This document shows positions 1-64,000 of a stretch of 64,000 bases of DNA, in pieces. The stretch covers positions 62,001 to 126,000 of the forward strand of contig NZ_VRMJ01000036.1 of the NCBI RefSeq assembly GCF_009832745.1, written 5' to 3'. Position 1 is the stretch's first letter; every line of letters starts with the position of its first letter. The translations under genes and the position numbers were made by a program. The notes beneath the pieces were generated by a model. That model worked only from the letters and a program-made list of their open reading frames with translations, did no database searches and was not told where the DNA came from. The DNA comes from Polaribacter septentrionalilitoris (GTDB lineage: Bacteria; Bacteroidota; Bacteroidia; Flavobacteriales; Flavobacteriaceae).

Positions 1-1296
1 TTAACATATCAAGATGGATCACCATTTAATCCTGCAAATGGCTTAGCGCAAGATATTAGATATTTTGATGTAACTATTGAAGATTTAAGCAACTTTTTTA
101 GTGATATAAAAGTTACAAAATCACTTAATGACAATATAGGACTTACTGTTGGGATGTTCTCTGCAACACAAAACACAAAAATAGGATGGCAATGGAGTTC
201 CGCAATTTCTGAAGTTGCAGGAGATGGTAAAGCAAGATTAGGTGTTTTTGATGGATTTTCACAAGGTGGTGCTTACTCTTTTGGTCAGCCAGTTTGGGGT
301 AACTGTTGTCAAAGAAAATACAACACTGTACACAATGTAAATTCTCCTTACGTAGGCGTAGATGCAGAAATTTCTGAAAAATTAAATTTTGATGGTAGTA
401 TTCGTTTTGAAAATGTAAATGTTAATGGAACAATCAATTCAGGGCAATTAAGTAATTTAGATGCAAATGGAGATTTAATTGGTTTCGATTACAATAGTGA
501 TGGTGTAATTAGTCCTTTTGAAAAAACCATACCAACTATAGCTGGTAACCCTGGTCAAGCAATTAGCGATGATTATAATTTTGTTTCTTACTCTGCTGGT
601 TTAAACTATAAAATTAATGATGGAGCTGCTGTTTTTGGTAGATTTAGTAAAGGTGCTTCTGGTAGAGCAGCAGATAGAAACACGTATGGTGCAGATGGCT
701 TAGGAGATGTACAGTTTGATGAGATTTCTCAATTTGAAGTTGGTTTAAAAAAGAGACTTACTGATGGTGTTTTAAATGTTACAGGTTTTTTAAGTAACAC
801 AGATGAAGGTATTAGTAACGAGTTAAACAGAACTGTAGGAAATCCTTTTAAAGCTTTAGGTTTAGAAGTAGAATCTGCGTATAGATTTGGAGATTTTAGT
901 ATTAATGGTTCAGTTACCTATACAAAAGCAGAAATTGATGGTGGAGTAAATAAAGGAAACAAACCTAGAAGACAAGCAGATTTTGTATACAACTTTGCAC
1001 CTACATATTCTTTTGGAGCAGAAAAACAACATCTTTTCGGAATCACAGTGTTAGGTACATCTAAATCTTTTGCACAAGATGACAATGACCTTGTAATGCC
1101 AGGTTATGCCTATGTAAACGCAATGGCAAGAGTTAGCTTAACAAAAGGATTATCAATAAGTGTTAACGCAAACAATTTATTCGATACCATTGGTGTTACT
1201 GAAGTAGAAGGAAATGGAAACATTGCTGCTGGTTTAGCTGCTGCAAGAACAATTTCTGGTCGTTCAACAACAATGACATTACAATATAGTTTTTAA
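1..1296 (+). CDS. TonB-dependent receptor, C-terminal part (5' end outside window)
   Basis: The open frame runs in from base 1 and ends in the aromatic C-terminus typical of an outer-membrane barrel (last residues LQYSF). The text shows alternating beta-strand segments with receptor-style phrases such as YSAGLNYKINDGAAVFGRFSKG and VNANNLFDTIGVTEVEGNG, which belong to the last strands of SusC/CirA-like TonB-dependent receptors. Such barrels import ligands too large for porins, using energy from TonB-ExbBD. The plug domain and signal peptide lie upstream of the window. The genes that follow process sucrose, so the ligand is probably sucrose or a related alpha-glucoside; that is inference from context. 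A strong hairpin follows the stop codon, so the downstream genes may be expressed at a lower level. Confidence 0.9.
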   Translation, partial: LTYQDGSPFNPANGLAQDIRYFDVTIEDLSNFFSDIKVTKSLNDNIGLTVGMFSATQNTKIGWQWSSAISEVAGDGKARLGVFDGFSQGGAYSFGQPVWGNCCQRKYNTVHNVNSPYVGVDAEISEKLNFDGSIRFENVNVNGTINSGQLSNLDANGDLIGFDYNSDGVISPFEKTIPTIAGNPGQAISDDYNFVSYSAGLNYKINDGAAVFGRFSKGASGRAADRNTYGADGLGDVQFDEISQFEVGLKKRLTDGVLNVTGFLSNTDEGISNELNRTVGNPFKALGLEVESAYRFGDFSINGSVTYTKAEIDGGVNKGNKPRRQADFVYNFAPTYSFGAEKQHLFGITVLGTSKSFAQDDNDLVMPGYAYVNAMARVSLTKGLSISVNANNLFDTIGVTEVEGNGNIAAGLAAARTISGRSTTMTLQYSF

Positions 1297-1329
1297 ATAA
1301 AGTTTGTTAATTTTTTATTGATTTGAATT

Positions 1330-1370
1330 AAAAGTGGAGCCAATGATAAATGTATTGGCTCTACTTTTTA
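1330..1370 (+). terminator. Hairpin terminator or attenuator after the receptor gene
   Basis: A 15-bp stem (AAAAGTGGAGCCAAT against ATTGGCTCTACTTTT, one G-U pair) with a 9-base loop, ending in a short T run. It lies between the receptor and the glutaredoxin-like gene and may separate high receptor expression from the metabolic genes. Confidence 0.7.
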
Positions 1371-1412
1371 AAAACAAAAACAATCATCATCAAATTCTAA
1401 AAATATTTTAAA

Positions 1413-1778
1413 ATGAAACATTTCATAATTATTGTTCTTTTATTTACATCACTTCAAAGCAATGCACAAGAAGTTTTTCATCAAAATAGAGAATCAAAAA
1501 AACAAAAAATGATTGTATATGGTAGCGATAGTTGCCATAGTTGTATAGATACAAAAGCATTTTTGAATGAAAAAAATATTAAATTCACCTATTACGATAT
1601 TGATGTAAATAAAATAAAGGAACAAGAAATGTTAGTAAAACTTCAAAAAAATAATATTCCTATTCATACTTTAAGTTTACCTGTGGTAGATAATAAAGGA
1701 GATGTTTTTTTAAACAAAGGTAACCTACAAGAGTTTTTAAAAGTTTTAGCTAAAAAAATAGAAAAAGATGAAAATTAA
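1413..1778 (+). CDS. Secreted glutaredoxin-like protein with CxxC motif
   Basis: This 121-residue protein starts with a clear signal peptide (about residues 1-18, ending SNAQ). A glutaredoxin or NrdH-like thioredoxin fold follows, with the redox motif CHSC at about residues 41-44 and a beta strand MIVYGSDSC before it. SLPVV resembles the cis-proline loop of the fold. It should act in the periplasm on thiols or disulfides. The stop codon overlaps the start of the sugar transporter gene by 11 bases, so it is translated within the sugar operon. The role of a redox protein here is not known; reducing cysteines in the receptor or in the transporter is a guess. Confidence 0.75.
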   Translation: MKHFIIIVLLFTSLQSNAQEVFHQNRESKKQKMIVYGSDSCHSCIDTKAFLNEKNIKFTYYDIDVNKIKEQEMLVKLQKNNIPIHTLSLPVVDNKGDVFLNKGNLQEFLKVLAKKIEKDEN

Positions 1779-3084
1779 AAAACCTACACTAAGTTTCTGG
1801 CAAATATTTAATATGAATGTTGGTTTTTTAGGCATTCAATTCAGTTTTGGCTTACAACAAACAGCTGTAAACCCAATCTTCTCATTTTTAGGTGCAAGTC
1901 ATGAAGATTTACCTTTATTAAATCTTGCTGGCCCAGTTACAGGTTTAATTATTCAACCAATTATTGGTGCAATTTCAGACAAAACATGGTCTCCACGTTT
2001 TGGAAGAAGAAAACCATTTTTCTTAATAGGAGCATTAATAGGTAGTTTGTGTTTGTTCGCATTTCCATACAGTCCATCTTTATGGTTTGCTGTAGGTTTA
2101 CTATGGATCTTAGATGTTGGTAACAATATGGCTATGGAGCCTTATCGTGCTTTTGTGGGTGATAAATTACCAAACAAACAATTAAGTTTTGGTTATCAAA
2201 TGCAAAGTTTATTTGTTGGTGCAGGTATTGTTTTGGCAAACGCATCTATATTTATTTTTCAAGATCAATTTGGTGGTGCAGAAAATGTTGATGAAACTGT
2301 AAAAGCAATTCCTAGATGGTTGTATTACTCCTTTTTTATAGGCGCAATTTTATCTATTGCAACCATACTTTGGTCGGTATTAAAAACTCCAGAAATACCT
2401 CCATCAGAAAAAGAATTAAAAGAAATAGAACAACACAATAAACTATCTTTTATAGATAGAGTAAAAACGCCTTTTAATGAAATAGTTGGTGCTATAAAAG
2501 ACATGCCAAAATTTATGTGGAAATTAGCAGGAGTCTACCTTTTTCAATGGTATGCCCTATTTATTTATTGGCAATTTATTTCGCCAATGTTCGAAGAAAG
2601 CATGGGTTTTAATAAATCAGAAGCATTAAGTCAGGCTGCAAAAATGAACACAACATATAATATTTCTACTATTGTTTTTGCTTTAGCATTAGTGCCTTTT
2701 GCTCTAAAATGGGGTGGTAAAAAGGTGTATGTAATTAGTCTCTTTTTAACAGGTATTGCTATGCTAAGCATACCTAATATTCAAGACCCAACATTAGTTA
2801 TTTTACCTATGGTTTTATTTGGTATTGGATGGGCAGCAATGATGGGTATTCCATATTCTATGGTATCTAAAATAGTACCTCAAGAAAGACGTGGTGTATA
2901 TATGGGTATTTTAAATATGATGATTGTAATTCCAATGGGAATTCAAACTTTAACTTTTGGGCCAATTGTAAAAAACCTTTTAAATAATAGTGCAATAAAT
3001 GCCATTTTACTAGGAGGTGCCTTTTTTATAATTTCTGGTTTTTTAGCACTTAGACTTAAAGAACCAAAATCAATTGCAGACTAA
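1768..3084 (+). CDS. MFS sugar:cation symporter (SUC/GPH type)
   Basis: A 438-residue membrane protein with about 12 hydrophobic segments. It carries the RFGRRKPFFLIGALIG loop after the second segment, characteristic of the sucrose transporter (SUC/SLC45-like) branch of the major facilitator superfamily, and a second conserved loop QERRGVYMGI late in the protein. It would move a disaccharide, probably sucrose, across the inner membrane with protons or sodium. The gene overlaps the preceding glutaredoxin-like gene and is followed by fructokinase and a sucrose-phosphorylase-like enzyme, which supports sucrose as the substrate. Maltose or another glucoside cannot be excluded from sequence alone. 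Confidence 0.88.
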   Translation: MKIKKPTLSFWQIFNMNVGFLGIQFSFGLQQTAVNPIFSFLGASHEDLPLLNLAGPVTGLIIQPIIGAISDKTWSPRFGRRKPFFLIGALIGSLCLFAFPYSPSLWFAVGLLWILDVGNNMAMEPYRAFVGDKLPNKQLSFGYQMQSLFVGAGIVLANASIFIFQDQFGGAENVDETVKAIPRWLYYSFFIGAILSIATILWSVLKTPEIPPSEKELKEIEQHNKLSFIDRVKTPFNEIVGAIKDMPKFMWKLAGVYLFQWYALFIYWQFISPMFEESMGFNKSEALSQAAKMNTTYNISTIVFALALVPFALKWGGKKVYVISLFLTGIAMLSIPNIQDPTLVILPMVLFGIGWAAMMGIPYSMVSKIVPQERRGVYMGILNMMIVIPMGIQTLTFGPIVKNLLNNSAINAILLGGAFFIISGFLALRLKEPKSIAD

Positions 3085-3136
3085 ATTTAAGATACAATTT
3101 GCATCCAAAAAGAAATAACTGATAAAGAAATTAATT

Positions 3137-4075
3137 TTGAAAAACACTATTAAAAACATAGATATTTTATGCGTTGGCGAAGTCTTAATCGATTTTATAG
3201 GCCATCAAAATAATGTACTCATCAACGAAACAAGAGATTACCATCGCTATTTAGGAGGTTCTCCTGCCAATGTTGCCATGAATTCAGCAAGATTAGGATT
3301 AAATCCTTATATGATTTCTGCGGTTGGCAATGATGGTTTTGGAGAATACATTTTTAAAAGACTAAACGAAGTAAAAGTAAACACAAACCATTTAAAAAAA
3401 TCAGAAAATAATTCTACGAGCGTAATTTTTGTATCTCGTTCTAATGGCACACCAGATTTTATGCCTTACAGAAATGCAGATTATCACATTTCAGAAGATC
3501 AAATTACTTCTGAAATGTTATCACAAACAAAAATATTTCACACAACTTGCTTTGCATTAAGCAAAAACCCAGCTCAAACCACAATTCTTAAAAAAGCAAA
3601 AGAAGCCGTTAAAAATGGTTGCACATTAAGTATTGATATTAATTATGCTAAAAAACTTTGGTCTAGCAAGCAAGAAGCACTAGATGTTATTAAAACCTAT
3701 TGCAGTTTAAACCCTTTAATTAAAATTAGTGAAGATGATATGTTACGTCTTTTCGAAAAACAACTTCCTCATGAAGAAATTTTTGAGTTCTTTCACAATT
3801 TAGGGGTAGAAACTGTATGCCTTACACTTGGAAGTGAAGGTGTAAAACTTTCTCAAAAAGGAAAAAACATGATTCAATTACCCGCTATAAAAATAGAAAA
3901 GGTAATGGATACAACAGGAGCTGGAGATGCTTTTTGGTCGGGTTTTTTATTTGCATACATGAAAGAAAAAACTATCGAAGAATGCTTACAAATTGCATTA
4001 AAATTAGCAGCATTAAAACTACAAAATGTAGGTAGATTACCAGACAATATCAATATTTTATCAAAACTCTTATAA
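3137..4075 (+). CDS. Fructokinase, PfkB family
   Basis: A 312-residue PfkB/ribokinase-family sugar kinase. The N-terminal substrate motif is seen in YLGGSPANVAMNSARLG, and the C-terminal signature DTTGAGDAFWSGFLFAYM contains the catalytic aspartate and the anion-hole GAGD. Fructokinases transfer phosphate from ATP to fructose to give fructose-6-phosphate. The start is TTG at 3137; no in-frame ATG lies nearby and the reading MKNTIKNIDILCVGEVLID matches the family N-terminus. It lies 52 bases after the sugar transporter and 16 before the GH13 gene, which would release fructose from sucrose. Another ketose or 2-keto sugar remains possible, but the context favours fructose. Confidence 0.87.
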   Translation: MKNTIKNIDILCVGEVLIDFIGHQNNVLINETRDYHRYLGGSPANVAMNSARLGLNPYMISAVGNDGFGEYIFKRLNEVKVNTNHLKKSENNSTSVIFVSRSNGTPDFMPYRNADYHISEDQITSEMLSQTKIFHTTCFALSKNPAQTTILKKAKEAVKNGCTLSIDINYAKKLWSSKQEALDVIKTYCSLNPLIKISEDDMLRLFEKQLPHEEIFEFFHNLGVETVCLTLGSEGVKLSQKGKNMIQLPAIKIEKVMDTTGAGDAFWSGFLFAYMKEKTIEECLQIALKLAALKLQNVGRLPDNINILSKLL

Positions 4076-4091
4076 TTTTATTTAACAAATT

Positions 4092-5831
4092 ATGAATCAA
4101 GAAAAAATGAAGAGTCTCTCAAATGGTGTAATGTTAAATGCATACCCAGATAGCATTGGTCATAAATTAAGTGACACGATTAAAATGTTACAAAAGCCAG
4201 AATTTAAAGATGTTTTTTCTTTATTTTATGTGCTACCTACTTTTTTTAATAGTGATTTAGATAGAGGTTTTTCTATTATTGATTATAACATCAATAAAGA
4301 ATTAGTTTCTAAAGACGATTTAAAAGCTTTAAAAGAATTGAATATCGATTTAAAATTTGACATTGTTTTAAATCATCTTTCTGTAGCTTCTCCTCAATTT
4401 AAAGATCTTTTAAAAAACGGAGAGAATTCTAAATTCAAAGATTTTTTTATCAACTGGAATGAATTTTGGAAAGGTAATGGAGAGGTTAATGATGATGATA
4501 TCATTATTCCAAAAGCAGCATTTCTCAATAAATTATTTATGAGAAAATCAGGGCTTCCAATATTAAAAGTTCCTTTTCCTGATGGTACAGAAAAACCATA
4601 TTGGAACACTTTTTATCAAGATATTAAATACAATAAAATCACCATAAAAGATATTATTGAAATTATTCCCCAACTTTCCGAAAAAGCTGAATTAGTTTGT
4701 CATAAAATCAATTCAGTTATTGACAAAAATAAAAACCTATCATCAATAGATTTCGAAGGTTTTCATGAATATAAAAAAGATTTACTTGCTCTAGTTAACC
4801 GTAAAGCAACTTACCTTGGTCAAATGGATGTCAATGCCAAATCGGAATTGGTTTGGGAATTTTATGAAGAAACTTTAGCCAAGGTAAAAAGCTTTGGCTG
4901 TTCTATTTTAAGATTAGATGCTTTTGCCTATTTGCATAAAGAAATTGGGCAAACCAACTTTTTTAACAAACCTGGTACTTGGAATTATTTAGAAAGAATT
5001 AATAAAATAGCTCAGAAAAATGATTTAATACTACTTCCAGAAATACATGCTGAATATGGTTTAAAGTTACATGATGAGGTTGCCAAAGAAGGTTATCAAA
5101 TATATGATTTTTTCTTACCTGGTTTAATGATTCACACTTTAGAAAAAGCATCTAACAAAGCTTTACTTACTTGGGTAAATGAAATTGTAGAAAAAAACTA
5201 CAAAACAGTAAATATGTTAGGGTGCCATGATGGAATTCCTGTTTTAGATTTAAAAGGAAAAGAAGTTAATGGCATTTATAACAAAGGGTTACTAGAAGAT
5301 AATGAAATAGAATCTATAATGAATACAATTATGGAACGTGGTGGAAGAGTAAAAAACTTATACGATCCATCAGGAAAAAAAATATCCTATTACCAAGTAA
5401 ATGCTACCTTTTTTAGTGCTTTGGGCGAAGATGAAAAAAAACTATTATTAGCCAGAGCCATTCAACTATTTATACCTGGTATTCCGCAAGTTTGGTATTT
5501 AGACCTATTTGCAGGTAAAAACAATTATAAAGCTGCAGATAAAGGTGGTAGTGGTGGTCATAAAGAAATTAATAGAACAACACTTTCTCTACAAGACATA
5601 GAACAAGGTTTACAAACAGAAATTGTTAAGAATCAACTTAAGATAATACGATTAAGAAATACTTCTAAAGCATTTTTAGGTACAATAGAAATCAATAATT
5701 CTAAAGTAAACGAATTAGACATAACTTGGACTAATAATAAAGAGTTTGCACATTTAAGAGCAAATTTAAATACACTCTCCTTTAAAATTAATTATTCTGA
5801 CAACAATATCATAAAAAAAATGAATTTCTAA
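4092..5831 (+). CDS. GH13 sucrose-phosphorylase-like enzyme (GH13_18 type)
   Basis: A 579-residue alpha-amylase-family protein without a signal peptide, so cytoplasmic. The four GH13 regions can be read: DIVLNH (residues 90-95), RLDA with nucleophile D276, LPEIHA with acid/base E317, and GCHDG with D380. The regions around them (NHLSVASPQF, HDGIPVLD, PGIPQVWYLDLFAGKN) match sucrose phosphorylases rather than amylases. Sucrose phosphorylase converts sucrose and phosphate to glucose-1-phosphate and fructose, which fits the fructokinase directly upstream. Glucosylglycerate phosphorylase is a close relative in the same subfamily and cannot be excluded. The catalytic triad is intact. Confidence 0.85.
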   Translation: MNQEKMKSLSNGVMLNAYPDSIGHKLSDTIKMLQKPEFKDVFSLFYVLPTFFNSDLDRGFSIIDYNINKELVSKDDLKALKELNIDLKFDIVLNHLSVASPQFKDLLKNGENSKFKDFFINWNEFWKGNGEVNDDDIIIPKAAFLNKLFMRKSGLPILKVPFPDGTEKPYWNTFYQDIKYNKITIKDIIEIIPQLSEKAELVCHKINSVIDKNKNLSSIDFEGFHEYKKDLLALVNRKATYLGQMDVNAKSELVWEFYEETLAKVKSFGCSILRLDAFAYLHKEIGQTNFFNKPGTWNYLERINKIAQKNDLILLPEIHAEYGLKLHDEVAKEGYQIYDFFLPGLMIHTLEKASNKALLTWVNEIVEKNYKTVNMLGCHDGIPVLDLKGKEVNGIYNKGLLEDNEIESIMNTIMERGGRVKNLYDPSGKKISYYQVNATFFSALGEDEKKLLLARAIQLFIPGIPQVWYLDLFAGKNNYKAADKGGSGGHKEINRTTLSLQDIEQGLQTEIVKNQLKIIRLRNTSKAFLGTIEINNSKVNELDITWTNNKEFAHLRANLNTLSFKINYSDNNIIKKMNF

Positions 5832-5868
5832 ACTTTATTTGAGAGTGTTATTCTTGAGTAATTTCACT

Positions 5869-5880
5869 AACTCTTGAGTT
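5869..5880. promoter_or_regulatory. Short palindrome upstream of malic enzyme gene
   Basis: AACTCTTGAGTT is a 5-bp inverted repeat with a 2-base centre. TCTTGAGT also occurs 20 bases upstream (5852-5859). It lies just before a -7 box, a position that would suit an operator, but no regulator is identifiable. Confidence 0.3.
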
Positions 5881-5888
5881 GAAAATCC

Positions 5889-5896
5889 TATATTTG
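5889..5896 (+). promoter_or_regulatory. -7 promoter element of malic enzyme gene
   Basis: TATATTTG matches the Bacteroidota -7 consensus TAnnTTTG exactly. It lies 30 bases before the ATG at 5927, which supports that ATG over an upstream TTG start at 5879. No clear -33 TTG is seen at the expected distance. Confidence 0.55.
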
Positions 5897-5926
5897 CTCA
5901 CTATAATTAGTGTAATCCAACAACTC

Positions 5927-8206
5927 ATGAGCAATTCAAGAAAAAGACACGAAGCTTTACTCTATCATGCAAAACCAAAACCAGGTAAAATTGCTGTTGT
6001 ACCAACAAAAAAATATGCAACTCAGCACGATTTAACTTTAGCCTATTCTCCAGGGGTAGCTGAACCTTGTTTAGAGATTGAAAAAGACAGAAATAATGTC
6101 TATAAATATACTTCTAAAGGAAACTTAGTCGCTGTAATTTCTAACGGAACTGCTGTTTTAGGTCTAGGTGATATAGGGCCAGAAGCCTCAAAACCAGTGA
6201 TGGAAGGAAAAGGTTTGTTGTTTAAAATCTTTGCTGATATTGATGTTTTTGATATAGAAGTAGATGCTACAGATGTAGATAAATTTATAGAAACTGTAAA
6301 AGCAATTTCACCTACGTTTGGTGGAATTAATCTAGAAGACATCAAAGCTCCAGAAGCTTTTGAAATAGAAAGACGTTTAAAAGAAGAGTTGGATATTCCT
6401 GTAATGCACGATGATCAACATGGAACTGCAATTATTTCTGCTGCTGCTTTAAAAAATGCAGTTGAGATTACAAAAAAAGATATTAGTACTGTAAAAATTG
6501 TAGTGAATGGTGCTGGTGCTGCAGCCATTTCTTGTACTCGTTTGTATTTAGAGTTGGGTGCAAAAAGAGAGAATGTAATTATGTGCGATAGCAAAGGTGT
6601 TATTAGAAAAGATAGAGGTAATTTAACTTCTCAAAAAGCAGAATTTGCCACAGAACTTAATGTTAATACTTTAGAAGATGCTATGAAAAACGCAGATGTT
6701 TTTATTGGTCTTTCTAAAGGAAATGTAGTAACACCAAAAATGTTGTTATCTATGGCCAAAGAGCCTATTGTTTTTGCAATGGCCAATCCTGTTCCAGAAA
6801 TAGATTATGATTTAGCCATAAAAACAAGAAAAGATGTGGTAATGGCAACTGGTAGATCAGACCATCCTAATCAGGTGAATAATGTACTTGGTTTTCCTTT
6901 TATTTTTAGAGGAGCTTTAGATGTTAGAGCTACAAAAATTAATGAAACTATGAAAATGGCTGCTGTTCATGCTTTAGCAGATTTAGCAAAAAAAACAGTG
7001 CCAGAACAGGTAAATATTGTTTATGATGAAGTAAGTCTAAGCTTTGGTAGAGAATACATTATACCCAAACCATTTGACCCAAGATTGATTTATGAAATTC
7101 CTCCAGCAATTGCAAAAGCGGCTATGGATTCTGGTGTAGCATTAGAACCTATAGAAGATTGGGATAGATATAGAGATGCATTAATGGAACGTTCTGGCTC
7201 AGGAAGTAAAGAAATTAGATTGCTACACAATAGAGCAAAAAACAACCCTAAACGAATTGTTTTTGCAGAAGCAGATCACTTAGATGTACTAAAAGCAGCT
7301 CAAAGAGTGCATGAAGAAAAACTAGGAAAACCCATTTTATTAGGAAGAAAAGAAGTGATTTTAGAATTGATGGAAGAAATTGGTTTTGATGGTGATGTAC
7401 CTATTATAGATCCAAAAACTGATGAAGAATCAGAACGTAGAGATCGTTTTGGTGATGTGTACTGGCAAAACAGACAACGCAAAGGAAGAACATTATCTGA
7501 AGCAAAAAAATTAATGCGAGAGCGTAATTATTTTGCAGCAATGATGGTTAATGAAGGTGAAGCAGATGCTTTAATCACAGGATATTCTAGACCTTACCCA
7601 ACAGTAGTAAGACCAATCTTAGAATTAGTTGAAAAAGACAAAGGCATCACAAAAATTGCGGCAGCCAATTTGATGCTTACCAAACAAGGTCCCTTATTTT
7701 TAGCAGACACGACTATTAATGTGAATCCTAGTGCAAAAGATTTGGTGAAAATTTCACAAATGACTGCAAACTTTGTAAAAATGTTCGGTATGAAACCGAA
7801 CATGGCAATGCTATCCTTTTCAAACTTTGGGTCTTCTAACTCAGAAACATCAAGAAAAATTAGTGAAGCTGTGTCTTATTTGCATCGTCATTTTCCAGAA
7901 ACAGTTATTGATGGTGAATTACAAGCAGATTTTGCTTTAAATCCGGAGATGTTAGCTAAAGAATTTCCTTTCTCAAAATTAAACGGAAAAAAGGTTAACG
8001 TATTGATATTTCCTAATTTAGAATCGGCAAATATTACTTATAAATTATTAAAACAAGTAGATGAGGCTGAGTCTATTGGACCTGTAATTTTAGGGTTAAG
8101 TAAACCTGTGCATATTTTACAATTAGGAGCAAGTGTAGATGAAATGGTAAATATGGCTGCTTTAGCTGCTGTAGATGCTCAAGAAAAAGAGAGAAGAAAC
8201 AAATAA
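5927..8206 (+). CDS. maeB: NADP-dependent malic enzyme with C-terminal phosphotransacetylase-like domain
   Basis: The 759-residue product has the two-part MaeB form. The N-terminal half holds malic-enzyme motifs: YSPGVAEPC, SNGTAVLGLGDIGPEASKP and DDQHGTAII, with a Rossmann nucleotide site around VNGAGAAAISC. From about residue 430 a phosphotransacetylase-like domain follows (FAEADHLDVLKAAQ, DALITGYSRPYP), which in MaeB enzymes is regulatory rather than catalytic. It decarboxylates malate to pyruvate with production of NADPH. The start is set at ATG 5927 because MSNSRKRHEALLYH is the usual family N-terminus and a -7 promoter box lies inside the longer frame beginning at TTG 5879. It opens the ruvA-sprA gene group. 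Confidence 0.95.
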   Translation: MSNSRKRHEALLYHAKPKPGKIAVVPTKKYATQHDLTLAYSPGVAEPCLEIEKDRNNVYKYTSKGNLVAVISNGTAVLGLGDIGPEASKPVMEGKGLLFKIFADIDVFDIEVDATDVDKFIETVKAISPTFGGINLEDIKAPEAFEIERRLKEELDIPVMHDDQHGTAIISAAALKNAVEITKKDISTVKIVVNGAGAAAISCTRLYLELGAKRENVIMCDSKGVIRKDRGNLTSQKAEFATELNVNTLEDAMKNADVFIGLSKGNVVTPKMLLSMAKEPIVFAMANPVPEIDYDLAIKTRKDVVMATGRSDHPNQVNNVLGFPFIFRGALDVRATKINETMKMAAVHALADLAKKTVPEQVNIVYDEVSLSFGREYIIPKPFDPRLIYEIPPAIAKAAMDSGVALEPIEDWDRYRDALMERSGSGSKEIRLLHNRAKNNPKRIVFAEADHLDVLKAAQRVHEEKLGKPILLGRKEVILELMEEIGFDGDVPIIDPKTDEESERRDRFGDVYWQNRQRKGRTLSEAKKLMRERNYFAAMMVNEGEADALITGYSRPYPTVVRPILELVEKDKGITKIAAANLMLTKQGPLFLADTTINVNPSAKDLVKISQMTANFVKMFGMKPNMAMLSFSNFGSSNSETSRKISEAVSYLHRHFPETVIDGELQADFALNPEMLAKEFPFSKLNGKKVNVLIFPNLESANITYKLLKQVDEAESIGPVILGLSKPVHILQLGASVDEMVNMAALAAVDAQEKERRNK

Positions 8207-8238
8207 AATTGTTACTTTAGAAGCCTGAAAAAAAACAT

Positions 8239-8820
8239 ATGATAACGCAAATTAGAGGAAGACTTGTTGAGAAAAACCCTACAGATGTAGTTATAGATTG
8301 CAATGGTGTGGGTTATTTATTACATATTTCTCTAAATACTTTTTCTAAATTACCAGAAGATGAGTCTGTTTTACTTTATACACACTTGTCTATAAAAGAA
8401 GATGCTCATACACTGTTTGGTTTTATTTCAAAAATAGAGAGAGAGGTTTTTAAATTGTTAATTTCAGTTTCTGGTGTTGGTCCAAGTATAGCTAGAACTA
8501 TGTGTTCTTCTATGACTTCAGATGAAATTCAGAATGCAATTGCCTCTGGAAATGTAGCTGTAATTCAGTCTGTAAAAGGAATTGGTGCAAAAACTGCACA
8601 ACGCGTTATTGTAGATTTAAAAGATAAAATTTTAAAAACATTTAATATAGATGAAGTTTCTGCATCTGCAAGCAATACTAATAAAGATGAAGCGTTATCT
8701 GCTTTAGAAGTTTTAGGATTTAATAAAAAACAAGCTGATAAAGTTGTTTCTAAAATCATGTCAGAAAATCCTGATGCTTCTGTTGAAAACCTTATAAAAT
8801 TGGCCTTAAAAAATTTATAA
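8239..8820 (+). CDS. ruvA: Holliday junction branch migration protein RuvA
   Basis: This 193-residue protein has the full RuvA plan: an N-terminal OB-fold (MITQIRGRLVEKNPTDVVIDCNG read in part), two helix-hairpin-helix motifs (SGVGPSIARTMCS and KGIGAKTAQRVIVDLKDK), and a C-terminal domain III that contacts RuvB (ALEVLGFNKKQADKVV). RuvA binds four-way DNA junctions and loads the RuvB motor during recombinational repair. It ends four bases before the sprA start, an arrangement recalled as common in Flavobacteriia. Confidence 0.96.
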   Translation: MITQIRGRLVEKNPTDVVIDCNGVGYLLHISLNTFSKLPEDESVLLYTHLSIKEDAHTLFGFISKIEREVFKLLISVSGVGPSIARTMCSSMTSDEIQNAIASGNVAVIQSVKGIGAKTAQRVIVDLKDKILKTFNIDEVSASASNTNKDEALSALEVLGFNKKQADKVVSKIMSENPDASVENLIKLALKNL

Positions 8821-8824
8821 TCAA

Positions 8825-11800
8825 TTGAATAAATTTTTAAAATACATATTTATTACAATTTCCTTTGTGCTGTTTGCAACATGGTCAACCAAGGCACAAA
8901 ATCAAAAAAAAGACTCTACAACTGTTAAAAAAGATTCTATCGACTTACGCTATAAGTTTAAAAAGGATCAAACTGGTGGTTTATTTTTAGATTATCTCGC
9001 TAAAAAAGAAATCATTTTTGATAAAGAATTGAATAGATATGTCATCATCGAAAAAATTGGCGATTATCAAACAAGAACTCCAATATTTTTAACACGTAAA
9101 CAATACGCACAATATCGATTAAAAAGAGATATGATGCAATACTTTAAAGATAAAGTAAGTGCAACTAACAGTAGAAAAAAAGGAGCAAAAGGAGCTCAAA
9201 GAGACTTGTTACCAACTTATTATGTAAATTCAGATTTCTTTGAAAATATTTTTGGTGGAAATGCAATTAAAGTTACACCAACTGGTAATCTAAATTTAAA
9301 ATTAGGCTTTAATTACCAAAATACCGAAAACCCACAACTATCAGAAGAAAACAGAAGTAACTTTAATTTTGATTTTGATCAACAAATCAATATGAGTCTT
9401 AGAGCCAAAGTTGGTGAGCGCTTAGAATTTACTGCAAATTACGATACGCAATCTACGTTCGATTTTCAAAACATGGTAAAAATAGACTATACTCCTACAG
9501 AGGATGATATTCTTCAAGGTATAGAAGCGGGTAATGTTACCATGCCTATTAAAAACTCTTTAATTAATGGAGCCCAAAGTTTATTTGGTGTAAAAACCAA
9601 GTTACAATTTGGTAAAACTAGTGTAACTGCTGTTTTTTCTCAGCAAAATTCTGAAAGCAATACAGTTATAGCAGAGGGTGGTGCATCTATTCAACCATTT
9701 GAATTAAGAGCTACAGATTACGATACAGATAGGCACTTCTTTTTATCTCAATACTTTTTTGACAATTATGCAAATGCACTTAAAAACTATCCATTAATCA
9801 GTAGTCAAATTAATATTACACGTATTGAAGTTTGGATTACAAACAGAAATGCAAGTACAGAAGATTTTAGAAGCATTGTTGCCTTTGCAGATTTAGGTGA
9901 AACCAATGACCCTAACAGCAGTTATAACAATCTTGTAAACACAAGTGGAGACATTCAATCAACCAACCCTCCATCAACAAATACTGGAAATATTCCAACA
10001 AATGAATCTAATAATTTATCTAGTTTATTAACGCCTAATAGTGGCATTAGAAGTATTTCTACCGTTAATTCTGCCATACAAAGTTTTAGTATGGCAATGA
10101 GTGAAGGTACAGATTATTCTATTTTAGAAAATGCTAGAAGACTAGACCCTAATGAGTATACATTAAATTCTCAACTAGGATTTATTTCTTTAAATAGGAG
10201 ATTAAATGATGGTGAAGTTTTAGCAGTTGCTTATGAATATACAGTTGCTGGTGGCGTTAATGGAAGCTCAAAAAAATCATTTAAAGTTGGTGAATTTTCA
10301 AATGATGGAATTCAATCTCCGCAAACTTTAGCGGTAAAGATGTTACGTAGTGAAATTTTACAAACAAAAAGAACTAACAACTCTAATGAAGCTTTTCCTA
10401 TATGGCGTTTGATGATGAAAAACGTATATGCTTTAGGCGCTTTTCCATTAACAAGAGAAGGTTTTCGTTTTGAAATTCAATATCGTGATGACCAAACAGG
10501 TATTCCTTCTAATGTGCTTCAAAATGCGCAAACTGCTGGTATTGCAAACTTGCCTTTGTTGCAAGTTTTACGTTTAGATCAATTGGATCAAAGTCAGTTT
10601 AGAAGCGCAGACGGATTTTTTGATTATGTAGAAGGTATAACTGTAAACTCTCAAAATGGATATATCTTTTTCCCTGAGCCAGAACCTTTTGGTAATGATT
10701 TAATCAAACAAAACGCAAATGATAATTTTGGTTTAGATGAAACTGTAGATGAATCATTTTTATTTAAAGAACTGTATTTAAACACTAAGATTAACATTCA
10801 GAACAACTTTCAAAATAAAGACAAATACTTCTTAAAAGGGTATTTCAAATCAGAAAGTTCTGGTGGTATTCCTATAGGTGCATTTAATGTTCCTAGAGGT
10901 TCTGTAACTGTAACTGCTGGTGGAAGACAATTGGTAGAAGGAGTAGATTATGTAGTTGATTATCAATTGGGGCGTGTACAAATTATTGATCCTGGATTAC
11001 AAGCTTCTGGAACACCAATTAGCGTGTCAACAGAAAATAATGCGGTGTTTAATCAACAGCGTAAAACTTTTATGGGAATTGATGTTGAACACAAATTCTC
11101 AGAAAATTTTGTGCTTGGAGGAACTGTTTTAAATGTACTAGAAAGACCTTTAACGCCAAAAGTAAATTTTGGTTCTGATCCAATAAACAACACCATGTTT
11201 GGATTAAATCTAGATTATTCTACTGAAGTACCCTATTTTACAAAACTGGCAAATAAATTACCATTTGTAGATACAGATGCACCTTCAAACTTATCTGTAA
11301 GAGCAGACATGGCTTATTTGCTACCAGGAACTCCAAGTGGTATTGATGTTACTGGACAAGCTGCTACATATTTAGATGATTTTGAAGCATCTCAGGTTCC
11401 TATAAGTCTATTATCGCCATTAGATTGGTATGAAGCCAGTACACCAAGTTATGAAACAAACGATCGTTTTTTTGGTAGAAATAACGATTTAACCTACAAT
11501 GATAAAAGAGCAAAATTAGCTTGGTATAGTATAGATCAGATCTTTTTTGGCGTTGGCGAAACTCCTGCAAGTATCGATGCAGATCAATTGTCTAGAGCAG
11601 AAACCAGACAAATTAATTTTAGTGAGTTGTTTCCTAACGTACAATTAGATATCACTCAAAACGCACAAATTAGAACCTTAGATTTGGCATATTTCCCAGA
11701 AGAAAGAGGTTCTTACAACTTTAATCAAAATGCAGATTTATCTGATGGTAAAGGTAAACTTCCAAATCCTCAAACAAATTGGGGTGGAATTATGCGTCCG

Positions 11801-14800
11801 TTAAACACTAACAACTTTGATGTTGCCAACGTAGAATACATTCAGTTTTGGGTGATGAATCCTTATGAAAACTATTCAATAACCAATGCTGAAGGTTTAC
11901 CAAATGGAATCAATCCAAATGATATTACTAATCAAGTAGGAGATTTATACATCAACTTAGGAAACATTTCTGAAGACATCTTAAAAGATAGTCGTAAAAT
12001 GTATGAAAACGGATTGCCAGATTTAGGTGGAACTCAAAATACAGATCCAACACGCTGGGGACTTGTACCTACAAATCCTTCTATAATTTATGCATTTAGT
12101 GAAGATGACGCTGCTAGAACAAATCAAGATTTAGGTTTTGATGGGATAGGAGATACTGAAGAACAAGGTTTAGCAGGTATTGGTAATTTTGCAACCTTAT
12201 CTGATCCTGCTGCAGACAACTTCCAGTTTTTTAGAGGAAGTCAATTAGATGCTTTAGATGCTTCTATCATCACTAGATATAAAGATTTTAACAATACTCA
12301 AGGAAATTCGCCTACTTTAAATCAATCTCCAGAACCTTTTCCAACTTCATCATCTAACTATCCAGATGTAGAAGACATCAACAGAGACCAAACCATGAAT
12401 ACTGTAGAAAGCTTTTTTGAGTATAAAGTTTCTATGAACAGAAATGACTTGGTGGTTGGTAAGAACTTTATTGTTGATGAAAAAGTTACAGATGTAACCT
12501 TAGAAAATGGAGCAACTCAAAGAACTACTTGGTATCAATTTAGAGTACCTATTAGAAGTGGAACTCCTATGAATGGAATTACCGATTTTAACAGTATTAG
12601 ATTTGTAAGAATGTTCTTAACCAACTTTAAAATACCTGTGGTTATTAGATTTGGTGAATTAGATTTAGTACGTGGAGATTGGAGACGTTATGTAAGAACA
12701 CTAAATCCTGCAATAAATCCTGATAGAGAACTTTTTCAAAATGAGTTAGATGATTTTGAAGTTGGTGTTGTAAACATAGAACAAAATGAGGGTGATTATT
12801 TAACACCTCCAGGAATAGAAAGAGAGCGTTTACAAGGTAGCACCACTGTTCAATTACAAAATGAACAATCTGTAAGTTTAAAAGTAAATCAGTTACCTGC
12901 TAATAGTGCAAGAGCTATTTATAAAAACATTAGTATGGATTTAAGACGTTTTAAAAATCTAAAGATGTTTTTACACTTGCAAGAAAATCAAAATGGAGGT
13001 ACTGTAAATGATGGAGATTTTAAAGCAATTATTAGATTAGGAACAGACTTAAATGAGAATTTTTATCAAATAGAGATGCCTCTAAAAGTATCTAGAAATA
13101 AGGCAACTGCTTTAGATATTTGGCCAGAAGAAAATAACTTAAATGGCTTTTTAGAAACCTTTGGAAAAGTAAAACTAGAAAGAGATAACGCACAAGTAGC
13201 TATAACAGATTTATTTGTTTCATCGCAACAAGACCCCAACATACCTTACACAATAGCTGTAAAAGGAAACCCAACTTTGGCGCAACTTAGAACAGTTGTT
13301 TTGGGACTTAGAAACGATACTTCTACACCTTTAAGTGGTGAAGTCTGGTTTAATGAATTACGTGCTTCTGGTTTTGACAACAAAGGTGGTTGGGCTGCAG
13401 TTGTAAATGCCGATGCAAATTTTGCTGATGTAGCCAATGTTTCACTATCTGGAAGTATGAAAACCATCGGTTTTGGAAATGTTGAAGATAAAGTAAATCA
13501 AAGAAGTTTAGACGAAACCAAACAATATGATATTGCCACAACTATTAATTTAGGAAAAGTGTTGACTCCACAAAAATGGGGTATTCAATTACCTATGAGT
13601 TATAGTATTGGTGAACGCTTTATCGATCCAAAATTTGACCCACAATTTCAAGATGTAGAACTCAAAGATGCCTTAGGGGAAAATCCAAATAGTGAGTTTT
13701 CTAGAGATTATACCAAAAGAACAAGTATTAGTTTTATCAATGTAAAGAAAAACAGGAATCCTAATTCTACAAAAAAACCTAAATTTTACGATGTAGAAAA
13801 CTTAGCAGTTTCCTACTCTCATAATAAAGAATTTCAAAGAAATTACAACATTCAAAAAAGAATTAATGAAAATGTAAGAGCATCAGCTTCTTATAATTTT
13901 ACATTCAATTCTAAACCTATTGAACCTTTTAAAAAGAACGATTCTTTGTTTACAGGTAAGTATTGGCAATTGTTAAAAGATTTTAACTTTAATCCTGTTC
14001 CTAAAACTTTAGCCATTAATTCTAGCATCAATAGAAGTTATAACGAACAACAATCAAGAAATTTAGTTCCTGGGTTATCTCCACAACCAGAATTAAAACA
14101 ACGTAGATTTTTGTTTGATTGGGATTACACTATTGGATTTGATCTAACAAAATCTTTACAATTAAACTTTAATGCAACCAACAGTTATATTTATGATGTT
14201 TTTGGTAGCAATGATGATTTACAAATCTTTGATGATTTCTTTAATACTGGTAGACCAAATCATTATCATCAAAAATTAAATGCAACCTACAATTTACCTA
14301 TTGATAAAATACCTTTCTTAAGTTTTATCAAAGCAGATTATGCCTATACAGCAGACTTTGATTGGCAAGCAACCTCTCAAGATCAAACTATTGTTTCACA
14401 AATTGGAAATAACATACAAAATGCGAATACACATAACATTAATACAACTGTTAATTTCGATCGTTTTTACAAGAGTCTTGGTTTTGAAAAATTATTGTTA
14501 ACTAAAAGTCAACGTAAAAAAACAAAGGGATTAAAAGGTCCTGGAGGGTTACCTCCTACACCTAGAAGAATTAATCAATCAAAAAAATTGTCTTTAGGTA
14601 AGAAAATATTAAAAGGCACATATGATTTGCTTACCTCTGTTAAGCAAGGTAAGGTTAGCTATTCAGAAAATAACGGACAATTATTACAAGGTTTTTCTGA
14701 AGAAGTTAGTTTCTTTGGTGGACCTTCTACATCTTTTGCTTTTGGTAGTCAAGTTGATATTAGAAACCAAGCACTTTTAAACGGTTGGTTGGTTGCTCCA

Positions 14801-15970
14801 AGAGATCCTAATAATAGTGAATACTATAATAAAACCTATAGTAGAACTCATTATAACAAATTAGATTACAACTTTACATTAAAACCAGTAAAAGATTTAA
14901 ATATTGACATTAGAGGAAATAAAATTCAAACAAGAGATATTTCTCAACAAATAGATGTTATTGATGATGGTTCTACTTTCGGAGCTTTAGACACAAATAT
15001 TTCTACTTTTGAAACAGGTAACTTTAGTACAAGTCATTCTATGATATCTACTGTTTTTACCAATGGAGATGTATTATTTCAAAAACTAAGAGATTATAGA
15101 AGTGTCATTTCTAATAGACTATTTACAGAAAGTGGTTTTGCTAATAACAACTTTAATGAAAATGGCCAACAAGTATTACTTCCTGCATTTTTGGCTGCTT
15201 ACTCTGGTAAAGATCCAGAAAAAGTAAATACAGGATTATTTAGAAATATCCCTATACCTAACTGGACTTTAAGATATAATGGGTTAATGAAATTAAAATT
15301 CTTTAAAAAGAACTTTAGCAATTTTGTAGTTTCCCATGGTTACAGGTCATCTTACACTATTTCTGGATATACCAATAATTTAAATTATGTAGGTTCAGTG
15401 AATTCTCAAAATACTATTGGGCCTGGTAACGCACCAGAATTAAATAGTGCTAATAATTTTGAACCAGCGCTGTTGGTTTCTTCTGCAACTTTAGTTGATG
15501 AGTTTTCTCCTTTATTGAAGGTTGATATGAAAATGAGAAATTCATTCTCATTAAGAGGTGAGGTTAAAAGAGACAGAACCTTAACCATGAACTTTAATAA
15601 CAGCACACTAACTGATATTAAAGGAACTGAATATATTTTTGGATTAGGTTATGTGTTTAAAAATGTAAAATTTAATACAAGGTTTACAGGAAAAAAACAA
15701 ACCTTAAAAGGAGATATTAATTTAAGAGCAGATGTTTCTTTAAGAGATAATTTAACACAAATTAGAGCAGTAGATGAAGATAATAACCAAATTAGCGGCG
15801 GACAAAGATTATTTTCTATTAAATTTACAGCCGATTATAGATTGAGCAATAGTTTAACAGCATCATTCTATTACAATCATCAAACATCAAGATATGCAAT
15901 TTCTACCACGTTCCCAAGACAGGCTATTAATGGCGGATTTAACATTATCTATAACTTAGGAGGAAATTAA
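8825..15970 (+). CDS. sprA: T9SS outer-membrane translocon SprA (Sov)
   Basis: At 2381 residues this is the size of SprA/Sov, the very large beta-barrel that forms the protein-conducting channel of the type IX secretion system. A signal peptide is visible (about residues 1-24, ending STKAQN). Many repeated beta-strand segments follow, with family-style phrases such as ITRIEVWITNRN, EYIQFWVMNPY and GEVWFNELR, and a C-terminal strand region ending GGFNIIYNLGGN. The start is TTG at 8825, four bases after ruvA. SprA would export proteins with C-terminal sorting domains, of which two are encoded in this window (32215-35193 and 40690-42867), and supports gliding motility. No internal stop or frameshift was seen. 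Confidence 0.96.
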   Translation: MNKFLKYIFITISFVLFATWSTKAQNQKKDSTTVKKDSIDLRYKFKKDQTGGLFLDYLAKKEIIFDKELNRYVIIEKIGDYQTRTPIFLTRKQYAQYRLKRDMMQYFKDKVSATNSRKKGAKGAQRDLLPTYYVNSDFFENIFGGNAIKVTPTGNLNLKLGFNYQNTENPQLSEENRSNFNFDFDQQINMSLRAKVGERLEFTANYDTQSTFDFQNMVKIDYTPTEDDILQGIEAGNVTMPIKNSLINGAQSLFGVKTKLQFGKTSVTAVFSQQNSESNTVIAEGGASIQPFELRATDYDTDRHFFLSQYFFDNYANALKNYPLISSQINITRIEVWITNRNASTEDFRSIVAFADLGETNDPNSSYNNLVNTSGDIQSTNPPSTNTGNIPTNESNNLSSLLTPNSGIRSISTVNSAIQSFSMAMSEGTDYSILENARRLDPNEYTLNSQLGFISLNRRLNDGEVLAVAYEYTVAGGVNGSSKKSFKVGEFSNDGIQSPQTLAVKMLRSEILQTKRTNNSNEAFPIWRLMMKNVYALGAFPLTREGFRFEIQYRDDQTGIPSNVLQNAQTAGIANLPLLQVLRLDQLDQSQFRSADGFFDYVEGITVNSQNGYIFFPEPEPFGNDLIKQNANDNFGLDETVDESFLFKELYLNTKINIQNNFQNKDKYFLKGYFKSESSGGIPIGAFNVPRGSVTVTAGGRQLVEGVDYVVDYQLGRVQIIDPGLQASGTPISVSTENNAVFNQQRKTFMGIDVEHKFSENFVLGGTVLNVLERPLTPKVNFGSDPINNTMFGLNLDYSTEVPYFTKLANKLPFVDTDAPSNLSVRADMAYLLPGTPSGIDVTGQAATYLDDFEASQVPISLLSPLDWYEASTPSYETNDRFFGRNNDLTYNDKRAKLAWYSIDQIFFGVGETPASIDADQLSRAETRQINFSELFPNVQLDITQNAQIRTLDLAYFPEERGSYNFNQNADLSDGKGKLPNPQTNWGGIMRPLNTNNFDVANVEYIQFWVMNPYENYSITNAEGLPNGINPNDITNQVGDLYINLGNISEDILKDSRKMYENGLPDLGGTQNTDPTRWGLVPTNPSIIYAFSEDDAARTNQDLGFDGIGDTEEQGLAGIGNFATLSDPAADNFQFFRGSQLDALDASIITRYKDFNNTQGNSPTLNQSPEPFPTSSSNYPDVEDINRDQTMNTVESFFEYKVSMNRNDLVVGKNFIVDEKVTDVTLENGATQRTTWYQFRVPIRSGTPMNGITDFNSIRFVRMFLTNFKIPVVIRFGELDLVRGDWRRYVRTLNPAINPDRELFQNELDDFEVGVVNIEQNEGDYLTPPGIERERLQGSTTVQLQNEQSVSLKVNQLPANSARAIYKNISMDLRRFKNLKMFLHLQENQNGGTVNDGDFKAIIRLGTDLNENFYQIEMPLKVSRNKATALDIWPEENNLNGFLETFGKVKLERDNAQVAITDLFVSSQQDPNIPYTIAVKGNPTLAQLRTVVLGLRNDTSTPLSGEVWFNELRASGFDNKGGWAAVVNADANFADVANVSLSGSMKTIGFGNVEDKVNQRSLDETKQYDIATTINLGKVLTPQKWGIQLPMSYSIGERFIDPKFDPQFQDVELKDALGENPNSEFSRDYTKRTSISFINVKKNRNPNSTKKPKFYDVENLAVSYSHNKEFQRNYNIQKRINENVRASASYNFTFNSKPIEPFKKNDSLFTGKYWQLLKDFNFNPVPKTLAINSSINRSYNEQQSRNLVPGLSPQPELKQRRFLFDWDYTIGFDLTKSLQLNFNATNSYIYDVFGSNDDLQIFDDFFNTGRPNHYHQKLNATYNLPIDKIPFLSFIKADYAYTADFDWQATSQDQTIVSQIGNNIQNANTHNINTTVNFDRFYKSLGFEKLLLTKSQRKKTKGLKGPGGLPPTPRRINQSKKLSLGKKILKGTYDLLTSVKQGKVSYSENNGQLLQGFSEEVSFFGGPSTSFAFGSQVDIRNQALLNGWLVAPRDPNNSEYYNKTYSRTHYNKLDYNFTLKPVKDLNIDIRGNKIQTRDISQQIDVIDDGSTFGALDTNISTFETGNFSTSHSMISTVFTNGDVLFQKLRDYRSVISNRLFTESGFANNNFNENGQQVLLPAFLAAYSGKDPEKVNTGLFRNIPIPNWTLRYNGLMKLKFFKKNFSNFVVSHGYRSSYTISGYTNNLNYVGSVNSQNTIGPGNAPELNSANNFEPALLVSSATLVDEFSPLLKVDMKMRNSFSLRGEVKRDRTLTMNFNNSTLTDIKGTEYIFGLGYVFKNVKFNTRFTGKKQTLKGDINLRADVSLRDNLTQIRAVDEDNNQISGGQRLFSIKFTADYRLSNSLTASFYYNHQTSRYAISTTFPRQAINGGFNIIYNLGGN

Positions 15971-15989
15971 AAATTTAAAAAATATATAA

Positions 15990-16370
15990 ATGAACTTACC
16001 ATCAGAATTAAAATACACTAAAGACCACGAGTGGATTAAAATTGAAGACAATATAGCTACTGTAGGTATTACTGATTTTGCACAAGGCGAATTGGGTGAT
16101 ATTGTTTATGTAGATGTAGATACTTTGGACGATACTGTAGAAGAAGGTGAAGTATTTGGATCTGTTGAAGCTGTAAAAACAGTTTCTGATCTGTTTATGC
16201 CATTAACAGGAGAAGTTATTGAATTTAACGAAGAATTAGAAGATGACCCAGAATTAGTAAATTCAGATCCTTATGGAAAAGGCTGGATGATAAAATTAGA
16301 AATTTCTGATGCTTCTCAAATAGACGATTTATTAGATGCTGAGGCTTATAAAGAGCTTATTCAAGGATAA
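15990..16370 (+). CDS. gcvH: Glycine cleavage system H protein
   Basis: A 126-residue lipoyl carrier protein. The lipoylated lysine is K63 in [15 protein letters not shown], and the N-terminus [13 protein letters not shown] and the C-terminal [12 protein letters not shown] are characteristic. GcvH shuttles the aminomethyl group of glycine between the P, T and L proteins in the cytoplasm. It follows sprA by 19 bases. The 3' end overlaps the proposed start of the VanZ-like gene by 35 bases. Confidence 0.96.
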
Positions 16371-16728
16371 TCTTTTCATTATTGCTATTGGTATTACTAT
16401 TTTTATAGGATATCTTAGTTTAATGAAGATGCCAAAAGTAGATATCGACTTTACAACCAATGTAGATAAACTATATCATTTATTTGCATATTTTACACTA
16501 ACAATATGTTGGCTGTTCTCTTTTTATAAGAAAAAACAGAAGCACTTAAAATATTACATAGTTTTAGGCTGTGTAATTTATGGCATAGTTATTGAAGTTC
16601 TACAAAGTAAATTAACTGATTATAGAACAGGTGATTATATGGATATCTTGGCAAATTCGTTAGGAATTCTGCTTGCTTTAATTGTTTTTAATCAAATTTT
16701 AAAAAAAATTAAAGTTAATTCTCTATAA
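16336..16728 (+). CDS. VanZ-like membrane protein
   Basis: A small protein of up to 130 residues with about four hydrophobic segments. [19 protein letters not shown] near residue 43 and [25 protein letters not shown] near residue 84 match the VanZ family motifs. VanZ gives low-level teicoplanin resistance in enterococci, but the function of the Bacteroidota members is not established. The ATG at 16336 overlaps gcvH by 35 bases in another frame; the first conserved segment begins after that overlap, so a later start is possible. It is probably co-transcribed with gcvH. Confidence 0.8.
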
Positions 16729-16786
16729 GACTTGTATATAAACCAATAATTTAATTAAATTAGCAAACTATTAAAAACTCTTTACA

Positions 16787-17506
16787 ATGGAAATCAAGAA
16801 AAACCCAAAATCAAACTTAGAGAATTACAGTAAAATCTTTATGCAAATAGGTTTGGTCTTAGCTCTTTTTGTTACTTATGCAGCAATCGAAAAGAAGACT
16901 TATGACAAAGTTATTGGTGATTTAGGAACTGTTAATATGAACGCAGAAATGGAAGAGGAAATTCCAATTACTGAAAGAGTAGAACCAGTTAAACCTAAAA
17001 CTCCACCACCACCAACTCCAGAAAAAATTGAAGTTGTAGAAGATGAGAAAGAAGTTGAAGAAACTGTAATTGAATCTACAGAAACAGATGAAACAGAAGC
17101 AGTAGAGGTAGAAGAAATCGTAGAGGTAGAAGAAGTTGAAGAAGTTGTAGAAGACGTAAGTTTTATGATTATTGAAGACGTTCCTGTATTTCCTGGTTGT
17201 AAAGGAAACAAAGCACAATTAAAAGCTTGTTTTAGTAAAAAAGTACAAAAACATTTTTCTAGAAAGTTTGATGCGGATTTACCAAACGAACTTGGTTTAA
17301 CAGCTGGTAGAAAAAGAGTATTTATTGGATTTAAGATCGACAAAAATGGTAACATTGTAAATGTAAATGCAAGAGCTCCACACCCAAAAATTAAGAGTGA
17401 GGTAATTAAGGTAATGAAACTATTACCAAAAATGAAACCTGGTAGACAAAGAGGTAAACCAGTTGGTGTAAAATATAGTATTCCTTTTACACTTATTGTT
17501 GAATAG
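16787..17506 (+). CDS. TonB-like energy transducer protein (paralogue 1 of 3)
   Basis: The 239-residue product has a short cytoplasmic start, one membrane segment (about residues 19-37, IFMQIGLVLALFVTYAAIE), a proline run near residues 70-77, an acidic E/V-rich linker, and a C-terminal TonB-like domain ending VGVKYSIPFTLIVE. Two cysteines (PGCKGNKAQLKACF) are shared with the paralogues at 30592-31332 and 49668-50414. TonB proteins couple the ExbBD proton motor to outer-membrane receptors. No exbB or exbD lies nearby. A weak promoter can be read upstream: TTG at 16732 and TAAATTAG at 16756, 21 bases apart. Confidence 0.85.
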   Translation: MEIKKNPKSNLENYSKIFMQIGLVLALFVTYAAIEKKTYDKVIGDLGTVNMNAEMEEEIPITERVEPVKPKTPPPPTPEKIEVVEDEKEVEETVIESTETDETEAVEVEEIVEVEEVEEVVEDVSFMIIEDVPVFPGCKGNKAQLKACFSKKVQKHFSRKFDADLPNELGLTAGRKRVFIGFKIDKNGNIVNVNARAPHPKIKSEVIKVMKLLPKMKPGRQRGKPVGVKYSIPFTLIVE

Positions 17507-17530
17507 GTTTTATAATACTTACAATTCAAA

Positions 17531-17563
17531 AAAACTCAGAAGTTATACTTCTGAGTTTTTTTT
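17531..17563 (+). terminator. Rho-independent terminator after TonB-like gene
   Basis: A perfect 13-bp stem AAAACTCAGAAGT / ACTTCTGAGTTTT with a 3-base loop TAT, followed by a T run. Confidence 0.92.
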
Positions 17564-17782
17564 ATACACTTAACACTTAAGTATAGGATTACATAACCTT
17601 CTTCTATATTAAGTGCAATACCACTAAACTCTTTTTCTTAGTATAAAAAAAAGAACCTATAAAAGGATTATAACTATTTAATTAGGGGCCTTTTTTACAA
17701 TACTCTCCAAACAATGATAAAATTATTAAAGAAAATATAGATCATTCTGTCTACTTATAGAGTAATCTTTAAAATGTAAAAC

Positions 17783-17823
17783 AACAAAAAACGCATTGAA
17801 TAAAATTCAATGCGTTTTTTGTT
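17783..17823. terminator. Bidirectional terminator with perfect 18-bp stem
   Basis: AACAAAAAACGCATTGAA and its exact complement TTCAATGCGTTTTTTGTT flank the loop TAAAA. The A and T tracts let it serve both strands; it ends the minus-strand MORN gene that stops at 17839. Confidence 0.92.
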
Positions 17824-17838
17824 AACTAATAAGATACT

Positions 17839-18189
17839 TTATTTGTTTGCTGCTATTTTAGCTTCATGTTTCCATAAATTAACATCAACAATTGCATTGT
17901 TGCTATAATTTATTTCTTTTAAAGAAGAATCTGTCCATACAAACCATCTTCCTACTTTTTTACCATCTTTATAAAAAGCCATTTGTGTTTTATTACCTTC
18001 TTTGTCAAAACGAACCCATTTCCCAGTTAATTTTTTCTCTTTAAAATATCCTTGAGTTTTAACACTTCCGTCTTCATAATAATATGTAGCTTTAACTAAA
18101 TCTCCTTCAGCTGTATAAGTTGGTTCTTTTTTCTGTGCATACCCTATTGTTGCTACACAAAGGATAATAAGTATTGCTAATTTTTTCAT
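17839..18189 (-). CDS. Small secreted MORN-repeat protein
   Basis: A 116-residue protein with a signal peptide (residues 1-18, ending IGYAQ). Three short MORN-like repeats follow, of the type YYYEDGSVKTQGYFKEKKLTG, KWVRFDKEGNKTQMAFYKDGK and VGRWFVWTDSSLKEI. Such repeats are common in secreted Bacteroidota proteins, including those called YwqK-like antitoxins, but no toxin gene adjoins it. It is probably periplasmic or on the outer membrane. It is transcribed alone towards the shared terminator at 17783-17823. Function is unknown. Confidence 0.75.
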   Translation of the reverse strand: MKKLAILIILCVATIGYAQKKEPTYTAEGDLVKATYYYEDGSVKTQGYFKEKKLTGKWVRFDKEGNKTQMAFYKDGKKVGRWFVWTDSSLKEINYSNNAIVDVNLWKHEAKIAANK

Positions 18190-18472
18190 CTCTCTTACAT
18201 TTATAAGTTAACATTTACATTACAAATATAATATATAAATTACATTTAAACAACATTTTAGTAACATTAAATTAACATTGAAGTGTGTTAAGATATTTTG
18301 AGTATATTTATTGTAAATCGAGTCGAAATTTTTAGTAAATTCTAATATAGGTTAAGGAAATGCTACAAAAAGTAGAAAAATTAATAAAAATATCAAATCT
18401 GTTTTTTAGATTCACAAGGCGCTATTGTATTTAACAATTACTGTTGTCAAATTAATTTTAACGTTTACATTT

Positions 18473-18829
18473 ATGAACTATCCACAAATTATACTCGTTC
18501 TACTTGTTACATTAATACATATCTACATCATGTATTTAGAAATGGTATTATGGTCAAGCAAAAAAGGAATAAAAGCATTTGGTTTAAAAAGTAAAGAATT
18601 TGCTGAAGAAACAAAAGTTTTAGCAGCTAATCAAGGGCTTTATAACGGTTTTTTAGCAGCAGGTCTTATTTGGGCTTTAATTAGTAAATCATCAGATATT
18701 GCACTTTTCTTCTTTGCGTGTATATGCATTGCTGGTATTTATGGAGCTTATTCTACCAAGAAAATTAAAATTTTATACATTCAAACTATACCTGCTTTGG
18801 TTGGAATATTAACTTTTTTAATATTTTAG
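18473..18829 (+). CDS. DUF1304 family membrane protein
   Basis: A 118-residue protein with four hydrophobic segments. YLEMVLWSSKKGIKAFGL, ANQGLYNGFLAAGLIW and the small-residue segment CIAGIYGAYSTKK fit the DUF1304 family, whose function is not known. The ATG at 18473 is chosen because MNYPQIILVLLVTLIHIYIMYLEM gives the normal family length; an in-frame TTG at 18425 would add 16 residues of unlikely sequence. It lies 62 bases before the MscS gene and may be transcribed with it. Confidence 0.75.
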   Translation: MNYPQIILVLLVTLIHIYIMYLEMVLWSSKKGIKAFGLKSKEFAEETKVLAANQGLYNGFLAAGLIWALISKSSDIALFFFACICIAGIYGAYSTKKIKILYIQTIPALVGILTFLIF

Positions 18830-18891
18830 ATAACTTTTTTATTCCTAGATAGAAACTATTACTTTTACATTTAATTACTAAAAAACAAAAA

Positions 18892-19698
18892 ATGGGAGAA
18901 TACATTGAAAAATTAGAAAATTTATTGGTAGAATATACACCAAAAATTTTGGTCGCTCTAGCAATCTTAGTTATCGGTTTATTTGCTATAAACATTGTTG
19001 TAAAAACAACAAAGAATATTTTGAAAAAACGTAATGTAGATGTTACTTTACAAAAGTTTTTAGGTGATCTAATTAGTTGGGCTCTTAAGTTATTATTGTT
19101 TATTACTGTAATTGCAAAATTAGGGATTGAAACTGCTTCATTTGCAGCAATAATAGCAGCAGCTGGTTTAGCTGTTGGTTTAGCACTTCAAGGTTCTTTA
19201 GGTAACTTTGCAGGCGGTGTTTTAATCATGATTTTTAAACCTTTTAAAATAGGTGATGTAATTGAAGCGCAAGGTGAAATTGGAGCAGTAAAAGAAATTG
19301 AAATCTTTACAACCAAGCTAACAGGTTTGTCAAATAAAGAAATTATTATTCCTAATGGAACCTTATCTAATGGTAATATTGTAAACTATTCAACAGAAGG
19401 TACAAGACGTGTAGATTTAGTAATTGGTGTTTCTTATGATGCCGATATTAAAGAAACCAAAAAAGTACTTACAGATGTTTTAACTTCGCATGCTAAAGTA
19501 TTAAAAGACCCAGCTCCAAGTGTAACTGTTTTAGAGTTAGCAGATAGTTCTGTAAACTTTGCAGTAAGACCATGGTGTAAAACAGCAGATTATTGGACTG
19601 TTTATTTTGATGTAACTGAAGCAGCAAAATTAGCTCTAGACAAAGCAGGAATAGAAATTCCTTACCCACATAGAGTAAACATAAATAAGTCTGAATAA
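18892..19698 (+). CDS. mscS: Small-conductance mechanosensitive channel, MscS family
   Basis: The 268-residue length is that of a minimal MscS. Three membrane segments are seen, the third being the glycine/alanine-rich pore helix (AAAGLAVGLALQGSLGNFAGG, read over about residues 96-116). A beta domain follows, with FKIGDVIEAQGEIGAV and IIPNGTLSNGNIVNYS, and then the C-terminal alpha/beta vestibule. MscS opens under membrane tension and lets solutes out during osmotic downshock. The gene converges with tsaB, the stop codons being four bases apart with no terminator visible between them. Confidence 0.94.
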   Translation: MGEYIEKLENLLVEYTPKILVALAILVIGLFAINIVVKTTKNILKKRNVDVTLQKFLGDLISWALKLLLFITVIAKLGIETASFAAIIAAAGLAVGLALQGSLGNFAGGVLIMIFKPFKIGDVIEAQGEIGAVKEIEIFTTKLTGLSNKEIIIPNGTLSNGNIVNYSTEGTRRVDLVIGVSYDADIKETKKVLTDVLTSHAKVLKDPAPSVTVLELADSSVNFAVRPWCKTADYWTVYFDVTEAAKLALDKAGIEIPYPHRVNINKSE

Positions 19699-19702
19699 AG
19701 AA

Positions 19703-20389
19703 TTAAAAAATAGATTTCTTTTTCTTTTCTGGAATTACAATAAAATCCTTTAAATAAAAAGGCTCAAAATAAGCGACATCTTCGATGTCGTTTTTTTTGT
19801 ACTTTATATATGATAATTCTGCCATTTCTTTTGCTGATGGATGCTTATCATCTATAAAAACAGCATTTTTATGTGTTATAATGTCTTTACACTTTTGAGC
19901 TCCATCACCTAAAAAAAAGACTTTAGTATCATTTAAGTATTTAGAAAAGGAATTCTGATCAATAACTTCTGCTTTAATTTCTCTTATTTGTTGATGTTTA
20001 TCATCAAAAACAGATGCATAAACTTCCATTCTTCTGGCATCAATCATAGGAATGATAATGCCTTCATCGACTTGAATTGAATGAGAAAGTGATGTTAATG
20101 TATCAATAGAAATTAAAGGTTTATTCAGTGCAAAACATAAACCTTTTGCTGCAGACACACCAATTCTTAGACCTGTATATGAACCAGGACCTTTACTTAC
20201 AGCAATTGCATCAATTTGTGATTTATCTATCTTTAAATCCTTTAATAATGCATCAATAAAAGGGTGCAATACTTCTGCATGTGAGTATTGTCCGTTATTC
20301 AATTCTTTACAACCCAAGACTACTCCATCTCGTGCAATACTTACAGAGCAATTTTTAGTTGCTGTTTCTATGTTTAGTAATAATGCCAA
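19703..20389 (-). CDS. tsaB: tRNA threonylcarbamoyladenosine biosynthesis protein TsaB
   Basis: A 228-residue protein of the ASKHA/YeaZ family. The N-terminal LNIETATKNCSVSIARDG and the signature SKGPGSYTGLRIGVSAAKGL are characteristic. TsaB partners TsaD and TsaE in making t6A on tRNAs that read ANN codons. The C-terminus (AYFEPFYLKDFIV) also matches the family. The gene is transcribed alone from a -7 box at 20405-20412. Confidence 0.93.
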   Translation of the reverse strand: MALLLNIETATKNCSVSIARDGVVLGCKELNNGQYSHAEVLHPFIDALLKDLKIDKSQIDAIAVSKGPGSYTGLRIGVSAAKGLCFALNKPLISIDTLTSLSHSIQVDEGIIIPMIDARRMEVYASVFDDKHQQIREIKAEVIDQNSFSKYLNDTKVFFLGDGAQKCKDIITHKNAVFIDDKHPSAKEMAELSYIKYKKNDIEDVAYFEPFYLKDFIVIPEKKKKSIF

Positions 20390-20404
20390 TGCTGTTTTTT
20401 TTTA

Positions 20405-20412
20405 CAAAGATA
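20405..20412 (-). promoter_or_regulatory. -7 promoter element of tsaB
   Basis: On the minus strand TATCTTTG matches TAnnTTTG, 15 bases before the tsaB start codon. Confidence 0.5.
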
Positions 20413-20420
20413 AGAGATTG

Positions 20421-20452
20421 AAAAAAGAAAAACCTCACATAAATGCGAGGTT
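20421..20452 (-). terminator. Terminator of the tolC-like gene
   Basis: The arms AACCTC and GAGGTT extend inward with one mismatch (loop TAAA). On the minus strand the hairpin is followed by a T-rich run. It lies 26 bases after the stop of the TolC-family gene. Confidence 0.8.
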
Positions 20453-20477
20453 CAATTTATATTTTTTTTATTGAATC

Positions 20478-21806
20478 TTATTCTAAAACTAAATCACCAG
20501 AATAGAATTGCAACACTTTTGTTTTAAAAACATAATCGTATTTTGCTCTAATCATAGCAGCTTGAGCATTTACTAGTCTTGTTCTTACCAAATCAAAATC
20601 AAACAACGTCATTGCTCCAAAATTATATCTTTCTTGTGCATTTTTAAATGCTTCTTGTTGCGCCTCTAAAGATACTTTTGCAGCTTCAAATGTTTTTAAA
20701 GCAGTTTTAACATCTAAAAATGCTTGTTCTATGGTTTGTTTTAAAGTTAGTTTTTCGTTTTCGAGTCTAAGCTCTGAAATCTCTTTGCTAATAATAGATT
20801 TAGTGAGTCTATTTTTTGTTTGAAAACGATTAAAAATTGGAATGTTTAGAGATACTCCAATATTATATCCAAGATTGTCATTTAACTGTTGAAAGAAATA
20901 ATCATTTTGGAAAATCGCTGTGTTAAATCTATGACTATAACCTGTCCCCATTCCTGCAAAGAGCGATACTGTTGGAAGAAAAAATCCTCTAGATAACTCT
21001 ATATTAATGTCTGCATTTTCAACTCCTAATTTTGCTCTTGCAATTTCTGGCATTCTATCTAAAGATTTGCTGTAAACAGTGTTTGAATTTCTATACAACA
21101 AATTTGCAGAAGGTGTACCAACATCTATAGGTGCTACATCAAAACCTTCTAATGGTACTTGTAATAATTGAGATAAATTTAATAATGCTAAGTCTAAAGC
21201 ATTTTCTTGTGCAATAACGTTTTGTTGATCTGTAGCTGCTGTAGATTGCGTATTTAACAAATCTCCTTTTGGAATTACTCCTGATTTAAACCTGCTCTCA
21301 GCTGCATCAATCTGTTTTTTACTAATTTCATATTGAACTTTGGCTGCGTTTAAATTTTCTTTCGCAAATAAAATATTTAAATACCCATTTACAATTCTTA
21401 AAGAGATATCGTTTTCAATAACTTTTAAATCTTCTAAACTAGACTCAACTCCTAATTGAGCTTGTTTATATGTATTTGTATTTCTAAAACCATTAAAAAT
21501 AGTAACATTAGAACTCAAATCAAATGAAGCATTAAAGTTATTTGTTGAGATTCTTGCGTTACTAATATTATCAATGATAGAACCAAAACCAAATCTTCCT
21601 GATGAACTACCATTTAAGTTTGGTAAAAAATTACCTTTGGCAATATCTACATCCTTTTTGGCTAACTCTAAGCTTAATTTATTTTGTTGTATCGTAATGT
21701 TCTTTTCTAATGCTTGATCTACACATTCTTTTAAAGTCCATTGTTTCTGAGAAAAAGTAGCAATACAAGTAAATAATGCAACTGATAGAATAAGTTTGGT
21801 TTTCAA
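20478..21806 (-). CDS. TolC-family outer membrane efflux protein
   Basis: A 442-residue outer-membrane protein with a signal peptide (about residues 1-19, ending ATFSQ). It has the duplicated plan of the OEP family: two repeats of long amphipathic helices (for example KENLNAAKVQYEISKKQIDA and AAKVSLEAQQEAFKNAQERY) with short barrel strands. TolC-like trimers form the outer duct of efflux pumps and type I secretion. No inner-membrane pump or adaptor gene lies in the window, so its partner is elsewhere. It is separated by 115 bases from the oxidase assembly genes upstream on the same strand. Confidence 0.92.
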   Translation of the reverse strand: MKTKLILSVALFTCIATFSQKQWTLKECVDQALEKNITIQQNKLSLELAKKDVDIAKGNFLPNLNGSSSGRFGFGSIIDNISNARISTNNFNASFDLSSNVTIFNGFRNTNTYKQAQLGVESSLEDLKVIENDISLRIVNGYLNILFAKENLNAAKVQYEISKKQIDAAESRFKSGVIPKGDLLNTQSTAATDQQNVIAQENALDLALLNLSQLLQVPLEGFDVAPIDVGTPSANLLYRNSNTVYSKSLDRMPEIARAKLGVENADINIELSRGFFLPTVSLFAGMGTGYSHRFNTAIFQNDYFFQQLNDNLGYNIGVSLNIPIFNRFQTKNRLTKSIISKEISELRLENEKLTLKQTIEQAFLDVKTALKTFEAAKVSLEAQQEAFKNAQERYNFGAMTLFDFDLVRTRLVNAQAAMIRAKYDYVFKTKVLQFYSGDLVLE

Positions 21807-21921
21807 AATATTTAACTTTTGGTTGATTTAGTCCTAATAAATTTTAAAATTACTTTTGTAATTGTATTCATAAGACGACTAAAAGTAAAATATGTTACAA
21901 CATTTCACTCTTATAGTAATG

Positions 21922-22140
21922 TTAATTTTTGGCTTTCTTTTTATATGAGTAAATAGCGTACAGTAAAACTGCTATTAAGAGGTATGGAAAAACCATTAAA
22001 TATGTAATTCCGTTGTTAACTCCTTCTGCCATAGAAACATCTCCATTTTCAACTACAGCCTTACACATAGCACATTGAGCTGATAAAAGATTAATACCAA
22101 ATAATAGCAAAAGAGAAGATAAAATTATTTTTTTAAGCAT
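21922..22140 (-). CDS. Small membrane protein of the oxidase assembly group
   Basis: This 72-residue protein has an N-terminal hydrophobic segment ending LLSAQ that may be a signal peptide, a CAMC motif at about residues 23-26, and a second membrane segment (YLMVFPYLLIAVLLYAIYSY) before a basic tail. The start overlaps the end of the DUF420 gene by eight bases. The CxxC next to a SCO gene suggests a thiol or metal role in cytochrome oxidase assembly, but that is inference and the family is not named here. Confidence 0.7.
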   Translation of the reverse strand: MLKKIILSSLLLLFGINLLSAQCAMCKAVVENGDVSMAEGVNNGITYLMVFPYLLIAVLLYAIYSYKKKAKN

Positions 22141-22672
22141 AATAAGGAGCTATCATTATATAAACTACAACACCTGTAATTGCCACATACAACCAAAGTG
22201 GAAAAGTCTTTTTTGCTATTTTTTTATGTTGTGGAAACTGACCTAACTTTGCTCTCATGTAAGTTAACAAAACAAAAGGAATTACAATTACTGATAATAC
22301 AATATGAGTGATTAAAATAAAATAATAAATGTATTTAATTACTCCTTCTCCACCAAATTTAGTAGAATCTGATGTCATATGATAAGCGATATACATCAAT
22401 AAAAAGAGTAAAGAACAAGCTATCGCAAAAGTATTTAATTGTTCGTGTAATTTTCTATTACCTTGTTTAATAGCAACTACTGCAGCAATTAAAACAACAG
22501 CTGTTAGTCCATTTATAAAAGCATAGATTGGTGGCAAAAAAGTTAGCGGTGCTACATCGAAACCTAATTCTCTGAGGTTTACACCAAATAATGCTGCTAC
22601 TGCAATTGGTATAATAATTGATAATGCAGTGATTAACTTTTTGTATTTTTTTTCTTGTACTAAATTACTCAT
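22133..22672 (-). CDS. DUF420 family membrane protein
   Basis: A 179-residue protein with five hydrophobic segments. Conserved histidines sit in or near them (KLHEQLNTFAIACSLLF, YIAYHMTSDSTKFGGEG, LITHIVLSVIVIPFVL), as is typical of DUF420 (YozB/CtaM-like) proteins associated with haem-copper oxidases. Some members are needed for caa3 or related oxidase maturation. The gene overlaps its neighbours on both sides by eight bases, so translation is probably coupled with the SCO gene upstream. Confidence 0.83.
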   Translation of the reverse strand: MSNLVQEKKYKKLITALSIIIPIAVAALFGVNLRELGFDVAPLTFLPPIYAFINGLTAVVLIAAVVAIKQGNRKLHEQLNTFAIACSLLFLLMYIAYHMTSDSTKFGGEGVIKYIYYFILITHIVLSVIVIPFVLLTYMRAKLGQFPQHKKIAKKTFPLWLYVAITGVVVYIMIAPYYA

Positions 22673-23309
22673 CTAACAAAATTTTAATGTCTTCTTTAAG
22701 TTCTTGAATTTGATGTTTTAAATCCTGCTCATCTAAAGCTCTGTAAACAAAAATTGGGTTTCCAAATTCGTCATACCTAGACCTAATATTTCCATTTTTA
22801 TCAATTAAAGCAAAATTACCTGAATGATAAAAACCTCCATGATCTGTTCCTCCTTTTCCAGAAGGTAATTTGAATCCTTGATTAGATAAATCATACACAT
22901 AACTATCTGATTTACCTGTTAATAGATGCCAATTTTTATGGGTTATTCCTTGGTTAGTAGCATAATCTTTTAAAATCTTTGGAGTATCTATATCTGGTGT
23001 AATTGAAAAAGAGGCAATTCCAAAGTCTGGATTTCCATAAAACTCTTTCTGAATGGTCAACATTTTTTGATTCATTAAAGGACAGATTGTTGGGCAAGTT
23101 GTAAAGAAGAACTCTACCACATAAACTTTACCTAAGTAATCTTTATTTGATATGGTTTTACCATCTTGATTGGTAAACTCAAAGTTAGGGATCTTATGAA
23201 AAGTGTGTAGTTTCGATGTACTAAAATGATGAACCACTTTAGGTACTGTATAAATACCAAATAATAAAATAATGAAAGTGATACCAATATAAGAATACTT
23301 CTTGTTCAT
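22665..23309 (-). CDS. SCO1/SenC copper chaperone for cytochrome oxidase
   Basis: A 214-residue, membrane-anchored thioredoxin-fold protein. The copper ligands of the SCO family are present: C72 and C76 in TTCPTICPLM and a histidine at 162 in YHSGNFALID. An N-terminal membrane segment (about residues 6-24) places the domain in the periplasm. SCO proteins deliver copper to the CuA site of cytochrome c oxidase subunit II. It lies between a cysteine-less relative-like protein and DUF420 in a tight group. Confidence 0.92.
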   Translation of the reverse strand: MNKKYSYIGITFIILLFGIYTVPKVVHHFSTSKLHTFHKIPNFEFTNQDGKTISNKDYLGKVYVVEFFFTTCPTICPLMNQKMLTIQKEFYGNPDFGIASFSITPDIDTPKILKDYATNQGITHKNWHLLTGKSDSYVYDLSNQGFKLPSGKGGTDHGGFYHSGNFALIDKNGNIRSRYDEFGNPIFVYRALDEQDLKHQIQELKEDIKILLDE

Positions 23310-23314
23310 TTATC

Positions 23315-23968
23315 TTAGATTTCTCTATCTGCGTTGTTCTTTTTTAATGCCAATCTGTATTCTGCCAACACCACCTTAACATCATCTTTCATTTTATTAT
23401 TTAATTCTGCAACAGATGTCATGTTGTAACCAAACAATTTTCCATCTTTTGCATCATCATCATCTGTTCTACCTCTTAATGCAGCTTCTTTATCTATTAA
23501 ATATGCTTCAGTAATATATCCATCAGTTAAAGTGGAGTTGGTTTTAAAACTCTCATAAAAAGCATTAATTTCTGCTTCAGAACTTTCTATAAACTTCCAT
23601 TTTACCATATTAGTAAAGGCACCTATTTCTTCTTTTAGTTTAGCAACTTCTTCTTTTTTTGTCTTTGGATAGATTGCTAAGATTTGGAAATCTTTAAAAT
23701 CATAAAAAGGTTTGTATATCTTTTCATTCAAATTAAAAAGTCCTCCTTTTGCCTTATCAATATCATTACCTAAAAAACATATCACCGAAATTTTATTTTT
23801 TAAAGTTGATGATTTAGTATCATCTATATTAGAAACATCAATTATATTTTTTGTTAGTATGGGTAATTTCGCAAAGTTGTTTATTCCAGATGATAGAAAT
23901 AAATACAGAAAAAGCGGAAGAATAAATAACAGAAAAAGAACAATTCTTTTTTTATTTCTATTTGTCAT
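23315..23968 (-). CDS. Membrane-anchored SCO/thioredoxin-like protein without CxxxC
   Basis: This 217-residue protein has one N-terminal membrane segment (about residues 8-26, IVLFLLFILPLFLYLFLSS) and then an alpha/beta domain with thioredoxin-like order: KISVICFLGNDIDKAKG, then DFQILAIYPKT, then ITEAYLIDKEAALRGR. The active-site cysteine pair of SCO proteins is not present; a single C occurs in ISVICFLG. It begins the second half of the oxidase group, has its own -7 box, and is six bases upstream of the SCO gene. A role in copper or haem delivery is inferred from position only. Confidence 0.65.
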   Translation of the reverse strand: MTNRNKKRIVLFLLFILPLFLYLFLSSGINNFAKLPILTKNIIDVSNIDDTKSSTLKNKISVICFLGNDIDKAKGGLFNLNEKIYKPFYDFKDFQILAIYPKTKKEEVAKLKEEIGAFTNMVKWKFIESSEAEINAFYESFKTNSTLTDGYITEAYLIDKEAALRGRTDDDDAKDGKLFGYNMTSVAELNNKMKDDVKVVLAEYRLALKKNNADREI

Positions 23969-23988
23969 TTTTTATAAAATCTAGATTA

Positions 23989-23996
23989 CAAAGATA
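23989..23996 (-). promoter_or_regulatory. -7 promoter element of the SCO-like/SCO/DUF420 operon
   Basis: Minus-strand TATCTTTG matches TAnnTTTG and lies 20 bases before the start at 23968. It follows the oxidase terminator, which implies a separate transcript for the assembly genes. Confidence 0.5.
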
Positions 23997-24005
23997 CTTT
24001 ATGAG

Positions 24006-24032
24006 CAAAAAAAAGGTGGTTAAAACCACCTT
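24006..24032 (-). terminator. Terminator of the ctaB-oxidase subunit operon
   Basis: The stem AAGGTGGT / ACCACCTT with loop TAAA is followed on the minus strand by a T run. It comes 15 bases after the stop of the subunit IV gene. Confidence 0.85.
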
Positions 24033-24046
24033 AATATTTTCTTAAA

Positions 24047-24385
24047 TTACCATTTTACTAGTGGCGATAAGGTTTCATATAAATAACCTCCTTCTATTAG
24101 TAATAGAGTAACTAAATATACAATCAAGAAAACTGCTGTCCAAACCACAGATCTTCTAAACCATTTTTTTTCTCCCTCCATGTGCATGAAAGTCCAAGTA
24201 ATATAGTATGCTTTTGCTAAAGTTAAAATGATAAAAATCCAATTTAACCAACTCGTTCCAGGTCCATGTAAATGTAATGCTTCTGGTTTAATAATACCCA
24301 AAGCAACTTCTATGATTGTTATTACAGATAGTAAACCAAATACCATCCATATTCTTTTCACATTAGATTCGTGTGCGTGTGCCAT
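24047..24385 (-). CDS. Cytochrome c oxidase subunit IV (prokaryotic type)
   Basis: A 112-residue protein with three membrane segments: VWMVFGLLSVITIIEVALGI read near residues 11-30, a second around WLNWIFIILTLAKAYYITW, and a third around VVWTAVFLIVYLVTLLL. The EVALG and KAYYITWTFMHM motifs are those of the COX4/CyoD-like small subunit. It stabilises the haem-copper oxidase complex in the inner membrane. It is last in the operon ctaB, subunit III-like, subunit III, subunit IV. Confidence 0.88.
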   Translation of the reverse strand: MAHAHESNVKRIWMVFGLLSVITIIEVALGIIKPEALHLHGPGTSWLNWIFIILTLAKAYYITWTFMHMEGEKKWFRRSVVWTAVFLIVYLVTLLLIEGGYLYETLSPLVKW

Positions 24386-24406
24386 CTTTTGTTTTCTCTT
24401 TTTAAA

Positions 24407-25387
24407 TTAAACTAAGTAGAAGAAAGTAAATACAAATACCCAAACTAAATCTACAAAGTGCCAATATAAACCAACTTTTTCTACCATTTCATAATGTCCT
24501 CTTTTTTCATACGTTCCTAAGATTACATTAAAGAAAATGATGATATTAATTACAATTCCAGAGAATACGTGGAAACCGTGAAAACCAGTAATAAAGAAAA
24601 AGAAATCTGCAAAAATGGTATTACCATACTCATTAACCTTTAAGTTAGCTCCTTCTACAACCATTTTACCTTTTAATAAACGATCCAAGCCTTCTTCTCT
24701 TGATAAAATTGTTTTTTGTTTTTTATCTAAATCTATTAATTCTGTTCTCACTTGAACATCAGAATTTGCTTTGTAAGCATTTACAACTTGTGCAACAGAA
24801 TATTCAGAAATTGTGCCTTCTTTCTCAAACCATAATCCGTTTTTTCTTGTATGCTGCTCTCTGCCATCCACTCTTGCGTCAACAACAAAATCTGATAAAG
24901 CAATTTGTTTTCCATCTTTTACAAATTGTAAAATTTTACCATCTGTAGTTTTTACAGCTCCATAAGAACCTTTAATGAAAGTATTCCACTCCCATGCTTG
25001 AGAACCTACGAAAATTAAACCCCCAATAATTGTAGCAAACATATACCAAGCTACTTTACTTTTTTGCATCTTGTGACCAGCATCAACTGCCAATACCATG
25101 GTTACAGAAGAGAAAATAAGGATAAAAGTCATAAATGCCACATAATACATTGGGTATTCTCCATGTATAAATGGGATGTGTGTAAACACTTCATCCGCAA
25201 TTGGCCAAGAATCTATAAATTTAAATCGTGTTAAACCGTAAGCTGCTAAAAATCCTGAAAAGGTTAATGCATCAGAGACGATAAAAAACCACATCATCAT
25301 TTTACCATAACTGGCACCAAATGGTTTTACGCCACCACCATTCCAGGTTTCTTTACTTTCTGAAGGTATAGCAATGTTTGCTTCCAT
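24407..25387 (-). CDS. Cytochrome c oxidase subunit III (long form)
   Basis: A 326-residue member of the haem-copper oxidase subunit III family. Family motifs include the ending FADFFFFITGFHGFHVF in two parts and YWHFVDLVWVFVFTFFY. An unusual soluble stretch of about 110 residues (roughly residues 130-240, from KGSYGAVKTTDG to VEGANLKVNEYG) interrupts the membrane segments and probably faces the periplasm. The gene lies next to a second, short subunit III-like gene. Subunits I and II are not in the window. Confidence 0.9.
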   Translation of the reverse strand: MEANIAIPSESKETWNGGGVKPFGASYGKMMMWFFIVSDALTFSGFLAAYGLTRFKFIDSWPIADEVFTHIPFIHGEYPMYYVAFMTFILIFSSVTMVLAVDAGHKMQKSKVAWYMFATIIGGLIFVGSQAWEWNTFIKGSYGAVKTTDGKILQFVKDGKQIALSDFVVDARVDGREQHTRKNGLWFEKEGTISEYSVAQVVNAYKANSDVQVRTELIDLDKKQKTILSREEGLDRLLKGKMVVEGANLKVNEYGNTIFADFFFFITGFHGFHVFSGIVINIIIFFNVILGTYEKRGHYEMVEKVGLYWHFVDLVWVFVFTFFYLV

Positions 25388-25444
25388 AAATGTTATTTCT
25401 GTTGTTTAGTCTTAAAATAGTTTGCCAAAATTAAACATTTTCTA

Positions 25445-26032
25445 TCACTTGATAAAATAGAAAAAGAAAAATAGATAAATCCATAGTATATCTACAAAAT
25501 GCCAAAAGATTGCACCTAGTTCAAACCCTAGCATATTGTCTGATTTGTACTTGTATTTAAAATGATTATAAATAACAACTAAAAGCACGACAACCCCCGC
25601 TATTAGGTGCAAAACGTGCATAAAAGTGATGCCAATAATGAAAGATGTTGATACAGTACTCTCTGGCCCTGTAAAAAATAATCCAACACTTTTTAGTTGA
25701 TTAAAACCAACATATTGTTGCCAAATAAATGCAATTCCTAAAAAAAATGTAATCACAATCAACAAAATTGACGCTTGTCTTTTGTCTTTTTTTAAAAATC
25801 TTTGTGATAAAATAAGTGCAATACTGCTCGCAATAATTAAAAAAGTACTGATATGGAATGCCTCAGGTAAATCAAAAGAAACCCAATCTTCTCTTTTCAT
25901 ACTAATTACATAAGCACTAGTTAAGCCTGCAAAAAACATGACCATACTAATCATAGAAACCCACAACATTGGTTTTGCTGATTTCTTTTTACCTTTATTT
26001 AATTCTTCTTGTACTAGTTGTTCTTGTGTCAT
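25445..26032 (-). CDS. Cytochrome c oxidase subunit III-like protein (short form)
   Basis: A 195-residue protein with five membrane segments. FIIGITFMHVLHLIAGVVVL and IFWHFVDILWIYLFFFFYF match the conserved histidine-containing helices of subunit III. It has no soluble insert, unlike the neighbouring long form. Pairs of subunit III genes after ctaB are recalled from other Flavobacteriia. It may form part of the same oxidase or replace the long form in an alternative complex. The gene begins four bases after the ctaB stop. Confidence 0.88.
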   Translation of the reverse strand: MTQEQLVQEELNKGKKKSAKPMLWVSMISMVMFFAGLTSAYVISMKREDWVSFDLPEAFHISTFLIIASSIALILSQRFLKKDKRQASILLIVITFFLGIAFIWQQYVGFNQLKSVGLFFTGPESTVSTSFIIGITFMHVLHLIAGVVVLLVVIYNHFKYKYKSDNMLGFELGAIFWHFVDILWIYLFFFFYFIK

Positions 26033-26035
26033 ATT

Positions 26036-26938
26036 TTAATGTAAAAATTTATCTACTACATATACAATTTGTACTACTGTGATATATAAAACGCTAGAAA
26101 GCATTAATTTTCTTGCATCTATGTTGTCTTCGCTTTTATGAAGTTTTATGCCAAAATAAAGCATATACAACCCTAAAATGGCTACAATTACTGCTGTAAT
26201 TGGATGAATATAAAAAGCACCTGATAATTTTAAGACAGGAGAAATGGAAACCAAGATCATAATTACAGTGTAAAAAATGATTTGTTTAACTGCTCCTTTA
26301 TCCTTTGTGTTCATTGGTAACATATTAAATCCTGCTTTTTTGTATTCTTCAAACTGCAACCAACCAATAGCCCAAAAGTGTGGAAATTGCCAAAAAAACT
26401 GAATCATGAATAAAAAACCAGCTTCAATACCAAATTGATTAGTAGCAGCAACCCAACCTAACATAAACGGAATTGCTCCTGGAATTGCTCCTACAAATAC
26501 AGATAATGGTGTAACTGGCTTTAAAGGTGTATAGACACTTGTATAAATAAAAATTGATATTGCACCAAATAATGCAGTTTTTGGGTTGATGGTATATAAA
26601 ATTACAATGCCTAAAATGGTAAATAAAATTGCAATGGTTAATGCTGTGTTCTTAGACATTCTACCAGTTGGTAATGGCCTATTCTGAGTTCTTTTCATCA
26701 TAGCATCTGTATCTCTTTCAATTACTTGATTAAAAGCATTAGACGCACCAACCATAAAAAAACCTCCTAAAGAAAGTAAAAACAACGTAAAATAACTCAC
26801 TACCTCTACAGCAAGTAAATATCCTGCTACAGAAGAAAAAACAACACTTAAAGACAAACCAACTTTAGTAAGTTGCTTAAAGTCGGAAAAAATAGTCTTC
26901 ATAGAAGGGTTTGTATCTGTTATAACCACTGAATTCAT
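26036..26938 (-). CDS. ctaB: Protohaem IX farnesyltransferase (haem O synthase)
   Basis: This 300-residue UbiA-family membrane protein has about eight or nine membrane segments. The prenyl-diphosphate motif NQVIERDTDAMMKRTQNRP and the second motif YTPLKPVTPLSVFVGAIPGA are those of CtaB/CyoE. It adds a farnesyl group to haem B to make haem O for haem-copper oxidases. It is first in the oxidase operon and has a -7 box 19 bases upstream. Confidence 0.95.
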   Translation of the reverse strand: MNSVVITDTNPSMKTIFSDFKQLTKVGLSLSVVFSSVAGYLLAVEVVSYFTLFLLSLGGFFMVGASNAFNQVIERDTDAMMKRTQNRPLPTGRMSKNTALTIAILFTILGIVILYTINPKTALFGAISIFIYTSVYTPLKPVTPLSVFVGAIPGAIPFMLGWVAATNQFGIEAGFLFMIQFFWQFPHFWAIGWLQFEEYKKAGFNMLPMNTKDKGAVKQIIFYTVIMILVSISPVLKLSGAFYIHPITAVIVAILGLYMLYFGIKLHKSEDNIDARKLMLSSVLYITVVQIVYVVDKFLH

Positions 26939-26957
26939 CTTTCTGCAAAATGGTTTG

Positions 26958-26965
26958 CAAAGATA
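26958..26965 (-). promoter_or_regulatory. -7 promoter element of the ctaB operon
   Basis: Minus-strand TATCTTTG matches TAnnTTTG, 19 bases before the ctaB start. Confidence 0.5.
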
Positions 26966-27010
26966 TTTGATAATTATGACTTTACCATAATTTTAGTACT
27001 ATTTTAAGAT

Positions 27011-27039
27011 AAAAAAACCCACTCAAAAAAATGAGTGGG
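27011..27039 (-). terminator. Terminator of the deoC-acetyltransferase-remB operon
   Basis: The stem CCCACTCA / TGAGTGGG with loop AAAAAA is followed on the minus strand by seven T residues. A smaller hairpin (TGTGATT / AATCACA, 27064-27083) lies between it and the remB stop. Confidence 0.85.
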
Positions 27040-27134
27040 AAAATTGCTATGAAAAAGAAAAAGTGTGATTAATTAAAATCACATTGCAAATATAAAACTA
27101 TTTATAACATTTTTTCCCAAAATTTTGTAAAATT

Positions 27135-29201
27135 TTAAAAGTCGAAATACCAATTAAAAAGATCTGATCGTATTCCTGCAGTAAACCAAACTGTTGTACC
27201 TGATGGAAAACCAGGTAAAGCAGTATCAATATCAAAATTTCTGTATGAAAAACCTGCAAAAAGATTGGTTCTGTTTGATGGGTTAATTAAATAATTGGCT
27301 TGTATGTCTGCAATAAATATGTTTGCGGTATTTCCTTGCCCTAAAACATTACCTGTATCAGCAAATCTATCTTCATAAGATTGATAAATATCACCACCAT
27401 AACTTACTGCTTGATCTACAAAATCAAATCCTTTTTTACCTAAAATTAACTTTGCACTTCCACTCCATCTATCTTTTTTATAACGTGCAATTGCGATTGC
27501 TTCCCAGAAATTAGCTCCCCATAGATGCCCCATGGGTTGGCTATAATTACCATAATTTAAAGCTGATGTTTGGTGTGCAAAAGTATAAGGTCTTGCATAG
27601 TTATATTCTAATTGCAAGAAAAGATTATCAACTTGAAAAGCATCAAAATATTTTGCTCCTATTTGGTACGCAAATTTATTTTCCCATCTTCCAAGAGAAT
27701 TTAGTTTATTAAAAGAAAACTCGTCAACTACTAACTGAGAATACAGAGAAATTTGATTGCTTAATTTATACTTACCCGCTAAACCTAAAATAGCATTACC
27801 TGCATCTTCACCTCTGTTAAATTCTAAAGATCGGTAAAAAATTATCGGATTTAAAAAACCTGCATCAATACCATTTCCGCCTCTAGAAATTGCTGTTTCA
27901 AAGAAACCTAAGTTCAATCTATCATTTACATTAAAGGATAAATAATGAGCAGCAATATATTTTCTTGCATGTTCTTTTGGATCTAAAGCAGACGACAATG
28001 AAGGCTCTGTATTCCACATCCAGATGTTTGTATATTGAAACTTCCAAAGGTTGGCTTTTAGTTTTAAATAAGTTGTTGGTGCAGAAACATCAGACAAAAT
28101 AAAAGAACGATACCCATCACCTAGAAAATTCTTTCCGTTACCAAATTGAAATTGTAAATATTTATTTGGTGTATAGGCTAAGTAAGCTTCTGCTACTGGA
28201 TAATCGTGAGAATCTGTTCGATGTCTTTTTGTTTTTCCTCTTCCAGGAACTAGTCCTTCAGAATTTTTTGGTCTGACATTTAAAGCAGGATTTTCTATAA
28301 ACCTATTAATGTATTCTGCAAATCTTCCTTGACTTTCATAATATGTTGTAGAAAACGAAATCTTATCTAAAATTTCACCATTAACTTGTACAATTCTTGA
28401 GTTGTTAAAAGTATATGCTAAGTTAGAATTGTCTTTTCCTAATTGTGTATCTAAAAGAAAATCAACTGTAAACCAATAGTCTTTCTTTTTTATTTGTAGT
28501 AAATGTTCATTCCAAATTTTATTACCAACCCAAGTTTTTTTGTTTGGTTTTAAAAACTCTTTTTTCTCTTTGGTTAAATCATAATACTCACTAACTTCTG
28601 AATAAGTGTAGGGTTTTGAAGCAGTATGCGTTCCTTTTGCTTTATGCATTGCATATTCAAATTCTACATATCTACGGTGTGTAAACGGTATATTTAATTT
28701 ACTACTGTGTTCTAAAAACGTAGAATCTGCAATTCTGTTTTTTTCTACAACCTCTAAAATATCTATTTTTTTTGTCTTTTCTGTAGGACTAATTATTTCA
28801 TTGCTTTGTGTTCTATTGATAGGAAACGCGATTGGTAATTCGAACTGCATTTCTATTGCATGATTATTATACCAACCAGGAGTAATCTTTGGAAAATTAT
28901 CAAAAACTCTTTTTACTTCTTTTTTAATAGACTCATAGGGTGTATTTACATAAATCAATTTAAAATCACCTTGGGCTGTAACAACAAATATACTATTGGC
29001 TGTTCCTGTAAACTTTTCATTTTCTACAATTGCGGGTGTTTTGAATTCTGAAAAGAAATGTTTCTTGGTGGTTGCTAAAAAGCATTTTTGTATTGATTGA
29101 ATTTCTTCACCTTTACATACATCAAAAATTGGATATCTTTCTTGCTGTGAAAAAAATACTGATGGAAATAATAAAACTAGAAATAAATATTTTCTTACCA
29201 T
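27135..29201 (-). CDS. remB: RemB-like gliding protein: TonB-C-like domain plus Wzi-type barrel
   Basis: A 688-residue protein with a signal peptide (about residues 1-18, ending FFSQ). Residues 22-130 resemble the C-terminal domain of the TonB-like proteins in this window: paired cysteines (DVCKGEEIQSIQKCF), then IFVVTAQGDFKLIYVNTPY and KITPGWYNNHAIEMQFELPI. From about residue 230 a capsule-assembly Wzi-like outer-membrane barrel follows, with strand phrases such as YLQFQFGNGKNFLGDGYRS. In Flavobacterium johnsoniae RemB, recalled to have this barrel, takes part in gliding motility. The gene follows the acetyltransferase by one base and ends the deoC operon. The name is by recalled similarity, not a search. 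Confidence 0.75.
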   Translation of the reverse strand: MVRKYLFLVLLFPSVFFSQQERYPIFDVCKGEEIQSIQKCFLATTKKHFFSEFKTPAIVENEKFTGTANSIFVVTAQGDFKLIYVNTPYESIKKEVKRVFDNFPKITPGWYNNHAIEMQFELPIAFPINRTQSNEIISPTEKTKKIDILEVVEKNRIADSTFLEHSSKLNIPFTHRRYVEFEYAMHKAKGTHTASKPYTYSEVSEYYDLTKEKKEFLKPNKKTWVGNKIWNEHLLQIKKKDYWFTVDFLLDTQLGKDNSNLAYTFNNSRIVQVNGEILDKISFSTTYYESQGRFAEYINRFIENPALNVRPKNSEGLVPGRGKTKRHRTDSHDYPVAEAYLAYTPNKYLQFQFGNGKNFLGDGYRSFILSDVSAPTTYLKLKANLWKFQYTNIWMWNTEPSLSSALDPKEHARKYIAAHYLSFNVNDRLNLGFFETAISRGGNGIDAGFLNPIIFYRSLEFNRGEDAGNAILGLAGKYKLSNQISLYSQLVVDEFSFNKLNSLGRWENKFAYQIGAKYFDAFQVDNLFLQLEYNYARPYTFAHQTSALNYGNYSQPMGHLWGANFWEAIAIARYKKDRWSGSAKLILGKKGFDFVDQAVSYGGDIYQSYEDRFADTGNVLGQGNTANIFIADIQANYLINPSNRTNLFAGFSYRNFDIDTALPGFPSGTTVWFTAGIRSDLFNWYFDF

Positions 29202-29202
29202 T

Positions 29203-29775
29203 CTATACTTTTAAAACTGTATTATTTTTTAATTGATATTTTTGATGACTTTCTTTACAAACTGCTTCACCATTTTCATCAAAATTTAATTTGTGTCCGT
29301 ATTCACTTACCCATCCTATCTGTTTAGATGGATTACCAACCACCAAAGCATAAGGCAATACTTCTTTGGTTACCACTGCTCCTGCACCAATTAAGGCAAA
29401 TTCTCCAATAGTGTTTCCACAAATAATGGTGGCATTGGCACCAATACTTGCTCCTTTTTTGACTAGGGTTTTTTGATACTGATTTTTTCTTACAACAGCA
29501 CTTCTTGGATTTATGATGTTTGTAAACACCATTGAGGGTCCAAGAAAAACATCATCCTCACAAATAACTCCTGTATAAATAGAAACGTTGTTTTGAACCT
29601 TTACATTTTTACCTAGAACCACTTGCGGAGAAACCACCACATTTTGACCGATATTACATTGCGCACCAATTACGGCATTAGACATAATATGGCTAAAATG
29701 CCATATTTTTGTGTCTTTACCTATACTGCAGCCTTTATCTATGACAGCAGTTTCATGTGCAAAATAATCTTCCAA
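29203..29775 (-). CDS. Left-handed beta-helix N-acetyltransferase, WbpD-like
   Basis: A 190-residue hexapeptide-repeat protein. Repeats such as [39 protein letters not shown] and [20 protein letters not shown] form a left-handed beta helix. KIWHFSHI and the late GNPSKQIGW are typical of the WbpD/WlbB acetyltransferases that acetylate UDP-3-amino sugars for surface polysaccharides. The enzyme would act in the cytoplasm. It sits between deoC and remB, two and one bases apart, so the three are one transcript, but no other polysaccharide genes are present. Confidence 0.85.
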
Positions 29776-29777
29776 AA

Positions 29778-30524
29778 TTAATATCCTATACTCGAGTTAT
29801 CTTCTTTATTTACAATTTGTTTAGAAGATGATGTACCAATTCTATCAACTCCTAAATTAATCATTTTTACTGCAGTTTCATAATCTCTTACACCACCAGC
29901 AGCTTTTATTTTTAATGGTTTTGCATTTTCTGCAATTAATTGCATGGTTTCAAATGTTGCTCCATTTGGTAAATTGTCTTTAGTTTTGAAAAATCCGGTA
30001 GATGATTTTACAAAAACCCAATCTGCTTTTTCTGCACCAAATTCATTAAAAACAATGCTTTTAATGAGTTGCGAAATTACAATTATTTCTTTGTTTGTAA
30101 GGGCAGCAACCTCAATTATCCATTTGACTACTTTTTGGTTTTCTAAACAAAGTTTTGTGCATTTGATAATCTCGTTTTTTACAAATTCTATTTCTCCTTT
30201 TTTAAAAGCTTCATAATTCACTACAAAATCTAACTCATCAGCCCCTAAATTAATTGCATTTTGAGCTTCTTCTAGTTTTTGTGCTGTTGTATAAGTACCT
30301 TCATAAAAACCAATCACAGTTCCGATAAGAATCTTATTATTTGATTCTTGCAACATTTTTTTTGCCAGCGGAATATATTTTGCACGAATCATCACCAATT
30401 TATAGTCATACAAAATTGCTTCATTTACTAAATCAACTACTTTTTGCTGATTTTCTTCTTCAGAGAGATTAGCTTGATCTGCTGTTTTTAAATATGTTGC
30501 GTCTAAATATTGACTAATTTTCAT
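29778..30524 (-). CDS. deoC: Deoxyribose-phosphate aldolase
   Basis: A 248-residue class I aldolase. The Schiff-base lysine is in [10 protein letters not shown] and the second catalytic lysine in [26 protein letters not shown] and [15 protein letters not shown] also match DeoC. It cleaves 2-deoxyribose-5-phosphate to glyceraldehyde-3-phosphate and acetaldehyde, for deoxynucleoside use. It is the first gene of the operon with the acetyltransferase and remB-like gene. A -7 box stands only four bases before the ATG. Confidence 0.95.
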
Positions 30525-30528
30525 TTTA

Positions 30529-30536
30529 CAAAAGTA
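30529..30536 (-). promoter_or_regulatory. -7 promoter element of deoC
   Basis: Minus-strand TACTTTTG matches TAnnTTTG. It ends four bases before the ATG, which would give a leaderless transcript. Confidence 0.45.
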
Positions 30537-30555
30537 AGAAATAATAAAACTCAGC

Positions 30556-30587
30556 CATTAAAAAACCCAACCTTTTGGTTGGGTTTT
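30556..30587 (-). terminator. Terminator of the second TonB-like gene
   Basis: A perfect 11-bp stem AAAACCCAACC / GGTTGGGTTTT with loop TTTT, just after the stop at 30592 on the minus strand. It isolates the TonB-like gene from deoC. Confidence 0.9.
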
Positions 30588-30591
30588 AATT

Positions 30592-31332
30592 TTATTCAAC
30601 ACTGAATGCAATTGGTAAATTGTATCTAACCTTTACTGTTCGCATATTTTGTTTTCCCGGTTTAAACTTGGGGAGTTTTCTAATAATTCTATTGGCTTCT
30701 TTTTCTAATGCTTTGTGAGTAGCCCTTATTTTAATGTTTACAACTTCACCTTTATCATCAATAACAAATTGTGTAAATATTTTATGTTTGCCTGAGCGCA
30801 AACCAATTTCATTTGCCAATTCTACATTAAAATTACGGGTTACAAACTGTTTCATCTTTTTATCAAAACAAACCTTGCTTGCTTCTTTTGAGAGGTCTTC
30901 ACATCCTTTAAAAATGGGTGTATATTGTACAAAATCATAAGGAACATCTTCTTTTATATCTTCTTTTATTTTTACCTCATCTACTTTATCAATATCAATT
31001 AATTCTGGGTCAATATCTGTAGTATTAAATATTTTGACTTCTGGTAAATCATTGTTTCCTTTTTTAATTTCATCAGGAATTAATTTTTGAACCTTTTTAG
31101 GAAACTCTAACTTAGGTTCAGGTTTTACTTCTTTTACAAATTTGACAACTCTATCTGGTTCTAGATAGAGAATCTTAGGTTCATAAACGTTACTGATAGG
31201 TATTGATTTTTGTTCGGTTTGGTGCTCTAAAGAGATATAAACGATAAAGAGCACTAATACAAGTCCTAACTGGGTAAAAATGTTAGAGAACTTTTCTAAT
31301 TGTTTGGTTGGTAGTTTTTTTGAGTTTTTCAT
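30592..31332 (-). CDS. TonB-like energy transducer protein (paralogue 2 of 3)
   Basis: The 246-residue product has the same order as the genes at 16787 and 49668. The membrane segment is FTQLGLVLVLFIVYISLEH (about residues 19-37). A linker with VKEVKPEPKLEFPKK and acidic stretches follows, then the TonB-like C-terminal domain from FKGCEDLSKEASKVCF to VRYNLPIAFSVE. The paired cysteines are kept. It lacks the long proline run of the other two and has the most diverged linker. It is a single-gene transcript with its own terminator. Confidence 0.83.
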   Translation of the reverse strand: MKNSKKLPTKQLEKFSNIFTQLGLVLVLFIVYISLEHQTEQKSIPISNVYEPKILYLEPDRVVKFVKEVKPEPKLEFPKKVQKLIPDEIKKGNNDLPEVKIFNTTDIDPELIDIDKVDEVKIKEDIKEDVPYDFVQYTPIFKGCEDLSKEASKVCFDKKMKQFVTRNFNVELANEIGLRSGKHKIFTQFVIDDKGEVVNIKIRATHKALEKEANRIIRKLPKFKPGKQNMRTVKVRYNLPIAFSVE

Positions 31333-31380
31333 AATTAGAAAGTTTTAAATGTTAAAGACTTGTTAAAAACAAATAGCATG

Positions 31381-31415
31381 CCATAAAAAAACAGCATCGA
31401 AATATCGATGCTGTT
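31381..31415 (-). terminator. Terminator at the end of the first duplicated module
   Basis: A perfect 11-bp stem AACAGCATCGA / TCGATGCTGTT with loop AATA, followed on the minus strand by a T run. It closes the DUF4412-surface protein-lipoprotein transcript. Confidence 0.88.
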
Positions 31416-31469
31416 ACAGAATTAAAAATATTAAGTTTTAATTTTTTTCTTTCTCTTCTTCTATAGATC

Positions 31470-32186
31470 TTACCAACTGTAAGTCATATTTGTATTATAG
31501 TCTGTATACAATCCTGAACCTGAAGCTGTCCACTCATAAAGGCTTGCTAAAAATGTACCTTCATAAACTTTCATGTTTCCAGAATTATTGCTGTTAGATT
31601 CTAAAACTAATTTATAACCATCAGTATCTAATTCAATTTTAGTTGTATCAGTTTCTACCCACCATTTTATGGTTGTATACGCTACATTATCTATATATAA
31701 ACTTGCTTCTGCATAACTACCATCTTTTAATTGATAACCGTCCATAAATTTACCTGTAAAATCTAGTGAAACAATACTATATTCAAAATTATATCTGTTT
31801 GATGTTTCAGAAATAACATAAGTTACAGAAACTCCGTCTGCAGACCAAGTATATGTTTGTGTATTCAAAATACTTTCTTTTGAAGCTGATTTAGCACCTG
31901 ATGGAACTGATGTTGCATTTGCAGGTACAGTAAATAAAGTTGCAAAAGACGATCCTAAAAGCTTTAATGTTTCAAATTGAGCATTAGCTTGTTGCGCATA
32001 CTGATTATTTGAGGCTGATAATGCTGCAGGTACAGACAATGCTTGAATATCTTTTACAAAATCTTGCATCACTTTTTCTGAAAGCGGTTCTCCTTCTAGA
32101 GCATCATTATCATTACTGCTACATGAAGTTGCTACTAATACGGCTACTAAGGCTAATACTGTAAATAATTTGTTTGTAATTTTCAT
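31470..32186 (-). CDS. Lipoprotein of unknown function, last gene of module A
   Basis: This protein of 238 residues has a lipoprotein signal with VLVATSCSSNDND, the cysteine being the likely lipidation site. The rest is acidic and beta-rich, with no recognised family. The start is set at ATG 32186: the 9 bases before it (CAAAAACT plus a flanking A) also precede the start of the surface-protein gene at 35193. The alternative ATG at 32204 adds only MKITKT, a near copy of the true start. It follows the BspA-like gene closely and is probably exposed on the outer membrane. It may partner the surface protein. Confidence 0.7.
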   Translation of the reverse strand: MKITNKLFTVLALVAVLVATSCSSNDNDALEGEPLSEKVMQDFVKDIQALSVPAALSASNNQYAQQANAQFETLKLLGSSFATLFTVPANATSVPSGAKSASKESILNTQTYTWSADGVSVTYVISETSNRYNFEYSIVSLDFTGKFMDGYQLKDGSYAEASLYIDNVAYTTIKWWVETDTTKIELDTDGYKLVLESNSNNSGNMKVYEGTFLASLYEWTASGSGLYTDYNTNMTYSW

Positions 32187-32214
32187 AGTTTTTGTGATTT
32201 TCATAGTTTAATTT

Positions 32215-35193
32215 TTACTTAATAATTAGTTTTTTGGAAACTGACCTATTTCCTGAGGTTGCTTTTACGATATAAATTCCTTTTGCAAATTTAGATGTAT
32301 TTATTTTTTGCTTGGAATTTATGTTTTTTTCTTCAAACATTTTTACTCCAATGCTATTAAATATCTGAATTTTATCAATAGTATTCTCATTCTCTAATTT
32401 AACTGAAAAACTTGATGAAGCTGGGTTTGGATAAAGAAGCAAGTTATTCTTTAATTCATAGAAGTTATCTACAGACAACACACTAGAATCTTCAACTTTT
32501 AGGGTAAAAGTACCTGCTTCTAATTTAGAACTTGTTCCTTTAGATGAAGCTGATTCTATCCAAATTTTTAAATAAAATTTTGTGCCAACTGTTAAGTTAT
32601 TTAAAGAAATACTTGTACCACAAGCTATTGGTGATATACTTGTACAAGATGCATAAATGGCAAATTTAAGTACGCCTTCTCCTGGAGTTCCTTGAACACT
32701 AAACTCGCCAGTTGCTGGCACAGTTACAGAATACCAAACATCTGTAAGTACAGTAACTGTAGCACAACTAGGATTATTATTTGCTGTACCACTATTTACA
32801 TCTCCTAAAACTTGCTGACCAAAAACTAATGGAATTGCATTTGCACAATCATCATTTGCAGGGGCACAATCTGTCGCATAAAAGGCTGTACCATCTTTGT
32901 TTGGCCAATTTGCATTGCTGTAAGAAGCATTATCAACTTCAATACATGTTAAATTTGGATTTCCTGTTGCACTAAATATTGTAATAATTGAATTGTTTCC
33001 GTTTTTTATTCCTAAACTCTCTAAATTATTATCATCAACATCTAACCAAAATAAATTTGTATTTTGTCTTAGATCAACTTGTTTAAGTTGATTCTCATTA
33101 GAAATAAGAGATGTTAACTTTGTATTAGAATTTGTGTTGATTAAGGTAAGTTGATTTTTATAACATGATAAAGTCTCTAAATCTGTTAAAAAATGAATTT
33201 CTAAACTGGTTAGATTATTCTCACCTACGTCAACATTTTTAAGTTTTGTATTTTTTGATAAATCTATAGAGGTAAGCTGATTATTTGCTAGAAACAGTTT
33301 TTCTAACAATACATTTTTACTTAAATATATGGATGAAATTTGATTGTTTGCTGCATCTAATTCTATCAGATTTATAAAATCTTCTATTCCAGTTAAATCT
33401 GTAATGTTTTTATCTTTGACAACAACTTTAGTAATATTTTCGATATCAGTAGTTAATACTTGTCCATTTATGGTTCCATCAGAATCGATATTTTCGTCAA
33501 TTAAATACTGCTCGAAATTTGCATCTGGAATCACAGTGATATCAATACAATCTTTAGTATCTCCTGAAATGTTCCAGTTATTTGGAGCAGAAGTTAGTAT
33601 GGTTCTAGCAGTTTCTCCCACACAATATTGTAAACCTGATGCCCCTAATGAAACATTTGATTTTAACGTTTGTGTTGCCCAACCTTTTAATAAAGCATCG
33701 TAATTACTTCTTGATAAGTCTGAGTTATTTAACATACCTGTCATTCTTTTAACTTTACTAACATTCCAATTACTCAAGTTTTGATTAAAAGCAAGCGCAT
33801 TAGAAAACATACCAGACATTGTGGTAACATTGCCTACATCCCAATCACTAATATCTTGGTTAAAATTGCCCGTGTTAGCAAACACCCCTTCCATATCAGT
33901 TACATTAGAAACATTCCAACCACTAATATCTTTATTAAAATCTCTTGCGCCATAAAACATACCCTCCATATTTGTAACACTAGATACATTCCAATTTCCT
34001 ATATCTTGATTAAAAGAATTTGCATCTCGAAACATATCTTCCATATCAGTAACGCTACTTACATCCCAACTTCCAATATCTTGATTAAAAACGACTCTAT
34101 CTCCATCAAACATAGACTCCATAGTTGTAACATTACTAACATTCCAGTTGCCAATATCTTGGTTAAATGCATTTGTATCTTTAAACATTTCTTCCATATC
34201 TGTAACATTGCTCACATTCCAACCACCAATATTTTGGTTAAAAATATCTGCACTGTTAAACATACCTCTCATATTAGTAACACTACTTACATTCCAATTG
34301 CCAATATCTTGGTTAAAGCTTATTGCATTTCTAAACATAGTGCTCATATTGGTTACATTAATCACATTCCAACTACCAATATTTTGATTAAAAAGAACTG
34401 CATTATAAAACATTTCTTCCATGTCTGTAACACTAATCACATTCCAACCGCCAATATCTTGGTTAAATCTTAAAGAACCTGAAAATATTCTGCTCATAGA
34501 GGTAACTTTACTCACATTCCAATTACCAATATCCTGATCAAAGTAATCTGTACCACCAAACATAGATTTCATATTAGTAACATTACTAACATCCCAACCA
34601 CCAATATCTTGATTAAAATACGTTCCAAAAAACATACCCTCCATATTCCTAACATTGCTTACATCCCAACTACTAATATCTTGATTAAAGTCTGAGTTAG
34701 AAAACATATAACTCATATCTGTAATGTTGCTAACGTCCCAATTGTCTAAGCTTTGGTTAATACCGGCAGTAAAAAACATATAGGTCATGTTGGTTGCGTT
34801 ACTTAAATTTGGGCTATCTGTGGCATTAATACTTAAATTGTCGCATTGTACAAAAGCATGAGCCATAGTTAACCACGGGTTGTTCCCCCATTGCTCTATC
34901 GTTTTTATTCTAAGTCTAGAACCACCTATACCAAAATAAATAGCTGGGAAAGTTCCTGTAATTGTTACTGTATAAGTATCTTTTGTTGCGTAAGTGTGTT
35001 TTGCGTCTTGTGTTAGACCACTAGATGTGGTTCCATCTCCCCAATTTACAGAGTAGTTGTAAGTATATTCACCCCAATTTGTAGGAATGGTAATTTCTTG
35101 ATTATCTTTAGTAGTTTCCCAAGTTGTGATAAATTGTCCAAATGAAATTTGAACAAAAAAAATAAAGAGTAGTGTTTGTAGTTTTGTTTTCAT
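32215..35193 (-). CDS. BspA-like repeat surface protein with T9SS sorting domain (module A)
   Basis: A 992-residue secreted protein. In order: signal peptide (residues 1-19), a PKD-like start (VNWGDGTTSSG), 14 BspA/DUF285 repeats of 24-26 residues (about residues 145-493, pattern FNQDIGxWNVSxVTxMxxMF), a stretch of leucine-rich repeats (about 598-770), a beta domain opening NDDCANAIPL, and a C-terminal type A sorting domain (LLLYPNPASSSFSVKL to SVSKKLIIK). It should be exported by SprA and attached to the surface. BspA-type repeats often mediate adhesion. It lies 15 bases downstream of the DUF4412 gene and upstream of a lipoprotein gene in one transcript. Confidence 0.92.
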   Translation of the reverse strand: MKTKLQTLLFIFFVQISFGQFITTWETTKDNQEITIPTNWGEYTYNYSVNWGDGTTSSGLTQDAKHTYATKDTYTVTITGTFPAIYFGIGGSRLRIKTIEQWGNNPWLTMAHAFVQCDNLSINATDSPNLSNATNMTYMFFTAGINQSLDNWDVSNITDMSYMFSNSDFNQDISSWDVSNVRNMEGMFFGTYFNQDIGGWDVSNVTNMKSMFGGTDYFDQDIGNWNVSKVTSMSRIFSGSLRFNQDIGGWNVISVTDMEEMFYNAVLFNQNIGSWNVINVTNMSTMFRNAISFNQDIGNWNVSSVTNMRGMFNSADIFNQNIGGWNVSNVTDMEEMFKDTNAFNQDIGNWNVSNVTTMESMFDGDRVVFNQDIGSWDVSSVTDMEDMFRDANSFNQDIGNWNVSSVTNMEGMFYGARDFNKDISGWNVSNVTDMEGVFANTGNFNQDISDWDVGNVTTMSGMFSNALAFNQNLSNWNVSKVKRMTGMLNNSDLSRSNYDALLKGWATQTLKSNVSLGASGLQYCVGETARTILTSAPNNWNISGDTKDCIDITVIPDANFEQYLIDENIDSDGTINGQVLTTDIENITKVVVKDKNITDLTGIEDFINLIELDAANNQISSIYLSKNVLLEKLFLANNQLTSIDLSKNTKLKNVDVGENNLTSLEIHFLTDLETLSCYKNQLTLINTNSNTKLTSLISNENQLKQVDLRQNTNLFWLDVDDNNLESLGIKNGNNSIITIFSATGNPNLTCIEVDNASYSNANWPNKDGTAFYATDCAPANDDCANAIPLVFGQQVLGDVNSGTANNNPSCATVTVLTDVWYSVTVPATGEFSVQGTPGEGVLKFAIYASCTSISPIACGTSISLNNLTVGTKFYLKIWIESASSKGTSSKLEAGTFTLKVEDSSVLSVDNFYELKNNLLLYPNPASSSFSVKLENENTIDKIQIFNSIGVKMFEEKNINSKQKINTSKFAKGIYIVKATSGNRSVSKKLIIK
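33724..34821 (-). repeat. Tandem array of about fourteen 72-78 bp coding repeats
   Basis: The DNA encoding the BspA-like repeats is periodic at 75 bases, with near-identical cores such as ATTCCAA..CC(A/G)ATATCTTGGTTAAA on the plus strand. Neighbouring units are similar enough for slippage or recombination to change copy number. Spurious open frames on the plus strand come from the same periodicity. Confidence 0.88.
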
Positions 35194-35208
35194 AGTTTTT
35201 GTTTTTTT

Positions 35209-36603
35209 TTAAAATCCCATTTTTCTGTATTCATTACTGTTGATTTTTACATTTTTATCAGTAACATTGGTAACTTTTATTTTAAAATTTTTACCTTGAT
35301 GTGTAGAATTTAACTCTAAAACAAATCCATTTAAATATGGGTTATTCATTTTCATACCTAACATTGGTAATTCTATATTTTGAATTGGGAATTCTTTAGA
35401 AACCCAAAAACTTACAGAACCTTTAGAATTGGTATAATCGTAATCTACTTTATACTCTTGGCAAGTGTAGCCTAAAATGGTTTTTGTATTTCCTGTTTTT
35501 TTATATTCGAAATCTGCTCCATCAGGTATTTTGTCATCCATATCATATTGACCTCCCATTTGTTCTAATGAAGTTGCTTTTTTCATTTTCATACCTGCAA
35601 CATCCATAAAACCTATAGATGCTTTTGGAGTCATTACCATAAGCATAGTTCCTTGACCTTGCATTTCTTTTGGTGCTACAGACATTCCCCAGATATCAGG
35701 ATAATTCCCTAAAAGAAACTCTATAGGGTATTTATCTCCTCTTTCATCAGTAATCTCAACTGCTATAGCTTTGTTAAAAGCAAATGTAGAAGGTATATTT
35801 ACAGTAGGTGAAAGTTTTTCTTTCATATATTTTTTATCTGCATCTGTGAGTTCTGTTTTTTGAGTGTTTTTATTTTCTACTTGTTTAAACTCTCTTGTAA
35901 CACTATATTTTGGAGATGTTGTAGAAATACTACCTGTTAAATTAGCAATCGTTGTTCCTCCTATACCTAAATTATCAGTTGTTGTTGAATGATCGTCTAT
36001 ATTAGCTTTTCCATTAAATGAAATCATAATATTTTGATCTTTATTAAACATTACAGTTACTGTTCCACTACTAAATTTAACTTCTTGCTGACCTGCTCTT
36101 ACTTTTTGATCAAAATCATATTTTCCTTTTACCAAAGCATCATAATCTAATTGTAATGTTGCTTCTTCTGGAATTTTAAACGTTTTATTTTTAAGGTTTT
36201 TAATATCTGTAATATTCTTTAAATTAAGAATATAACCATCATGAACATCCACTCCAAAAGTATCCCAGTAACCAACAATTTTTACTTTATCCCCTATTTT
36301 TTCTACATTAGTTTGAGTTAGTTGATTTATAGAAGTTGTACCATATAATTTGGAATGATTTATAGTAGCATTACCATAAGATTTTTTAGGAACAAACGTT
36401 TTCTTTTCTTTTTTCTTAGTTTTCTTTTTACCTTTTAATAAACTATCTATTTTTTTATCGGTTTCTTTTTCTACTTTGTTTTCAATTTTTTGTTGTACTT
36501 TTTTCTTTAGTTTTTTCCAAAATTGAGCATTAGAGGTATTTGCAAAACATATTGATAGAATAAGAAATGCGGTTAGCGTTTTGTAGTTAGTTTTTAGCTT
36601 CAT
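35209..36603 (-). CDS. DUF4412 domain protein, long form (module A)
   Basis: The 464-residue protein has a signal peptide (about residues 1-26) and a strongly basic amphipathic start to the mature chain (QFWKKLKKKVQQKIENKVEK). A lysine-rich linker, a middle beta domain of about 200 residues and a C-terminal DUF4412 domain (KTGNTKTILGYTCQEYKVDY, then FPIQNIELPMLGMKMN, GFVLELNSTHQGK) follow. DUF4412 has no established function. The gene at 42908-43663 is a shorter paralogue lacking the middle domain. It starts opposite the sigma factor gene at 36702, the two sharing a 98-base control region. Confidence 0.8.
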   Translation of the reverse strand: MKLKTNYKTLTAFLILSICFANTSNAQFWKKLKKKVQQKIENKVEKETDKKIDSLLKGKKKTKKKEKKTFVPKKSYGNATINHSKLYGTTSINQLTQTNVEKIGDKVKIVGYWDTFGVDVHDGYILNLKNITDIKNLKNKTFKIPEEATLQLDYDALVKGKYDFDQKVRAGQQEVKFSSGTVTVMFNKDQNIMISFNGKANIDDHSTTTDNLGIGGTTIANLTGSISTTSPKYSVTREFKQVENKNTQKTELTDADKKYMKEKLSPTVNIPSTFAFNKAIAVEITDERGDKYPIEFLLGNYPDIWGMSVAPKEMQGQGTMLMVMTPKASIGFMDVAGMKMKKATSLEQMGGQYDMDDKIPDGADFEYKKTGNTKTILGYTCQEYKVDYDYTNSKGSVSFWVSKEFPIQNIELPMLGMKMNNPYLNGFVLELNSTHQGKNFKIKVTNVTDKNVKINSNEYRKMGF

Positions 36604-36640
36604 TTTTAAAGTTTTTTCTTTTTAGTGATTCTAAAACCAA

Positions 36641-36683
36641 AAGGTTAACATTTTTTATTTATTTTTAATTTTTTGTTAACCTT
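36641..36683. promoter_or_regulatory. Inverted repeat between DUF4412 and sigma genes, module A
   Basis: AAGGTTAACA (36641-36650) and TGTTAACCTT (36674-36683) are perfect 10-bp inverted arms with a 23-base T-rich spacer. The right arm and the following CACCATTTTC-like bases align with the module B control region at 43720-43760. It is a candidate operator or ECF promoter pair for the divergent genes. Confidence 0.6.
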
Positions 36684-36701
36684 ACCATTTTCAAAACATT
36701 A

Positions 36702-37247
36702 ATGAGTGAACATCAACTTATCTTACTTTTAAAACAAGCAGATAAAAAAGCGCTTAAAATGTTGTACACAAAAAACAGATATCATTTTATCAATTTTGCA
36801 AGGAACTTTAAAGTTTCTGAAAATGATATCGTAGATGCTTATCAAGATGCAATTATAGCTTTGTCTGAAAAAGCTTTACAAGGAGAATTAGACAATTTAA
36901 AATGTTCTATTAAAACTTATTTATTTGGTATTGGCAAATATATGTTGTTTGAAAAAGCAAGAAAAAATCAAAAAAGAGTGTTAGATTTTCCGTTAGAAAA
37001 AGAAGATTATAATTACAAAAATATTGCTGAAGGTTTTTTGGAAGAAACACCTAACCAATTAGAAGCTTTATTACAAAAGGGATTTGCTTCTCTTGGCAAA
37101 AAATGTAAAGAAGTTTTAAGACTTTTTTATTACAGAGGTTTTACCATTAATGAGATTTCTGAAAGATTAGGCTACAAGGATAAAAATGTGGTAAAAAGTC
37201 AAAAATCAAGATGTATTAAACAATTAAAAGAAAAGATTAATAAGTAA
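36702..37247 (+). CDS. ECF-type RNA polymerase sigma factor (module A)
   Basis: A 181-residue sigma-70 family protein with only regions 2 and 4. Region 2 is seen in NDIVDAYQDAIIALSEKAL and SIKTYLFGIGKYMLFEKAR, and region 4 in LGKKCKEVLRLFYYRGFTIN and EISERLGYKDKNVVKSQKSR, a helix-turn-helix. Such sigma factors direct polymerase to a small regulon after a signal. It opens the rightward operon with the TPR membrane protein and the CHAT peptidase. Its closest relative in the window is the gene at 43783, with the same length and the same KNVVKSQKSRC-type ending. It may control the divergent DUF4412 and surface-protein genes. Confidence 0.92.
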   Translation: MSEHQLILLLKQADKKALKMLYTKNRYHFINFARNFKVSENDIVDAYQDAIIALSEKALQGELDNLKCSIKTYLFGIGKYMLFEKARKNQKRVLDFPLEKEDYNYKNIAEGFLEETPNQLEALLQKGFASLGKKCKEVLRLFYYRGFTINEISERLGYKDKNVVKSQKSRCIKQLKEKINK

Positions 37248-37250
37248 CTC

Positions 37251-37865
37251 ATGGAAAATCAAGAGTTTGATAAACATCTAAAAAAAGCAATTACTGCTGA
37301 AGAACGTAAACTTCAGAAAGCATACCTACATTCTGTTGAAAATTCTTTAAAAACTTCTAAAAAGAAGTTTAATTGGCGTATTGCAGTCTCTATTATTATG
37401 CTTTTAGGTTTAGTTAGTTATTTTGCACTATTCAATCAATCTTTAAGTAATGATGAATTGTATGCGAACTATTTTTCTCCTTATGAAAATGTTGTTAAGC
37501 CTATTGTTCGCGATAAAGTAAAACTGACTAAAATAGCTGAAGTTTTTAGTTTATATGAGAAAGGCAAATATGAAAAAGCACTTGAAAAATTTAATAAATT
37601 AACACCTCAAGATGCTATTGATGTTGGTACCCTAAATTTTTATAAAGCAAATACCTATTTACAGTTAAAACAGTTTGAAAAAGCAAAAACTATTTTTTCT
37701 GAAACTAAAAATAATAAAGAATGGAATCAAGAAAGCCTTTGGTATTTAGCATTAATTTCTATTAAATTAAATGATTCAGATGCTGCTTTAAAGAACTTAC
37801 ATATACTAAGCACAAAAACCTTTAAAAATAAAGAAGTTAAAGAGCTAATTAATTGGCTTAACTAA
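37251..37865 (+). CDS. Single-pass TPR membrane protein in anti-sigma position (module A)
   Basis: A 204-residue protein with a charged N-terminal part of about 41 residues (MENQEFDKHLKKAITAEERK read in part), one membrane segment (42-60, WRIAVSIIMLLGLVSYFAL), and a C-terminal part with TPR-like helices (FSLYEKGKYEKALEKFNKL, LNFYKANTYLQLKQFEKA, ESLWYLALISIKLNDSDA). It follows the sigma gene by three bases, where anti-sigma factors usually lie. No zinc-binding anti-sigma motif is seen. An anti-sigma role for the cytoplasmic helix, with the TPR part sensing in the periplasm, is inference. Confidence 0.8.
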   Translation: MENQEFDKHLKKAITAEERKLQKAYLHSVENSLKTSKKKFNWRIAVSIIMLLGLVSYFALFNQSLSNDELYANYFSPYENVVKPIVRDKVKLTKIAEVFSLYEKGKYEKALEKFNKLTPQDAIDVGTLNFYKANTYLQLKQFEKAKTIFSETKNNKEWNQESLWYLALISIKLNDSDAALKNLHILSTKTFKNKEVKELINWLN

Positions 37866-37893
37866 TTTTTACTTGAAAATAAAAACAAATGAA

Positions 37894-40686
37894 ATGAACT
37901 TAAAATCAAAAATACTTTTTTGCATTCTATTCATTTATTTAGGTTTTAACTCTTACTCTTTATTTGCTCAATCAGAAAAAACAGACAATTACAATAAACA
38001 AGTAAAAAAATTCTATCTCTTAAAAAAATATGATAGTATTATTTCTTTATCTAATAAATTGTTAGAAAATTTAAAAGCAAAAACAACCTCAGATAGTTTA
38101 CTGTTTGCCAAAATATACCTCAATAAATATAGTGGTCTTCATGAAAAAAAGAAAAGCCTTAATAATTTATCTTCATTAAATAAAGCAATATCTTATTGCC
38201 CCAATACACATACTGGAGATAGCCTAAAAGCAAGTTTTTATAATACAAAAGCATATCTAGAAAGTGAAATAGGCACAAGTATGAAAGCCTATAAAAATAT
38301 TTTAAAATCACTTAAACTTTTAGATAAACTACCCAACCCAAATTCAGGTTCTCTAATGGGTGCTTATTTGTTATTATCAACCGAAAATGCATATTATGGT
38401 AATTTTCAAAAAGCTAAATATTATATACGTTTGGCTGAAGAAGTTTATAAAAAAAACAAAACTTATATAGATAACAATACTTGGCAACTGAATGGAAATC
38501 ACCATAGAATGGGAGTTATTTTAAAGTACCGAAAAATATATATGCTTTGGAAAATGTCTAAAACCTCTAAGGATAGTTTATTGATTCTAAAAACGATGAA
38601 TGATTTAGAAAAAATGCATAACCAAGCTGATTTTCATAAAGAAGAAAGAATTTATTATAGTACTGCTTTGAATCATGTAGGTGATTGGTTTGTTTCTCAT
38701 AAATCCGATTCTTTAACAACAAAAAAAGATATAGAATTAGGATTAAGGTTTTTATTAAAGTCTCATAATTTAATTAAAAACAAAAAATACCCAGGTACAC
38801 TTTGGGCTGTAAAATACAATATTGCAAAGGGGTATACCAAAGGAAATTTGTTAGAAAAAGCAGATAGTACTATGTTAGCTTTGTTTAAAGGCATTTCTAA
38901 AACCGATGGCAGACGTCCTTTTTTCTATGCTCAAAAGGCATTAATAAAAGCAAAAAAAAATCAAAAAGATAGTGCCCTACTATATTTTGACAAGTCTATT
39001 CAAAAGATTCATAGTGGAAATGATTCTTTAGTAAGCCAATACTCCAACTTTAAACCTAGTAAAAGTTATAACCATACTCGTTTACTCCTTAGAATTAATG
39101 AAGAATTAAACAACTATTATTCTGCAGATACAATTGTTCAAAAGAAAATTGGTAAACTTTATTATTTAGCCCTACATCAATTTGAAAATAGTTATTTAAA
39201 CATCAACTTTAATAAAAAACAAAACAAACAACTTCGAAAAATTATTAAAGGGATTTTAAATGCAAAAAAAACAGGTTCTATTGATGATAATATTCTTCAA
39301 AAAACAATTTTAAACAAGTTTGAAATTTTTAAAAATCAATTGGCTTGGAAAAAGTTTTACGAGAGTCGTTATACAAATGTATTGCCAGAATTAGATTCTG
39401 TAAAACAAAGAAATGCAGCATTAGCTTCTTTGCTTAGTAAAGCAAAAATTGCAAAGAATGTTCCGCAAAAAGACTCTTTACAAAGGCTTATTCAAAAACA
39501 TAATACTTATAAGAAAAAGCAGTTTCCTCAATTAGAATTGTTGAGTAATTTTGAGTTTTCTATCGAAAACCTTCAGAAAGAACTAACCGATAAAGATGTT
39601 ATCTTAAAATACATTTTGTTAGAAAATGAAATTGCTATTTATCAAATTTCTAAATCTAATTTTAAAGTTCATTTAGTTCCGTGGACAAATACTGAAAAAC
39701 AAATATTAAATGATTTTATCTACAAAACTCGTAACAGAAAAAATAACATTGACTTGGGGAATCAATTAGGAGAACTTTTAATTCCTGAGTTAGACAATCA
39801 AATACATCATTTAATTATAAATCCAGATGGTGCATTGTTTAAATTACCATTTGAAGTTTTACAAACCCAAGGAAAATTTACAACTGAAACTTATCATATA
39901 AGCTATACGTCTAATTTAGGTTTTATAAACCATACTGTTAACAATACTGCTACTTCAAAAGATATTCATATTTATGCGCCTCTTTATGCTAACACAACAT
40001 ACTCATCTAACAGTAGAAATAAACCTTCTTTTTTAAAAGGCGCCAATAGTGAAGCTAAAAATATTAACAAATTGTTTCCATCTAAACTTTATAATGATGA
40101 GAACTTGACAAAATCAGCATTCATTAAAACAGCAGCAAAAGGGAGAATTTTACATTTGGCAATGCATGCTGAAGTAAATGAAGATTACCCAGAACTAAGT
40201 CGTTTATTATTTAGCAACAACTTAGAAAAAGAAGACGATCATTTGTACTTAGAAGAATTGTATGGTCTAAGTTTAAATGCAGAATTGGCAATTTTAAGTG
40301 CTTGTAATACTGGATCAGGCTTAGAGAAAAATGGAAATTTAGAATCTTTTCAAAGAGCATTTACCTTTGCAGGTGTGCCTACTACTGTAGTAAGTTTATG
40401 GCAAGTTCCTGATTTGGCTACAGAACAAATAATGCTATTCTTTTATCAGAATTTAAAAAATGGACAAACCAAATCTGAAGCTTTAAGAAATGCTAAATTA
40501 AGCTATAAAAATAAATATGCAGACAGCAAGCTTTCTGCTCCGTATTTTTGGGCAGGTTTTGTGGTGTATGGTAATGATGCGCCTGTATTTGAAACCTCAT
40601 ATAATTATTACATCATTATAGGTTTTGTATTTGTTTTGATTCTGATAGTTTTTTACCTCAACCAAAAAGGGTTATTAAAAAAATAA
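37894..40686 (+). CDS. TPR-CHAT caspase-like peptidase, membrane anchored (module A)
   Basis: About 930 residues. A signal peptide (MNLKSKILFCILFIYLGFNS read to residue 20, ending LFAQ) is followed by a long helical TPR region, then a C-terminal CHAT domain with the dyad His758 in LHLAMHAEV and Cys804 in ILSACNTGSG. SLWQVPDLAT and PYFWAGFVVYG are CHAT family motifs. A C-terminal membrane segment (IIIGFVFVLILIVFYL) comes before a basic end, so the peptidase should lie in the periplasm. ATG 37894 is preferred to TTG 37873 because it gives a normal signal peptide. It is third in the sigma operon. Known CHAT peptidases cleave specific partner proteins; the substrate here is unknown. Confidence 0.9.
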   Translation: MNLKSKILFCILFIYLGFNSYSLFAQSEKTDNYNKQVKKFYLLKKYDSIISLSNKLLENLKAKTTSDSLLFAKIYLNKYSGLHEKKKSLNNLSSLNKAISYCPNTHTGDSLKASFYNTKAYLESEIGTSMKAYKNILKSLKLLDKLPNPNSGSLMGAYLLLSTENAYYGNFQKAKYYIRLAEEVYKKNKTYIDNNTWQLNGNHHRMGVILKYRKIYMLWKMSKTSKDSLLILKTMNDLEKMHNQADFHKEERIYYSTALNHVGDWFVSHKSDSLTTKKDIELGLRFLLKSHNLIKNKKYPGTLWAVKYNIAKGYTKGNLLEKADSTMLALFKGISKTDGRRPFFYAQKALIKAKKNQKDSALLYFDKSIQKIHSGNDSLVSQYSNFKPSKSYNHTRLLLRINEELNNYYSADTIVQKKIGKLYYLALHQFENSYLNINFNKKQNKQLRKIIKGILNAKKTGSIDDNILQKTILNKFEIFKNQLAWKKFYESRYTNVLPELDSVKQRNAALASLLSKAKIAKNVPQKDSLQRLIQKHNTYKKKQFPQLELLSNFEFSIENLQKELTDKDVILKYILLENEIAIYQISKSNFKVHLVPWTNTEKQILNDFIYKTRNRKNNIDLGNQLGELLIPELDNQIHHLIINPDGALFKLPFEVLQTQGKFTTETYHISYTSNLGFINHTVNNTATSKDIHIYAPLYANTTYSSNSRNKPSFLKGANSEAKNINKLFPSKLYNDENLTKSAFIKTAAKGRILHLAMHAEVNEDYPELSRLLFSNNLEKEDDHLYLEELYGLSLNAELAILSACNTGSGLEKNGNLESFQRAFTFAGVPTTVVSLWQVPDLATEQIMLFFYQNLKNGQTKSEALRNAKLSYKNKYADSKLSAPYFWAGFVVYGNDAPVFETSYNYYIIIGFVFVLILIVFYLNQKGLLKK

Positions 40687-40689
40687 ATA

Positions 40690-42867
40690 TTATTCAATAA
40701 TAATCTTTTTTGTAAACTGCTGACTTTTAGTTTTTAATTTGATAAAATAGATACCTTTTGAAAGAGAACTGGTATTTAAAATAGTATTAAATGTCTTGTT
40801 TTTTTGATGTATAACTTTCTTACCTAATAAGTTAAAAACTTCTACAGATTGTATTTCTTGATCTATAGATTTTGATTTTATATTGATAAAAGATGTTGCT
40901 GGGTTTGGGTAGATTGAAAAATTATCTTTAATAATTGCACTAATTCCTGTTGATAATACTCCATTATATTTTACAAAAAAGAATACTTCACTTGTAAAAT
41001 CAGAAACGTTTATGGTTACAGTTTTACTGTTATTATTAAAACTTTGTGGAGTAATCTCTGTCCAATTATTATTGTCATAAGCCAAAATCGTTATATTATC
41101 TCCTGTTAAATTTATGTTTTCAATCATATCATCATCAAACCCTAAAGTTAAACTTGCAGAAAAAGTATTGTTTTCTTTTAAGGTATTTACAGCATAAAAT
41201 AAACTAGATATTCTTGCTTTATTCTCGTTATTAGGTAAATTAATTATATTACCTTTAAATTGATTGGAAAGTGTGTCTAATAGTTGAACTTTTAATTGAT
41301 CGTTTTCGTTAAAAGTTATTGAGTTTGCATCTACATGATAAGTTTTAGAGTTGTATGTAAATGTTGTGTTGTTTTTACGGGTTGTTTTTGACCCTGAATT
41401 GTTAAATATTTTTGCTCTAATTTCTGCATTTAATGTATAAATTTTTTCTTCAGAATTTATAGTTTCACGTGATCTAACAATAAACCCATTATTGTAAGGA
41501 TATAAAAAATTTACATTTGGTTTTACATCGTTAGGAAACTGATATACTAACTTTATAGAGTCTTCATTGATATCATAAGCTAATAATAAATGTTTTTTTT
41601 CAGATAAGCTATATTCTGCTAAAAAATATAATCTATCTCCTACTGGTACTATTTTTCCTATATTTTTAGCAGGTGTAGATGTAGCAATGTATCTAGGAAT
41701 AAACATTTTTCTAGTTCCAGATTTTGTACCATCAGAAATAAACAAATCTTCGTAAAAACCAAAACCAACTTTTGGAAAAACATACAGTTTTTTTTGATAT
41801 TGCACATATTGAAATACATCTATTTGAGGAGCATCTATCTCTAAATCTTCTAAATTAGGGATACTATAAAACTTTTTAGAAAAACCATCTTGTTTAAAGT
41901 ATATAATTTTTTCATTAATTTTTCCTAAAATATTATCTGGACTATCAGCATCAGAAAAAGATTTATATCCTAAAGAACCATCATCGCCATTATTAATGGC
42001 TGTTTCAGTACTTCCAAAATCTATATCTCCATTAGAAAAACAAATATTTACAGGATAATTTCTCTCTACTGGACCAGGAACAACATTGGTATAGAAACCA
42101 TCTCGCCCGATAAAATAAATATAATCGTCAAGCAAAAAACTTTTTGGACTTACACCTTTAAAAGATGTTGGTTTAGAAACCTTATTTTGAGTTACTCTCC
42201 TTGTACCTAAAGCATCAACTTCATATAAGTCTAATTCTCCAGATACTTGAGCTCTAAAAAAGAGTTTATCATTCCATTTAAAAAAAGAATTTGGCGAGTT
42301 TTCTCCATAAAAACTTTCTGGTAATGTAAAATTTACTTGATTTCCATCTTTTTTAAAATGACGAACAACCAATTTATTAATTAAATTTTCTTGAATTGTG
42401 TCTATTGTAACCAAACCATCATTAGTCACTAACTGCATATTAAAGTTTGAAACAGTAGGTTTAAACGTATTTTCTGGTATTAATAAACTTCTTGAATTGT
42501 TTAATTTATAAACTTGGTTTAGAGCACCAGTATTTACAACCCCAGCATAAATAGCTTTTGTTGTTGTGTAGTTTCCATCTTTATACAATCTAACAGCATC
42601 TCCAGAAACATTTGTGCTAAAATAAGCTCTTGCAGTAGATCCTGGTAATAATTCTATTTTTTCACCAGGAACCCCATTACTAAGAAAAACACCTGGTAAT
42701 AACGTAGTATTGTTTTTTACCATTGTATACAAAATATCATTATCATAAACAGCCAAAGAATAAACTGTGCCTATACCTTCACTTTGTGGTTCATCAAGCA
42801 AAACCAATTGTGCTTTTGTAGTAACAAAAGTTAGAAAAAATGTAAATAAAAGTAATTTTGTTTTCAT
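40690..42867 (-). CDS. Secreted propeller-like surface protein with T9SS sorting domain (module B)
   Basis: A 725-residue protein with a signal peptide (residues 1-19, ending TTKAQ). The central part has short repeats of the type DLFISDGTKSGTRKMF and KLYVFPKVGF, close to the ELWxxDGT repeats of beta-propeller-like surface proteins. A small beta domain and a type A sorting domain follow (FSIYPNPATSFINIKSKS to SQQFTKKIIIE). It should be exported by SprA. It lies 40 bases downstream of the module B DUF4412 gene, matching the place of the BspA-like gene in module A, although the two are not related outside the sorting domain. Its stop is three bases from that of CHAT-A. Confidence 0.87.
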   Translation of the reverse strand: MKTKLLLFTFFLTFVTTKAQLVLLDEPQSEGIGTVYSLAVYDNDILYTMVKNNTTLLPGVFLSNGVPGEKIELLPGSTARAYFSTNVSGDAVRLYKDGNYTTTKAIYAGVVNTGALNQVYKLNNSRSLLIPENTFKPTVSNFNMQLVTNDGLVTIDTIQENLINKLVVRHFKKDGNQVNFTLPESFYGENSPNSFFKWNDKLFFRAQVSGELDLYEVDALGTRRVTQNKVSKPTSFKGVSPKSFLLDDYIYFIGRDGFYTNVVPGPVERNYPVNICFSNGDIDFGSTETAINNGDDGSLGYKSFSDADSPDNILGKINEKIIYFKQDGFSKKFYSIPNLEDLEIDAPQIDVFQYVQYQKKLYVFPKVGFGFYEDLFISDGTKSGTRKMFIPRYIATSTPAKNIGKIVPVGDRLYFLAEYSLSEKKHLLLAYDINEDSIKLVYQFPNDVKPNVNFLYPYNNGFIVRSRETINSEEKIYTLNAEIRAKIFNNSGSKTTRKNNTTFTYNSKTYHVDANSITFNENDQLKVQLLDTLSNQFKGNIINLPNNENKARISSLFYAVNTLKENNTFSASLTLGFDDDMIENINLTGDNITILAYDNNNWTEITPQSFNNNSKTVTINVSDFTSEVFFFVKYNGVLSTGISAIIKDNFSIYPNPATSFINIKSKSIDQEIQSVEVFNLLGKKVIHQKNKTFNTILNTSSLSKGIYFIKLKTKSQQFTKKIIIE

Positions 42868-42907
42868 AATTTTTTAGTTTAATATTTTTATTGAGTAACC
42901 TGATGTT

Positions 42908-43663
42908 TTAAAACATCGATTTATATTTAGAAGTATTGATAATAACTGTTTTGTCTTTTTCTATTTTTACTACTTTAATAGTGGCTTTTTCACCGTTTTT
43001 AGATGTGGAATCTAGTTCTAAAACAAAACCTTCAATATTCGTTTTGTTAGTCATACCTAATAAAGGTGCATAGGTTGCTTTTATAGGGAAATTTTGAGTA
43101 GTTATCCATGTAGAAATTGTACCTCCACCATTTTTGTATTGATACTCATAACACAAATAGCCTAAAATAGTTTTCGTTTTTCCAGTTTTTTGTAACTGTT
43201 CTTTTGTAGGCACTTTATCAGTATTATCAAAGCCAGAAAATTCATCTTCGGTTAATTCTCTTTTAATTTTCATACCAGATGCATTAATAAAAGATACCGC
43301 TTTTTTGGGTGATATAACATTGTAAATATTATCATTATCACCAGCACTCATTTGCATGCAAATGGTTTCTTTATTTGTTTTATCAAACAAAATATTAAAG
43401 GAAGCTTTGTCTCCTTGTTCAGATAAAATTTCAACTGTAATTTTTCCTTTAAAATGATAAATCTCTTTAGTCTTAGAGGTCTTGTTTTTTGTATTTAAAG
43501 TGCTATCAATTAATTTATCTGTTTGTTTATCTATGGTAGATTCTATTTTTTGCTCTACTTTTTTAACTGCTTTATCTTTTATTTTTTTCCAAAACTGAGC
43601 GTTAGTAGGAAAACAAAATGTGATAAAAAAGAAAAGAAATAAGGTTTTTTTAATGCTTTTCAT
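42908..43663 (-). CDS. DUF4412 domain protein, short form (module B)
   Basis: A 251-residue protein with a signal peptide (about residues 1-22, ending TNAQ) and a basic amphipathic start of the mature chain (FWKKIKDKAVKKVEQKIEST), similar to the long paralogue at 35209. The C-terminal DUF4412 domain keeps KTGKTKTILGYLCYEYQY, FPIKATYAPLLGM and GFVLELDSTSKNGE. It lacks the 200-residue middle domain. It diverges from the sigma gene at 43783 with a 119-base control region between them. Function is unknown. Confidence 0.8.
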   Translation of the reverse strand: MKSIKKTLFLFFFITFCFPTNAQFWKKIKDKAVKKVEQKIESTIDKQTDKLIDSTLNTKNKTSKTKEIYHFKGKITVEILSEQGDKASFNILFDKTNKETICMQMSAGDNDNIYNVISPKKAVSFINASGMKIKRELTEDEFSGFDNTDKVPTKEQLQKTGKTKTILGYLCYEYQYKNGGGTISTWITTQNFPIKATYAPLLGMTNKTNIEGFVLELDSTSKNGEKATIKVVKIEKDKTVIINTSKYKSMF

Positions 43664-43719
43664 GGTAATTTTAAGTTTGTTGTTTACTAATTAATGCCTC
43701 CTTTTAAAAAAAGTAAACA

Positions 43720-43760
43720 TGTAAACATTGTTTTTTTTATTTTTACTAAAAATGTTTACA
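43720..43760. promoter_or_regulatory. Inverted repeat between DUF4412 and sigma genes, module B
   Basis: TGTAAACATT (43720-43729) and AATGTTTACA (43751-43760) are perfect 10-bp arms with a 21-base T-rich spacer. A further AAAGTAAACAT precedes the left arm. The region after the right arm (CTTTACATTTTTC) aligns with CTTACCATTTTC in module A. Confidence 0.6.
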
Positions 43761-43782
43761 CTTTACATTTTTCATCATTAAT

Positions 43783-44328
43783 ATGCATAAAGACACCTTT
43801 TTATTAGAGGGATTAAAAAACGGGAATGAAAAGACGCTTTCTAAGGTGTATCTGATCTATAAGTCTGATTTTATTGCTTACGCAAAAAAGTTCGATTTGT
43901 CTAAAGATGATATTATTGATGTATATCAAGATGTCATTTTAGCTTTAAGAGAAAATGTAGTGTCTGGAAAATTAACAGCTTTAAACAGCTCTTTAAAAAC
44001 CTATATTTTTAGTATTGGAAAATACATGATATACAGCAAGCTGAGAAAGAAGAACAACGTTCATTTGCAAGAGTTTAATGAGTTTACAAATACAGAAATT
44101 AACCAAGATTACGATTTTTTATTCGCAAAAGAGCTCACACAAAATCAAAAAAAACTACAAATTGCTTTTAAAAAATTGGGTAAAAAATGCCAACAGTTGT
44201 TAACGCTTTTGTTTTACAATAATTATAGTTTTGATGATGTTTTAGAAGAACTAGATTACACTAGTAAAGATGTTGTAAAAAGTCAAAAATCAAGATGTCT
44301 AAAAACCTTGAAACAAAAAATAAAATGA
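43783..44328 (+). CDS. ECF-type RNA polymerase sigma factor (module B)
   Basis: A 181-residue sigma factor with regions 2 and 4, the exact length of the module A protein. Region 2: KDDIIDVYQDVILALRENVV and SLKTYIFSIGKYMIYSKLRK. Region 4: LGKKCQQLLTLLFYNNYSFD followed by VLEELDYTSKDVVKSQKSRC. Most differences from module A are at surface-type positions, while the recognition-helix end DVVKSQKSRCLK is nearly the same, so the two may read similar promoters. Its stop TGA overlaps the ATG of the next gene (ATGA), implying translational coupling. Confidence 0.92.
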   Translation: MHKDTFLLEGLKNGNEKTLSKVYLIYKSDFIAYAKKFDLSKDDIIDVYQDVILALRENVVSGKLTALNSSLKTYIFSIGKYMIYSKLRKKNNVHLQEFNEFTNTEINQDYDFLFAKELTQNQKKLQIAFKKLGKKCQQLLTLLFYNNYSFDDVLEELDYTSKDVVKSQKSRCLKTLKQKIK

Positions 44329-44933
44329 TAAATGATGATGATTTAAAAACGGTAATTGCTAAAGAAGAATACACAAAAGGAAAAAAGCAATTACAAAAAT
44401 TAGAAACTAACCGTTTTTCTATTCAGAAAAAATGGTTGGTTGCTGCGTCTTTTATTGTGTTTGTTAGCTTGCTTAGTTTTTGGCTTCTACAAAAAGATGT
44501 TACTCCAAAAGAATTGTTTGCACAAAATTTTGAAGTTTATCCAAATCTTATCACCCCAAAAACACGTAGCGAAAACACAAATACGCTAAAAGAAATAGCA
44601 TTTAATAATTACGAAATTAAAAATTATAAAGAGGCTATTAATGGTTTTAATACACTTTTAGCATTAAAAAATACAGATACAACTGCTGTAAAATTATACA
44701 AAGCAATTAGCCTTTTAAGTATTGATAATACTTCAGAAGCAATCAGTATTTTAGCAAAAAATAAAGAGGCTAATAAGAAATGGAAAGACAAATATTTATG
44801 GTATTTATCTTTAGCTTATTTAAAAAATAATCAACCAGAAAAAGCGAATAAAACACTAGAAAATTTATCTAAAGAAGAATATAACTTTAAGAAAAAAGCA
44901 ACCTTAACGCTGTTGAAACTTCTTAAAGAATAA
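44325..44933 (+). CDS. Single-pass TPR membrane protein in anti-sigma position (module B)
   Basis: About 202 residues: charged N-terminal part (MINDDDLKTVIAKEEYTKGK), one membrane segment (about 37-55, WLVAASFIVFVSLLSFWLL), then TPR-like helices (AFNNYEIKNYKEAINGFNTL, DKYLWYLSLAYLKNNQPEKA). The start is ATG 44325, overlapping the sigma stop by four bases and aligning with the start of the module A protein; ATG 44295 would add ten residues that have no match there. Its role as anti-sigma factor is inferred from position. The 3' end overlaps the convergent CHAT-B gene by 30 bases. Confidence 0.8.
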   Translation: MINDDDLKTVIAKEEYTKGKKQLQKLETNRFSIQKKWLVAASFIVFVSLLSFWLLQKDVTPKELFAQNFEVYPNLITPKTRSENTNTLKEIAFNNYEIKNYKEAINGFNTLLALKNTDTTAVKLYKAISLLSIDNTSEAISILAKNKEANKKWKDKYLWYLSLAYLKNNQPEKANKTLENLSKEEYNFKKKATLTLLKLLKE

Positions 44934-47645
44934 CCAAATTCCAAAAATCAGTATTATTGATATTGCAGGAACAATCACTTTAAACAAGGAATGATTTTGG
45001 GGTTCTATAATGGCAGATGTATCTCCAGAAACCACAAAACCTGCCCAATAATAAGGTGCTAAAAGCGCTACATCATTAGTGTTTGCAAGATATTCTTGTT
45101 TGGCTTTTTGTAAAGCTTTTGCTTTGGTCATTCCCAGTTTTAGGTTTTTATAAAAAGAAATCATAATTTCTTTTGTGGTAACATCTGGTACTTCCCACAG
45201 GCTAGAAATAGTGGCATTAACGCCTGCTAATCGAAAAGCTCTTTGTAAAGAAACTGCTCCAATATTTTCATTTAATTTGGCTGTACCTGTATTACAGGCA
45301 CTCAAAACTGCTAAGTTTGCGTTTAATTTCAGCCCATACAATTCTTCTAAATACATGTTTGCAGAATCATCATTAGAAAAAGAAAAATAACTTAATTCTG
45401 GTGTTTTATGATTGATTTTTGCATGTGAAGCCAAATGGATAATATCTGCTTTAAAAGCATTTTGCATAAAGTTTTGCTTGCTTGCTTTTTGTCCACTAAA
45501 ATGCGTAACATCAAAAATAGTAGAAATAAATTCTGCTTCTTTTAAAGCACCTTCTAAGGTTTCTTTTTCATTTCTTAAACTCTCTTTTTTTACAGATGTA
45601 TATGTTGGCGAAAAAACTTGAATTTTATCAAATTGTTTTTTAGCTGTGTTCTGGCTATTCACAAAAACAAGATAAGATGCGTAACTAATGGTTTTACTCT
45701 CTACTAAGTAAGTATCATCTTTTGTAACTAAGGTTTCAAAAGGAAGGTGATGCAAAATATCATCTGGAATAATAATTAAGTGTTCATAATTTTGAATGTT
45801 GAATGGTAAAATTTCACCTAAAATACTTTTTGCCAATTGCTTATTTTCTGTTGAATTTTTAAGAAGCTTTATATAAGTATAAATGTTATTTTTTAATTCT
45901 TTAGAATAGGATATTGATTTTAAAGTAACCGATTTTTTATCGATTTTAAATACATGAAAATTGTTACCTATTCTTTTAAATCTAAATACGGTTGCATTAT
46001 TTTTTAGCTGTTTTTGTAAATCTTCAACCTTAAAATCTTTATAAATATAATTAGAGATAGAAGGGTATTCCTCTTCAAGAAAACTCAAATGTTTTTCAAT
46101 TTTATTGTTTAATTCTGCAATTAAATTTTTGTCATGATCCTTTCTGGCAGCAACCAATTGAGTTCTTAAATAGGCTTCTTTGTAAAAAACTGCATCAGGA
46201 ATAGAAGACGTTAATAATTTTCTATTTTGTAAAAATTCTTTCCAAGAAAATCTATTTTCTAAATTTTCTATAGCATTAATTAGTTTTTTGTTTTCTAAAT
46301 TACCAAAACCTAATTTTTTGGTTTTAATAATACCTTCTATGGTTTTATGATAGTAATTTTTAATTTTTGTATTAAAATTGGCTTCTTTATAACAGTTTTG
46401 TAATTGCAGCAAACCCATTTTATAAAACTGCGCAACATTTTTTAAAACAAGGGTGTCCTTTGGATACTTTTCCAAAATTTCATCAGCAATTTCTGCCAAC
46501 AAACCAGTATGATTTAACACTGTACTAGGTCCAAAATTTTGATAATTTGTAGCTAATTTTAAAGAATCTGAATGTATGAAAGCAACCATTTTGTTGAATT
46601 CAATTAGAGCTTTTTGTGGATTACCTTGATCTAAAAAAATCAATCCTTTTTGTGCAATAAAAAAAGGAAAACGACTGTCTTTTTCTCCTGATAGGTTTAT
46701 TATTTTTTGATTGAGTTTTAATGCTTCAGCATATTTTTTACTATAACGTAATTGTTTTGCTTTGTTAAATTCAAACTGAAGATAATTGTCAAAATACTCT
46801 TTCTTATCAATATTTTTAAGTGCTAAATTGATATAATAGTTACCTTTTTGTAAAGGGTTGGTATCTGAAACATTTTCTCTAAAGTTCAAATAAAAATCGC
46901 CAATACAATTTAAGGAAGCAGCATACATTAATTTTTCAGTAGTATTAAATGGTATTGCTTTTTTTAGTTTCTCTAAATTTTTAAAATGATGCAACATCTT
47001 TTTTTCATCACCTTTTAGGTGATATAAATAAATGTATTTGTATTGAAAAAGTACTTTTTTAGAAGCTTGATTTGGGTTGATAATATCCTTAAAATTCAAC
47101 TTATTTTTAAAAATTGCATAGCCTTTGTTTAAGTAAAATTCTGCTTCTTCATAAAAACCTAAATAAGAGGCTTCACTACCTAAGTCTGCATAAATTGAGA
47201 GTAAATAATCATAATTTGGGTTGGAAATTTTACTTAATACCTCTTCTGCTTTTTTTACGGTTTTATAAGAAAGTACATATTCTTTTAACTCGTATTCTGC
47301 AAAAGCCTTATCATATAATGCAGTTCCTAAAATATTTTTTCCTGATGAATTATTAGGTGCAATTTTTGTTACTAAATTATAGTAAGTAACTGCTTTTAAG
47401 TAGTTTTCTAGGTTGTAAAAAGCATTTGCTTTTGTATGGTATATTTTTGATACTAATAAACTATCATTTGTGTTTTTTAGAGAGAGTGAATCTAACGGAT
47501 AGGAAATGAGTTCTTTAAATTGTTGATTTTTAAAACTATGCTCAAATTTTTGTAGTATAGAATCGAGTTTACTTTCTTCTTTTTGAAAAGAAAAAGTTGC
47601 CATAGAAGTACAAAGCAGTAAAATTAAAAAGCTTTTTTGTAGCAA
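44904..47645 (-). CDS. TPR-CHAT caspase-like peptidase, membrane anchored (module B)
   Basis: A 913-residue paralogue of CHAT-A. It has a signal peptide (MLQKSFLILLLCTSMATFSF read in part), a TPR region (about residues 30-480), a CHAT domain with His741 in IHLASHAKI and Cys784 in VLSACNTGTA, motifs SLWEVPDVTT and PYYWAGFVVSG, and a C-terminal membrane segment (VIVPAISIILIFGIWLFF). The start is TTG at 47645. Unlike CHAT-A it lies on the strand opposite its sigma gene and converges with the TPR protein, overlapping by 30 bases, so it is not in the sigma operon. Both catalytic residues are kept. Confidence 0.9.
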   Translation of the reverse strand: MLQKSFLILLLCTSMATFSFQKEESKLDSILQKFEHSFKNQQFKELISYPLDSLSLKNTNDSLLVSKIYHTKANAFYNLENYLKAVTYYNLVTKIAPNNSSGKNILGTALYDKAFAEYELKEYVLSYKTVKKAEEVLSKISNPNYDYLLSIYADLGSEASYLGFYEEAEFYLNKGYAIFKNKLNFKDIINPNQASKKVLFQYKYIYLYHLKGDEKKMLHHFKNLEKLKKAIPFNTTEKLMYAASLNCIGDFYLNFRENVSDTNPLQKGNYYINLALKNIDKKEYFDNYLQFEFNKAKQLRYSKKYAEALKLNQKIINLSGEKDSRFPFFIAQKGLIFLDQGNPQKALIEFNKMVAFIHSDSLKLATNYQNFGPSTVLNHTGLLAEIADEILEKYPKDTLVLKNVAQFYKMGLLQLQNCYKEANFNTKIKNYYHKTIEGIIKTKKLGFGNLENKKLINAIENLENRFSWKEFLQNRKLLTSSIPDAVFYKEAYLRTQLVAARKDHDKNLIAELNNKIEKHLSFLEEEYPSISNYIYKDFKVEDLQKQLKNNATVFRFKRIGNNFHVFKIDKKSVTLKSISYSKELKNNIYTYIKLLKNSTENKQLAKSILGEILPFNIQNYEHLIIIPDDILHHLPFETLVTKDDTYLVESKTISYASYLVFVNSQNTAKKQFDKIQVFSPTYTSVKKESLRNEKETLEGALKEAEFISTIFDVTHFSGQKASKQNFMQNAFKADIIHLASHAKINHKTPELSYFSFSNDDSANMYLEELYGLKLNANLAVLSACNTGTAKLNENIGAVSLQRAFRLAGVNATISSLWEVPDVTTKEIMISFYKNLKLGMTKAKALQKAKQEYLANTNDVALLAPYYWAGFVVSGDTSAIIEPQNHSLFKVIVPAISIILIFGIWLFFKKFQQR

Positions 47646-47682
47646 AATGTTTGATATTGTAGCTCTTAAATTTACAAGAAAA

Positions 47683-48255
47683 TTATTTTTCTAAATACTT
47701 TTCTGCTACTTTTTCTAATTCAGCATACCAATTTTCTCCAAATTTTCTAATTAAAGCTTGTTTTACAAACTTATAAACGGGTATTTGTAGCTCTTTCCCT
47801 AAAGAACAAGCATCATCACAAATTTCCCACTTGTGGTAATTTACAGCAGCAAACTCGCTATATTCTTTAACTCTTAAAGGATACAAATGACAAGAAACTG
47901 GTTTTTTCCAATCAATCTCTCCTTGATTATAAGCTTCTTCAATAGCACAAAGTGCCGTATTTTTTTCATCAAAAATAACATAAGCACAATCTGCACCTTT
48001 TATTAAAGGGGTTTCTAACTCTCCCCATTCACTGGTTACCCAAGTACCTTCTTTTTCTATTACAGCAATACCTTCTTTTCTCAAAAAGGGTTTTACCTTC
48101 GGATATATTTTTTCTAAAATTTTGGTTTCCTCTTTATCTAAAGGCGCACCAGCTTCACCATCTACACAGCAAGCTCCTTTACATGCAGATAAATTACACA
48201 CAAAATCTTTTTCTATAATATCTTCTGAAACGATTGTTTTTCCTAACTGAAACAT
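47683..48255 (-). CDS. DUF3109 family protein with cysteine cluster
   Basis: A 190-residue cytoplasmic protein. The cysteine cluster CNLSACKGACCVDGEAGAPL near the start, with later cysteines (DCAYVIF, ALCAIEEAY, PVSCHLYPLRV, ICDDACSLG), is typical of DUF3109 and the related CxxxCxxCC (YkgJ-like) proteins that may bind a metal or Fe-S centre. The start is placed at ATG 48255 (MFQLGKTIVSEDIIEKDF), the usual family N-terminus. A -7 box four bases upstream lies inside the longer frame that starts at 48300, which also argues for the shorter form. Confidence 0.85.
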   Translation of the reverse strand: MFQLGKTIVSEDIIEKDFVCNLSACKGACCVDGEAGAPLDKEETKILEKIYPKVKPFLRKEGIAVIEKEGTWVTSEWGELETPLIKGADCAYVIFDEKNTALCAIEEAYNQGEIDWKKPVSCHLYPLRVKEYSEFAAVNYHKWEICDDACSLGKELQIPVYKFVKQALIRKFGENWYAELEKVAEKYLEK

Positions 48256-48259
48256 TACA

Positions 48260-48267
48260 CAAAAATA
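48260..48267 (-). promoter_or_regulatory. -7 promoter element of the DUF3109 gene
   Basis: Minus-strand TATTTTTG matches TAnnTTTG, four bases before ATG 48255, which would give a leaderless transcript. Confidence 0.4.
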
Positions 48268-48313
48268 ACTCAATATTTTTTGTTTTTTTTCTATTTTCAT
48301 AAAATTAGTTATC

Positions 48314-48321
48314 TAATTTTG
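48314..48321 (+). promoter_or_regulatory. -7 promoter element of marC-like gene
   Basis: TAATTTTG matches TAnnTTTG, 19 bases before ATG 48341. Confidence 0.5.
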
Positions 48322-48340
48322 CAAAAAATTAAAAACGGTA

Positions 48341-48928
48341 ATGAATTTTAACTTTAAAGAGATTTTTACTGCATTTATGGTTCTGTTTGCAGTAATAGAT
48401 ATCATTGGTAATATTCCAATAATTATTGATTTGAGAAAGAAAGCTGGTCATATTCAATCTGAAAAAGCTTCTTTAATAGCTGGTTTTATCATGATTCTGT
48501 TCTTATTCTTAGGACAAAGTTTACTAAAATTAATAGGTATTGATGTAAACTCTTTTGCAGTAGCTGGTGCATTTATTTTATTCTTTATTGCACTAGAAAT
48601 GATTTTAGGCATTACGCTTTATAAAGATAGCGATGAAGATATTAACGCTATTACTGCTTCTGTTTTTCCACTAGCCTTTCCTTTAATTGCGGGTCCTGGT
48701 AGCTTAACTACGTTATTATCTTTAAGAGCAGAGTTTCATATAGAAAATATTATTGTAGCTGTCTTATTAAACGTAGTTTTTATTTATATTGTACTCAAAA
48801 CATCATCGAAAATAGAACGCATTATTGGTCCTAATGGTATTCAAATTATTCGTAAAGTTTTTGGTGTGATATTATTAGCAATTGCCGTAAAGTTGTTTGC
48901 TGCAAATATTAAAATGCTTTTTGTCTAA
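48341..48928 (+). CDS. MarC family membrane protein
   Basis: A 195-residue protein with six hydrophobic segments. IDIIGNIPIIIDLRKK, AGAFILFFIALEMILG and AFPLIAGPGSLTTLLSLRAE match the MarC/NAAT family motifs. The Escherichia coli MarC was once linked to multiple antibiotic resistance, a link later withdrawn; the function is not established. The stop codon directly adjoins the start of the flavoprotein gene, so the two are co-transcribed. Confidence 0.92.
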   Translation: MNFNFKEIFTAFMVLFAVIDIIGNIPIIIDLRKKAGHIQSEKASLIAGFIMILFLFLGQSLLKLIGIDVNSFAVAGAFILFFIALEMILGITLYKDSDEDINAITASVFPLAFPLIAGPGSLTTLLSLRAEFHIENIIVAVLLNVVFIYIVLKTSSKIERIIGPNGIQIIRKVFGVILLAIAVKLFAANIKMLFV

Positions 48929-49534
48929 ATGAATTTTGATGTATTAATTATTGGTGGAGGGGTTTCTGGAATGCAATGTGCACTTGTTCTAGGTTCTGCT
49001 CAACATAAAGCTTATGCACAAAACAAAAAAATTGGAATTGTTTTACATCAAAGGGCATCTCACTTACAAAATGCCTTATTTAATAATGTATTAGGTCTTC
49101 AACCAAAAACATTAGGAAAAAATATTCTTACAGAAGGTAAAGAGCAACTTTCTAGCTTGTATCCTCATATTCATCAAATTGACAAAGAAAGAGTTTTAGC
49201 TGTTTTAGCTCATGAAACAGGTTACGAAATAAAGACAAATATAAATACTTACTTTTCTAAAACTGTCATTATTGCACTCAACTACTCCAAACCTCTTACT
49301 ATAAAAGGACTCGAAGAGTTTGTTATTCCGCATCAAAGAGCTAATCCAACAAAAGATAGAATACAACTTAAAAATAATCATCATTTTATTAAAAAAGGAT
49401 TGTATTGTTGTGGTACAATTGCGGGTTGGCGAAGTCAATTTTCTATTGCAGCAGGAAGTGGTGCAAGTGTAGCTACAGATATTCTTACGCTTTGGAACCA
49501 AAATAACCCAACTAAGGTCCATGATAAAATATGA
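48929..49534 (+). CDS. FAD-dependent pyridine nucleotide-disulfide oxidoreductase-like protein
   Basis: A 201-residue protein. The N-terminal dinucleotide motif VLIIGGGVSGMQCALVLGSA is a Rossmann GxGxxG for FAD, and the C-terminal segment GLYCCGTIAGWRSQFSIAAG has the ATG-like second FAD motif of thioredoxin-reductase relatives. It lacks the middle NADPH domain and CxxC of true thioredoxin reductases, so it is about two-thirds of that length. Substrate is unknown. It follows the marC-like gene with no gap. Confidence 0.8.
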   Translation: MNFDVLIIGGGVSGMQCALVLGSAQHKAYAQNKKIGIVLHQRASHLQNALFNNVLGLQPKTLGKNILTEGKEQLSSLYPHIHQIDKERVLAVLAHETGYEIKTNINTYFSKTVIIALNYSKPLTIKGLEEFVIPHQRANPTKDRIQLKNNHHFIKKGLYCCGTIAGWRSQFSIAAGSGASVATDILTLWNQNNPTKVHDKI

Positions 49535-49667
49535 TAGAAATCATATTTTAAAGCCCTATTAATTTATAATTTTACAATATAAACGAGATATATTATTAAT
49601 TTAATAATTTCATAAGAGTTTATAGTAAATAACTTGATTAAATTATAAAACTAAAAAGGCACGTAAA

Positions 49668-50414
49668 ATGGAAACTAAAAAAAAACCAAGACAACAATTA
49701 GAAAATTTCAGTAAAATTTTCATGCAAATAGGTTTGGTACTTTCTTTATTTGTAACCTACGCATTAATAGAGCATAAAACTTATGATAGAGGTGAGTTAA
49801 AAAGCTTAGGTGAGGTAAATATGACCGATGATATGAAAGAAGATATCCCTATCATTAAAATTCAAAAAATAGAACCTACTCAAACAGTTGCTCCCCCACC
49901 TCCTTCTATAGAAAAAATAGAAATTGTAGACGATAAACAAGTAATTGAAGAAACTATTGTAGAAACTACAGAAACAGATGAGAAAGAAGCAATTACTGAT
50001 GTTGTTATCACTACAGATGATATTATAGAAGTACAAGAAGCAGAAGAAGTAGTAGAAGATATACCTTTTGTATTAATTGAAGATGTTCCTATTTATCCTG
50101 GTTGTAAAGGAAATAACAAACAATTAAAAGATTGTTTTACAGCTAGTGTAACAAAATACTTTGGAGAAAGATTTAACACTAACTTGGCTAATGAATTAGG
50201 ATTAAATGCAGGTAAAAAAAGGTTATTTGTTATTTTTAGAATAGATAAAACTGGAAAAATTACCAATGTTAAGGCAAGAGGACCTCATCCTTTATTAGAA
50301 AAAGAAGTTTCAAAAATAATTAAATCTTTACCTAAAATGACACCAGGAAAACAAAGAGGAATACCTGTAGGCGTTAGTTATGGTTTACCAATTACATTTG
50401 AAGTAAGAGAGTAA
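49668..50414 (+). CDS. TonB-like energy transducer protein (paralogue 3 of 3)
   Basis: A 248-residue protein close to the gene at 16787. It opens METKKKPRQQLENFSKIFMQ, with one membrane segment (about residues 19-36), a proline run (TVAPPPPSIEKIEIVDD), an acidic linker, and the C-terminal domain from YPGCKGNNKQLKDCF to VGVSYGLPITFEVRE. The paired cysteines are kept. It is transcribed alone with a bidirectional terminator shared with glmS. Partner receptors cannot be told from sequence. Confidence 0.84.
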   Translation: METKKKPRQQLENFSKIFMQIGLVLSLFVTYALIEHKTYDRGELKSLGEVNMTDDMKEDIPIIKIQKIEPTQTVAPPPPSIEKIEIVDDKQVIEETIVETTETDEKEAITDVVITTDDIIEVQEAEEVVEDIPFVLIEDVPIYPGCKGNNKQLKDCFTASVTKYFGERFNTNLANELGLNAGKKRLFVIFRIDKTGKITNVKARGPHPLLEKEVSKIIKSLPKMTPGKQRGIPVGVSYGLPITFEVRE

Positions 50415-50435
50415 ATAAAGTAAACCTATTCAATA

Positions 50436-50467
50436 AAAAAATCCAGCTTTTAGCTGGATTTTTTTTA
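50436..50467. terminator. Bidirectional terminator between TonB-like gene and glmS
   Basis: The stem AAAAAAATCCAGCT / AGCTGGATTTTTTT with loop TTT lies between convergent genes, with A and T tracts serving both strands. Confidence 0.92.
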
Positions 50468-50481
50468 TTTTAAAAGTTGAA

Positions 50482-52338
50482 TTACTCAACTGTAACCGAT
50501 TTTGCTAAATTTCTTGGCTGATCTACATTTTTACCCAAAAGAACAGCAATATGATAAGATAATAACTGAAAAGGAATTGTTGTTAACAAAGGTGTTAACG
50601 CTTCTTCTGTCTCAGGTATTTCTATTACATGATCTGCAATTTCTTTAACTGTTACATCTCCTTCTGTTACAACAGCAATAATTTTACCTGCTCTAGATTT
50701 TATTTCTTGAATATTACTTACAACTTTCTCATAGTACCCTTTGTTTGTAGCAATTACAAAAACTGGCATATTTTCATCAATTAAGGCAATTGGTCCATGT
50801 TTCATTTCTGCAGCAGGATAACCTTCTGCATGAATATAGGAAATTTCTTTAAGTTTTAAAGCTCCTTCTAACGCTACTGGAAAGTTATAACCTCTACCTA
50901 AGTATAAACAGTTTGTTGCGTTTTTATATACGTTGGCAATCTCTTTTACCTTTTCATCAATCTTCAATAGATCTTCAACACTTTTGGGTACTAATTCAAG
51001 TTTTTGGAGGTACATTCTAAAAGCAGAATCAGACATTGTTCCTTTTACGTTAGCTAATTTTAAAGCAATTAAAGAAAGCACTGTAATTTGTGTCGTAAAC
51101 GCTTTTGTTGATGCTACCCCAATCTCTGGACCAGCATGTGTATAAGCACCTGCATGAGTTTCTCTAGCAATAGAAGAACCAACTACATTGCATATACCAA
51201 ACACAAATGCTCCTTTAGATTTTGCTAATTTAATAGCTGCTAAAGTATCTGCTGTTTCACCAGATTGAGAAATTGCAATAACAACATCTTTATTGGTAAT
51301 TATAGGATTTCTATATCTAAATTCTGATGCATATTCTACTTCAACAGGAATTCTAGTCATATCCTCTATCAAATACTCACCTACTAAACCTGCATGCCAA
51401 GAAGTACCACATGCTACTATGATAATTCTGTCAGCATTAAGAAATTTATTTAAATTGTCATCTATTCCAGACATTTTAATAATACCATCTTTAGGTAGCA
51501 TTCTACCTCTATAGGTGTCTATTATAGCCTTAGGTTGCTCATAAATTTCTTTAAGCATAAAATGCTCATACCCTCCTTTTTCTATCTCTTCTAAATTTAA
51601 TTTAAGTTTTTGAATTGTTGGGTCTACTAGAGAATCATCTTTAATTTTTCTAACTTTTATATCTCTACCTAACTTTATAATAGCAAGCTCTTCATCTTCT
51701 AAATAAACTACATTTTTAGTATACTCTAAGAAAGGTGAGGCATCAGATGCAACAAAAAACTCACTGTTGTCTTTTCCAACTCCAATAGCTATTGGACTTC
51801 CTAAACGAGCTACAACAACTTCATTTGGTTTGGTTTTATCAAAAACAGCAATAGCATAAGCACCTATTACATTATTTAAAGCCAATTGAACTGCTTTTCC
51901 TAACTTACAACCTTCTTGTTTTTTAACCTCTTCTATTAAGTTAACTAATACTTCTGTATCTGTATCACTTTTAAAAGAATATCCTCTTGAAATAAGTTCT
52001 TTTCTTATCGAATCATAGTTTTCTATAATCCCATTATGAACAATAACTAAATCTCCTGATTGTGAAAAATGAGGATGAGAATTTACATCATTAGGAACAC
52101 CATGAGTAGCCCATCTTGTATGGCCAATTCCTATTTTTCCAACTCTTTTACCTGATGAATTAGCAGTAATCTCTTCTAAATCGGCAACTTTTCCTTTTGT
52201 TTTAGAAAGCTGAATATCATTTCCATCATATAGCATAATTCCAGCACTGTCATATCCTCTATATTCTAATCTTTTTAACCCATTGATAACTATTGGGTAA
52301 GCTTCTCTATTACCTATATATCCTGTAATACCGCACAT
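50482..52338 (-). CDS. glmS: Glutamine-fructose-6-phosphate aminotransferase (isomerizing)
   Basis: A 618-residue enzyme of full length. The N-terminal catalytic Cys2 (MCGITGYIG) and GHTRWATHGVPN belong to the glutaminase domain. Two SIS domains follow (VACGTSWHAGLVGEY, SQSGETADTLAAIK, EGALKLKEISYIHAEGYPAAEMKHGP in parts), and the ending PRNLAKSVTVE is characteristic. GlmS makes glucosamine-6-phosphate for peptidoglycan and LPS. It is last in a minus-strand group with the DUF4270 and GlgA-like genes. No glmS ribozyme is seen upstream. Confidence 0.97.
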   Translation of the reverse strand: MCGITGYIGNREAYPIVINGLKRLEYRGYDSAGIMLYDGNDIQLSKTKGKVADLEEITANSSGKRVGKIGIGHTRWATHGVPNDVNSHPHFSQSGDLVIVHNGIIENYDSIRKELISRGYSFKSDTDTEVLVNLIEEVKKQEGCKLGKAVQLALNNVIGAYAIAVFDKTKPNEVVVARLGSPIAIGVGKDNSEFFVASDASPFLEYTKNVVYLEDEELAIIKLGRDIKVRKIKDDSLVDPTIQKLKLNLEEIEKGGYEHFMLKEIYEQPKAIIDTYRGRMLPKDGIIKMSGIDDNLNKFLNADRIIIVACGTSWHAGLVGEYLIEDMTRIPVEVEYASEFRYRNPIITNKDVVIAISQSGETADTLAAIKLAKSKGAFVFGICNVVGSSIARETHAGAYTHAGPEIGVASTKAFTTQITVLSLIALKLANVKGTMSDSAFRMYLQKLELVPKSVEDLLKIDEKVKEIANVYKNATNCLYLGRGYNFPVALEGALKLKEISYIHAEGYPAAEMKHGPIALIDENMPVFVIATNKGYYEKVVSNIQEIKSRAGKIIAVVTEGDVTVKEIADHVIEIPETEEALTPLLTTIPFQLLSYHIAVLLGKNVDQPRNLAKSVTVE

Positions 52339-52374
52339 AACAATTATTTTTAAGGTGTTTAATATTCTATAAAT

Positions 52375-53967
52375 TTAATTTTTCTCAGTATAAGATATCT
52401 TTAATCTGGCCCTTCTCACACCATTCGCATTCTTATCATGATTTAGAATAGTAATTGCTTTTAAACTCCAATTATATGGTCTAAAGATTGTATCTGAAAC
52501 CGAAACTGCTCCATCTGTTGGATTATATACTTTAAGTCTTAAGTCTGGATTATAAGATGTATTTCCACTTAAGAGATCAGAAACGTAATCTGTAATCCTA
52601 AATGTATAACTATCTTTTTTGTTATTATCATTTTGTAAAAAACCCCCAAAAAAACTAGGCTCTGTATTTTTATCTTTTATCTGACTTATAACTACATTTG
52701 AACTTGCATTTAAGCCTCGTTTATAAAGGTGTAGCCTATTTGGAGCTAAAGTTGTATCTGCAGATTGATTAATGTAAAAAGTAAGAGAAGCATCGTTTAT
52801 CAACCAATTCTTAGCTCTTAAGTCATCTAATTGAGTACCCTTTAATATTTCTACTTTAGCTTCACTTCCTGCAAGACCTTGAATTTTCACCTCGTTATTT
52901 GAAGGATAGGTTCTATCTGACATTTTAAACTTATTATTAACAATACCTCCTAATTGAAAAGAATAGTTTTGTTTTATAACAGTATCTATCTCTGATGAAT
53001 TCTCTTTAAAATATGTATTGGTATAAAACACATCTATAAAAGGATTTAAATTTTGTGTTGGACTAGACATATCAAATGATATTAAAGACCCTCCTCTTGT
53101 TGGATTGTTTGTTTTCTCTTTTGCTTCGATTAATATTCCTCTAAAATAATCATTAAAGTTTGCTTGAGAATCGAAATTAGAATTGTTAAAGTTATCAATA
53201 AAAACATCTTTAGCAAAACTCTTTTTTAAAGGTATAATAGCCATAGGATATGCTATCTCAGATGTTGGTGATGTAGAGTATCTAATGGTATCTGTATCAA
53301 ATAAAGAACCATCACTCGCTTTTCTTTTAACAATAATTAAAGTATCTTTTGTACTAGGCAAAAAATCCATATCTACTATTTCATTCAACTCACTTCCAAT
53401 TTTTTCATAGGATTGGTCTGAAGTATATGAATTAATTTTACTAGGATCATCAGGATTTAACCTACTTAAAAAAGTATTTATTTGATAAACATTTAAAGTA
53501 AATGGTAAATCTCCAACAACTGAATCTAAGCTATACAATGGTTTATCTGTATTAGATAATAATGTAGCTTGATATGGTATTCTAAGAAATGCGGTATCAA
53601 TTTGTGTTGCAAATAATAAATTATCAGGGTTAGTATAAGTTGTAAGAGTTGCCTCTGAATTTACAGCCACTTGAGATATTATGGAAGCCTCAACATCTTC
53701 ATAATCATCATTTATGTGAACTCCTAATAAATATTGTCCTTGAAAACCTGAAAAAGGTTGAAAACCTAGCTCTAAAGCATCTGCTCTAACACTTTCTACT
53801 GGAACATTAGAAACTAATACTTCTAAAATGGTATCCTTTGTATTGAACTTAGTATTACTAATGATGCTTGTCCCAATATCTGTAAAGTCTTTTTCACAAG
53901 AAATGACTATCATTAAAAACGAAAATAAGGCTAGTAATACAGAACCTTTTCTAAATATTTTTCTCAC
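52375..53967 (-). CDS. DUF4270 family lipoprotein
   Basis: A 530-residue protein with a lipoprotein signal (FLMIVISCEKDFTDIGTS). The DUF4270 family is specific to Bacteroidota and typically lies next to the GlgA-like and panC genes, as here. The chain is rich in beta strands with late motifs INDASLTFYIN and LRLKVYNPTDGA. It is probably attached to the outer membrane. Function is unknown. It starts ten bases after the GlgA-like gene. Confidence 0.87.
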   Translation of the reverse strand: MRKIFRKGSVLLALFSFLMIVISCEKDFTDIGTSIISNTKFNTKDTILEVLVSNVPVESVRADALELGFQPFSGFQGQYLLGVHINDDYEDVEASIISQVAVNSEATLTTYTNPDNLLFATQIDTAFLRIPYQATLLSNTDKPLYSLDSVVGDLPFTLNVYQINTFLSRLNPDDPSKINSYTSDQSYEKIGSELNEIVDMDFLPSTKDTLIIVKRKASDGSLFDTDTIRYSTSPTSEIAYPMAIIPLKKSFAKDVFIDNFNNSNFDSQANFNDYFRGILIEAKEKTNNPTRGGSLISFDMSSPTQNLNPFIDVFYTNTYFKENSSEIDTVIKQNYSFQLGGIVNNKFKMSDRTYPSNNEVKIQGLAGSEAKVEILKGTQLDDLRAKNWLINDASLTFYINQSADTTLAPNRLHLYKRGLNASSNVVISQIKDKNTEPSFFGGFLQNDNNKKDSYTFRITDYVSDLLSGNTSYNPDLRLKVYNPTDGAVSVSDTIFRPYNWSLKAITILNHDKNANGVRRARLKISYTEKN

Positions 53968-53977
53968 TATATAACAA

Positions 53978-54787
53978 TTAACTCGCCGAAATTAAATCGG
54001 CATAAAAATTCAAATAACTTTCTTTTAAATTCTCTGATTGATATTCAAGTGCAGGAATTTCTTTCTGATTGATGTACTCATTTAATTCATCAGAAATATC
54101 TTCACTTCCATGAATAACTGCATCAGAATTTTCTATTGCACTTTTTAATATGTTGGTATAGTTTGGTGTTTTAATAGTTGTAATTTTATCTTCATCTTTT
54201 AAATCAAAATTAACTTTATCTGCTAATTTTTCATTTAAGTTCCCTTCAAAACTACTATTGTAAAGAGAAGTAACTATTTTACTCTCGGTAAATAGAGGTT
54301 CGTCTTTATAAAACTCTTTAATGTACAATGGTAGTAAAGAAGCCATCCATCCATGAACATGAATAATATCTGGAGCCCAATTTAATTTTTTTACAGTCTC
54401 TACAACTCCTTTAGCAAAGAAAATAGCTCTTTCATCATTATCAGCAAAAAGTTGATCATCTTCATCTGTAAAAACTGCTTTTCTTTTAAAATACTCTTCG
54501 TTATCAATAAAATAAACCTGCATTCTTTCTTTAGGTATAGATGCAACTTTAATGATTAATGGCATATCCATATCATTCACAACCAAGTTCATTCCAGATA
54601 AACGAATAACTTCGTGTAATTGGTGTCTTCTTTCGTTAATGACACCAAACCTTGGCATAAAAATTCTTGTTTGTACTCCTTTAGAATGCGCATTTTTAGC
54701 AGCATTAAAGGCTGTTGATGATAACTCTGTTTCTGGTAAGTAAGGAATCACTTCCGATGAAACAAATAGTATTCTCTTGTCCTTCAT
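53978..54787 (-). CDS. Glycogen/starch synthase N-terminal (GT5) domain protein
   Basis: A 269-residue protein corresponding only to the N-terminal half of GlgA. It starts KRILFVSSEVIPYLPETELS, like the GT5 catalytic-domain start, and has DIIHVHGWMASLLPLYIKEF. The usual KxGGL ADP-glucose loop is replaced by ETELSSTAF, and the C-terminal GT1 domain with the nucleotide-binding residues is absent. Full-length GlgA has about 480 residues. Catalysis is therefore doubtful and a regulatory or structural role is possible. It is divergent from panC, with a -7 box on each strand between them. Confidence 0.82.
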   Translation of the reverse strand: MKDKRILFVSSEVIPYLPETELSSTAFNAAKNAHSKGVQTRIFMPRFGVINERRHQLHEVIRLSGMNLVVNDMDMPLIIKVASIPKERMQVYFIDNEEYFKRKAVFTDEDDQLFADNDERAIFFAKGVVETVKKLNWAPDIIHVHGWMASLLPLYIKEFYKDEPLFTESKIVTSLYNSSFEGNLNEKLADKVNFDLKDEDKITTIKTPNYTNILKSAIENSDAVIHGSEDISDELNEYINQKEIPALEYQSENLKESYLNFYADLISAS

Positions 54788-54813
54788 TAAATCAAACTCT
54801 TTTTATAAAGATG

Positions 54814-54821
54814 CAAAAGTA
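54814..54821 (-). promoter_or_regulatory. -7 promoter element of the GlgA-like operon
   Basis: Minus-strand TACTTTTG matches TAnnTTTG, 26 bases before the start at 54787. Confidence 0.5.
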
Positions 54822-54853
54822 TGAATTTTTATGCTAATATCGTGTTAAAATGG

Positions 54854-54861
54854 TAAGTTTG
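54854..54861 (+). promoter_or_regulatory. -7 promoter element of panC
   Basis: TAAGTTTG matches TAnnTTTG, 23 bases before ATG 54885. Confidence 0.5.
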
Positions 54862-54884
54862 CACACTTTACTGAACATTAGGGT

Positions 54885-55733
54885 ATGAAAATTTTTATCA
54901 CAAAAAAAGAGATAAAATCTTATTTATCAAGTCTCAAAGAACAAAATAAATCTATAGGATTCGTTCCAACTATGGGAGCATTACATCAAGGACATTTGTC
55001 TTTGATAAAAAAAGCACAGCAAAAAAATGATTTGGTGGTGGTAAGTATTTTTGTCAATCCTACTCAGTTTGATAAAAAGGAAGACTTAATCAACTACCCA
55101 AAAACTATAGAAAATGACACAAAGTTGTTAAAAAGTGTTTCTTGCGATGTGTTGTTTTTACCTTCTGTAAAAGAGATTTATGCTGATGATATTTCATCTA
55201 AAAAATTTGATTTTGACGGATTAGAACATCAAATGGAAGGTAAATTTAGAGAGGGGCATTTTGATGGCGTGGGTACTATTGTCAAAACATTGTTTGAAAT
55301 TGTAAAACCAAACAAAGCCTATTTTGGTCAGAAGGACTATCAGCAGTTACAAATCATTAAAAAAATGGTTAAAAAAAATCGCTTAAAAGTGAAAGTAAAA
55401 GGATGTCCTATTTTTAGAGAACAAGATGGTTTAGCCATGAGTTCAAGAAATGCAAGATTAACAGATGCCCAAAGAAAAGCTGCTCCTTTTATCTACAAAA
55501 CATTAAAAAAAGTACGTAAAAAATTTGGCACAGAAAATGCTACAATTGTAACTGAATGGGTAGAAAATCAGTTTAAAAAACAACCTTTATTAGAACTAGA
55601 ATATTTTACAATTGCTGATAAAAAAACACTAGAACCAATACAAAAGAAAGAATCTGGTAAAAAATATCGTGCTTTTATTGCAGTATTCGCAGGTAAAATA
55701 CGATTGATTGATAACATTCAATTAAAAAATTAG
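54885..55733 (+). CDS. panC: Pantothenate synthetase
   Basis: A 282-residue cytoplasmic enzyme. PTMGALHQGHLSLIKKAQ holds the ATP-binding HxGH-type motif, and SIFVNPTQFDKKEDLINYPK, YFGQKDYQQLQII and AMSSRNARL are family signatures. It joins pantoate and beta-alanine with ATP. The next gene, panD, makes beta-alanine, so the two steps of pantothenate synthesis are adjacent. Confidence 0.97.
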   Translation: MKIFITKKEIKSYLSSLKEQNKSIGFVPTMGALHQGHLSLIKKAQQKNDLVVVSIFVNPTQFDKKEDLINYPKTIENDTKLLKSVSCDVLFLPSVKEIYADDISSKKFDFDGLEHQMEGKFREGHFDGVGTIVKTLFEIVKPNKAYFGQKDYQQLQIIKKMVKKNRLKVKVKGCPIFREQDGLAMSSRNARLTDAQRKAAPFIYKTLKKVRKKFGTENATIVTEWVENQFKKQPLLELEYFTIADKKTLEPIQKKESGKKYRAFIAVFAGKIRLIDNIQLKN

Positions 55734-55748
55734 TAACCAAAAAATCCC

Positions 55749-55756
55749 TATTTTTG
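55749..55756 (+). promoter_or_regulatory. -7 promoter element of panD
   Basis: TATTTTTG matches TAnnTTTG and ends four bases before ATG 55761. This would give a leaderless panD transcript besides any read-through from panC. Confidence 0.4.
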
Positions 55757-55760
55757 CTGC

Positions 55761-56111
55761 ATGTTAGTACAAGTTGTAAAATCTAAAATCCACCGTGTAA
55801 AAGTTACAGGTGCAGATTTAAATTACATAGGAAGCATTACCATTGACGAAGATTTAATGGATGCTGCCAATATTATTGAAGGAGAACGCGTTCAAATTGT
55901 AAATAACAATAATGGCGAACGTTTAGAAACCTATGCAATCCCTGGACCTCGTGGAAGTGGAGAAATTACCTTAAACGGAGCTGCAGCAAGAAGAGTTGCT
56001 GTTGGTGATGTGTTAATTTTAATTGTCTATGGATTTATGGATTTTGAAGAAGCAAAAACCTTTAAACCATCATTAGTTTTTCCTAACGAAAAAGACAATA
56101 CACTTACTTAA
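55761..56111 (+). CDS. panD: Aspartate 1-decarboxylase
   Basis: A 116-residue proenzyme. Self-cleavage is expected between G24 and S25 in NYIGSITID, producing the pyruvoyl group at the new N-terminus. [14 protein letters not shown] and [16 protein letters not shown] also match PanD. It decarboxylates aspartate to beta-alanine for pantothenate synthesis. It lies 27 bases after panC and two bases before the flippase-like gene. Confidence 0.97.
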
Positions 56112-56113
56112 TT

Positions 56114-57058
56114 TTGAACATCAAAAAAATTTTAAAAACTACATTACCTCTCATTTTGGGAGGTATTTTAGTATGGTATTCTCTCTCAAAAATTTCTATT
56201 GATGTTTTAATTGGCTATTTTAAAGAAGCCAAATACAGCTGGATTTTCTTAGGATTATTCTTTGGAGTTTTAAGTCATTTATCTAGAGCTTATCGTTGGA
56301 AATTTATGTTAGCTCCATTAGGTTATAAACCAAAATTTACCAATAGTGTCTTAGCAGTTTTAGTAGGATACTTGGTTAACTTAGCACTACCAAGAGCAGG
56401 AGAAATTTCTAGAGCTGCAGTAATGGCAAACTATGAAGAAATTCCTTTTGAAAAAGGTTTTGGAACCATAGTTGCAGAACGAATTGCAGATTTAATAATG
56501 ATGTTAACCATTATTACCATCACACTTTTTGTACAGTTTGATTTTATCTACGAACTTTTAACCAAGAATTTCGATCCTACAAAAATTATTATCGGATTTA
56601 TTATTTTAATTATCGGATTTTACATATTTACATCCTTTGTAAAAAAAGCAAAAAAAGGATTTCTTTTAAAAATCAAAAACTTTATTTCTGGTTTAATTGA
56701 AGGTATTACCAGTATCTTTAAAATGAAAAATAAATGGGCATTTATTTTTCATACCGTATTTATTTGGGTCATGTATGTGGCCATGTTTTGGGCTACCATT
56801 CCTGCAATTGAAGGCTTACATGTTCCTTTAGGTGGTATTTTAATCGGTTTTATTGCAGGTGGATTTTCTATTGCAGCTACAAATGGCGGAATTGGTTTAT
56901 ACCCAATTGCTGTTGCTGGTGCACTAGCTTTGTTCGATATTCCTTCAGAACCTGCAACCGCTTTTGGGTGGATTATGTGGACTGCTCAAACAGCAATGAT
57001 TATCGTTTTTGGTGGTTTGGCATTCTTGTTTTTACCTATTTATAATAAAAATAAATAG
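56114..57058 (+). CDS. Lysylphosphatidylglycerol synthase TM region / UPF0104-type membrane protein
   Basis: A 314-residue protein with about eight membrane segments. SHLSRAYRWKFMLAPLGYKP, AVLVGYLVNLALPRAGEISR and GTIVAERIADLIMMLTIITI (in parts) match the flippase-like domain of the UPF0104/MprF family, without the synthetase domain. Related proteins move lipids between leaflets. The start is TTG 56114, two bases after panD. A dispersed repeat begins immediately after the stop. Confidence 0.9.
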   Translation: MNIKKILKTTLPLILGGILVWYSLSKISIDVLIGYFKEAKYSWIFLGLFFGVLSHLSRAYRWKFMLAPLGYKPKFTNSVLAVLVGYLVNLALPRAGEISRAAVMANYEEIPFEKGFGTIVAERIADLIMMLTIITITLFVQFDFIYELLTKNFDPTKIIIGFIILIIGFYIFTSFVKKAKKGFLLKIKNFISGLIEGITSIFKMKNKWAFIFHTVFIWVMYVAMFWATIPAIEGLHVPLGGILIGFIAGGFSIAATNGGIGLYPIAVAGALALFDIPSEPATAFGWIMWTAQTAMIIVFGGLAFLFLPIYNKNK

Positions 57059-57060
57059 TT

Positions 57061-57175
57061 TTTGGGCGTTACTTTATCCTGAAAGCGTTCAGTACCAAGT
57101 CGCGCTTTCACTACTCGCTTTTTTATTTTATCAAATAAAAAGAGCTCAAACAGGTCGTTCAATCGCTAACGCAAC
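57061..57175. repeat. Dispersed palindromic repeat element of Flavobacteriaceae type
   Basis: The ends GGGCGTTA (57064-57071) and GCTAACGC (57165-57172) form an inverted GCGTTA/TAACGC pair. Inside are CGCGCTTTCACTACTCGC and an A/T hairpin (57118-57142). The overall pattern resembles, from memory, a non-coding repeat seen in many Flavobacteriaceae genomes. It is less A+T-rich than the flanks. No transposase is encoded. Confidence 0.6.
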
Positions 57176-57245
57176 TTTTTGCCAGCAACAAGAAAAATCC
57201 AAAAACCTTTTTTTATTTAGCAGAGAAAACTTTTTCAAAATAAAA

Positions 57246-57278
57246 AGACCCTTCAGGTTTTTAAAACCTGAAGGGTCT
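57246..57278. repeat. 16-bp perfect palindrome, repeat or terminator
   Basis: AGACCCTTCAGGTTTT and its exact complement AAAACCTGAAGGGTCT are separated by one T. It may be a REP-like element or the terminator of the panC-panD-flippase transcript. It lacks a long T run. Confidence 0.65.
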
Positions 57279-57354
57279 ATATTAAAAAATAGATATTTAT
57301 AATCTAACTTTACTTTGTAACTTTACACCTTTCAAACTCTGCAACTAAATCAAA

Positions 57355-58716
57355 ATGGCCAAAACCAAAACAACTTTTTTCTGTCAAAACTGTGGCACAC
57401 AACACGCAAAATGGGTTGGGCAATGTGGTGCTTGTAAAGAGTGGAATACCATTGTAGAAGAAGTAATTCAGAAAGAAGAAAAACGCGTTTGGAAACAAGC
57501 CACAACAGCAAAACAAACCATAAACAAACCTTTAAAAATTGCAGATATTGTTCTAAATCCAGAAGAACGAGTTGTTACCAATAACAACGAATTAGACACA
57601 GTTTTAGGTGGTGGTTTGGTAAAAGGCTCTGTAACACTTTTAGGTGGTGAACCAGGTATAGGAAAATCTACTTTACTGTTACAAGTTGCTTTAAACATTA
57701 GTCAAAAAGTGTTGTATGTTTCTGGAGAAGAAAGTCAGTCTCAAATTAAAATGCGAGCAGAACGTCTAGATGCTGAAAACTCCAATTGTTTAATTTTAAC
57801 AGAAACCAATACCCAACAAATATTTAAAAATATAGAAGAAACTGAGCCAGAAGTTTTGGTGATAGATTCTATACAAACCCTACATACCAATTCTATTGAA
57901 GCTTCTCCTGGTAGCATCTCTCAAATTAGAGAAACCTCTGCAGAATTGATAAAATTTGCCAAAGAAACTGCAACTCCTGTCTTATTAATTGGTCATATTA
58001 ATAAAGAAGGAAACATTGCTGGTCCTAAAATTTTAGAACACATGGTAGATGTGGTTTTACAGTTTGAAGGCGATAGAAATCACACCTACAGAATTTTAAG
58101 AAGCCAGAAAAACAGATTTGGTTCTACTTCAGAATTAGGAATTTATGAAATGCTTTCTAACGGTTTGAGAGAAATATCCAATCCATCAGAAATTTTAATT
58201 TCTAAAAAAGATGCAGATTTAAGCGGAACTGCAATTGCATCAACCTTAGAAGGAATTAGACCTTTAATGATAGAAATTCAAGCCCTAGTTTCTACAGCGG
58301 TTTACGGAACTCCACAACGTTCTACCACAGGTTACAATCTAAAAAGATTGAATATGTTATTGGCTGTTTTAGAAAAACGAGCTGGTTTTAAATTGGGTGC
58401 AAAAGATGTGTTTTTAAACATTACTGGAGGCATTAATGTAGATGATCCTGCCATTGATTTGGCTGTGGTTGCAGCTATTTTATCATCCAACCAAGATATT
58501 GCTATTAACCCCAATGTGTGTTTTGCAGCAGAAGTGGGTTTGGCTGGAGAAATTAGACCAGTTTCTAAAATAGACCAACGTATTACAGAAGCAGAAAAGT
58601 TAGGTTATAAAAGTTTTGTAGCCTCTAAATACAATAAGATTTCTTCTAAAAACCATGGAATTAAATTGATTTTAGTTGGTAAGATTGAAGAAGCATTTGC
58701 CACTTTGTTTGCTTAA
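57355..58716 (+). CDS. radA: DNA repair protein RadA
   Basis: A 453-residue RecA-like protein. A C4 zinc motif (CQNCGTQHAKWVGQCGACKE), the Walker A GGEPGIGKSTLLLQV, the RadA-specific KNRFGSTSELGIYEM, and a C-terminal Lon-like domain (GGINVDDPAIDLAVVAAIL) are in the usual order. RadA processes branched recombination intermediates. It follows the repeat-rich gap and ends at a terminator shared with hemD. Confidence 0.97.
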   Translation: MAKTKTTFFCQNCGTQHAKWVGQCGACKEWNTIVEEVIQKEEKRVWKQATTAKQTINKPLKIADIVLNPEERVVTNNNELDTVLGGGLVKGSVTLLGGEPGIGKSTLLLQVALNISQKVLYVSGEESQSQIKMRAERLDAENSNCLILTETNTQQIFKNIEETEPEVLVIDSIQTLHTNSIEASPGSISQIRETSAELIKFAKETATPVLLIGHINKEGNIAGPKILEHMVDVVLQFEGDRNHTYRILRSQKNRFGSTSELGIYEMLSNGLREISNPSEILISKKDADLSGTAIASTLEGIRPLMIEIQALVSTAVYGTPQRSTTGYNLKRLNMLLAVLEKRAGFKLGAKDVFLNITGGINVDDPAIDLAVVAAILSSNQDIAINPNVCFAAEVGLAGEIRPVSKIDQRITEAEKLGYKSFVASKYNKISSKNHGIKLILVGKIEEAFATLFA

Positions 58717-58773
58717 AATTAGACTTTAATTTATTTAATAAAATTAATCAACATTAAAAAACTTTTTAAATCA

Positions 58774-58804
58774 AAAAAAACCGAACATTACTGTTCGGTT
58801 TTTA
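58774..58804. terminator. Bidirectional terminator between radA and hemD
   Basis: The stem ACCGAACA / TGTTCGGT with loop TTAC is flanked by an A run and a T run, between convergent genes. Confidence 0.9.
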
Positions 58805-58829
58805 TTTATAATATTGTAAAAAAAGCTAT

Positions 58830-59576
58830 TTACTTCTTATTGGCTTCTTTAATATATTTATCTAATGCCATAGTCATAGAAGGTGTTTCTGGAGTTGGCG
58901 CTGTAATATCGCATTTTAATCCTGCTTCTGTAGCTGCTTTCACTGTTGAATTACCAAAAACTGCAATTCGTGTGTTATTTTGCTTAAAATCTGGGAAGTT
59001 CTTTAGTAAAGATTCTATTCCTGAAGGACTAAAAAATACCAACACATCGTAAAATACATTTTCTAGATCAGACAAATCACTTACAACTGTTCTATATAAG
59101 TCTGCTCTTGTCCAACTTACGCCTAACTTATCTAATTCTGAAGGAATTAACGGTTTTAACTTATCAGAAGAAGGTAATAAAAACTTTTCATTTTTATGTT
59201 TCTTAATCAGTTTTGTCAACTCAGGAAACGTTCTTTGACCTACATAGATTTTACGTTTTCTGTACACCACATATTTTTGTAAATAATAAGCTACAGCTTC
59301 AGACTGACAGAAATACTTCATATCATCTGGTACTTTAAAACGCATTTCTTCAGCAACTCTAAAAAAATGATCAACTGCATTTCTACTTGTTAAAATGATT
59401 GCAGAAAATTCGTTCAAGTCAATTTTTTGCCCTCTAACCTCTTTAACAGGGATTCCTTCAACGTGGATAAAAGGTCTAAAATCAATTTTAACCTTTTGCT
59501 TGTCCGATAAATCAAAGTAAGGAGATGTTTCTGCCTTGGGTTCTGGCTGCGATACTAATATCGTTTTCACTTTCAT
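58830..59576 (-). CDS. hemD: Uroporphyrinogen-III synthase
   Basis: A 248-residue two-domain protein of the HemD family. AIILTSRNAVDHFFRVAEEM and VLVFFSPSGIESLLKNFP, then IAVFGNSTVKAATEAGLKC, are conserved motifs of this poorly conserved family. It closes hydroxymethylbilane to uroporphyrinogen III in haem synthesis. It lies next to DUF4271, an order common in Bacteroidota. Confidence 0.9.
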   Translation of the reverse strand: MKVKTILVSQPEPKAETSPYFDLSDKQKVKIDFRPFIHVEGIPVKEVRGQKIDLNEFSAIILTSRNAVDHFFRVAEEMRFKVPDDMKYFCQSEAVAYYLQKYVVYRKRKIYVGQRTFPELTKLIKKHKNEKFLLPSSDKLKPLIPSELDKLGVSWTRADLYRTVVSDLSDLENVFYDVLVFFSPSGIESLLKNFPDFKQNNTRIAVFGNSTVKAATEAGLKCDITAPTPETPSMTMALDKYIKEANKK

Positions 59577-59595
59577 ACGCTTTCGTTTTCTAATA

Positions 59596-60237
59596 TTAAA
59601 ACATCAATTTAAACAAAATCAATAGCGGTGCTATTTCGAAGGCGCAAAGGTACAAAATAAAATAAAACAACTCACTAAAAATCAGCTTTTTGTTATTTAA
59701 AAAGTGTACTACAAACCGAATTAAGAATAATAGAATTGAAAAATAGAGAAGAAAATCAACCTCTAGTTGAGAATAATAGACTAAAACAATTCCAATAAAA
59801 AGAAAAAAACACGTGGAGTATAAATAGCTAAATTTAGATACTGTAAAAAAACGAATTGTTTTTTTTACTTGAAATATTTCAGAAAGCAGGTATTCTATCG
59901 CCCATTTTAGCATAAAATAGGAAGAGAGTATTAAAAAAATCATTAAAAAAGAAAAAAAATCTTTTGAGATCTGTACTGAATAATAGGTTGCTAAAAAGAA
60001 TGAAACAATTGATAATACTGTGCCTGAAAACAAATAAATAGTAATTTGAAAACCGTTAAAAAAACTTGTATTCTCTTCAATTTCATCTTCTACAAAGTTT
60101 TTAGTAAATAACGCAAAAGCATATCCCTTAAGTTTTTGAGGATTTAATACTTTTAATACAAATACAGCAAACAATAATAGAACAAAAACAATAGTCAACC
60201 AATTATCATTTATATAAGTCTTCTCTAATGCTTGCAA
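59596..60237 (-). CDS. DUF4271 family membrane protein
   Basis: About 213 residues with five or six membrane segments (for example WLTIVFVLLLFAVFVLKVLN, IYLFSGTVLSIVSFFLATYY, FLMIFLILSSYFMLKWAIEY). The DUF4271 family has no known function. A GTG at 60264 could extend it by nine residues, but that codon overlaps a -7 box (60264-60271), so TTG 60237 is preferred. It precedes hemD by 19 bases, in one transcript. Confidence 0.83.
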   Translation of the reverse strand: MQALEKTYINDNWLTIVFVLLLFAVFVLKVLNPQKLKGYAFALFTKNFVEDEIEENTSFFNGFQITIYLFSGTVLSIVSFFLATYYSVQISKDFFSFLMIFLILSSYFMLKWAIEYLLSEIFQVKKTIRFFTVSKFSYLYSTCFFLFIGIVLVYYSQLEVDFLLYFSILLFLIRFVVHFLNNKKLIFSELFYFILYLCAFEIAPLLILFKLMF

Positions 60238-60263
60238 AGTTCTTGTTTGATTTAAGATTAACA

Positions 60264-60271
60264 CAAAATTA
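60264..60271 (-). promoter_or_regulatory. -7 promoter element of DUF4271-hemD operon
   Basis: Minus-strand TAATTTTG matches TAnnTTTG, 26 bases before TTG 60237. Confidence 0.5.
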
Positions 60272-60285
60272 GTAATTATTTAGTG

Positions 60286-60293
60286 TATATTTG
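60286..60293 (+). promoter_or_regulatory. -7 promoter element of the GT2-dihydroorotase operon
   Basis: TATATTTG matches TAnnTTTG, 27 bases before ATG 60321, back to back with the DUF4271 promoter. Confidence 0.55.
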
Positions 60294-60320
60294 CTTTTCT
60301 TACAAGCTGATTGTTTATTT

Positions 60321-61043
60321 ATGTCAGACGCTTTAGTCATAATTCCTACTTACAACGAAAAAGAAAACATCGAATCCATCATAAAAACTGTTTTTCTTCA
60401 AGAAAAAGAGTTTCATATTTTGGTTGTTGATGACAATTCTCCTGATGGTACTGCATCCATTGTAGAGGAGTTAATGACCCAATTTCCAAAACAACTTTTT
60501 ATTGAAAAACGTAGAGGAAAAAATGGTTTAGGTACTGCATATATACATGGATTTAAGTGGGCTTTAGCAAAAAAATATGACTATATCATTGAGATGGATG
60601 CAGATTTTTCTCATAATCCAAAAGATCTAATCCGATTATACAACGCATGCCATAATGGAAAAGGTGATGTCTCTGTAGGTTCTAGATATGTAAACAACCA
60701 AGTAAATGTTGTGAATTGGGATATCAAACGATTATTACTGTCTTATTTTGCCTCTAGATATGTACGTCTCATTACTAGAATTCCTGTTTTTGACACCACA
60801 GCAGGTTTTGTTTGTTGGAAACGTAATGTTTTAGAAACCATACAGCTCGATAAAATAAAATTCATTGGTTATGCTTTTCAAATTGAAATGAAATTTAAGG
60901 CTTGGAAACACGGATTTAACATAAAAGAAGTCTCTGTTATTTTTACAGATAGAGATTTAGGAGCTTCAAAAATGAGCGGAAATATTATTTCTGAGGCACT
61001 CTTTGGAGTAATAAAAATGAGATTAAAAGGATTACCAAAATAA
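60321..61043 (+). CDS. Polyprenol monophosphomannose synthase-like GT2 glycosyltransferase
   Basis: A 240-residue GT-A glycosyltransferase. ALVIIPTYNEKENIESIIK, LVVDDNSPDGTA and IIEMDADFSHNPKDL (with the DxD motif) are those of dolichol/polyprenol-phosphate mannosyltransferases, and DTTAGFVCWKRNVLE is a later family motif. No membrane anchor is seen. It would transfer mannose or a similar sugar to a lipid phosphate. The ATG at 60321 is preferred to an in-frame TTG at 60291 that overlaps the -7 box. Confidence 0.92.
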   Translation: MSDALVIIPTYNEKENIESIIKTVFLQEKEFHILVVDDNSPDGTASIVEELMTQFPKQLFIEKRRGKNGLGTAYIHGFKWALAKKYDYIIEMDADFSHNPKDLIRLYNACHNGKGDVSVGSRYVNNQVNVVNWDIKRLLLSYFASRYVRLITRIPVFDTTAGFVCWKRNVLETIQLDKIKFIGYAFQIEMKFKAWKHGFNIKEVSVIFTDRDLGASKMSGNIISEALFGVIKMRLKGLPK

Positions 61044-61052
61044 AAAAATATA

Positions 61053-62390
61053 ATGAGTTCTTACTTGATAAAAAATGCCACAGTTGTTAATGAAAACAAA
61101 ACTTTTACTAGCGATGTTCTTATTAAAAATGAAATCATAACAGAAATTTCAACAAATATTCCTGTACCAGAAAACACAGAAATTATAGATGCAAAAGGCA
61201 GTTATTTAATTCCTGGCTTTATAGATGATCAAGTACATTTTAGAGAACCTGGATTAACACACAAGGCAAATATTGCAACAGAAAGTAGAGCTGCTGCAGC
61301 TGGCGGAATTACAACCTTTATTGAGCAACCGAATACAGTTCCGCAAGCAACCACACAAGAATTATTAGAAGATAAATTTGAGATTGCTGCTAAAGATTCT
61401 TATGTAAATTATTCTTTTATGTTTGGTGGTACTAACACTAATTTAGAAGAGTTATTAAAAACCGATCCAAAAACAGTAGCAGGAATTAAATTATTTTTAG
61501 GTTCATCTACAGGAAATATGTTGGTTGATGATGTTGAAGTGTTAGAAAAGATTTTTTCATCAACCAAAATGATTATTTCTGTGCATTGTGAAGACGAAGC
61601 TACCATCAGAAAAAATACAGCAGTGTTTAAAGAAAAATATGGTGATGATATTCCTATTAAATATCATCCGATTATTAGAAGTGAAGAAGCATGTTATATC
61701 TCTTCATCAAAAGCAATTGAATTGGCTAAAAAAACAGGTGCTCGTTTGCATATTTTTCATGTTTCTACAGCTAAAGAAACCCAATTATTTAGAAATGATA
61801 TTCCGTTAGAAGAAAAACAAATTACTGCAGAAGTTTGTGTACATCATTTATGGTTTAATGACACCAATTATGATGAAAAAGGAACCTTCATCAAGTGGAA
61901 TCCTGCTGTAAAAACCGAAAAAGACAGACTAGGTTTATGGCAAGCTTTGTTAGATGATAGAATTGATGTTTTGGCAACAGATCATGCACCTCATACTTTA
62001 GAAGAAAAAAACAATGTGTATACGAAAGCGCCAAGTGGTGGGCCTTTAGTACAACATGCAGTTACTGCAATTTTAGAAAAAGTAAAAGAAGGTGTGATAC
62101 CTATGGAGAAAGCTGTTGAAAAAATGAGTCATAATCCTGCAAAATTATTTCAAATAGAAAAAAGAGGGTTTATCAAAAAAGGATATTTTGCTGATTTGGT
62201 ATTAATAGACCCTAATACATCTTGGACAGTTGCTAAAGACAATATTTTATACAAATGTGGATGGTCTCCGTTTGAAGGAACAACTTTTTCATCAAAAATC
62301 ACTCATACGTTTGTCAACGGAAATTTGATTTATAATAATGGTGTTTTTAATGATGACATTAAAGGAAAACGTTTGACTTTTAATCGATAA
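61053..62390 (+). CDS. pyrC: Dihydroorotase
   Basis: A 445-residue amidohydrolase. Zinc ligands are in DDQVHFREPGLTHKANI, the carboxylated lysine probably in AGIKLFLGSSTGN, and HIFHVSTAKE and DVLATDHAPHTLEEK complete the site. It forms dihydroorotate in pyrimidine synthesis. The length and motifs fit the type I dihydroorotases common in Bacteroidota. It sits ten bases after the GT2 gene and directly before the DUF4296 lipoprotein. Confidence 0.95.
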   Translation: MSSYLIKNATVVNENKTFTSDVLIKNEIITEISTNIPVPENTEIIDAKGSYLIPGFIDDQVHFREPGLTHKANIATESRAAAAGGITTFIEQPNTVPQATTQELLEDKFEIAAKDSYVNYSFMFGGTNTNLEELLKTDPKTVAGIKLFLGSSTGNMLVDDVEVLEKIFSSTKMIISVHCEDEATIRKNTAVFKEKYGDDIPIKYHPIIRSEEACYISSSKAIELAKKTGARLHIFHVSTAKETQLFRNDIPLEEKQITAEVCVHHLWFNDTNYDEKGTFIKWNPAVKTEKDRLGLWQALLDDRIDVLATDHAPHTLEEKNNVYTKAPSGGPLVQHAVTAILEKVKEGVIPMEKAVEKMSHNPAKLFQIEKRGFIKKGYFADLVLIDPNTSWTVAKDNILYKCGWSPFEGTTFSSKITHTFVNGNLIYNNGVFNDDIKGKRLTFNR

Positions 62391-62819
62391 ATGAAAAAAT
62401 TAAACTACATACTTATCTTTATTTTTCTTTGGTCTTGTACAAGCAATACTATTTTTGAAAAGCCTAAAGATCTCATTCCAAGAGATACCATGTCATTATT
62501 AATTCATGATATGTACATAGCGCAATCAACAAAATATTTTAAAAATATCAACAATCAAAAAGGCATTGAATACATGCCTTTTGTCTATGATAAATATAAA
62601 ATTGACAGTACGCGTTTTCAAAATAGTAATTTCTATTACACCACAAAAATAGACTTGTATGAAGAAATTATTGATGATGCCAGAAAAAAATTAGAAGAGA
62701 AGAAAGAGTACTATAGTAAGCTTCAAAAAAGAAAAGATTCTTTGCGAAAAGATTCTATAGAAAAAAAGAGAGTTCCTCTAAATGAATTAGATACTGTTAA
62801 TTTGCCAACTAAAAAGTAA
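62391..62819 (+). CDS. DUF4296 family lipoprotein
   Basis: A 142-residue protein with a lipoprotein signal (ILIFIFLWSCTSNT) and a helical body (LIPRDTMSLLIHDMYIAQST, IDSTRFQNSNFYYTTKIDLY) followed by a charged coiled tail. DUF4296 has no known function. The start directly follows the dihydroorotase stop, and the 3' end overlaps the convergent epimerase gene by 11 bases. Confidence 0.88.
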   Translation: MKKLNYILIFIFLWSCTSNTIFEKPKDLIPRDTMSLLIHDMYIAQSTKYFKNINNQKGIEYMPFVYDKYKIDSTRFQNSNFYYTTKIDLYEEIIDDARKKLEEKKEYYSKLQKRKDSLRKDSIEKKRVPLNELDTVNLPTKK

Positions 62820-63807
62820 AATTACTACCAACTCTTTGTATTACATCGTCAATTTTTTCAAATTCAAAATTTAGCACTTTTTTAATTTTTTCTGAAGAAT
62901 ATTTAGAAACAGAATGTGCACTTCTTGCAGAATATTTAGATAACAAAGGTGCTTTTCCCGTAAACTTTGAAATTACCCAAGATACTCTCCAGAGAATAGC
63001 TGTTTGCCATGGTTTTATTTTTATAGATGGGGGTCTTTTACCTAAAGCAGCTGCAATGGTAAAGAAAACTTCTTTAAAACTTTTGTTTTCAGAAACTAAA
63101 ATAAAACGTTCGTTTTTTACATCAGAATTCATCAATAAAATCATTGATTTTACTACATCTTTTACACCCACAAAACCTGTAATTCCTTCTGTGTAGTATT
63201 TAAATCCGGTATTAACTTGACTGAATAACTTCCCAGAACCAGAGTTCCAAAAACCACTTCCTAAAATAACTCCAGGATTTACTATAACTACCTCAACACC
63301 TTCTTGACTTGCACGCCAAACTTCCATTTCTGCACCAAATTTAGTGATTGAATATCCACTATTATCTGCTTCTTTGTTCCATTCGCATTGTTCTGTAATC
63401 AAACCACCAGTAATAGAATCTCCCACAGAAGCAATAGAACCTACAAAACAGAGTTTTTTAATTTTAGCATCAATAGCAAGATTTACAAGAATTGCGGTTC
63501 CATGAATATTTACTTTTCGCATTTCTCTATAATCTTTTGGATCAAAAGAAATTAATGCTGCACAATGATAAAGATGAGTTACATCTTTAAACGCAGGAAT
63601 CATTGCTGGTACTTGAGTAATATCTGCTTTAAACCACTCTATTTTAGAAATTAACGAATCATCATCCGTATAAAAAGAAAAGACTTCTTTTACTTTTTCT
63701 ATTCTGTCTTTAGAACGATAAATAGCACGTACTTTTTCATCATTTTTAATCAAATGATACAACAAATGTGCTCCAACTAAACCAGTTCCTCCAGTAACTA
63801 AAATCAT
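62809..63807 (-). CDS. NAD-dependent epimerase/dehydratase family protein
   Basis: A 332-residue extended short-chain dehydrogenase. The N-terminal ILVTGGTGLVGAHLLYHLIK has the GxxGxxG nucleotide site, and YSITKFGAEMEVW provides the catalytic YxxxK. The central VIVNPGVILGSGFW is typical. It most resembles dihydroflavonol reductase-like members, whose substrates in Bacteroidota are not known. Confidence 0.9.
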   Translation of the reverse strand: MILVTGGTGLVGAHLLYHLIKNDEKVRAIYRSKDRIEKVKEVFSFYTDDDSLISKIEWFKADITQVPAMIPAFKDVTHLYHCAALISFDPKDYREMRKVNIHGTAILVNLAIDAKIKKLCFVGSIASVGDSITGGLITEQCEWNKEADNSGYSITKFGAEMEVWRASQEGVEVVIVNPGVILGSGFWNSGSGKLFSQVNTGFKYYTEGITGFVGVKDVVKSMILLMNSDVKNERFILVSENKSFKEVFFTIAAALGKRPPSIKIKPWQTAILWRVSWVISKFTGKAPLLSKYSARSAHSVSKYSSEKIKKVLNFEFEKIDDVIQRVGSNFTF

Positions 63808-63840
63808 CTTACGAATTTAGCATATTTTGAGTGATAAACT

Positions 63841-63848
63841 TATATTTG
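63841..63848 (+). promoter_or_regulatory. -7 promoter element of tyrS
   Basis: TATATTTG matches TAnnTTTG, 18 bases before ATG 63867. Confidence 0.5.
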
Positions 63849-63866
63849 CCATCTGATAAATTTACA

Positions 63867-64000
63867 ATGATGAAAAACTTTATTGAAGAATTACAATGGA
63901 GAGGAATGTTGCACGATTCGATGCCAACAACAGAAGAACATTTACTAGAAAGTATGCGAAGTGCGTATGTGGGTTTTGACCCAACATCAGATTCTTTACA
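63867..64000 (+). CDS. tyrS: Tyrosyl-tRNA synthetase, N-terminal part (3' end outside window)
   Basis: The first 44 residues are present. [20 protein letters not shown] and [12 protein letters not shown] match the class I TyrRS start, where YVGFDPTxxSLH is the binding segment before the HIGH-like motif. It would charge tRNA-Tyr. The start could be either of two adjacent ATG codons (63867 or 63870). Confidence 0.9.

Follow-up and report, generated by a model that had tools for sequence, protein, structure and literature searches.

Two adjoining modules in the 64,000-nt stretch of DNA analysed here (the window) share a core consisting of an ECF sigma factor, a coupled single-pass TPR protein and a TPR-CHAT peptidase that carries a membrane segment at its C-terminus. 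We consider it fairly likely that each module works, along the whole of the following chain, as a self-contained envelope-signalling circuit. The short N-terminus of the TPR protein would lie in the cytoplasm and tether the ECF sigma factor to the inner membrane. On the periplasmic side would be the TPRs of this protein and also the TPR-CHAT peptidase, anchored by its C-terminal membrane helix. On an envelope signal, CHAT is predicted to cut the TPR protein after an Arg or Lys just outside the membrane (R87 in module A, R91 in module B) as the site-1 cut and, by analogy with RseA, the TPR remnant would then be cleared and the sigma factor freed. Once free, the sigma factor is predicted to act on TGTTWAC-N14-17-MATTAA promoters, transcribing both the DUF4412/T9SS/lipoprotein operon and the sigma gene itself; in certain other species it would drive further exported proteins as well.

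Layout of the two modules

The ORFs named in an earlier note on this DNA were all recovered at the same positions. CHAT A is co-directional behind TPR A; as a correction, CHAT B lies on the minus strand and converges with TPR B. The features are as follows.

31470..32204, minus strand: lipoprotein-like ORF, 244 aa, gene 3 of the DUF4412 A operon, 10 nt past the T9SS gene; presumed output
32215..35193, minus strand: T9SS-sorted DUF285/LRR surface protein A (Pfam), starting 15 nt past DUF4412 A; presumed output
35209..36603, minus strand: DUF4412-like exported protein A, 464 aa, with 36% identity to protein B across 194 aa; presumed output
36622..36650, minus strand: predicted sigma promoter of the DUF4412 A operon, TGTTAACC ... 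CACTAA (hand-counted coordinates)
36674..36702, plus strand: predicted promoter of sigma A, its -10 overlapping the start codon
36702..37247, plus strand: ECF-type sigma factor A, 181 aa (TIGR02937)
37251..37865, plus strand: single-pass TPR protein A, predicted anti-sigma factor and CHAT substrate (profile, hydropathy, alignment, model)
37509..37511, plus strand: Arg87 codon of TPR A, candidate P1, in the loop that links the membrane helix to the TPRs
37873..40686, plus strand: TPR-CHAT peptidase A with C-terminal membrane segment (PF12770, hydropathy, model); probable start 37894
40051..40053, plus strand: Glu727 codon of CHAT A, candidate S1-pocket residue (co-variation)
40165..40167, plus strand: catalytic His765 codon of CHAT A, TTG numbering (alignment)
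40303..40305, plus strand: catalytic Cys811 codon of CHAT A, Cys804 of the earlier note (alignment)
40411..40413, plus strand: Asp847 codon of CHAT A, candidate S1-pocket residue (alignment, co-variation)
40690..42867, minus strand: T9SS-sorted surface protein B (Por_Secre_tail); presumed output
42908..43663, minus strand: DUF4412-like exported protein B (PF14371, E 3.5e-4, marginally below the cut-off); presumed output
43691..43719, minus strand: predicted promoter of the DUF4412 B operon, TGTTTAC ... CATTAA
43753..43781, plus strand: predicted promoter of sigma B (pattern match)
43783..44328, plus strand: ECF-type sigma factor B, 181 aa (TIGR02937)
44295..44933, plus strand: single-pass TPR protein B, predicted anti-sigma factor, overlapping sigma B by 34 nt
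44565..44567, plus strand: Arg91 codon of TPR B, aligned in the column of TPR A Arg87
44904..47645, minus strand: TPR-CHAT peptidase B, His741/Cys784, convergent with TPR B and overlapping it by 30 nt

Both sigma factors scored above the TIGR02937 cut-off of 42.9 bits (sigma A 63.5, sigma B 49.3). As the shared-module idea requires, each was the best match of the other at 124 bits, versus at most 39.7 bits for the 21 other ECF rows compared from the genome, a set that left out the weakest search matches. Identity between modules A and B was 42% for the sigma factors and 32% for both the TPR proteins and the CHAT peptidases. Judged by sequence, the modules are old paralogues; a recent tandem duplication was rejected on the 32-42% identity and on the closer relatives that each copy has elsewhere. 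A PADLOC scan of the eight module proteins and ten flanking proteins returned no match, and a defence system was rejected on this result.

The CHAT peptidases and a candidate cleavage bond

Both peptidases matched PF12770 (cut-off 24 bits), CHAT A with 195.8 bits (E 1.4e-57) and CHAT B with 183.4 bits (E 8.3e-54). An intact His/Cys pair, read from the sequence earlier, was present in each: H765/C811 in CHAT A, counted from the TTG at 37873, and His741/Cys784 in CHAT B. Since M8 of CHAT A is invariant in 8/8 aligned rows, the start is probably at 37894, and numbering from there turns C811 into Cys804. An N-terminal hydrophobic segment was missing at the threshold used in 55 of 90 CHAT rows, CHAT B included (this set was later superseded by 88 rows). 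The CHAT profile also catches TPR histidine kinases; rows shorter than 800 aa were set aside, and above that length two kinase hybrids and one TPR protein were caught.

In fold, the model of CHAT A matched Csx29 (VIA Z 27.2), separase (Z 25.9) and DdvA (Z 20.8, at rmsd 17.7). Because a whole-length CHAT profile gave only TPR proteins among its best 60 PDB matches, the PDB comparison used the domain alone, for which the best sequence match was DdvA (E 2.4e-8).

Hydropathy indicated one hydrophobic segment in each TPR protein (residues 42-64 in TPR A, 46-67 in TPR B); of 77 TPR proteins, 13 showed no membrane segment at the threshold used. The AF2 model of TPR A (pLDDT 90.9) has the membrane helix at 42-61, a loop at 75-93 and TPR helices from 94, and it matched mostly TPR domains among the matches listed. 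One column of the loop between membrane helix and TPRs, occupied by R87 in TPR A and R91 in TPR B, holds Arg in 143 and Lys in 8 of 155 TPR proteins, 151 together (L099 counted as H here and as R in the pair count below).

This column changes together with CHAT column 847. In 156 TPR-CHAT pairs the combinations were R-D (141), K-E (8), M-E (4), K-D (2) and Q-Q (1), three of 159 having been dropped or merged (L091 without the residue, L097 with a non-CHAT partner, one merged). Among the CHAT columns, 39 reach a conservation of 85% or more in the R set; three of these, 727, 809 and 847, are the only ones to differ in 75% or more of the K clade and likewise of the M clade, in a comparison that omitted L099, L091 and L097. 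The M rows were placed by eye. Column 809 sits two positions away from the catalytic Cys. The Glu rows fall into two separate clades, a single clade being rejected by the AU test (p 0.0138, on a 54-row subset with columns 727, 809 and 847 omitted). The co-variation comes from few events, namely two independent pairs, and one K change occurred with no change in CHAT (L007, L032).

E727 (residue 720 in model numbering) is part of helix 715-725, which we take to be helix alpha1 of gingipain and MALT1, where the acid recognizing P1-Arg is described as lying (PMC4626109). D847 stands opposite S666 of Csx29 in the profile alignment, four residues before K670, which is equated with the P1-Arg Asp of separase in the description of PMC9729208. 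Given this offset of four residues, the alignment does not support equating D847 exactly with the separase Asp.

From the conservation, the model and the co-variation we predict a specific cleavage site: CHAT probably cuts the TPR protein after the conserved Arg or Lys of the loop. The earlier proposal that a membrane-anchored CHAT acts on a periplasmic part of the TPR protein is thereby supported indirectly and narrowed to one candidate bond. Tight docking would also yield the conservation of R87 and the pocket co-variation, and since both proteins have TPRs, they might form a non-proteolytic periplasmic receptor in which a signal passes from TPRs docked on TPRs by way of the membrane helix to the sigma factor, with R87 seated for docking in an old active-site pocket. 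However, docking by itself would not keep the dyad, which is retained in 177 of 180 CHAT-labelled rows; the three dyad-less rows in a smaller set were two kinase hybrids and a TPR-only protein, none of them CHAT. We therefore regard a receptor of this kind as unlikely.

Recurrence, predicted promoters and presumed output genes

The sigma, TPR and CHAT genes occur together widely beyond this genome, in many Bacteroidota. In 80 CHAT-picked genus and family loci (the window included, the family loci being the best-ranked of a longer list), a sigma-TPR pair shared the stretch with 83 of 88 dyad-bearing CHAT genes, and in 57 cases it was no more than 500 nt away. All three genes were present in 17/20 weaker CHAT-picked loci and in 42/47 named ones, including Chitinophagaceae and Saprospiraceae. 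Outside the family, sigma, TPR and CHAT were found in 14 of 20 loci, a linkage that is partly circular because 14 of the 20 were chosen for a CHAT listed nearby, and one case of which rests on a 250-aa CHAT-labelled ORF in L097. Four of 20 TPR-picked family loci had a CHAT already listed, and 11 of the other 16 have all three genes by a count made by eye. A further linkage count (at least 43 of 91) was kept out of the evidence.

Thus the core of the shared module suggested by the earlier note recurs, whereas the DUF4412 and surface-protein genes are not a conserved part of it. DUF4412 occurs with sigma in 34 of 81 genus and family loci and in 0 of 20 outside the family (with a profile built from family members), and the DUF4412 and T9SS proteins are optional parts. 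The DUF4412 label is itself marginal, protein B reaching 20.8 bits against a cut-off of 21.6 and protein A having no DUF4412 match, although the two share the identity listed above. A sequence search of the PDB with protein B gave nothing convincing (best E 0.5). T9SS sorting held up, as both surface proteins end in Por_Secre_tail; they match each other only over this tail.

One predicted promoter type, TGTTWAC-N14-17-MATTAA or near it, stands at both sigma genes and both DUF4412 operons. As a sequence pattern common to the sigma genes of both modules, it bears on autoregulation by sigma. The window has three matches versus 0.40 expected, a number reached in 1 of 100 shuffles. We checked 61 later loci (6/67 were dropped as duplicates, and some are close relatives of the derivation set). 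In the Flavobacteria/Saprospiraceae group the promoter was found at 10/15 DUF4412 genes, 12/37 sigma genes and 0/431 other genes, and in the Chitinophagaceae group at 0/16 sigma genes. The DUF4412 and surface-protein genes look like promoter-controlled output. A genome-wide regulon defined by the pattern was rejected, the count being below that of a reversed control (19 vs 28). Seven of 16 sites outside the modules were inspected: five lie inside ORFs and two ahead of genes, 51 nt before one that is presumably thioredoxin-like and 70 nt before one that is presumably helicase-like. The exported-regulon pattern was absent from the later loci, which gave one non-module match; the Pfam scan covered 52 of the 55 promoter-bearing genes. 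A generic word-pair search in the promoters returned mostly AT-rich words.

The output genes code for exported proteins, and in some loci (L155, L159) CHAT is co-directional downstream of DUF4412. CHAT might accordingly act mainly on another target (DUF4412, T9SS or another sigma-controlled substrate), the sigma-TPR pair only controlling expression of that set. This appears quite improbable, as the sigma-TPR pair is nearly constant but DUF4412 optional, and TGTTWAC lies within 200 nt of only 3 of 122 CHAT genes.

The presumed anti-sigma factor and known systems

In the TPR proteins, the Lys and Arg residues ahead of the membrane segment suggest a cytoplasmic N-terminus, which in the model of TPR A is a single helix (2-35) ahead of that segment. 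Long TPR forms carry an N-terminal region of which the window copies are without the first half. NCBIfam anti-sigma models matched 4/22 and 3/22 long forms weakly (best E 5e-4 and 1.4e-3); an ISL3 transposase model matched 11/22 with better E (2.4e-5), and Pfam found the same transposase in four and zf-HC2 in two at E 0.14. Because the transposase model matches more long forms and with better E, the anti-sigma matches are not specific. Our confidence was lowered slightly by this better fit to the presumed anti-sigma region. An NCBIfam search of the window copies gave no anti-sigma domain match. With two exceptions among the spacings listed, sigma and TPR genes lie -45 to +9 nt apart, and a sigma gene coupled to a single-pass membrane gene is the usual sigma/anti-sigma layout. 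It is this layout that makes it distinctly improbable that the TPR protein serves sigma as co-activator or as a scaffold at the membrane instead of inhibiting it, or that another protease frees sigma and CHAT modulates, although the lone N-terminal helix and the outscored anti-sigma matches would fit.

The closest known systems are Csx29/Csx30/CASP-sigma and DdvA. In the type III-E CRISPR system (Craspase), the TPR-CHAT protease Csx29, driven by Cas7-11 and a guide RNA, is described as cutting the inhibitor of an ECF sigma factor (PMC10028731). The proposed circuit shares with it a TPR-CHAT protease of the same fold and a sigma inhibitor as presumed target. It differs in that Csx29 is guide-RNA driven and appears to be cytoplasmic, whereas the 18 proteins scanned here had no PADLOC match. 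Csx30 is reported to be cut after Leu407 (PMC9729208), whereas here the presumed P1 is Arg or Lys and the presumed substrate a TPR membrane protein.

The DdvA entries 8rot and 8rw5 are deposited in the PDB as a transmembrane anti-sigma factor, with the chain named CHAT domain-containing protein. We take this to be DdvA of the myxobacterial DdvS-DdvA pair. It resembles our system as a transmembrane anti-sigma factor with CHAT and in the sequence and fold matches given above, but unites its anti-sigma region and membrane segment with CHAT in a single chain, where here there are two separate genes. With the peptidase encoded apart from the presumed anti-sigma factor, cleavage could occur in trans.

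RseA/DegS/RpoE comprises a sigma factor, a single-pass membrane inhibitor, a periplasmic first cut and an autoregulated operon, with DegS a trypsin-like PDZ protease encoded apart. The same elements are presumed here, but with a caspase-like peptidase encoded with the sigma-TPR pair. The ECF54 group, as described, has CHAT, subtilase and carboxypeptidase proteins nearby; proteolytic control is proposed and, unlike in the circuit presumed here, an anti-sigma factor is said to be missing (PMC8999054).

In the open-licence literature searched, we found neither this gene set nor a role for CHAT domains in the phylum described. The shared promoter type, the conserved loop Arg/Lys and the three co-changing CHAT columns are new here. 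We lean slightly towards a phylum-wide system in which a separase-like, Arg/Lys-directed periplasmic peptidase of caspase fold initiates the cleavage of a TPR anti-sigma factor; it would be a caspase-family counterpart of DegS, and possibly the setting from which CRISPR recruited Csx29/Csx30/CASP-sigma. If so, the CHAT family would have both a function and a substrate, down to a single predicted cleavage bond, and the Craspase-sigma circuit would have a CRISPR-free relative. The promoter could serve as a ready reporter, and the natural enzyme-substrate pairs (R-D, K-E, M-E, Q-Q) would suit residue-swap tests of specificity. Of 296 genomes drawn from across the Bacteroidota, 148 had CHAT domains.

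Layout and age of the two modules

Each of the two abutting modules holds the genes that the earlier note had listed. Leftward, module A encodes a DUF4412-like protein, a T9SS surface protein and a lipoprotein; rightward, it encodes an ECF sigma factor, a single-pass TPR protein and a TPR-CHAT peptidase. Module B has DUF4412-like and T9SS genes leftward and sigma and TPR genes rightward. The CHAT B gene is convergent with the TPR B gene.

30592-31332, minus strand, TonB_C protein
31470-40686, both strands, module A
33717-34760, leftward, DUF285 repeats in surface protein A
36702-37247, rightward, sigma A
40690-47645, both strands, module B
49668-50414, plus strand, TonB_C protein

The two CHAT domains found in the whole genome both lie in these modules, and the named sequences nearest to CHAT A come from Polaribacter species. 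Sigma A and sigma B are mutual best matches in the genome (124 bits versus at most 39.7 among the 21 other rows compared), a result that does not refute the shared-module idea of the earlier note. Identity between A and B is 42% for sigma, 32% for TPR and 32% for CHAT, and the nearest relatives of each copy are in other species rather than in its partner, so a fresh duplication was rejected. Since both module types are also present, in reversed order, in another genome of the genus (locus L013), the modules are, judged from their divergence, an old paralogous pair.

The TonB_C genes flanking the double module on opposite strands have a 63-nt inverted repeat in common (73% identity). Surface protein A contains 14 DUF285 repeat copies spaced by 72-78 nt, a likely hotspot for length change. 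C135 and C171 of sigma A are invariant in 36 aligned module sigmas, raising the question of redox or metal control.

Conserved core and shared promoter

CHAT was detected in 15 of 58 genomes of the genus, 135 of 299 of the family and 148 of 296 of a phylum sample. We compared the surroundings of CHAT in 80 loci, of which 20 belong to the genus and 60 were the best of the family list; in the fetched neighbourhoods the commonest gene order was convergent. When only rows with the dyad were counted, window included, 83 of 88 CHAT genes had a sigma-TPR gene pair in the same stretch, 57 of them within 500 nt. All three genes were present in 17 of 20 later loci chosen at weaker CHAT scores, and in 42 of 47 named CHAT-picked loci (six duplicating earlier loci), including Kordia, Winogradskyella, Gilvibacter, Saprospiraceae and Chitinophagaceae. 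CHAT was also present in 11 of 16 TPR-picked family loci, counted by eye, with no CHAT previously listed nearby. The sigma, TPR and CHAT genes of the module proposed earlier thus recur together beyond this genome. DUF4412 does so less consistently: it was beside sigma in 34/81 genus and family loci, 21/47 named loci and 0/20 loci outside the family, and is therefore an optional part.

Other genes were seen around this core. Just past CHAT in one locus (L150:12406-15075), Pfam identified a response regulator with a LytTR domain beside a TPR histidine kinase; gene pairs of similar size recur near other modules, the Pfam identity coming from the L150 pair only. Several family loci have a constant set of gene sizes between sigma and CHAT, and one such gap (L111:5292-8408) encodes a 650-aa PKD-DUF7619-DUF7849 protein and a 327-aa protein without a Pfam match. 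Most of the Chitinophagaceae loci have a gene encoding about 300-370 aa ahead of CHAT; the one scanned (L190:6520-7452) had no Pfam match.

GTTAACA was enriched upstream of sigma genes (37/118 versus 1.7 expected) and DUF4412 genes (16/33 versus 0.5 expected). Anchored alignment of the upstream regions gave TGTTAACCTTT, followed by CATTAA about 14 nt on. For 32 of 118 sigma genes the distance from the element to the start is 28-30 nt; since the -10 then abuts the start codon, the sigma message would be leaderless or nearly so. The promoter pattern (TGTTWAC-N14-17-MATTAA) occurs three times in the window (0.40 expected), always between sigma and DUF4412; CACTAA is present in the fourth promoter, the one serving DUF4412 A.

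In the fetched loci, TGTTWACC was located 44-68 nt upstream of 74 non-sigma genes, 19 of them DUF4412 genes. An export signal, called by a hydropathy/lipobox rule, was present in 53 of the other 55, versus 48% of other genes in the same loci; a Pfam scan of 52 of these 55 identified collagen repeats (10), subtilase (5) and a barrel domain (4). In 61 later loci, the Flavobacteria/Saprospiraceae group had the pattern at 10/15 DUF4412, 12/37 sigma and 0/431 other genes and the Chitinophagaceae group at 0/16 sigma genes; the wider exported regulon was not seen in these loci. Genome-wide, the pattern was not in excess in the own genome (19 versus 28 for a reversed control). Promoter class tracks the phylogeny of the sigma factors (five labels, 29 changes versus a shuffled mean of 79), though common ancestry of the flanking DNA would produce the same result. 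In a second sigma group (L015, L016, L061, L063, L105, L110) a single upstream TGTTACCC replaces the paired TGTTWACC sites.

Candidate cleavage site and its co-variation with CHAT

The TPR protein consists of an N-terminal region, one membrane segment (detected in 64 of 77 proteins at a hydropathy threshold), a conserved stretch ending in Arg-Gly/Ser, and the TPRs. Among 155 TPR proteins, the Arg column (87 in TPR A) holds R in 143, K in 8, M in 2, H in 1 and a gap in 1, and is followed mostly by G (93) or S (40). In the TPR A model (pLDDT 90.9) this Arg lies in an irregular loop, 75-93, that separates the membrane side from the TPRs. Separase, a fold relative, is described as cleaving after Arg, with the P1 Arg touching D2070 (PMC12609080).

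We paired each TPR protein with its nearest CHAT, giving 156 usable pairs, with the Met rows and L007 placed by eye because automatic alignment was wrong there. Residues at TPR 87 and CHAT 847 were R-D in 141, K-E in 8, M-E in 4, K-D in 2 and Q-Q in 1 (L203, the sole locus with Gln at both the presumed P1 column and column 847); Glu at 847 never accompanied Arg. Fisher's p was 2e-8 for the first 142 pairs, a value that ignores shared descent. Counted by descent the events are few, with two independent pairs of rows, the Q-Q locus grouping with the Lys rows. The Glu groups form two separate clades, a one-clade constraint being rejected (AU p 0.0138; 54-row subset, columns 727, 809 and 847 removed, groups defined once a first tree had been inspected).

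The Arg set has 39 CHAT columns that are at least 85% conserved; three of them, 727, 809 and 847, are the only ones to deviate in 75% or more of the Lys group and also of the Met group, an overlap with a chance of about 0.004 if columns are exchangeable; columns deviating in one group alone number 0 (Lys) and 4 (Met). On the TPR side, only column 87 of 18 conserved columns is fully changed in both groups. A substrate residue and the pocket that receives it would be expected to vary in this way. Column 809 is two residues before the catalytic Cys. Column 727 (model residue 720) is within helix 715-725 of the CHAT A model, which we take to match alpha1 of gingipain and MALT1, where the P1-Arg acid is reported to be located (PMC4626109). 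One Lys clade (L007, L032) keeps all three CHAT columns unchanged; its Lys would be tolerable to an acidic pocket. In a profile alignment D847 falls four residues before the position equated with the separase Asp in PMC9729208, so D847 is a candidate pocket residue whose direct contact with P1 the alignment does not support.

Proposed mechanism and related systems

Gene linkage, membrane segments, the intact dyad (His765/Cys811 in CHAT A), the shared promoter, the conserved Arg/Lys and the co-changing CHAT columns are read directly from sequence. We propose that the TPRs of both the TPR protein and the CHAT peptidase would lie in the periplasm, those of CHAT as the likely sensor of the triggering signal, and that CHAT may cleave the TPR protein, which would bind sigma, setting sigma free. 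The anti-sigma step is the least supported part of this mechanism, because a transposase model matches 11 of 22 long-form TPR N-termini and outscores the two anti-sigma models that match 4/22 and 3/22.

The CHAT A model (pLDDT 80.9) resembles Csx29 (Z 27.2, 585 aligned, rmsd 6.3), Chaetomium separase (Z 25.9, 308 aligned, rmsd 3.2) and DdvA (Z 20.8, 510 aligned, rmsd 17.7). Csx29 is described as working with an ECF sigma and the sigma inhibitor Csx30 (PMC10028731). The deposited structure of DdvA is labelled a transmembrane anti-sigma factor and includes a CHAT domain. With the Csx29 system, DdvA and the present modules, the association of CHAT with ECF sigma factors now takes at least three forms.
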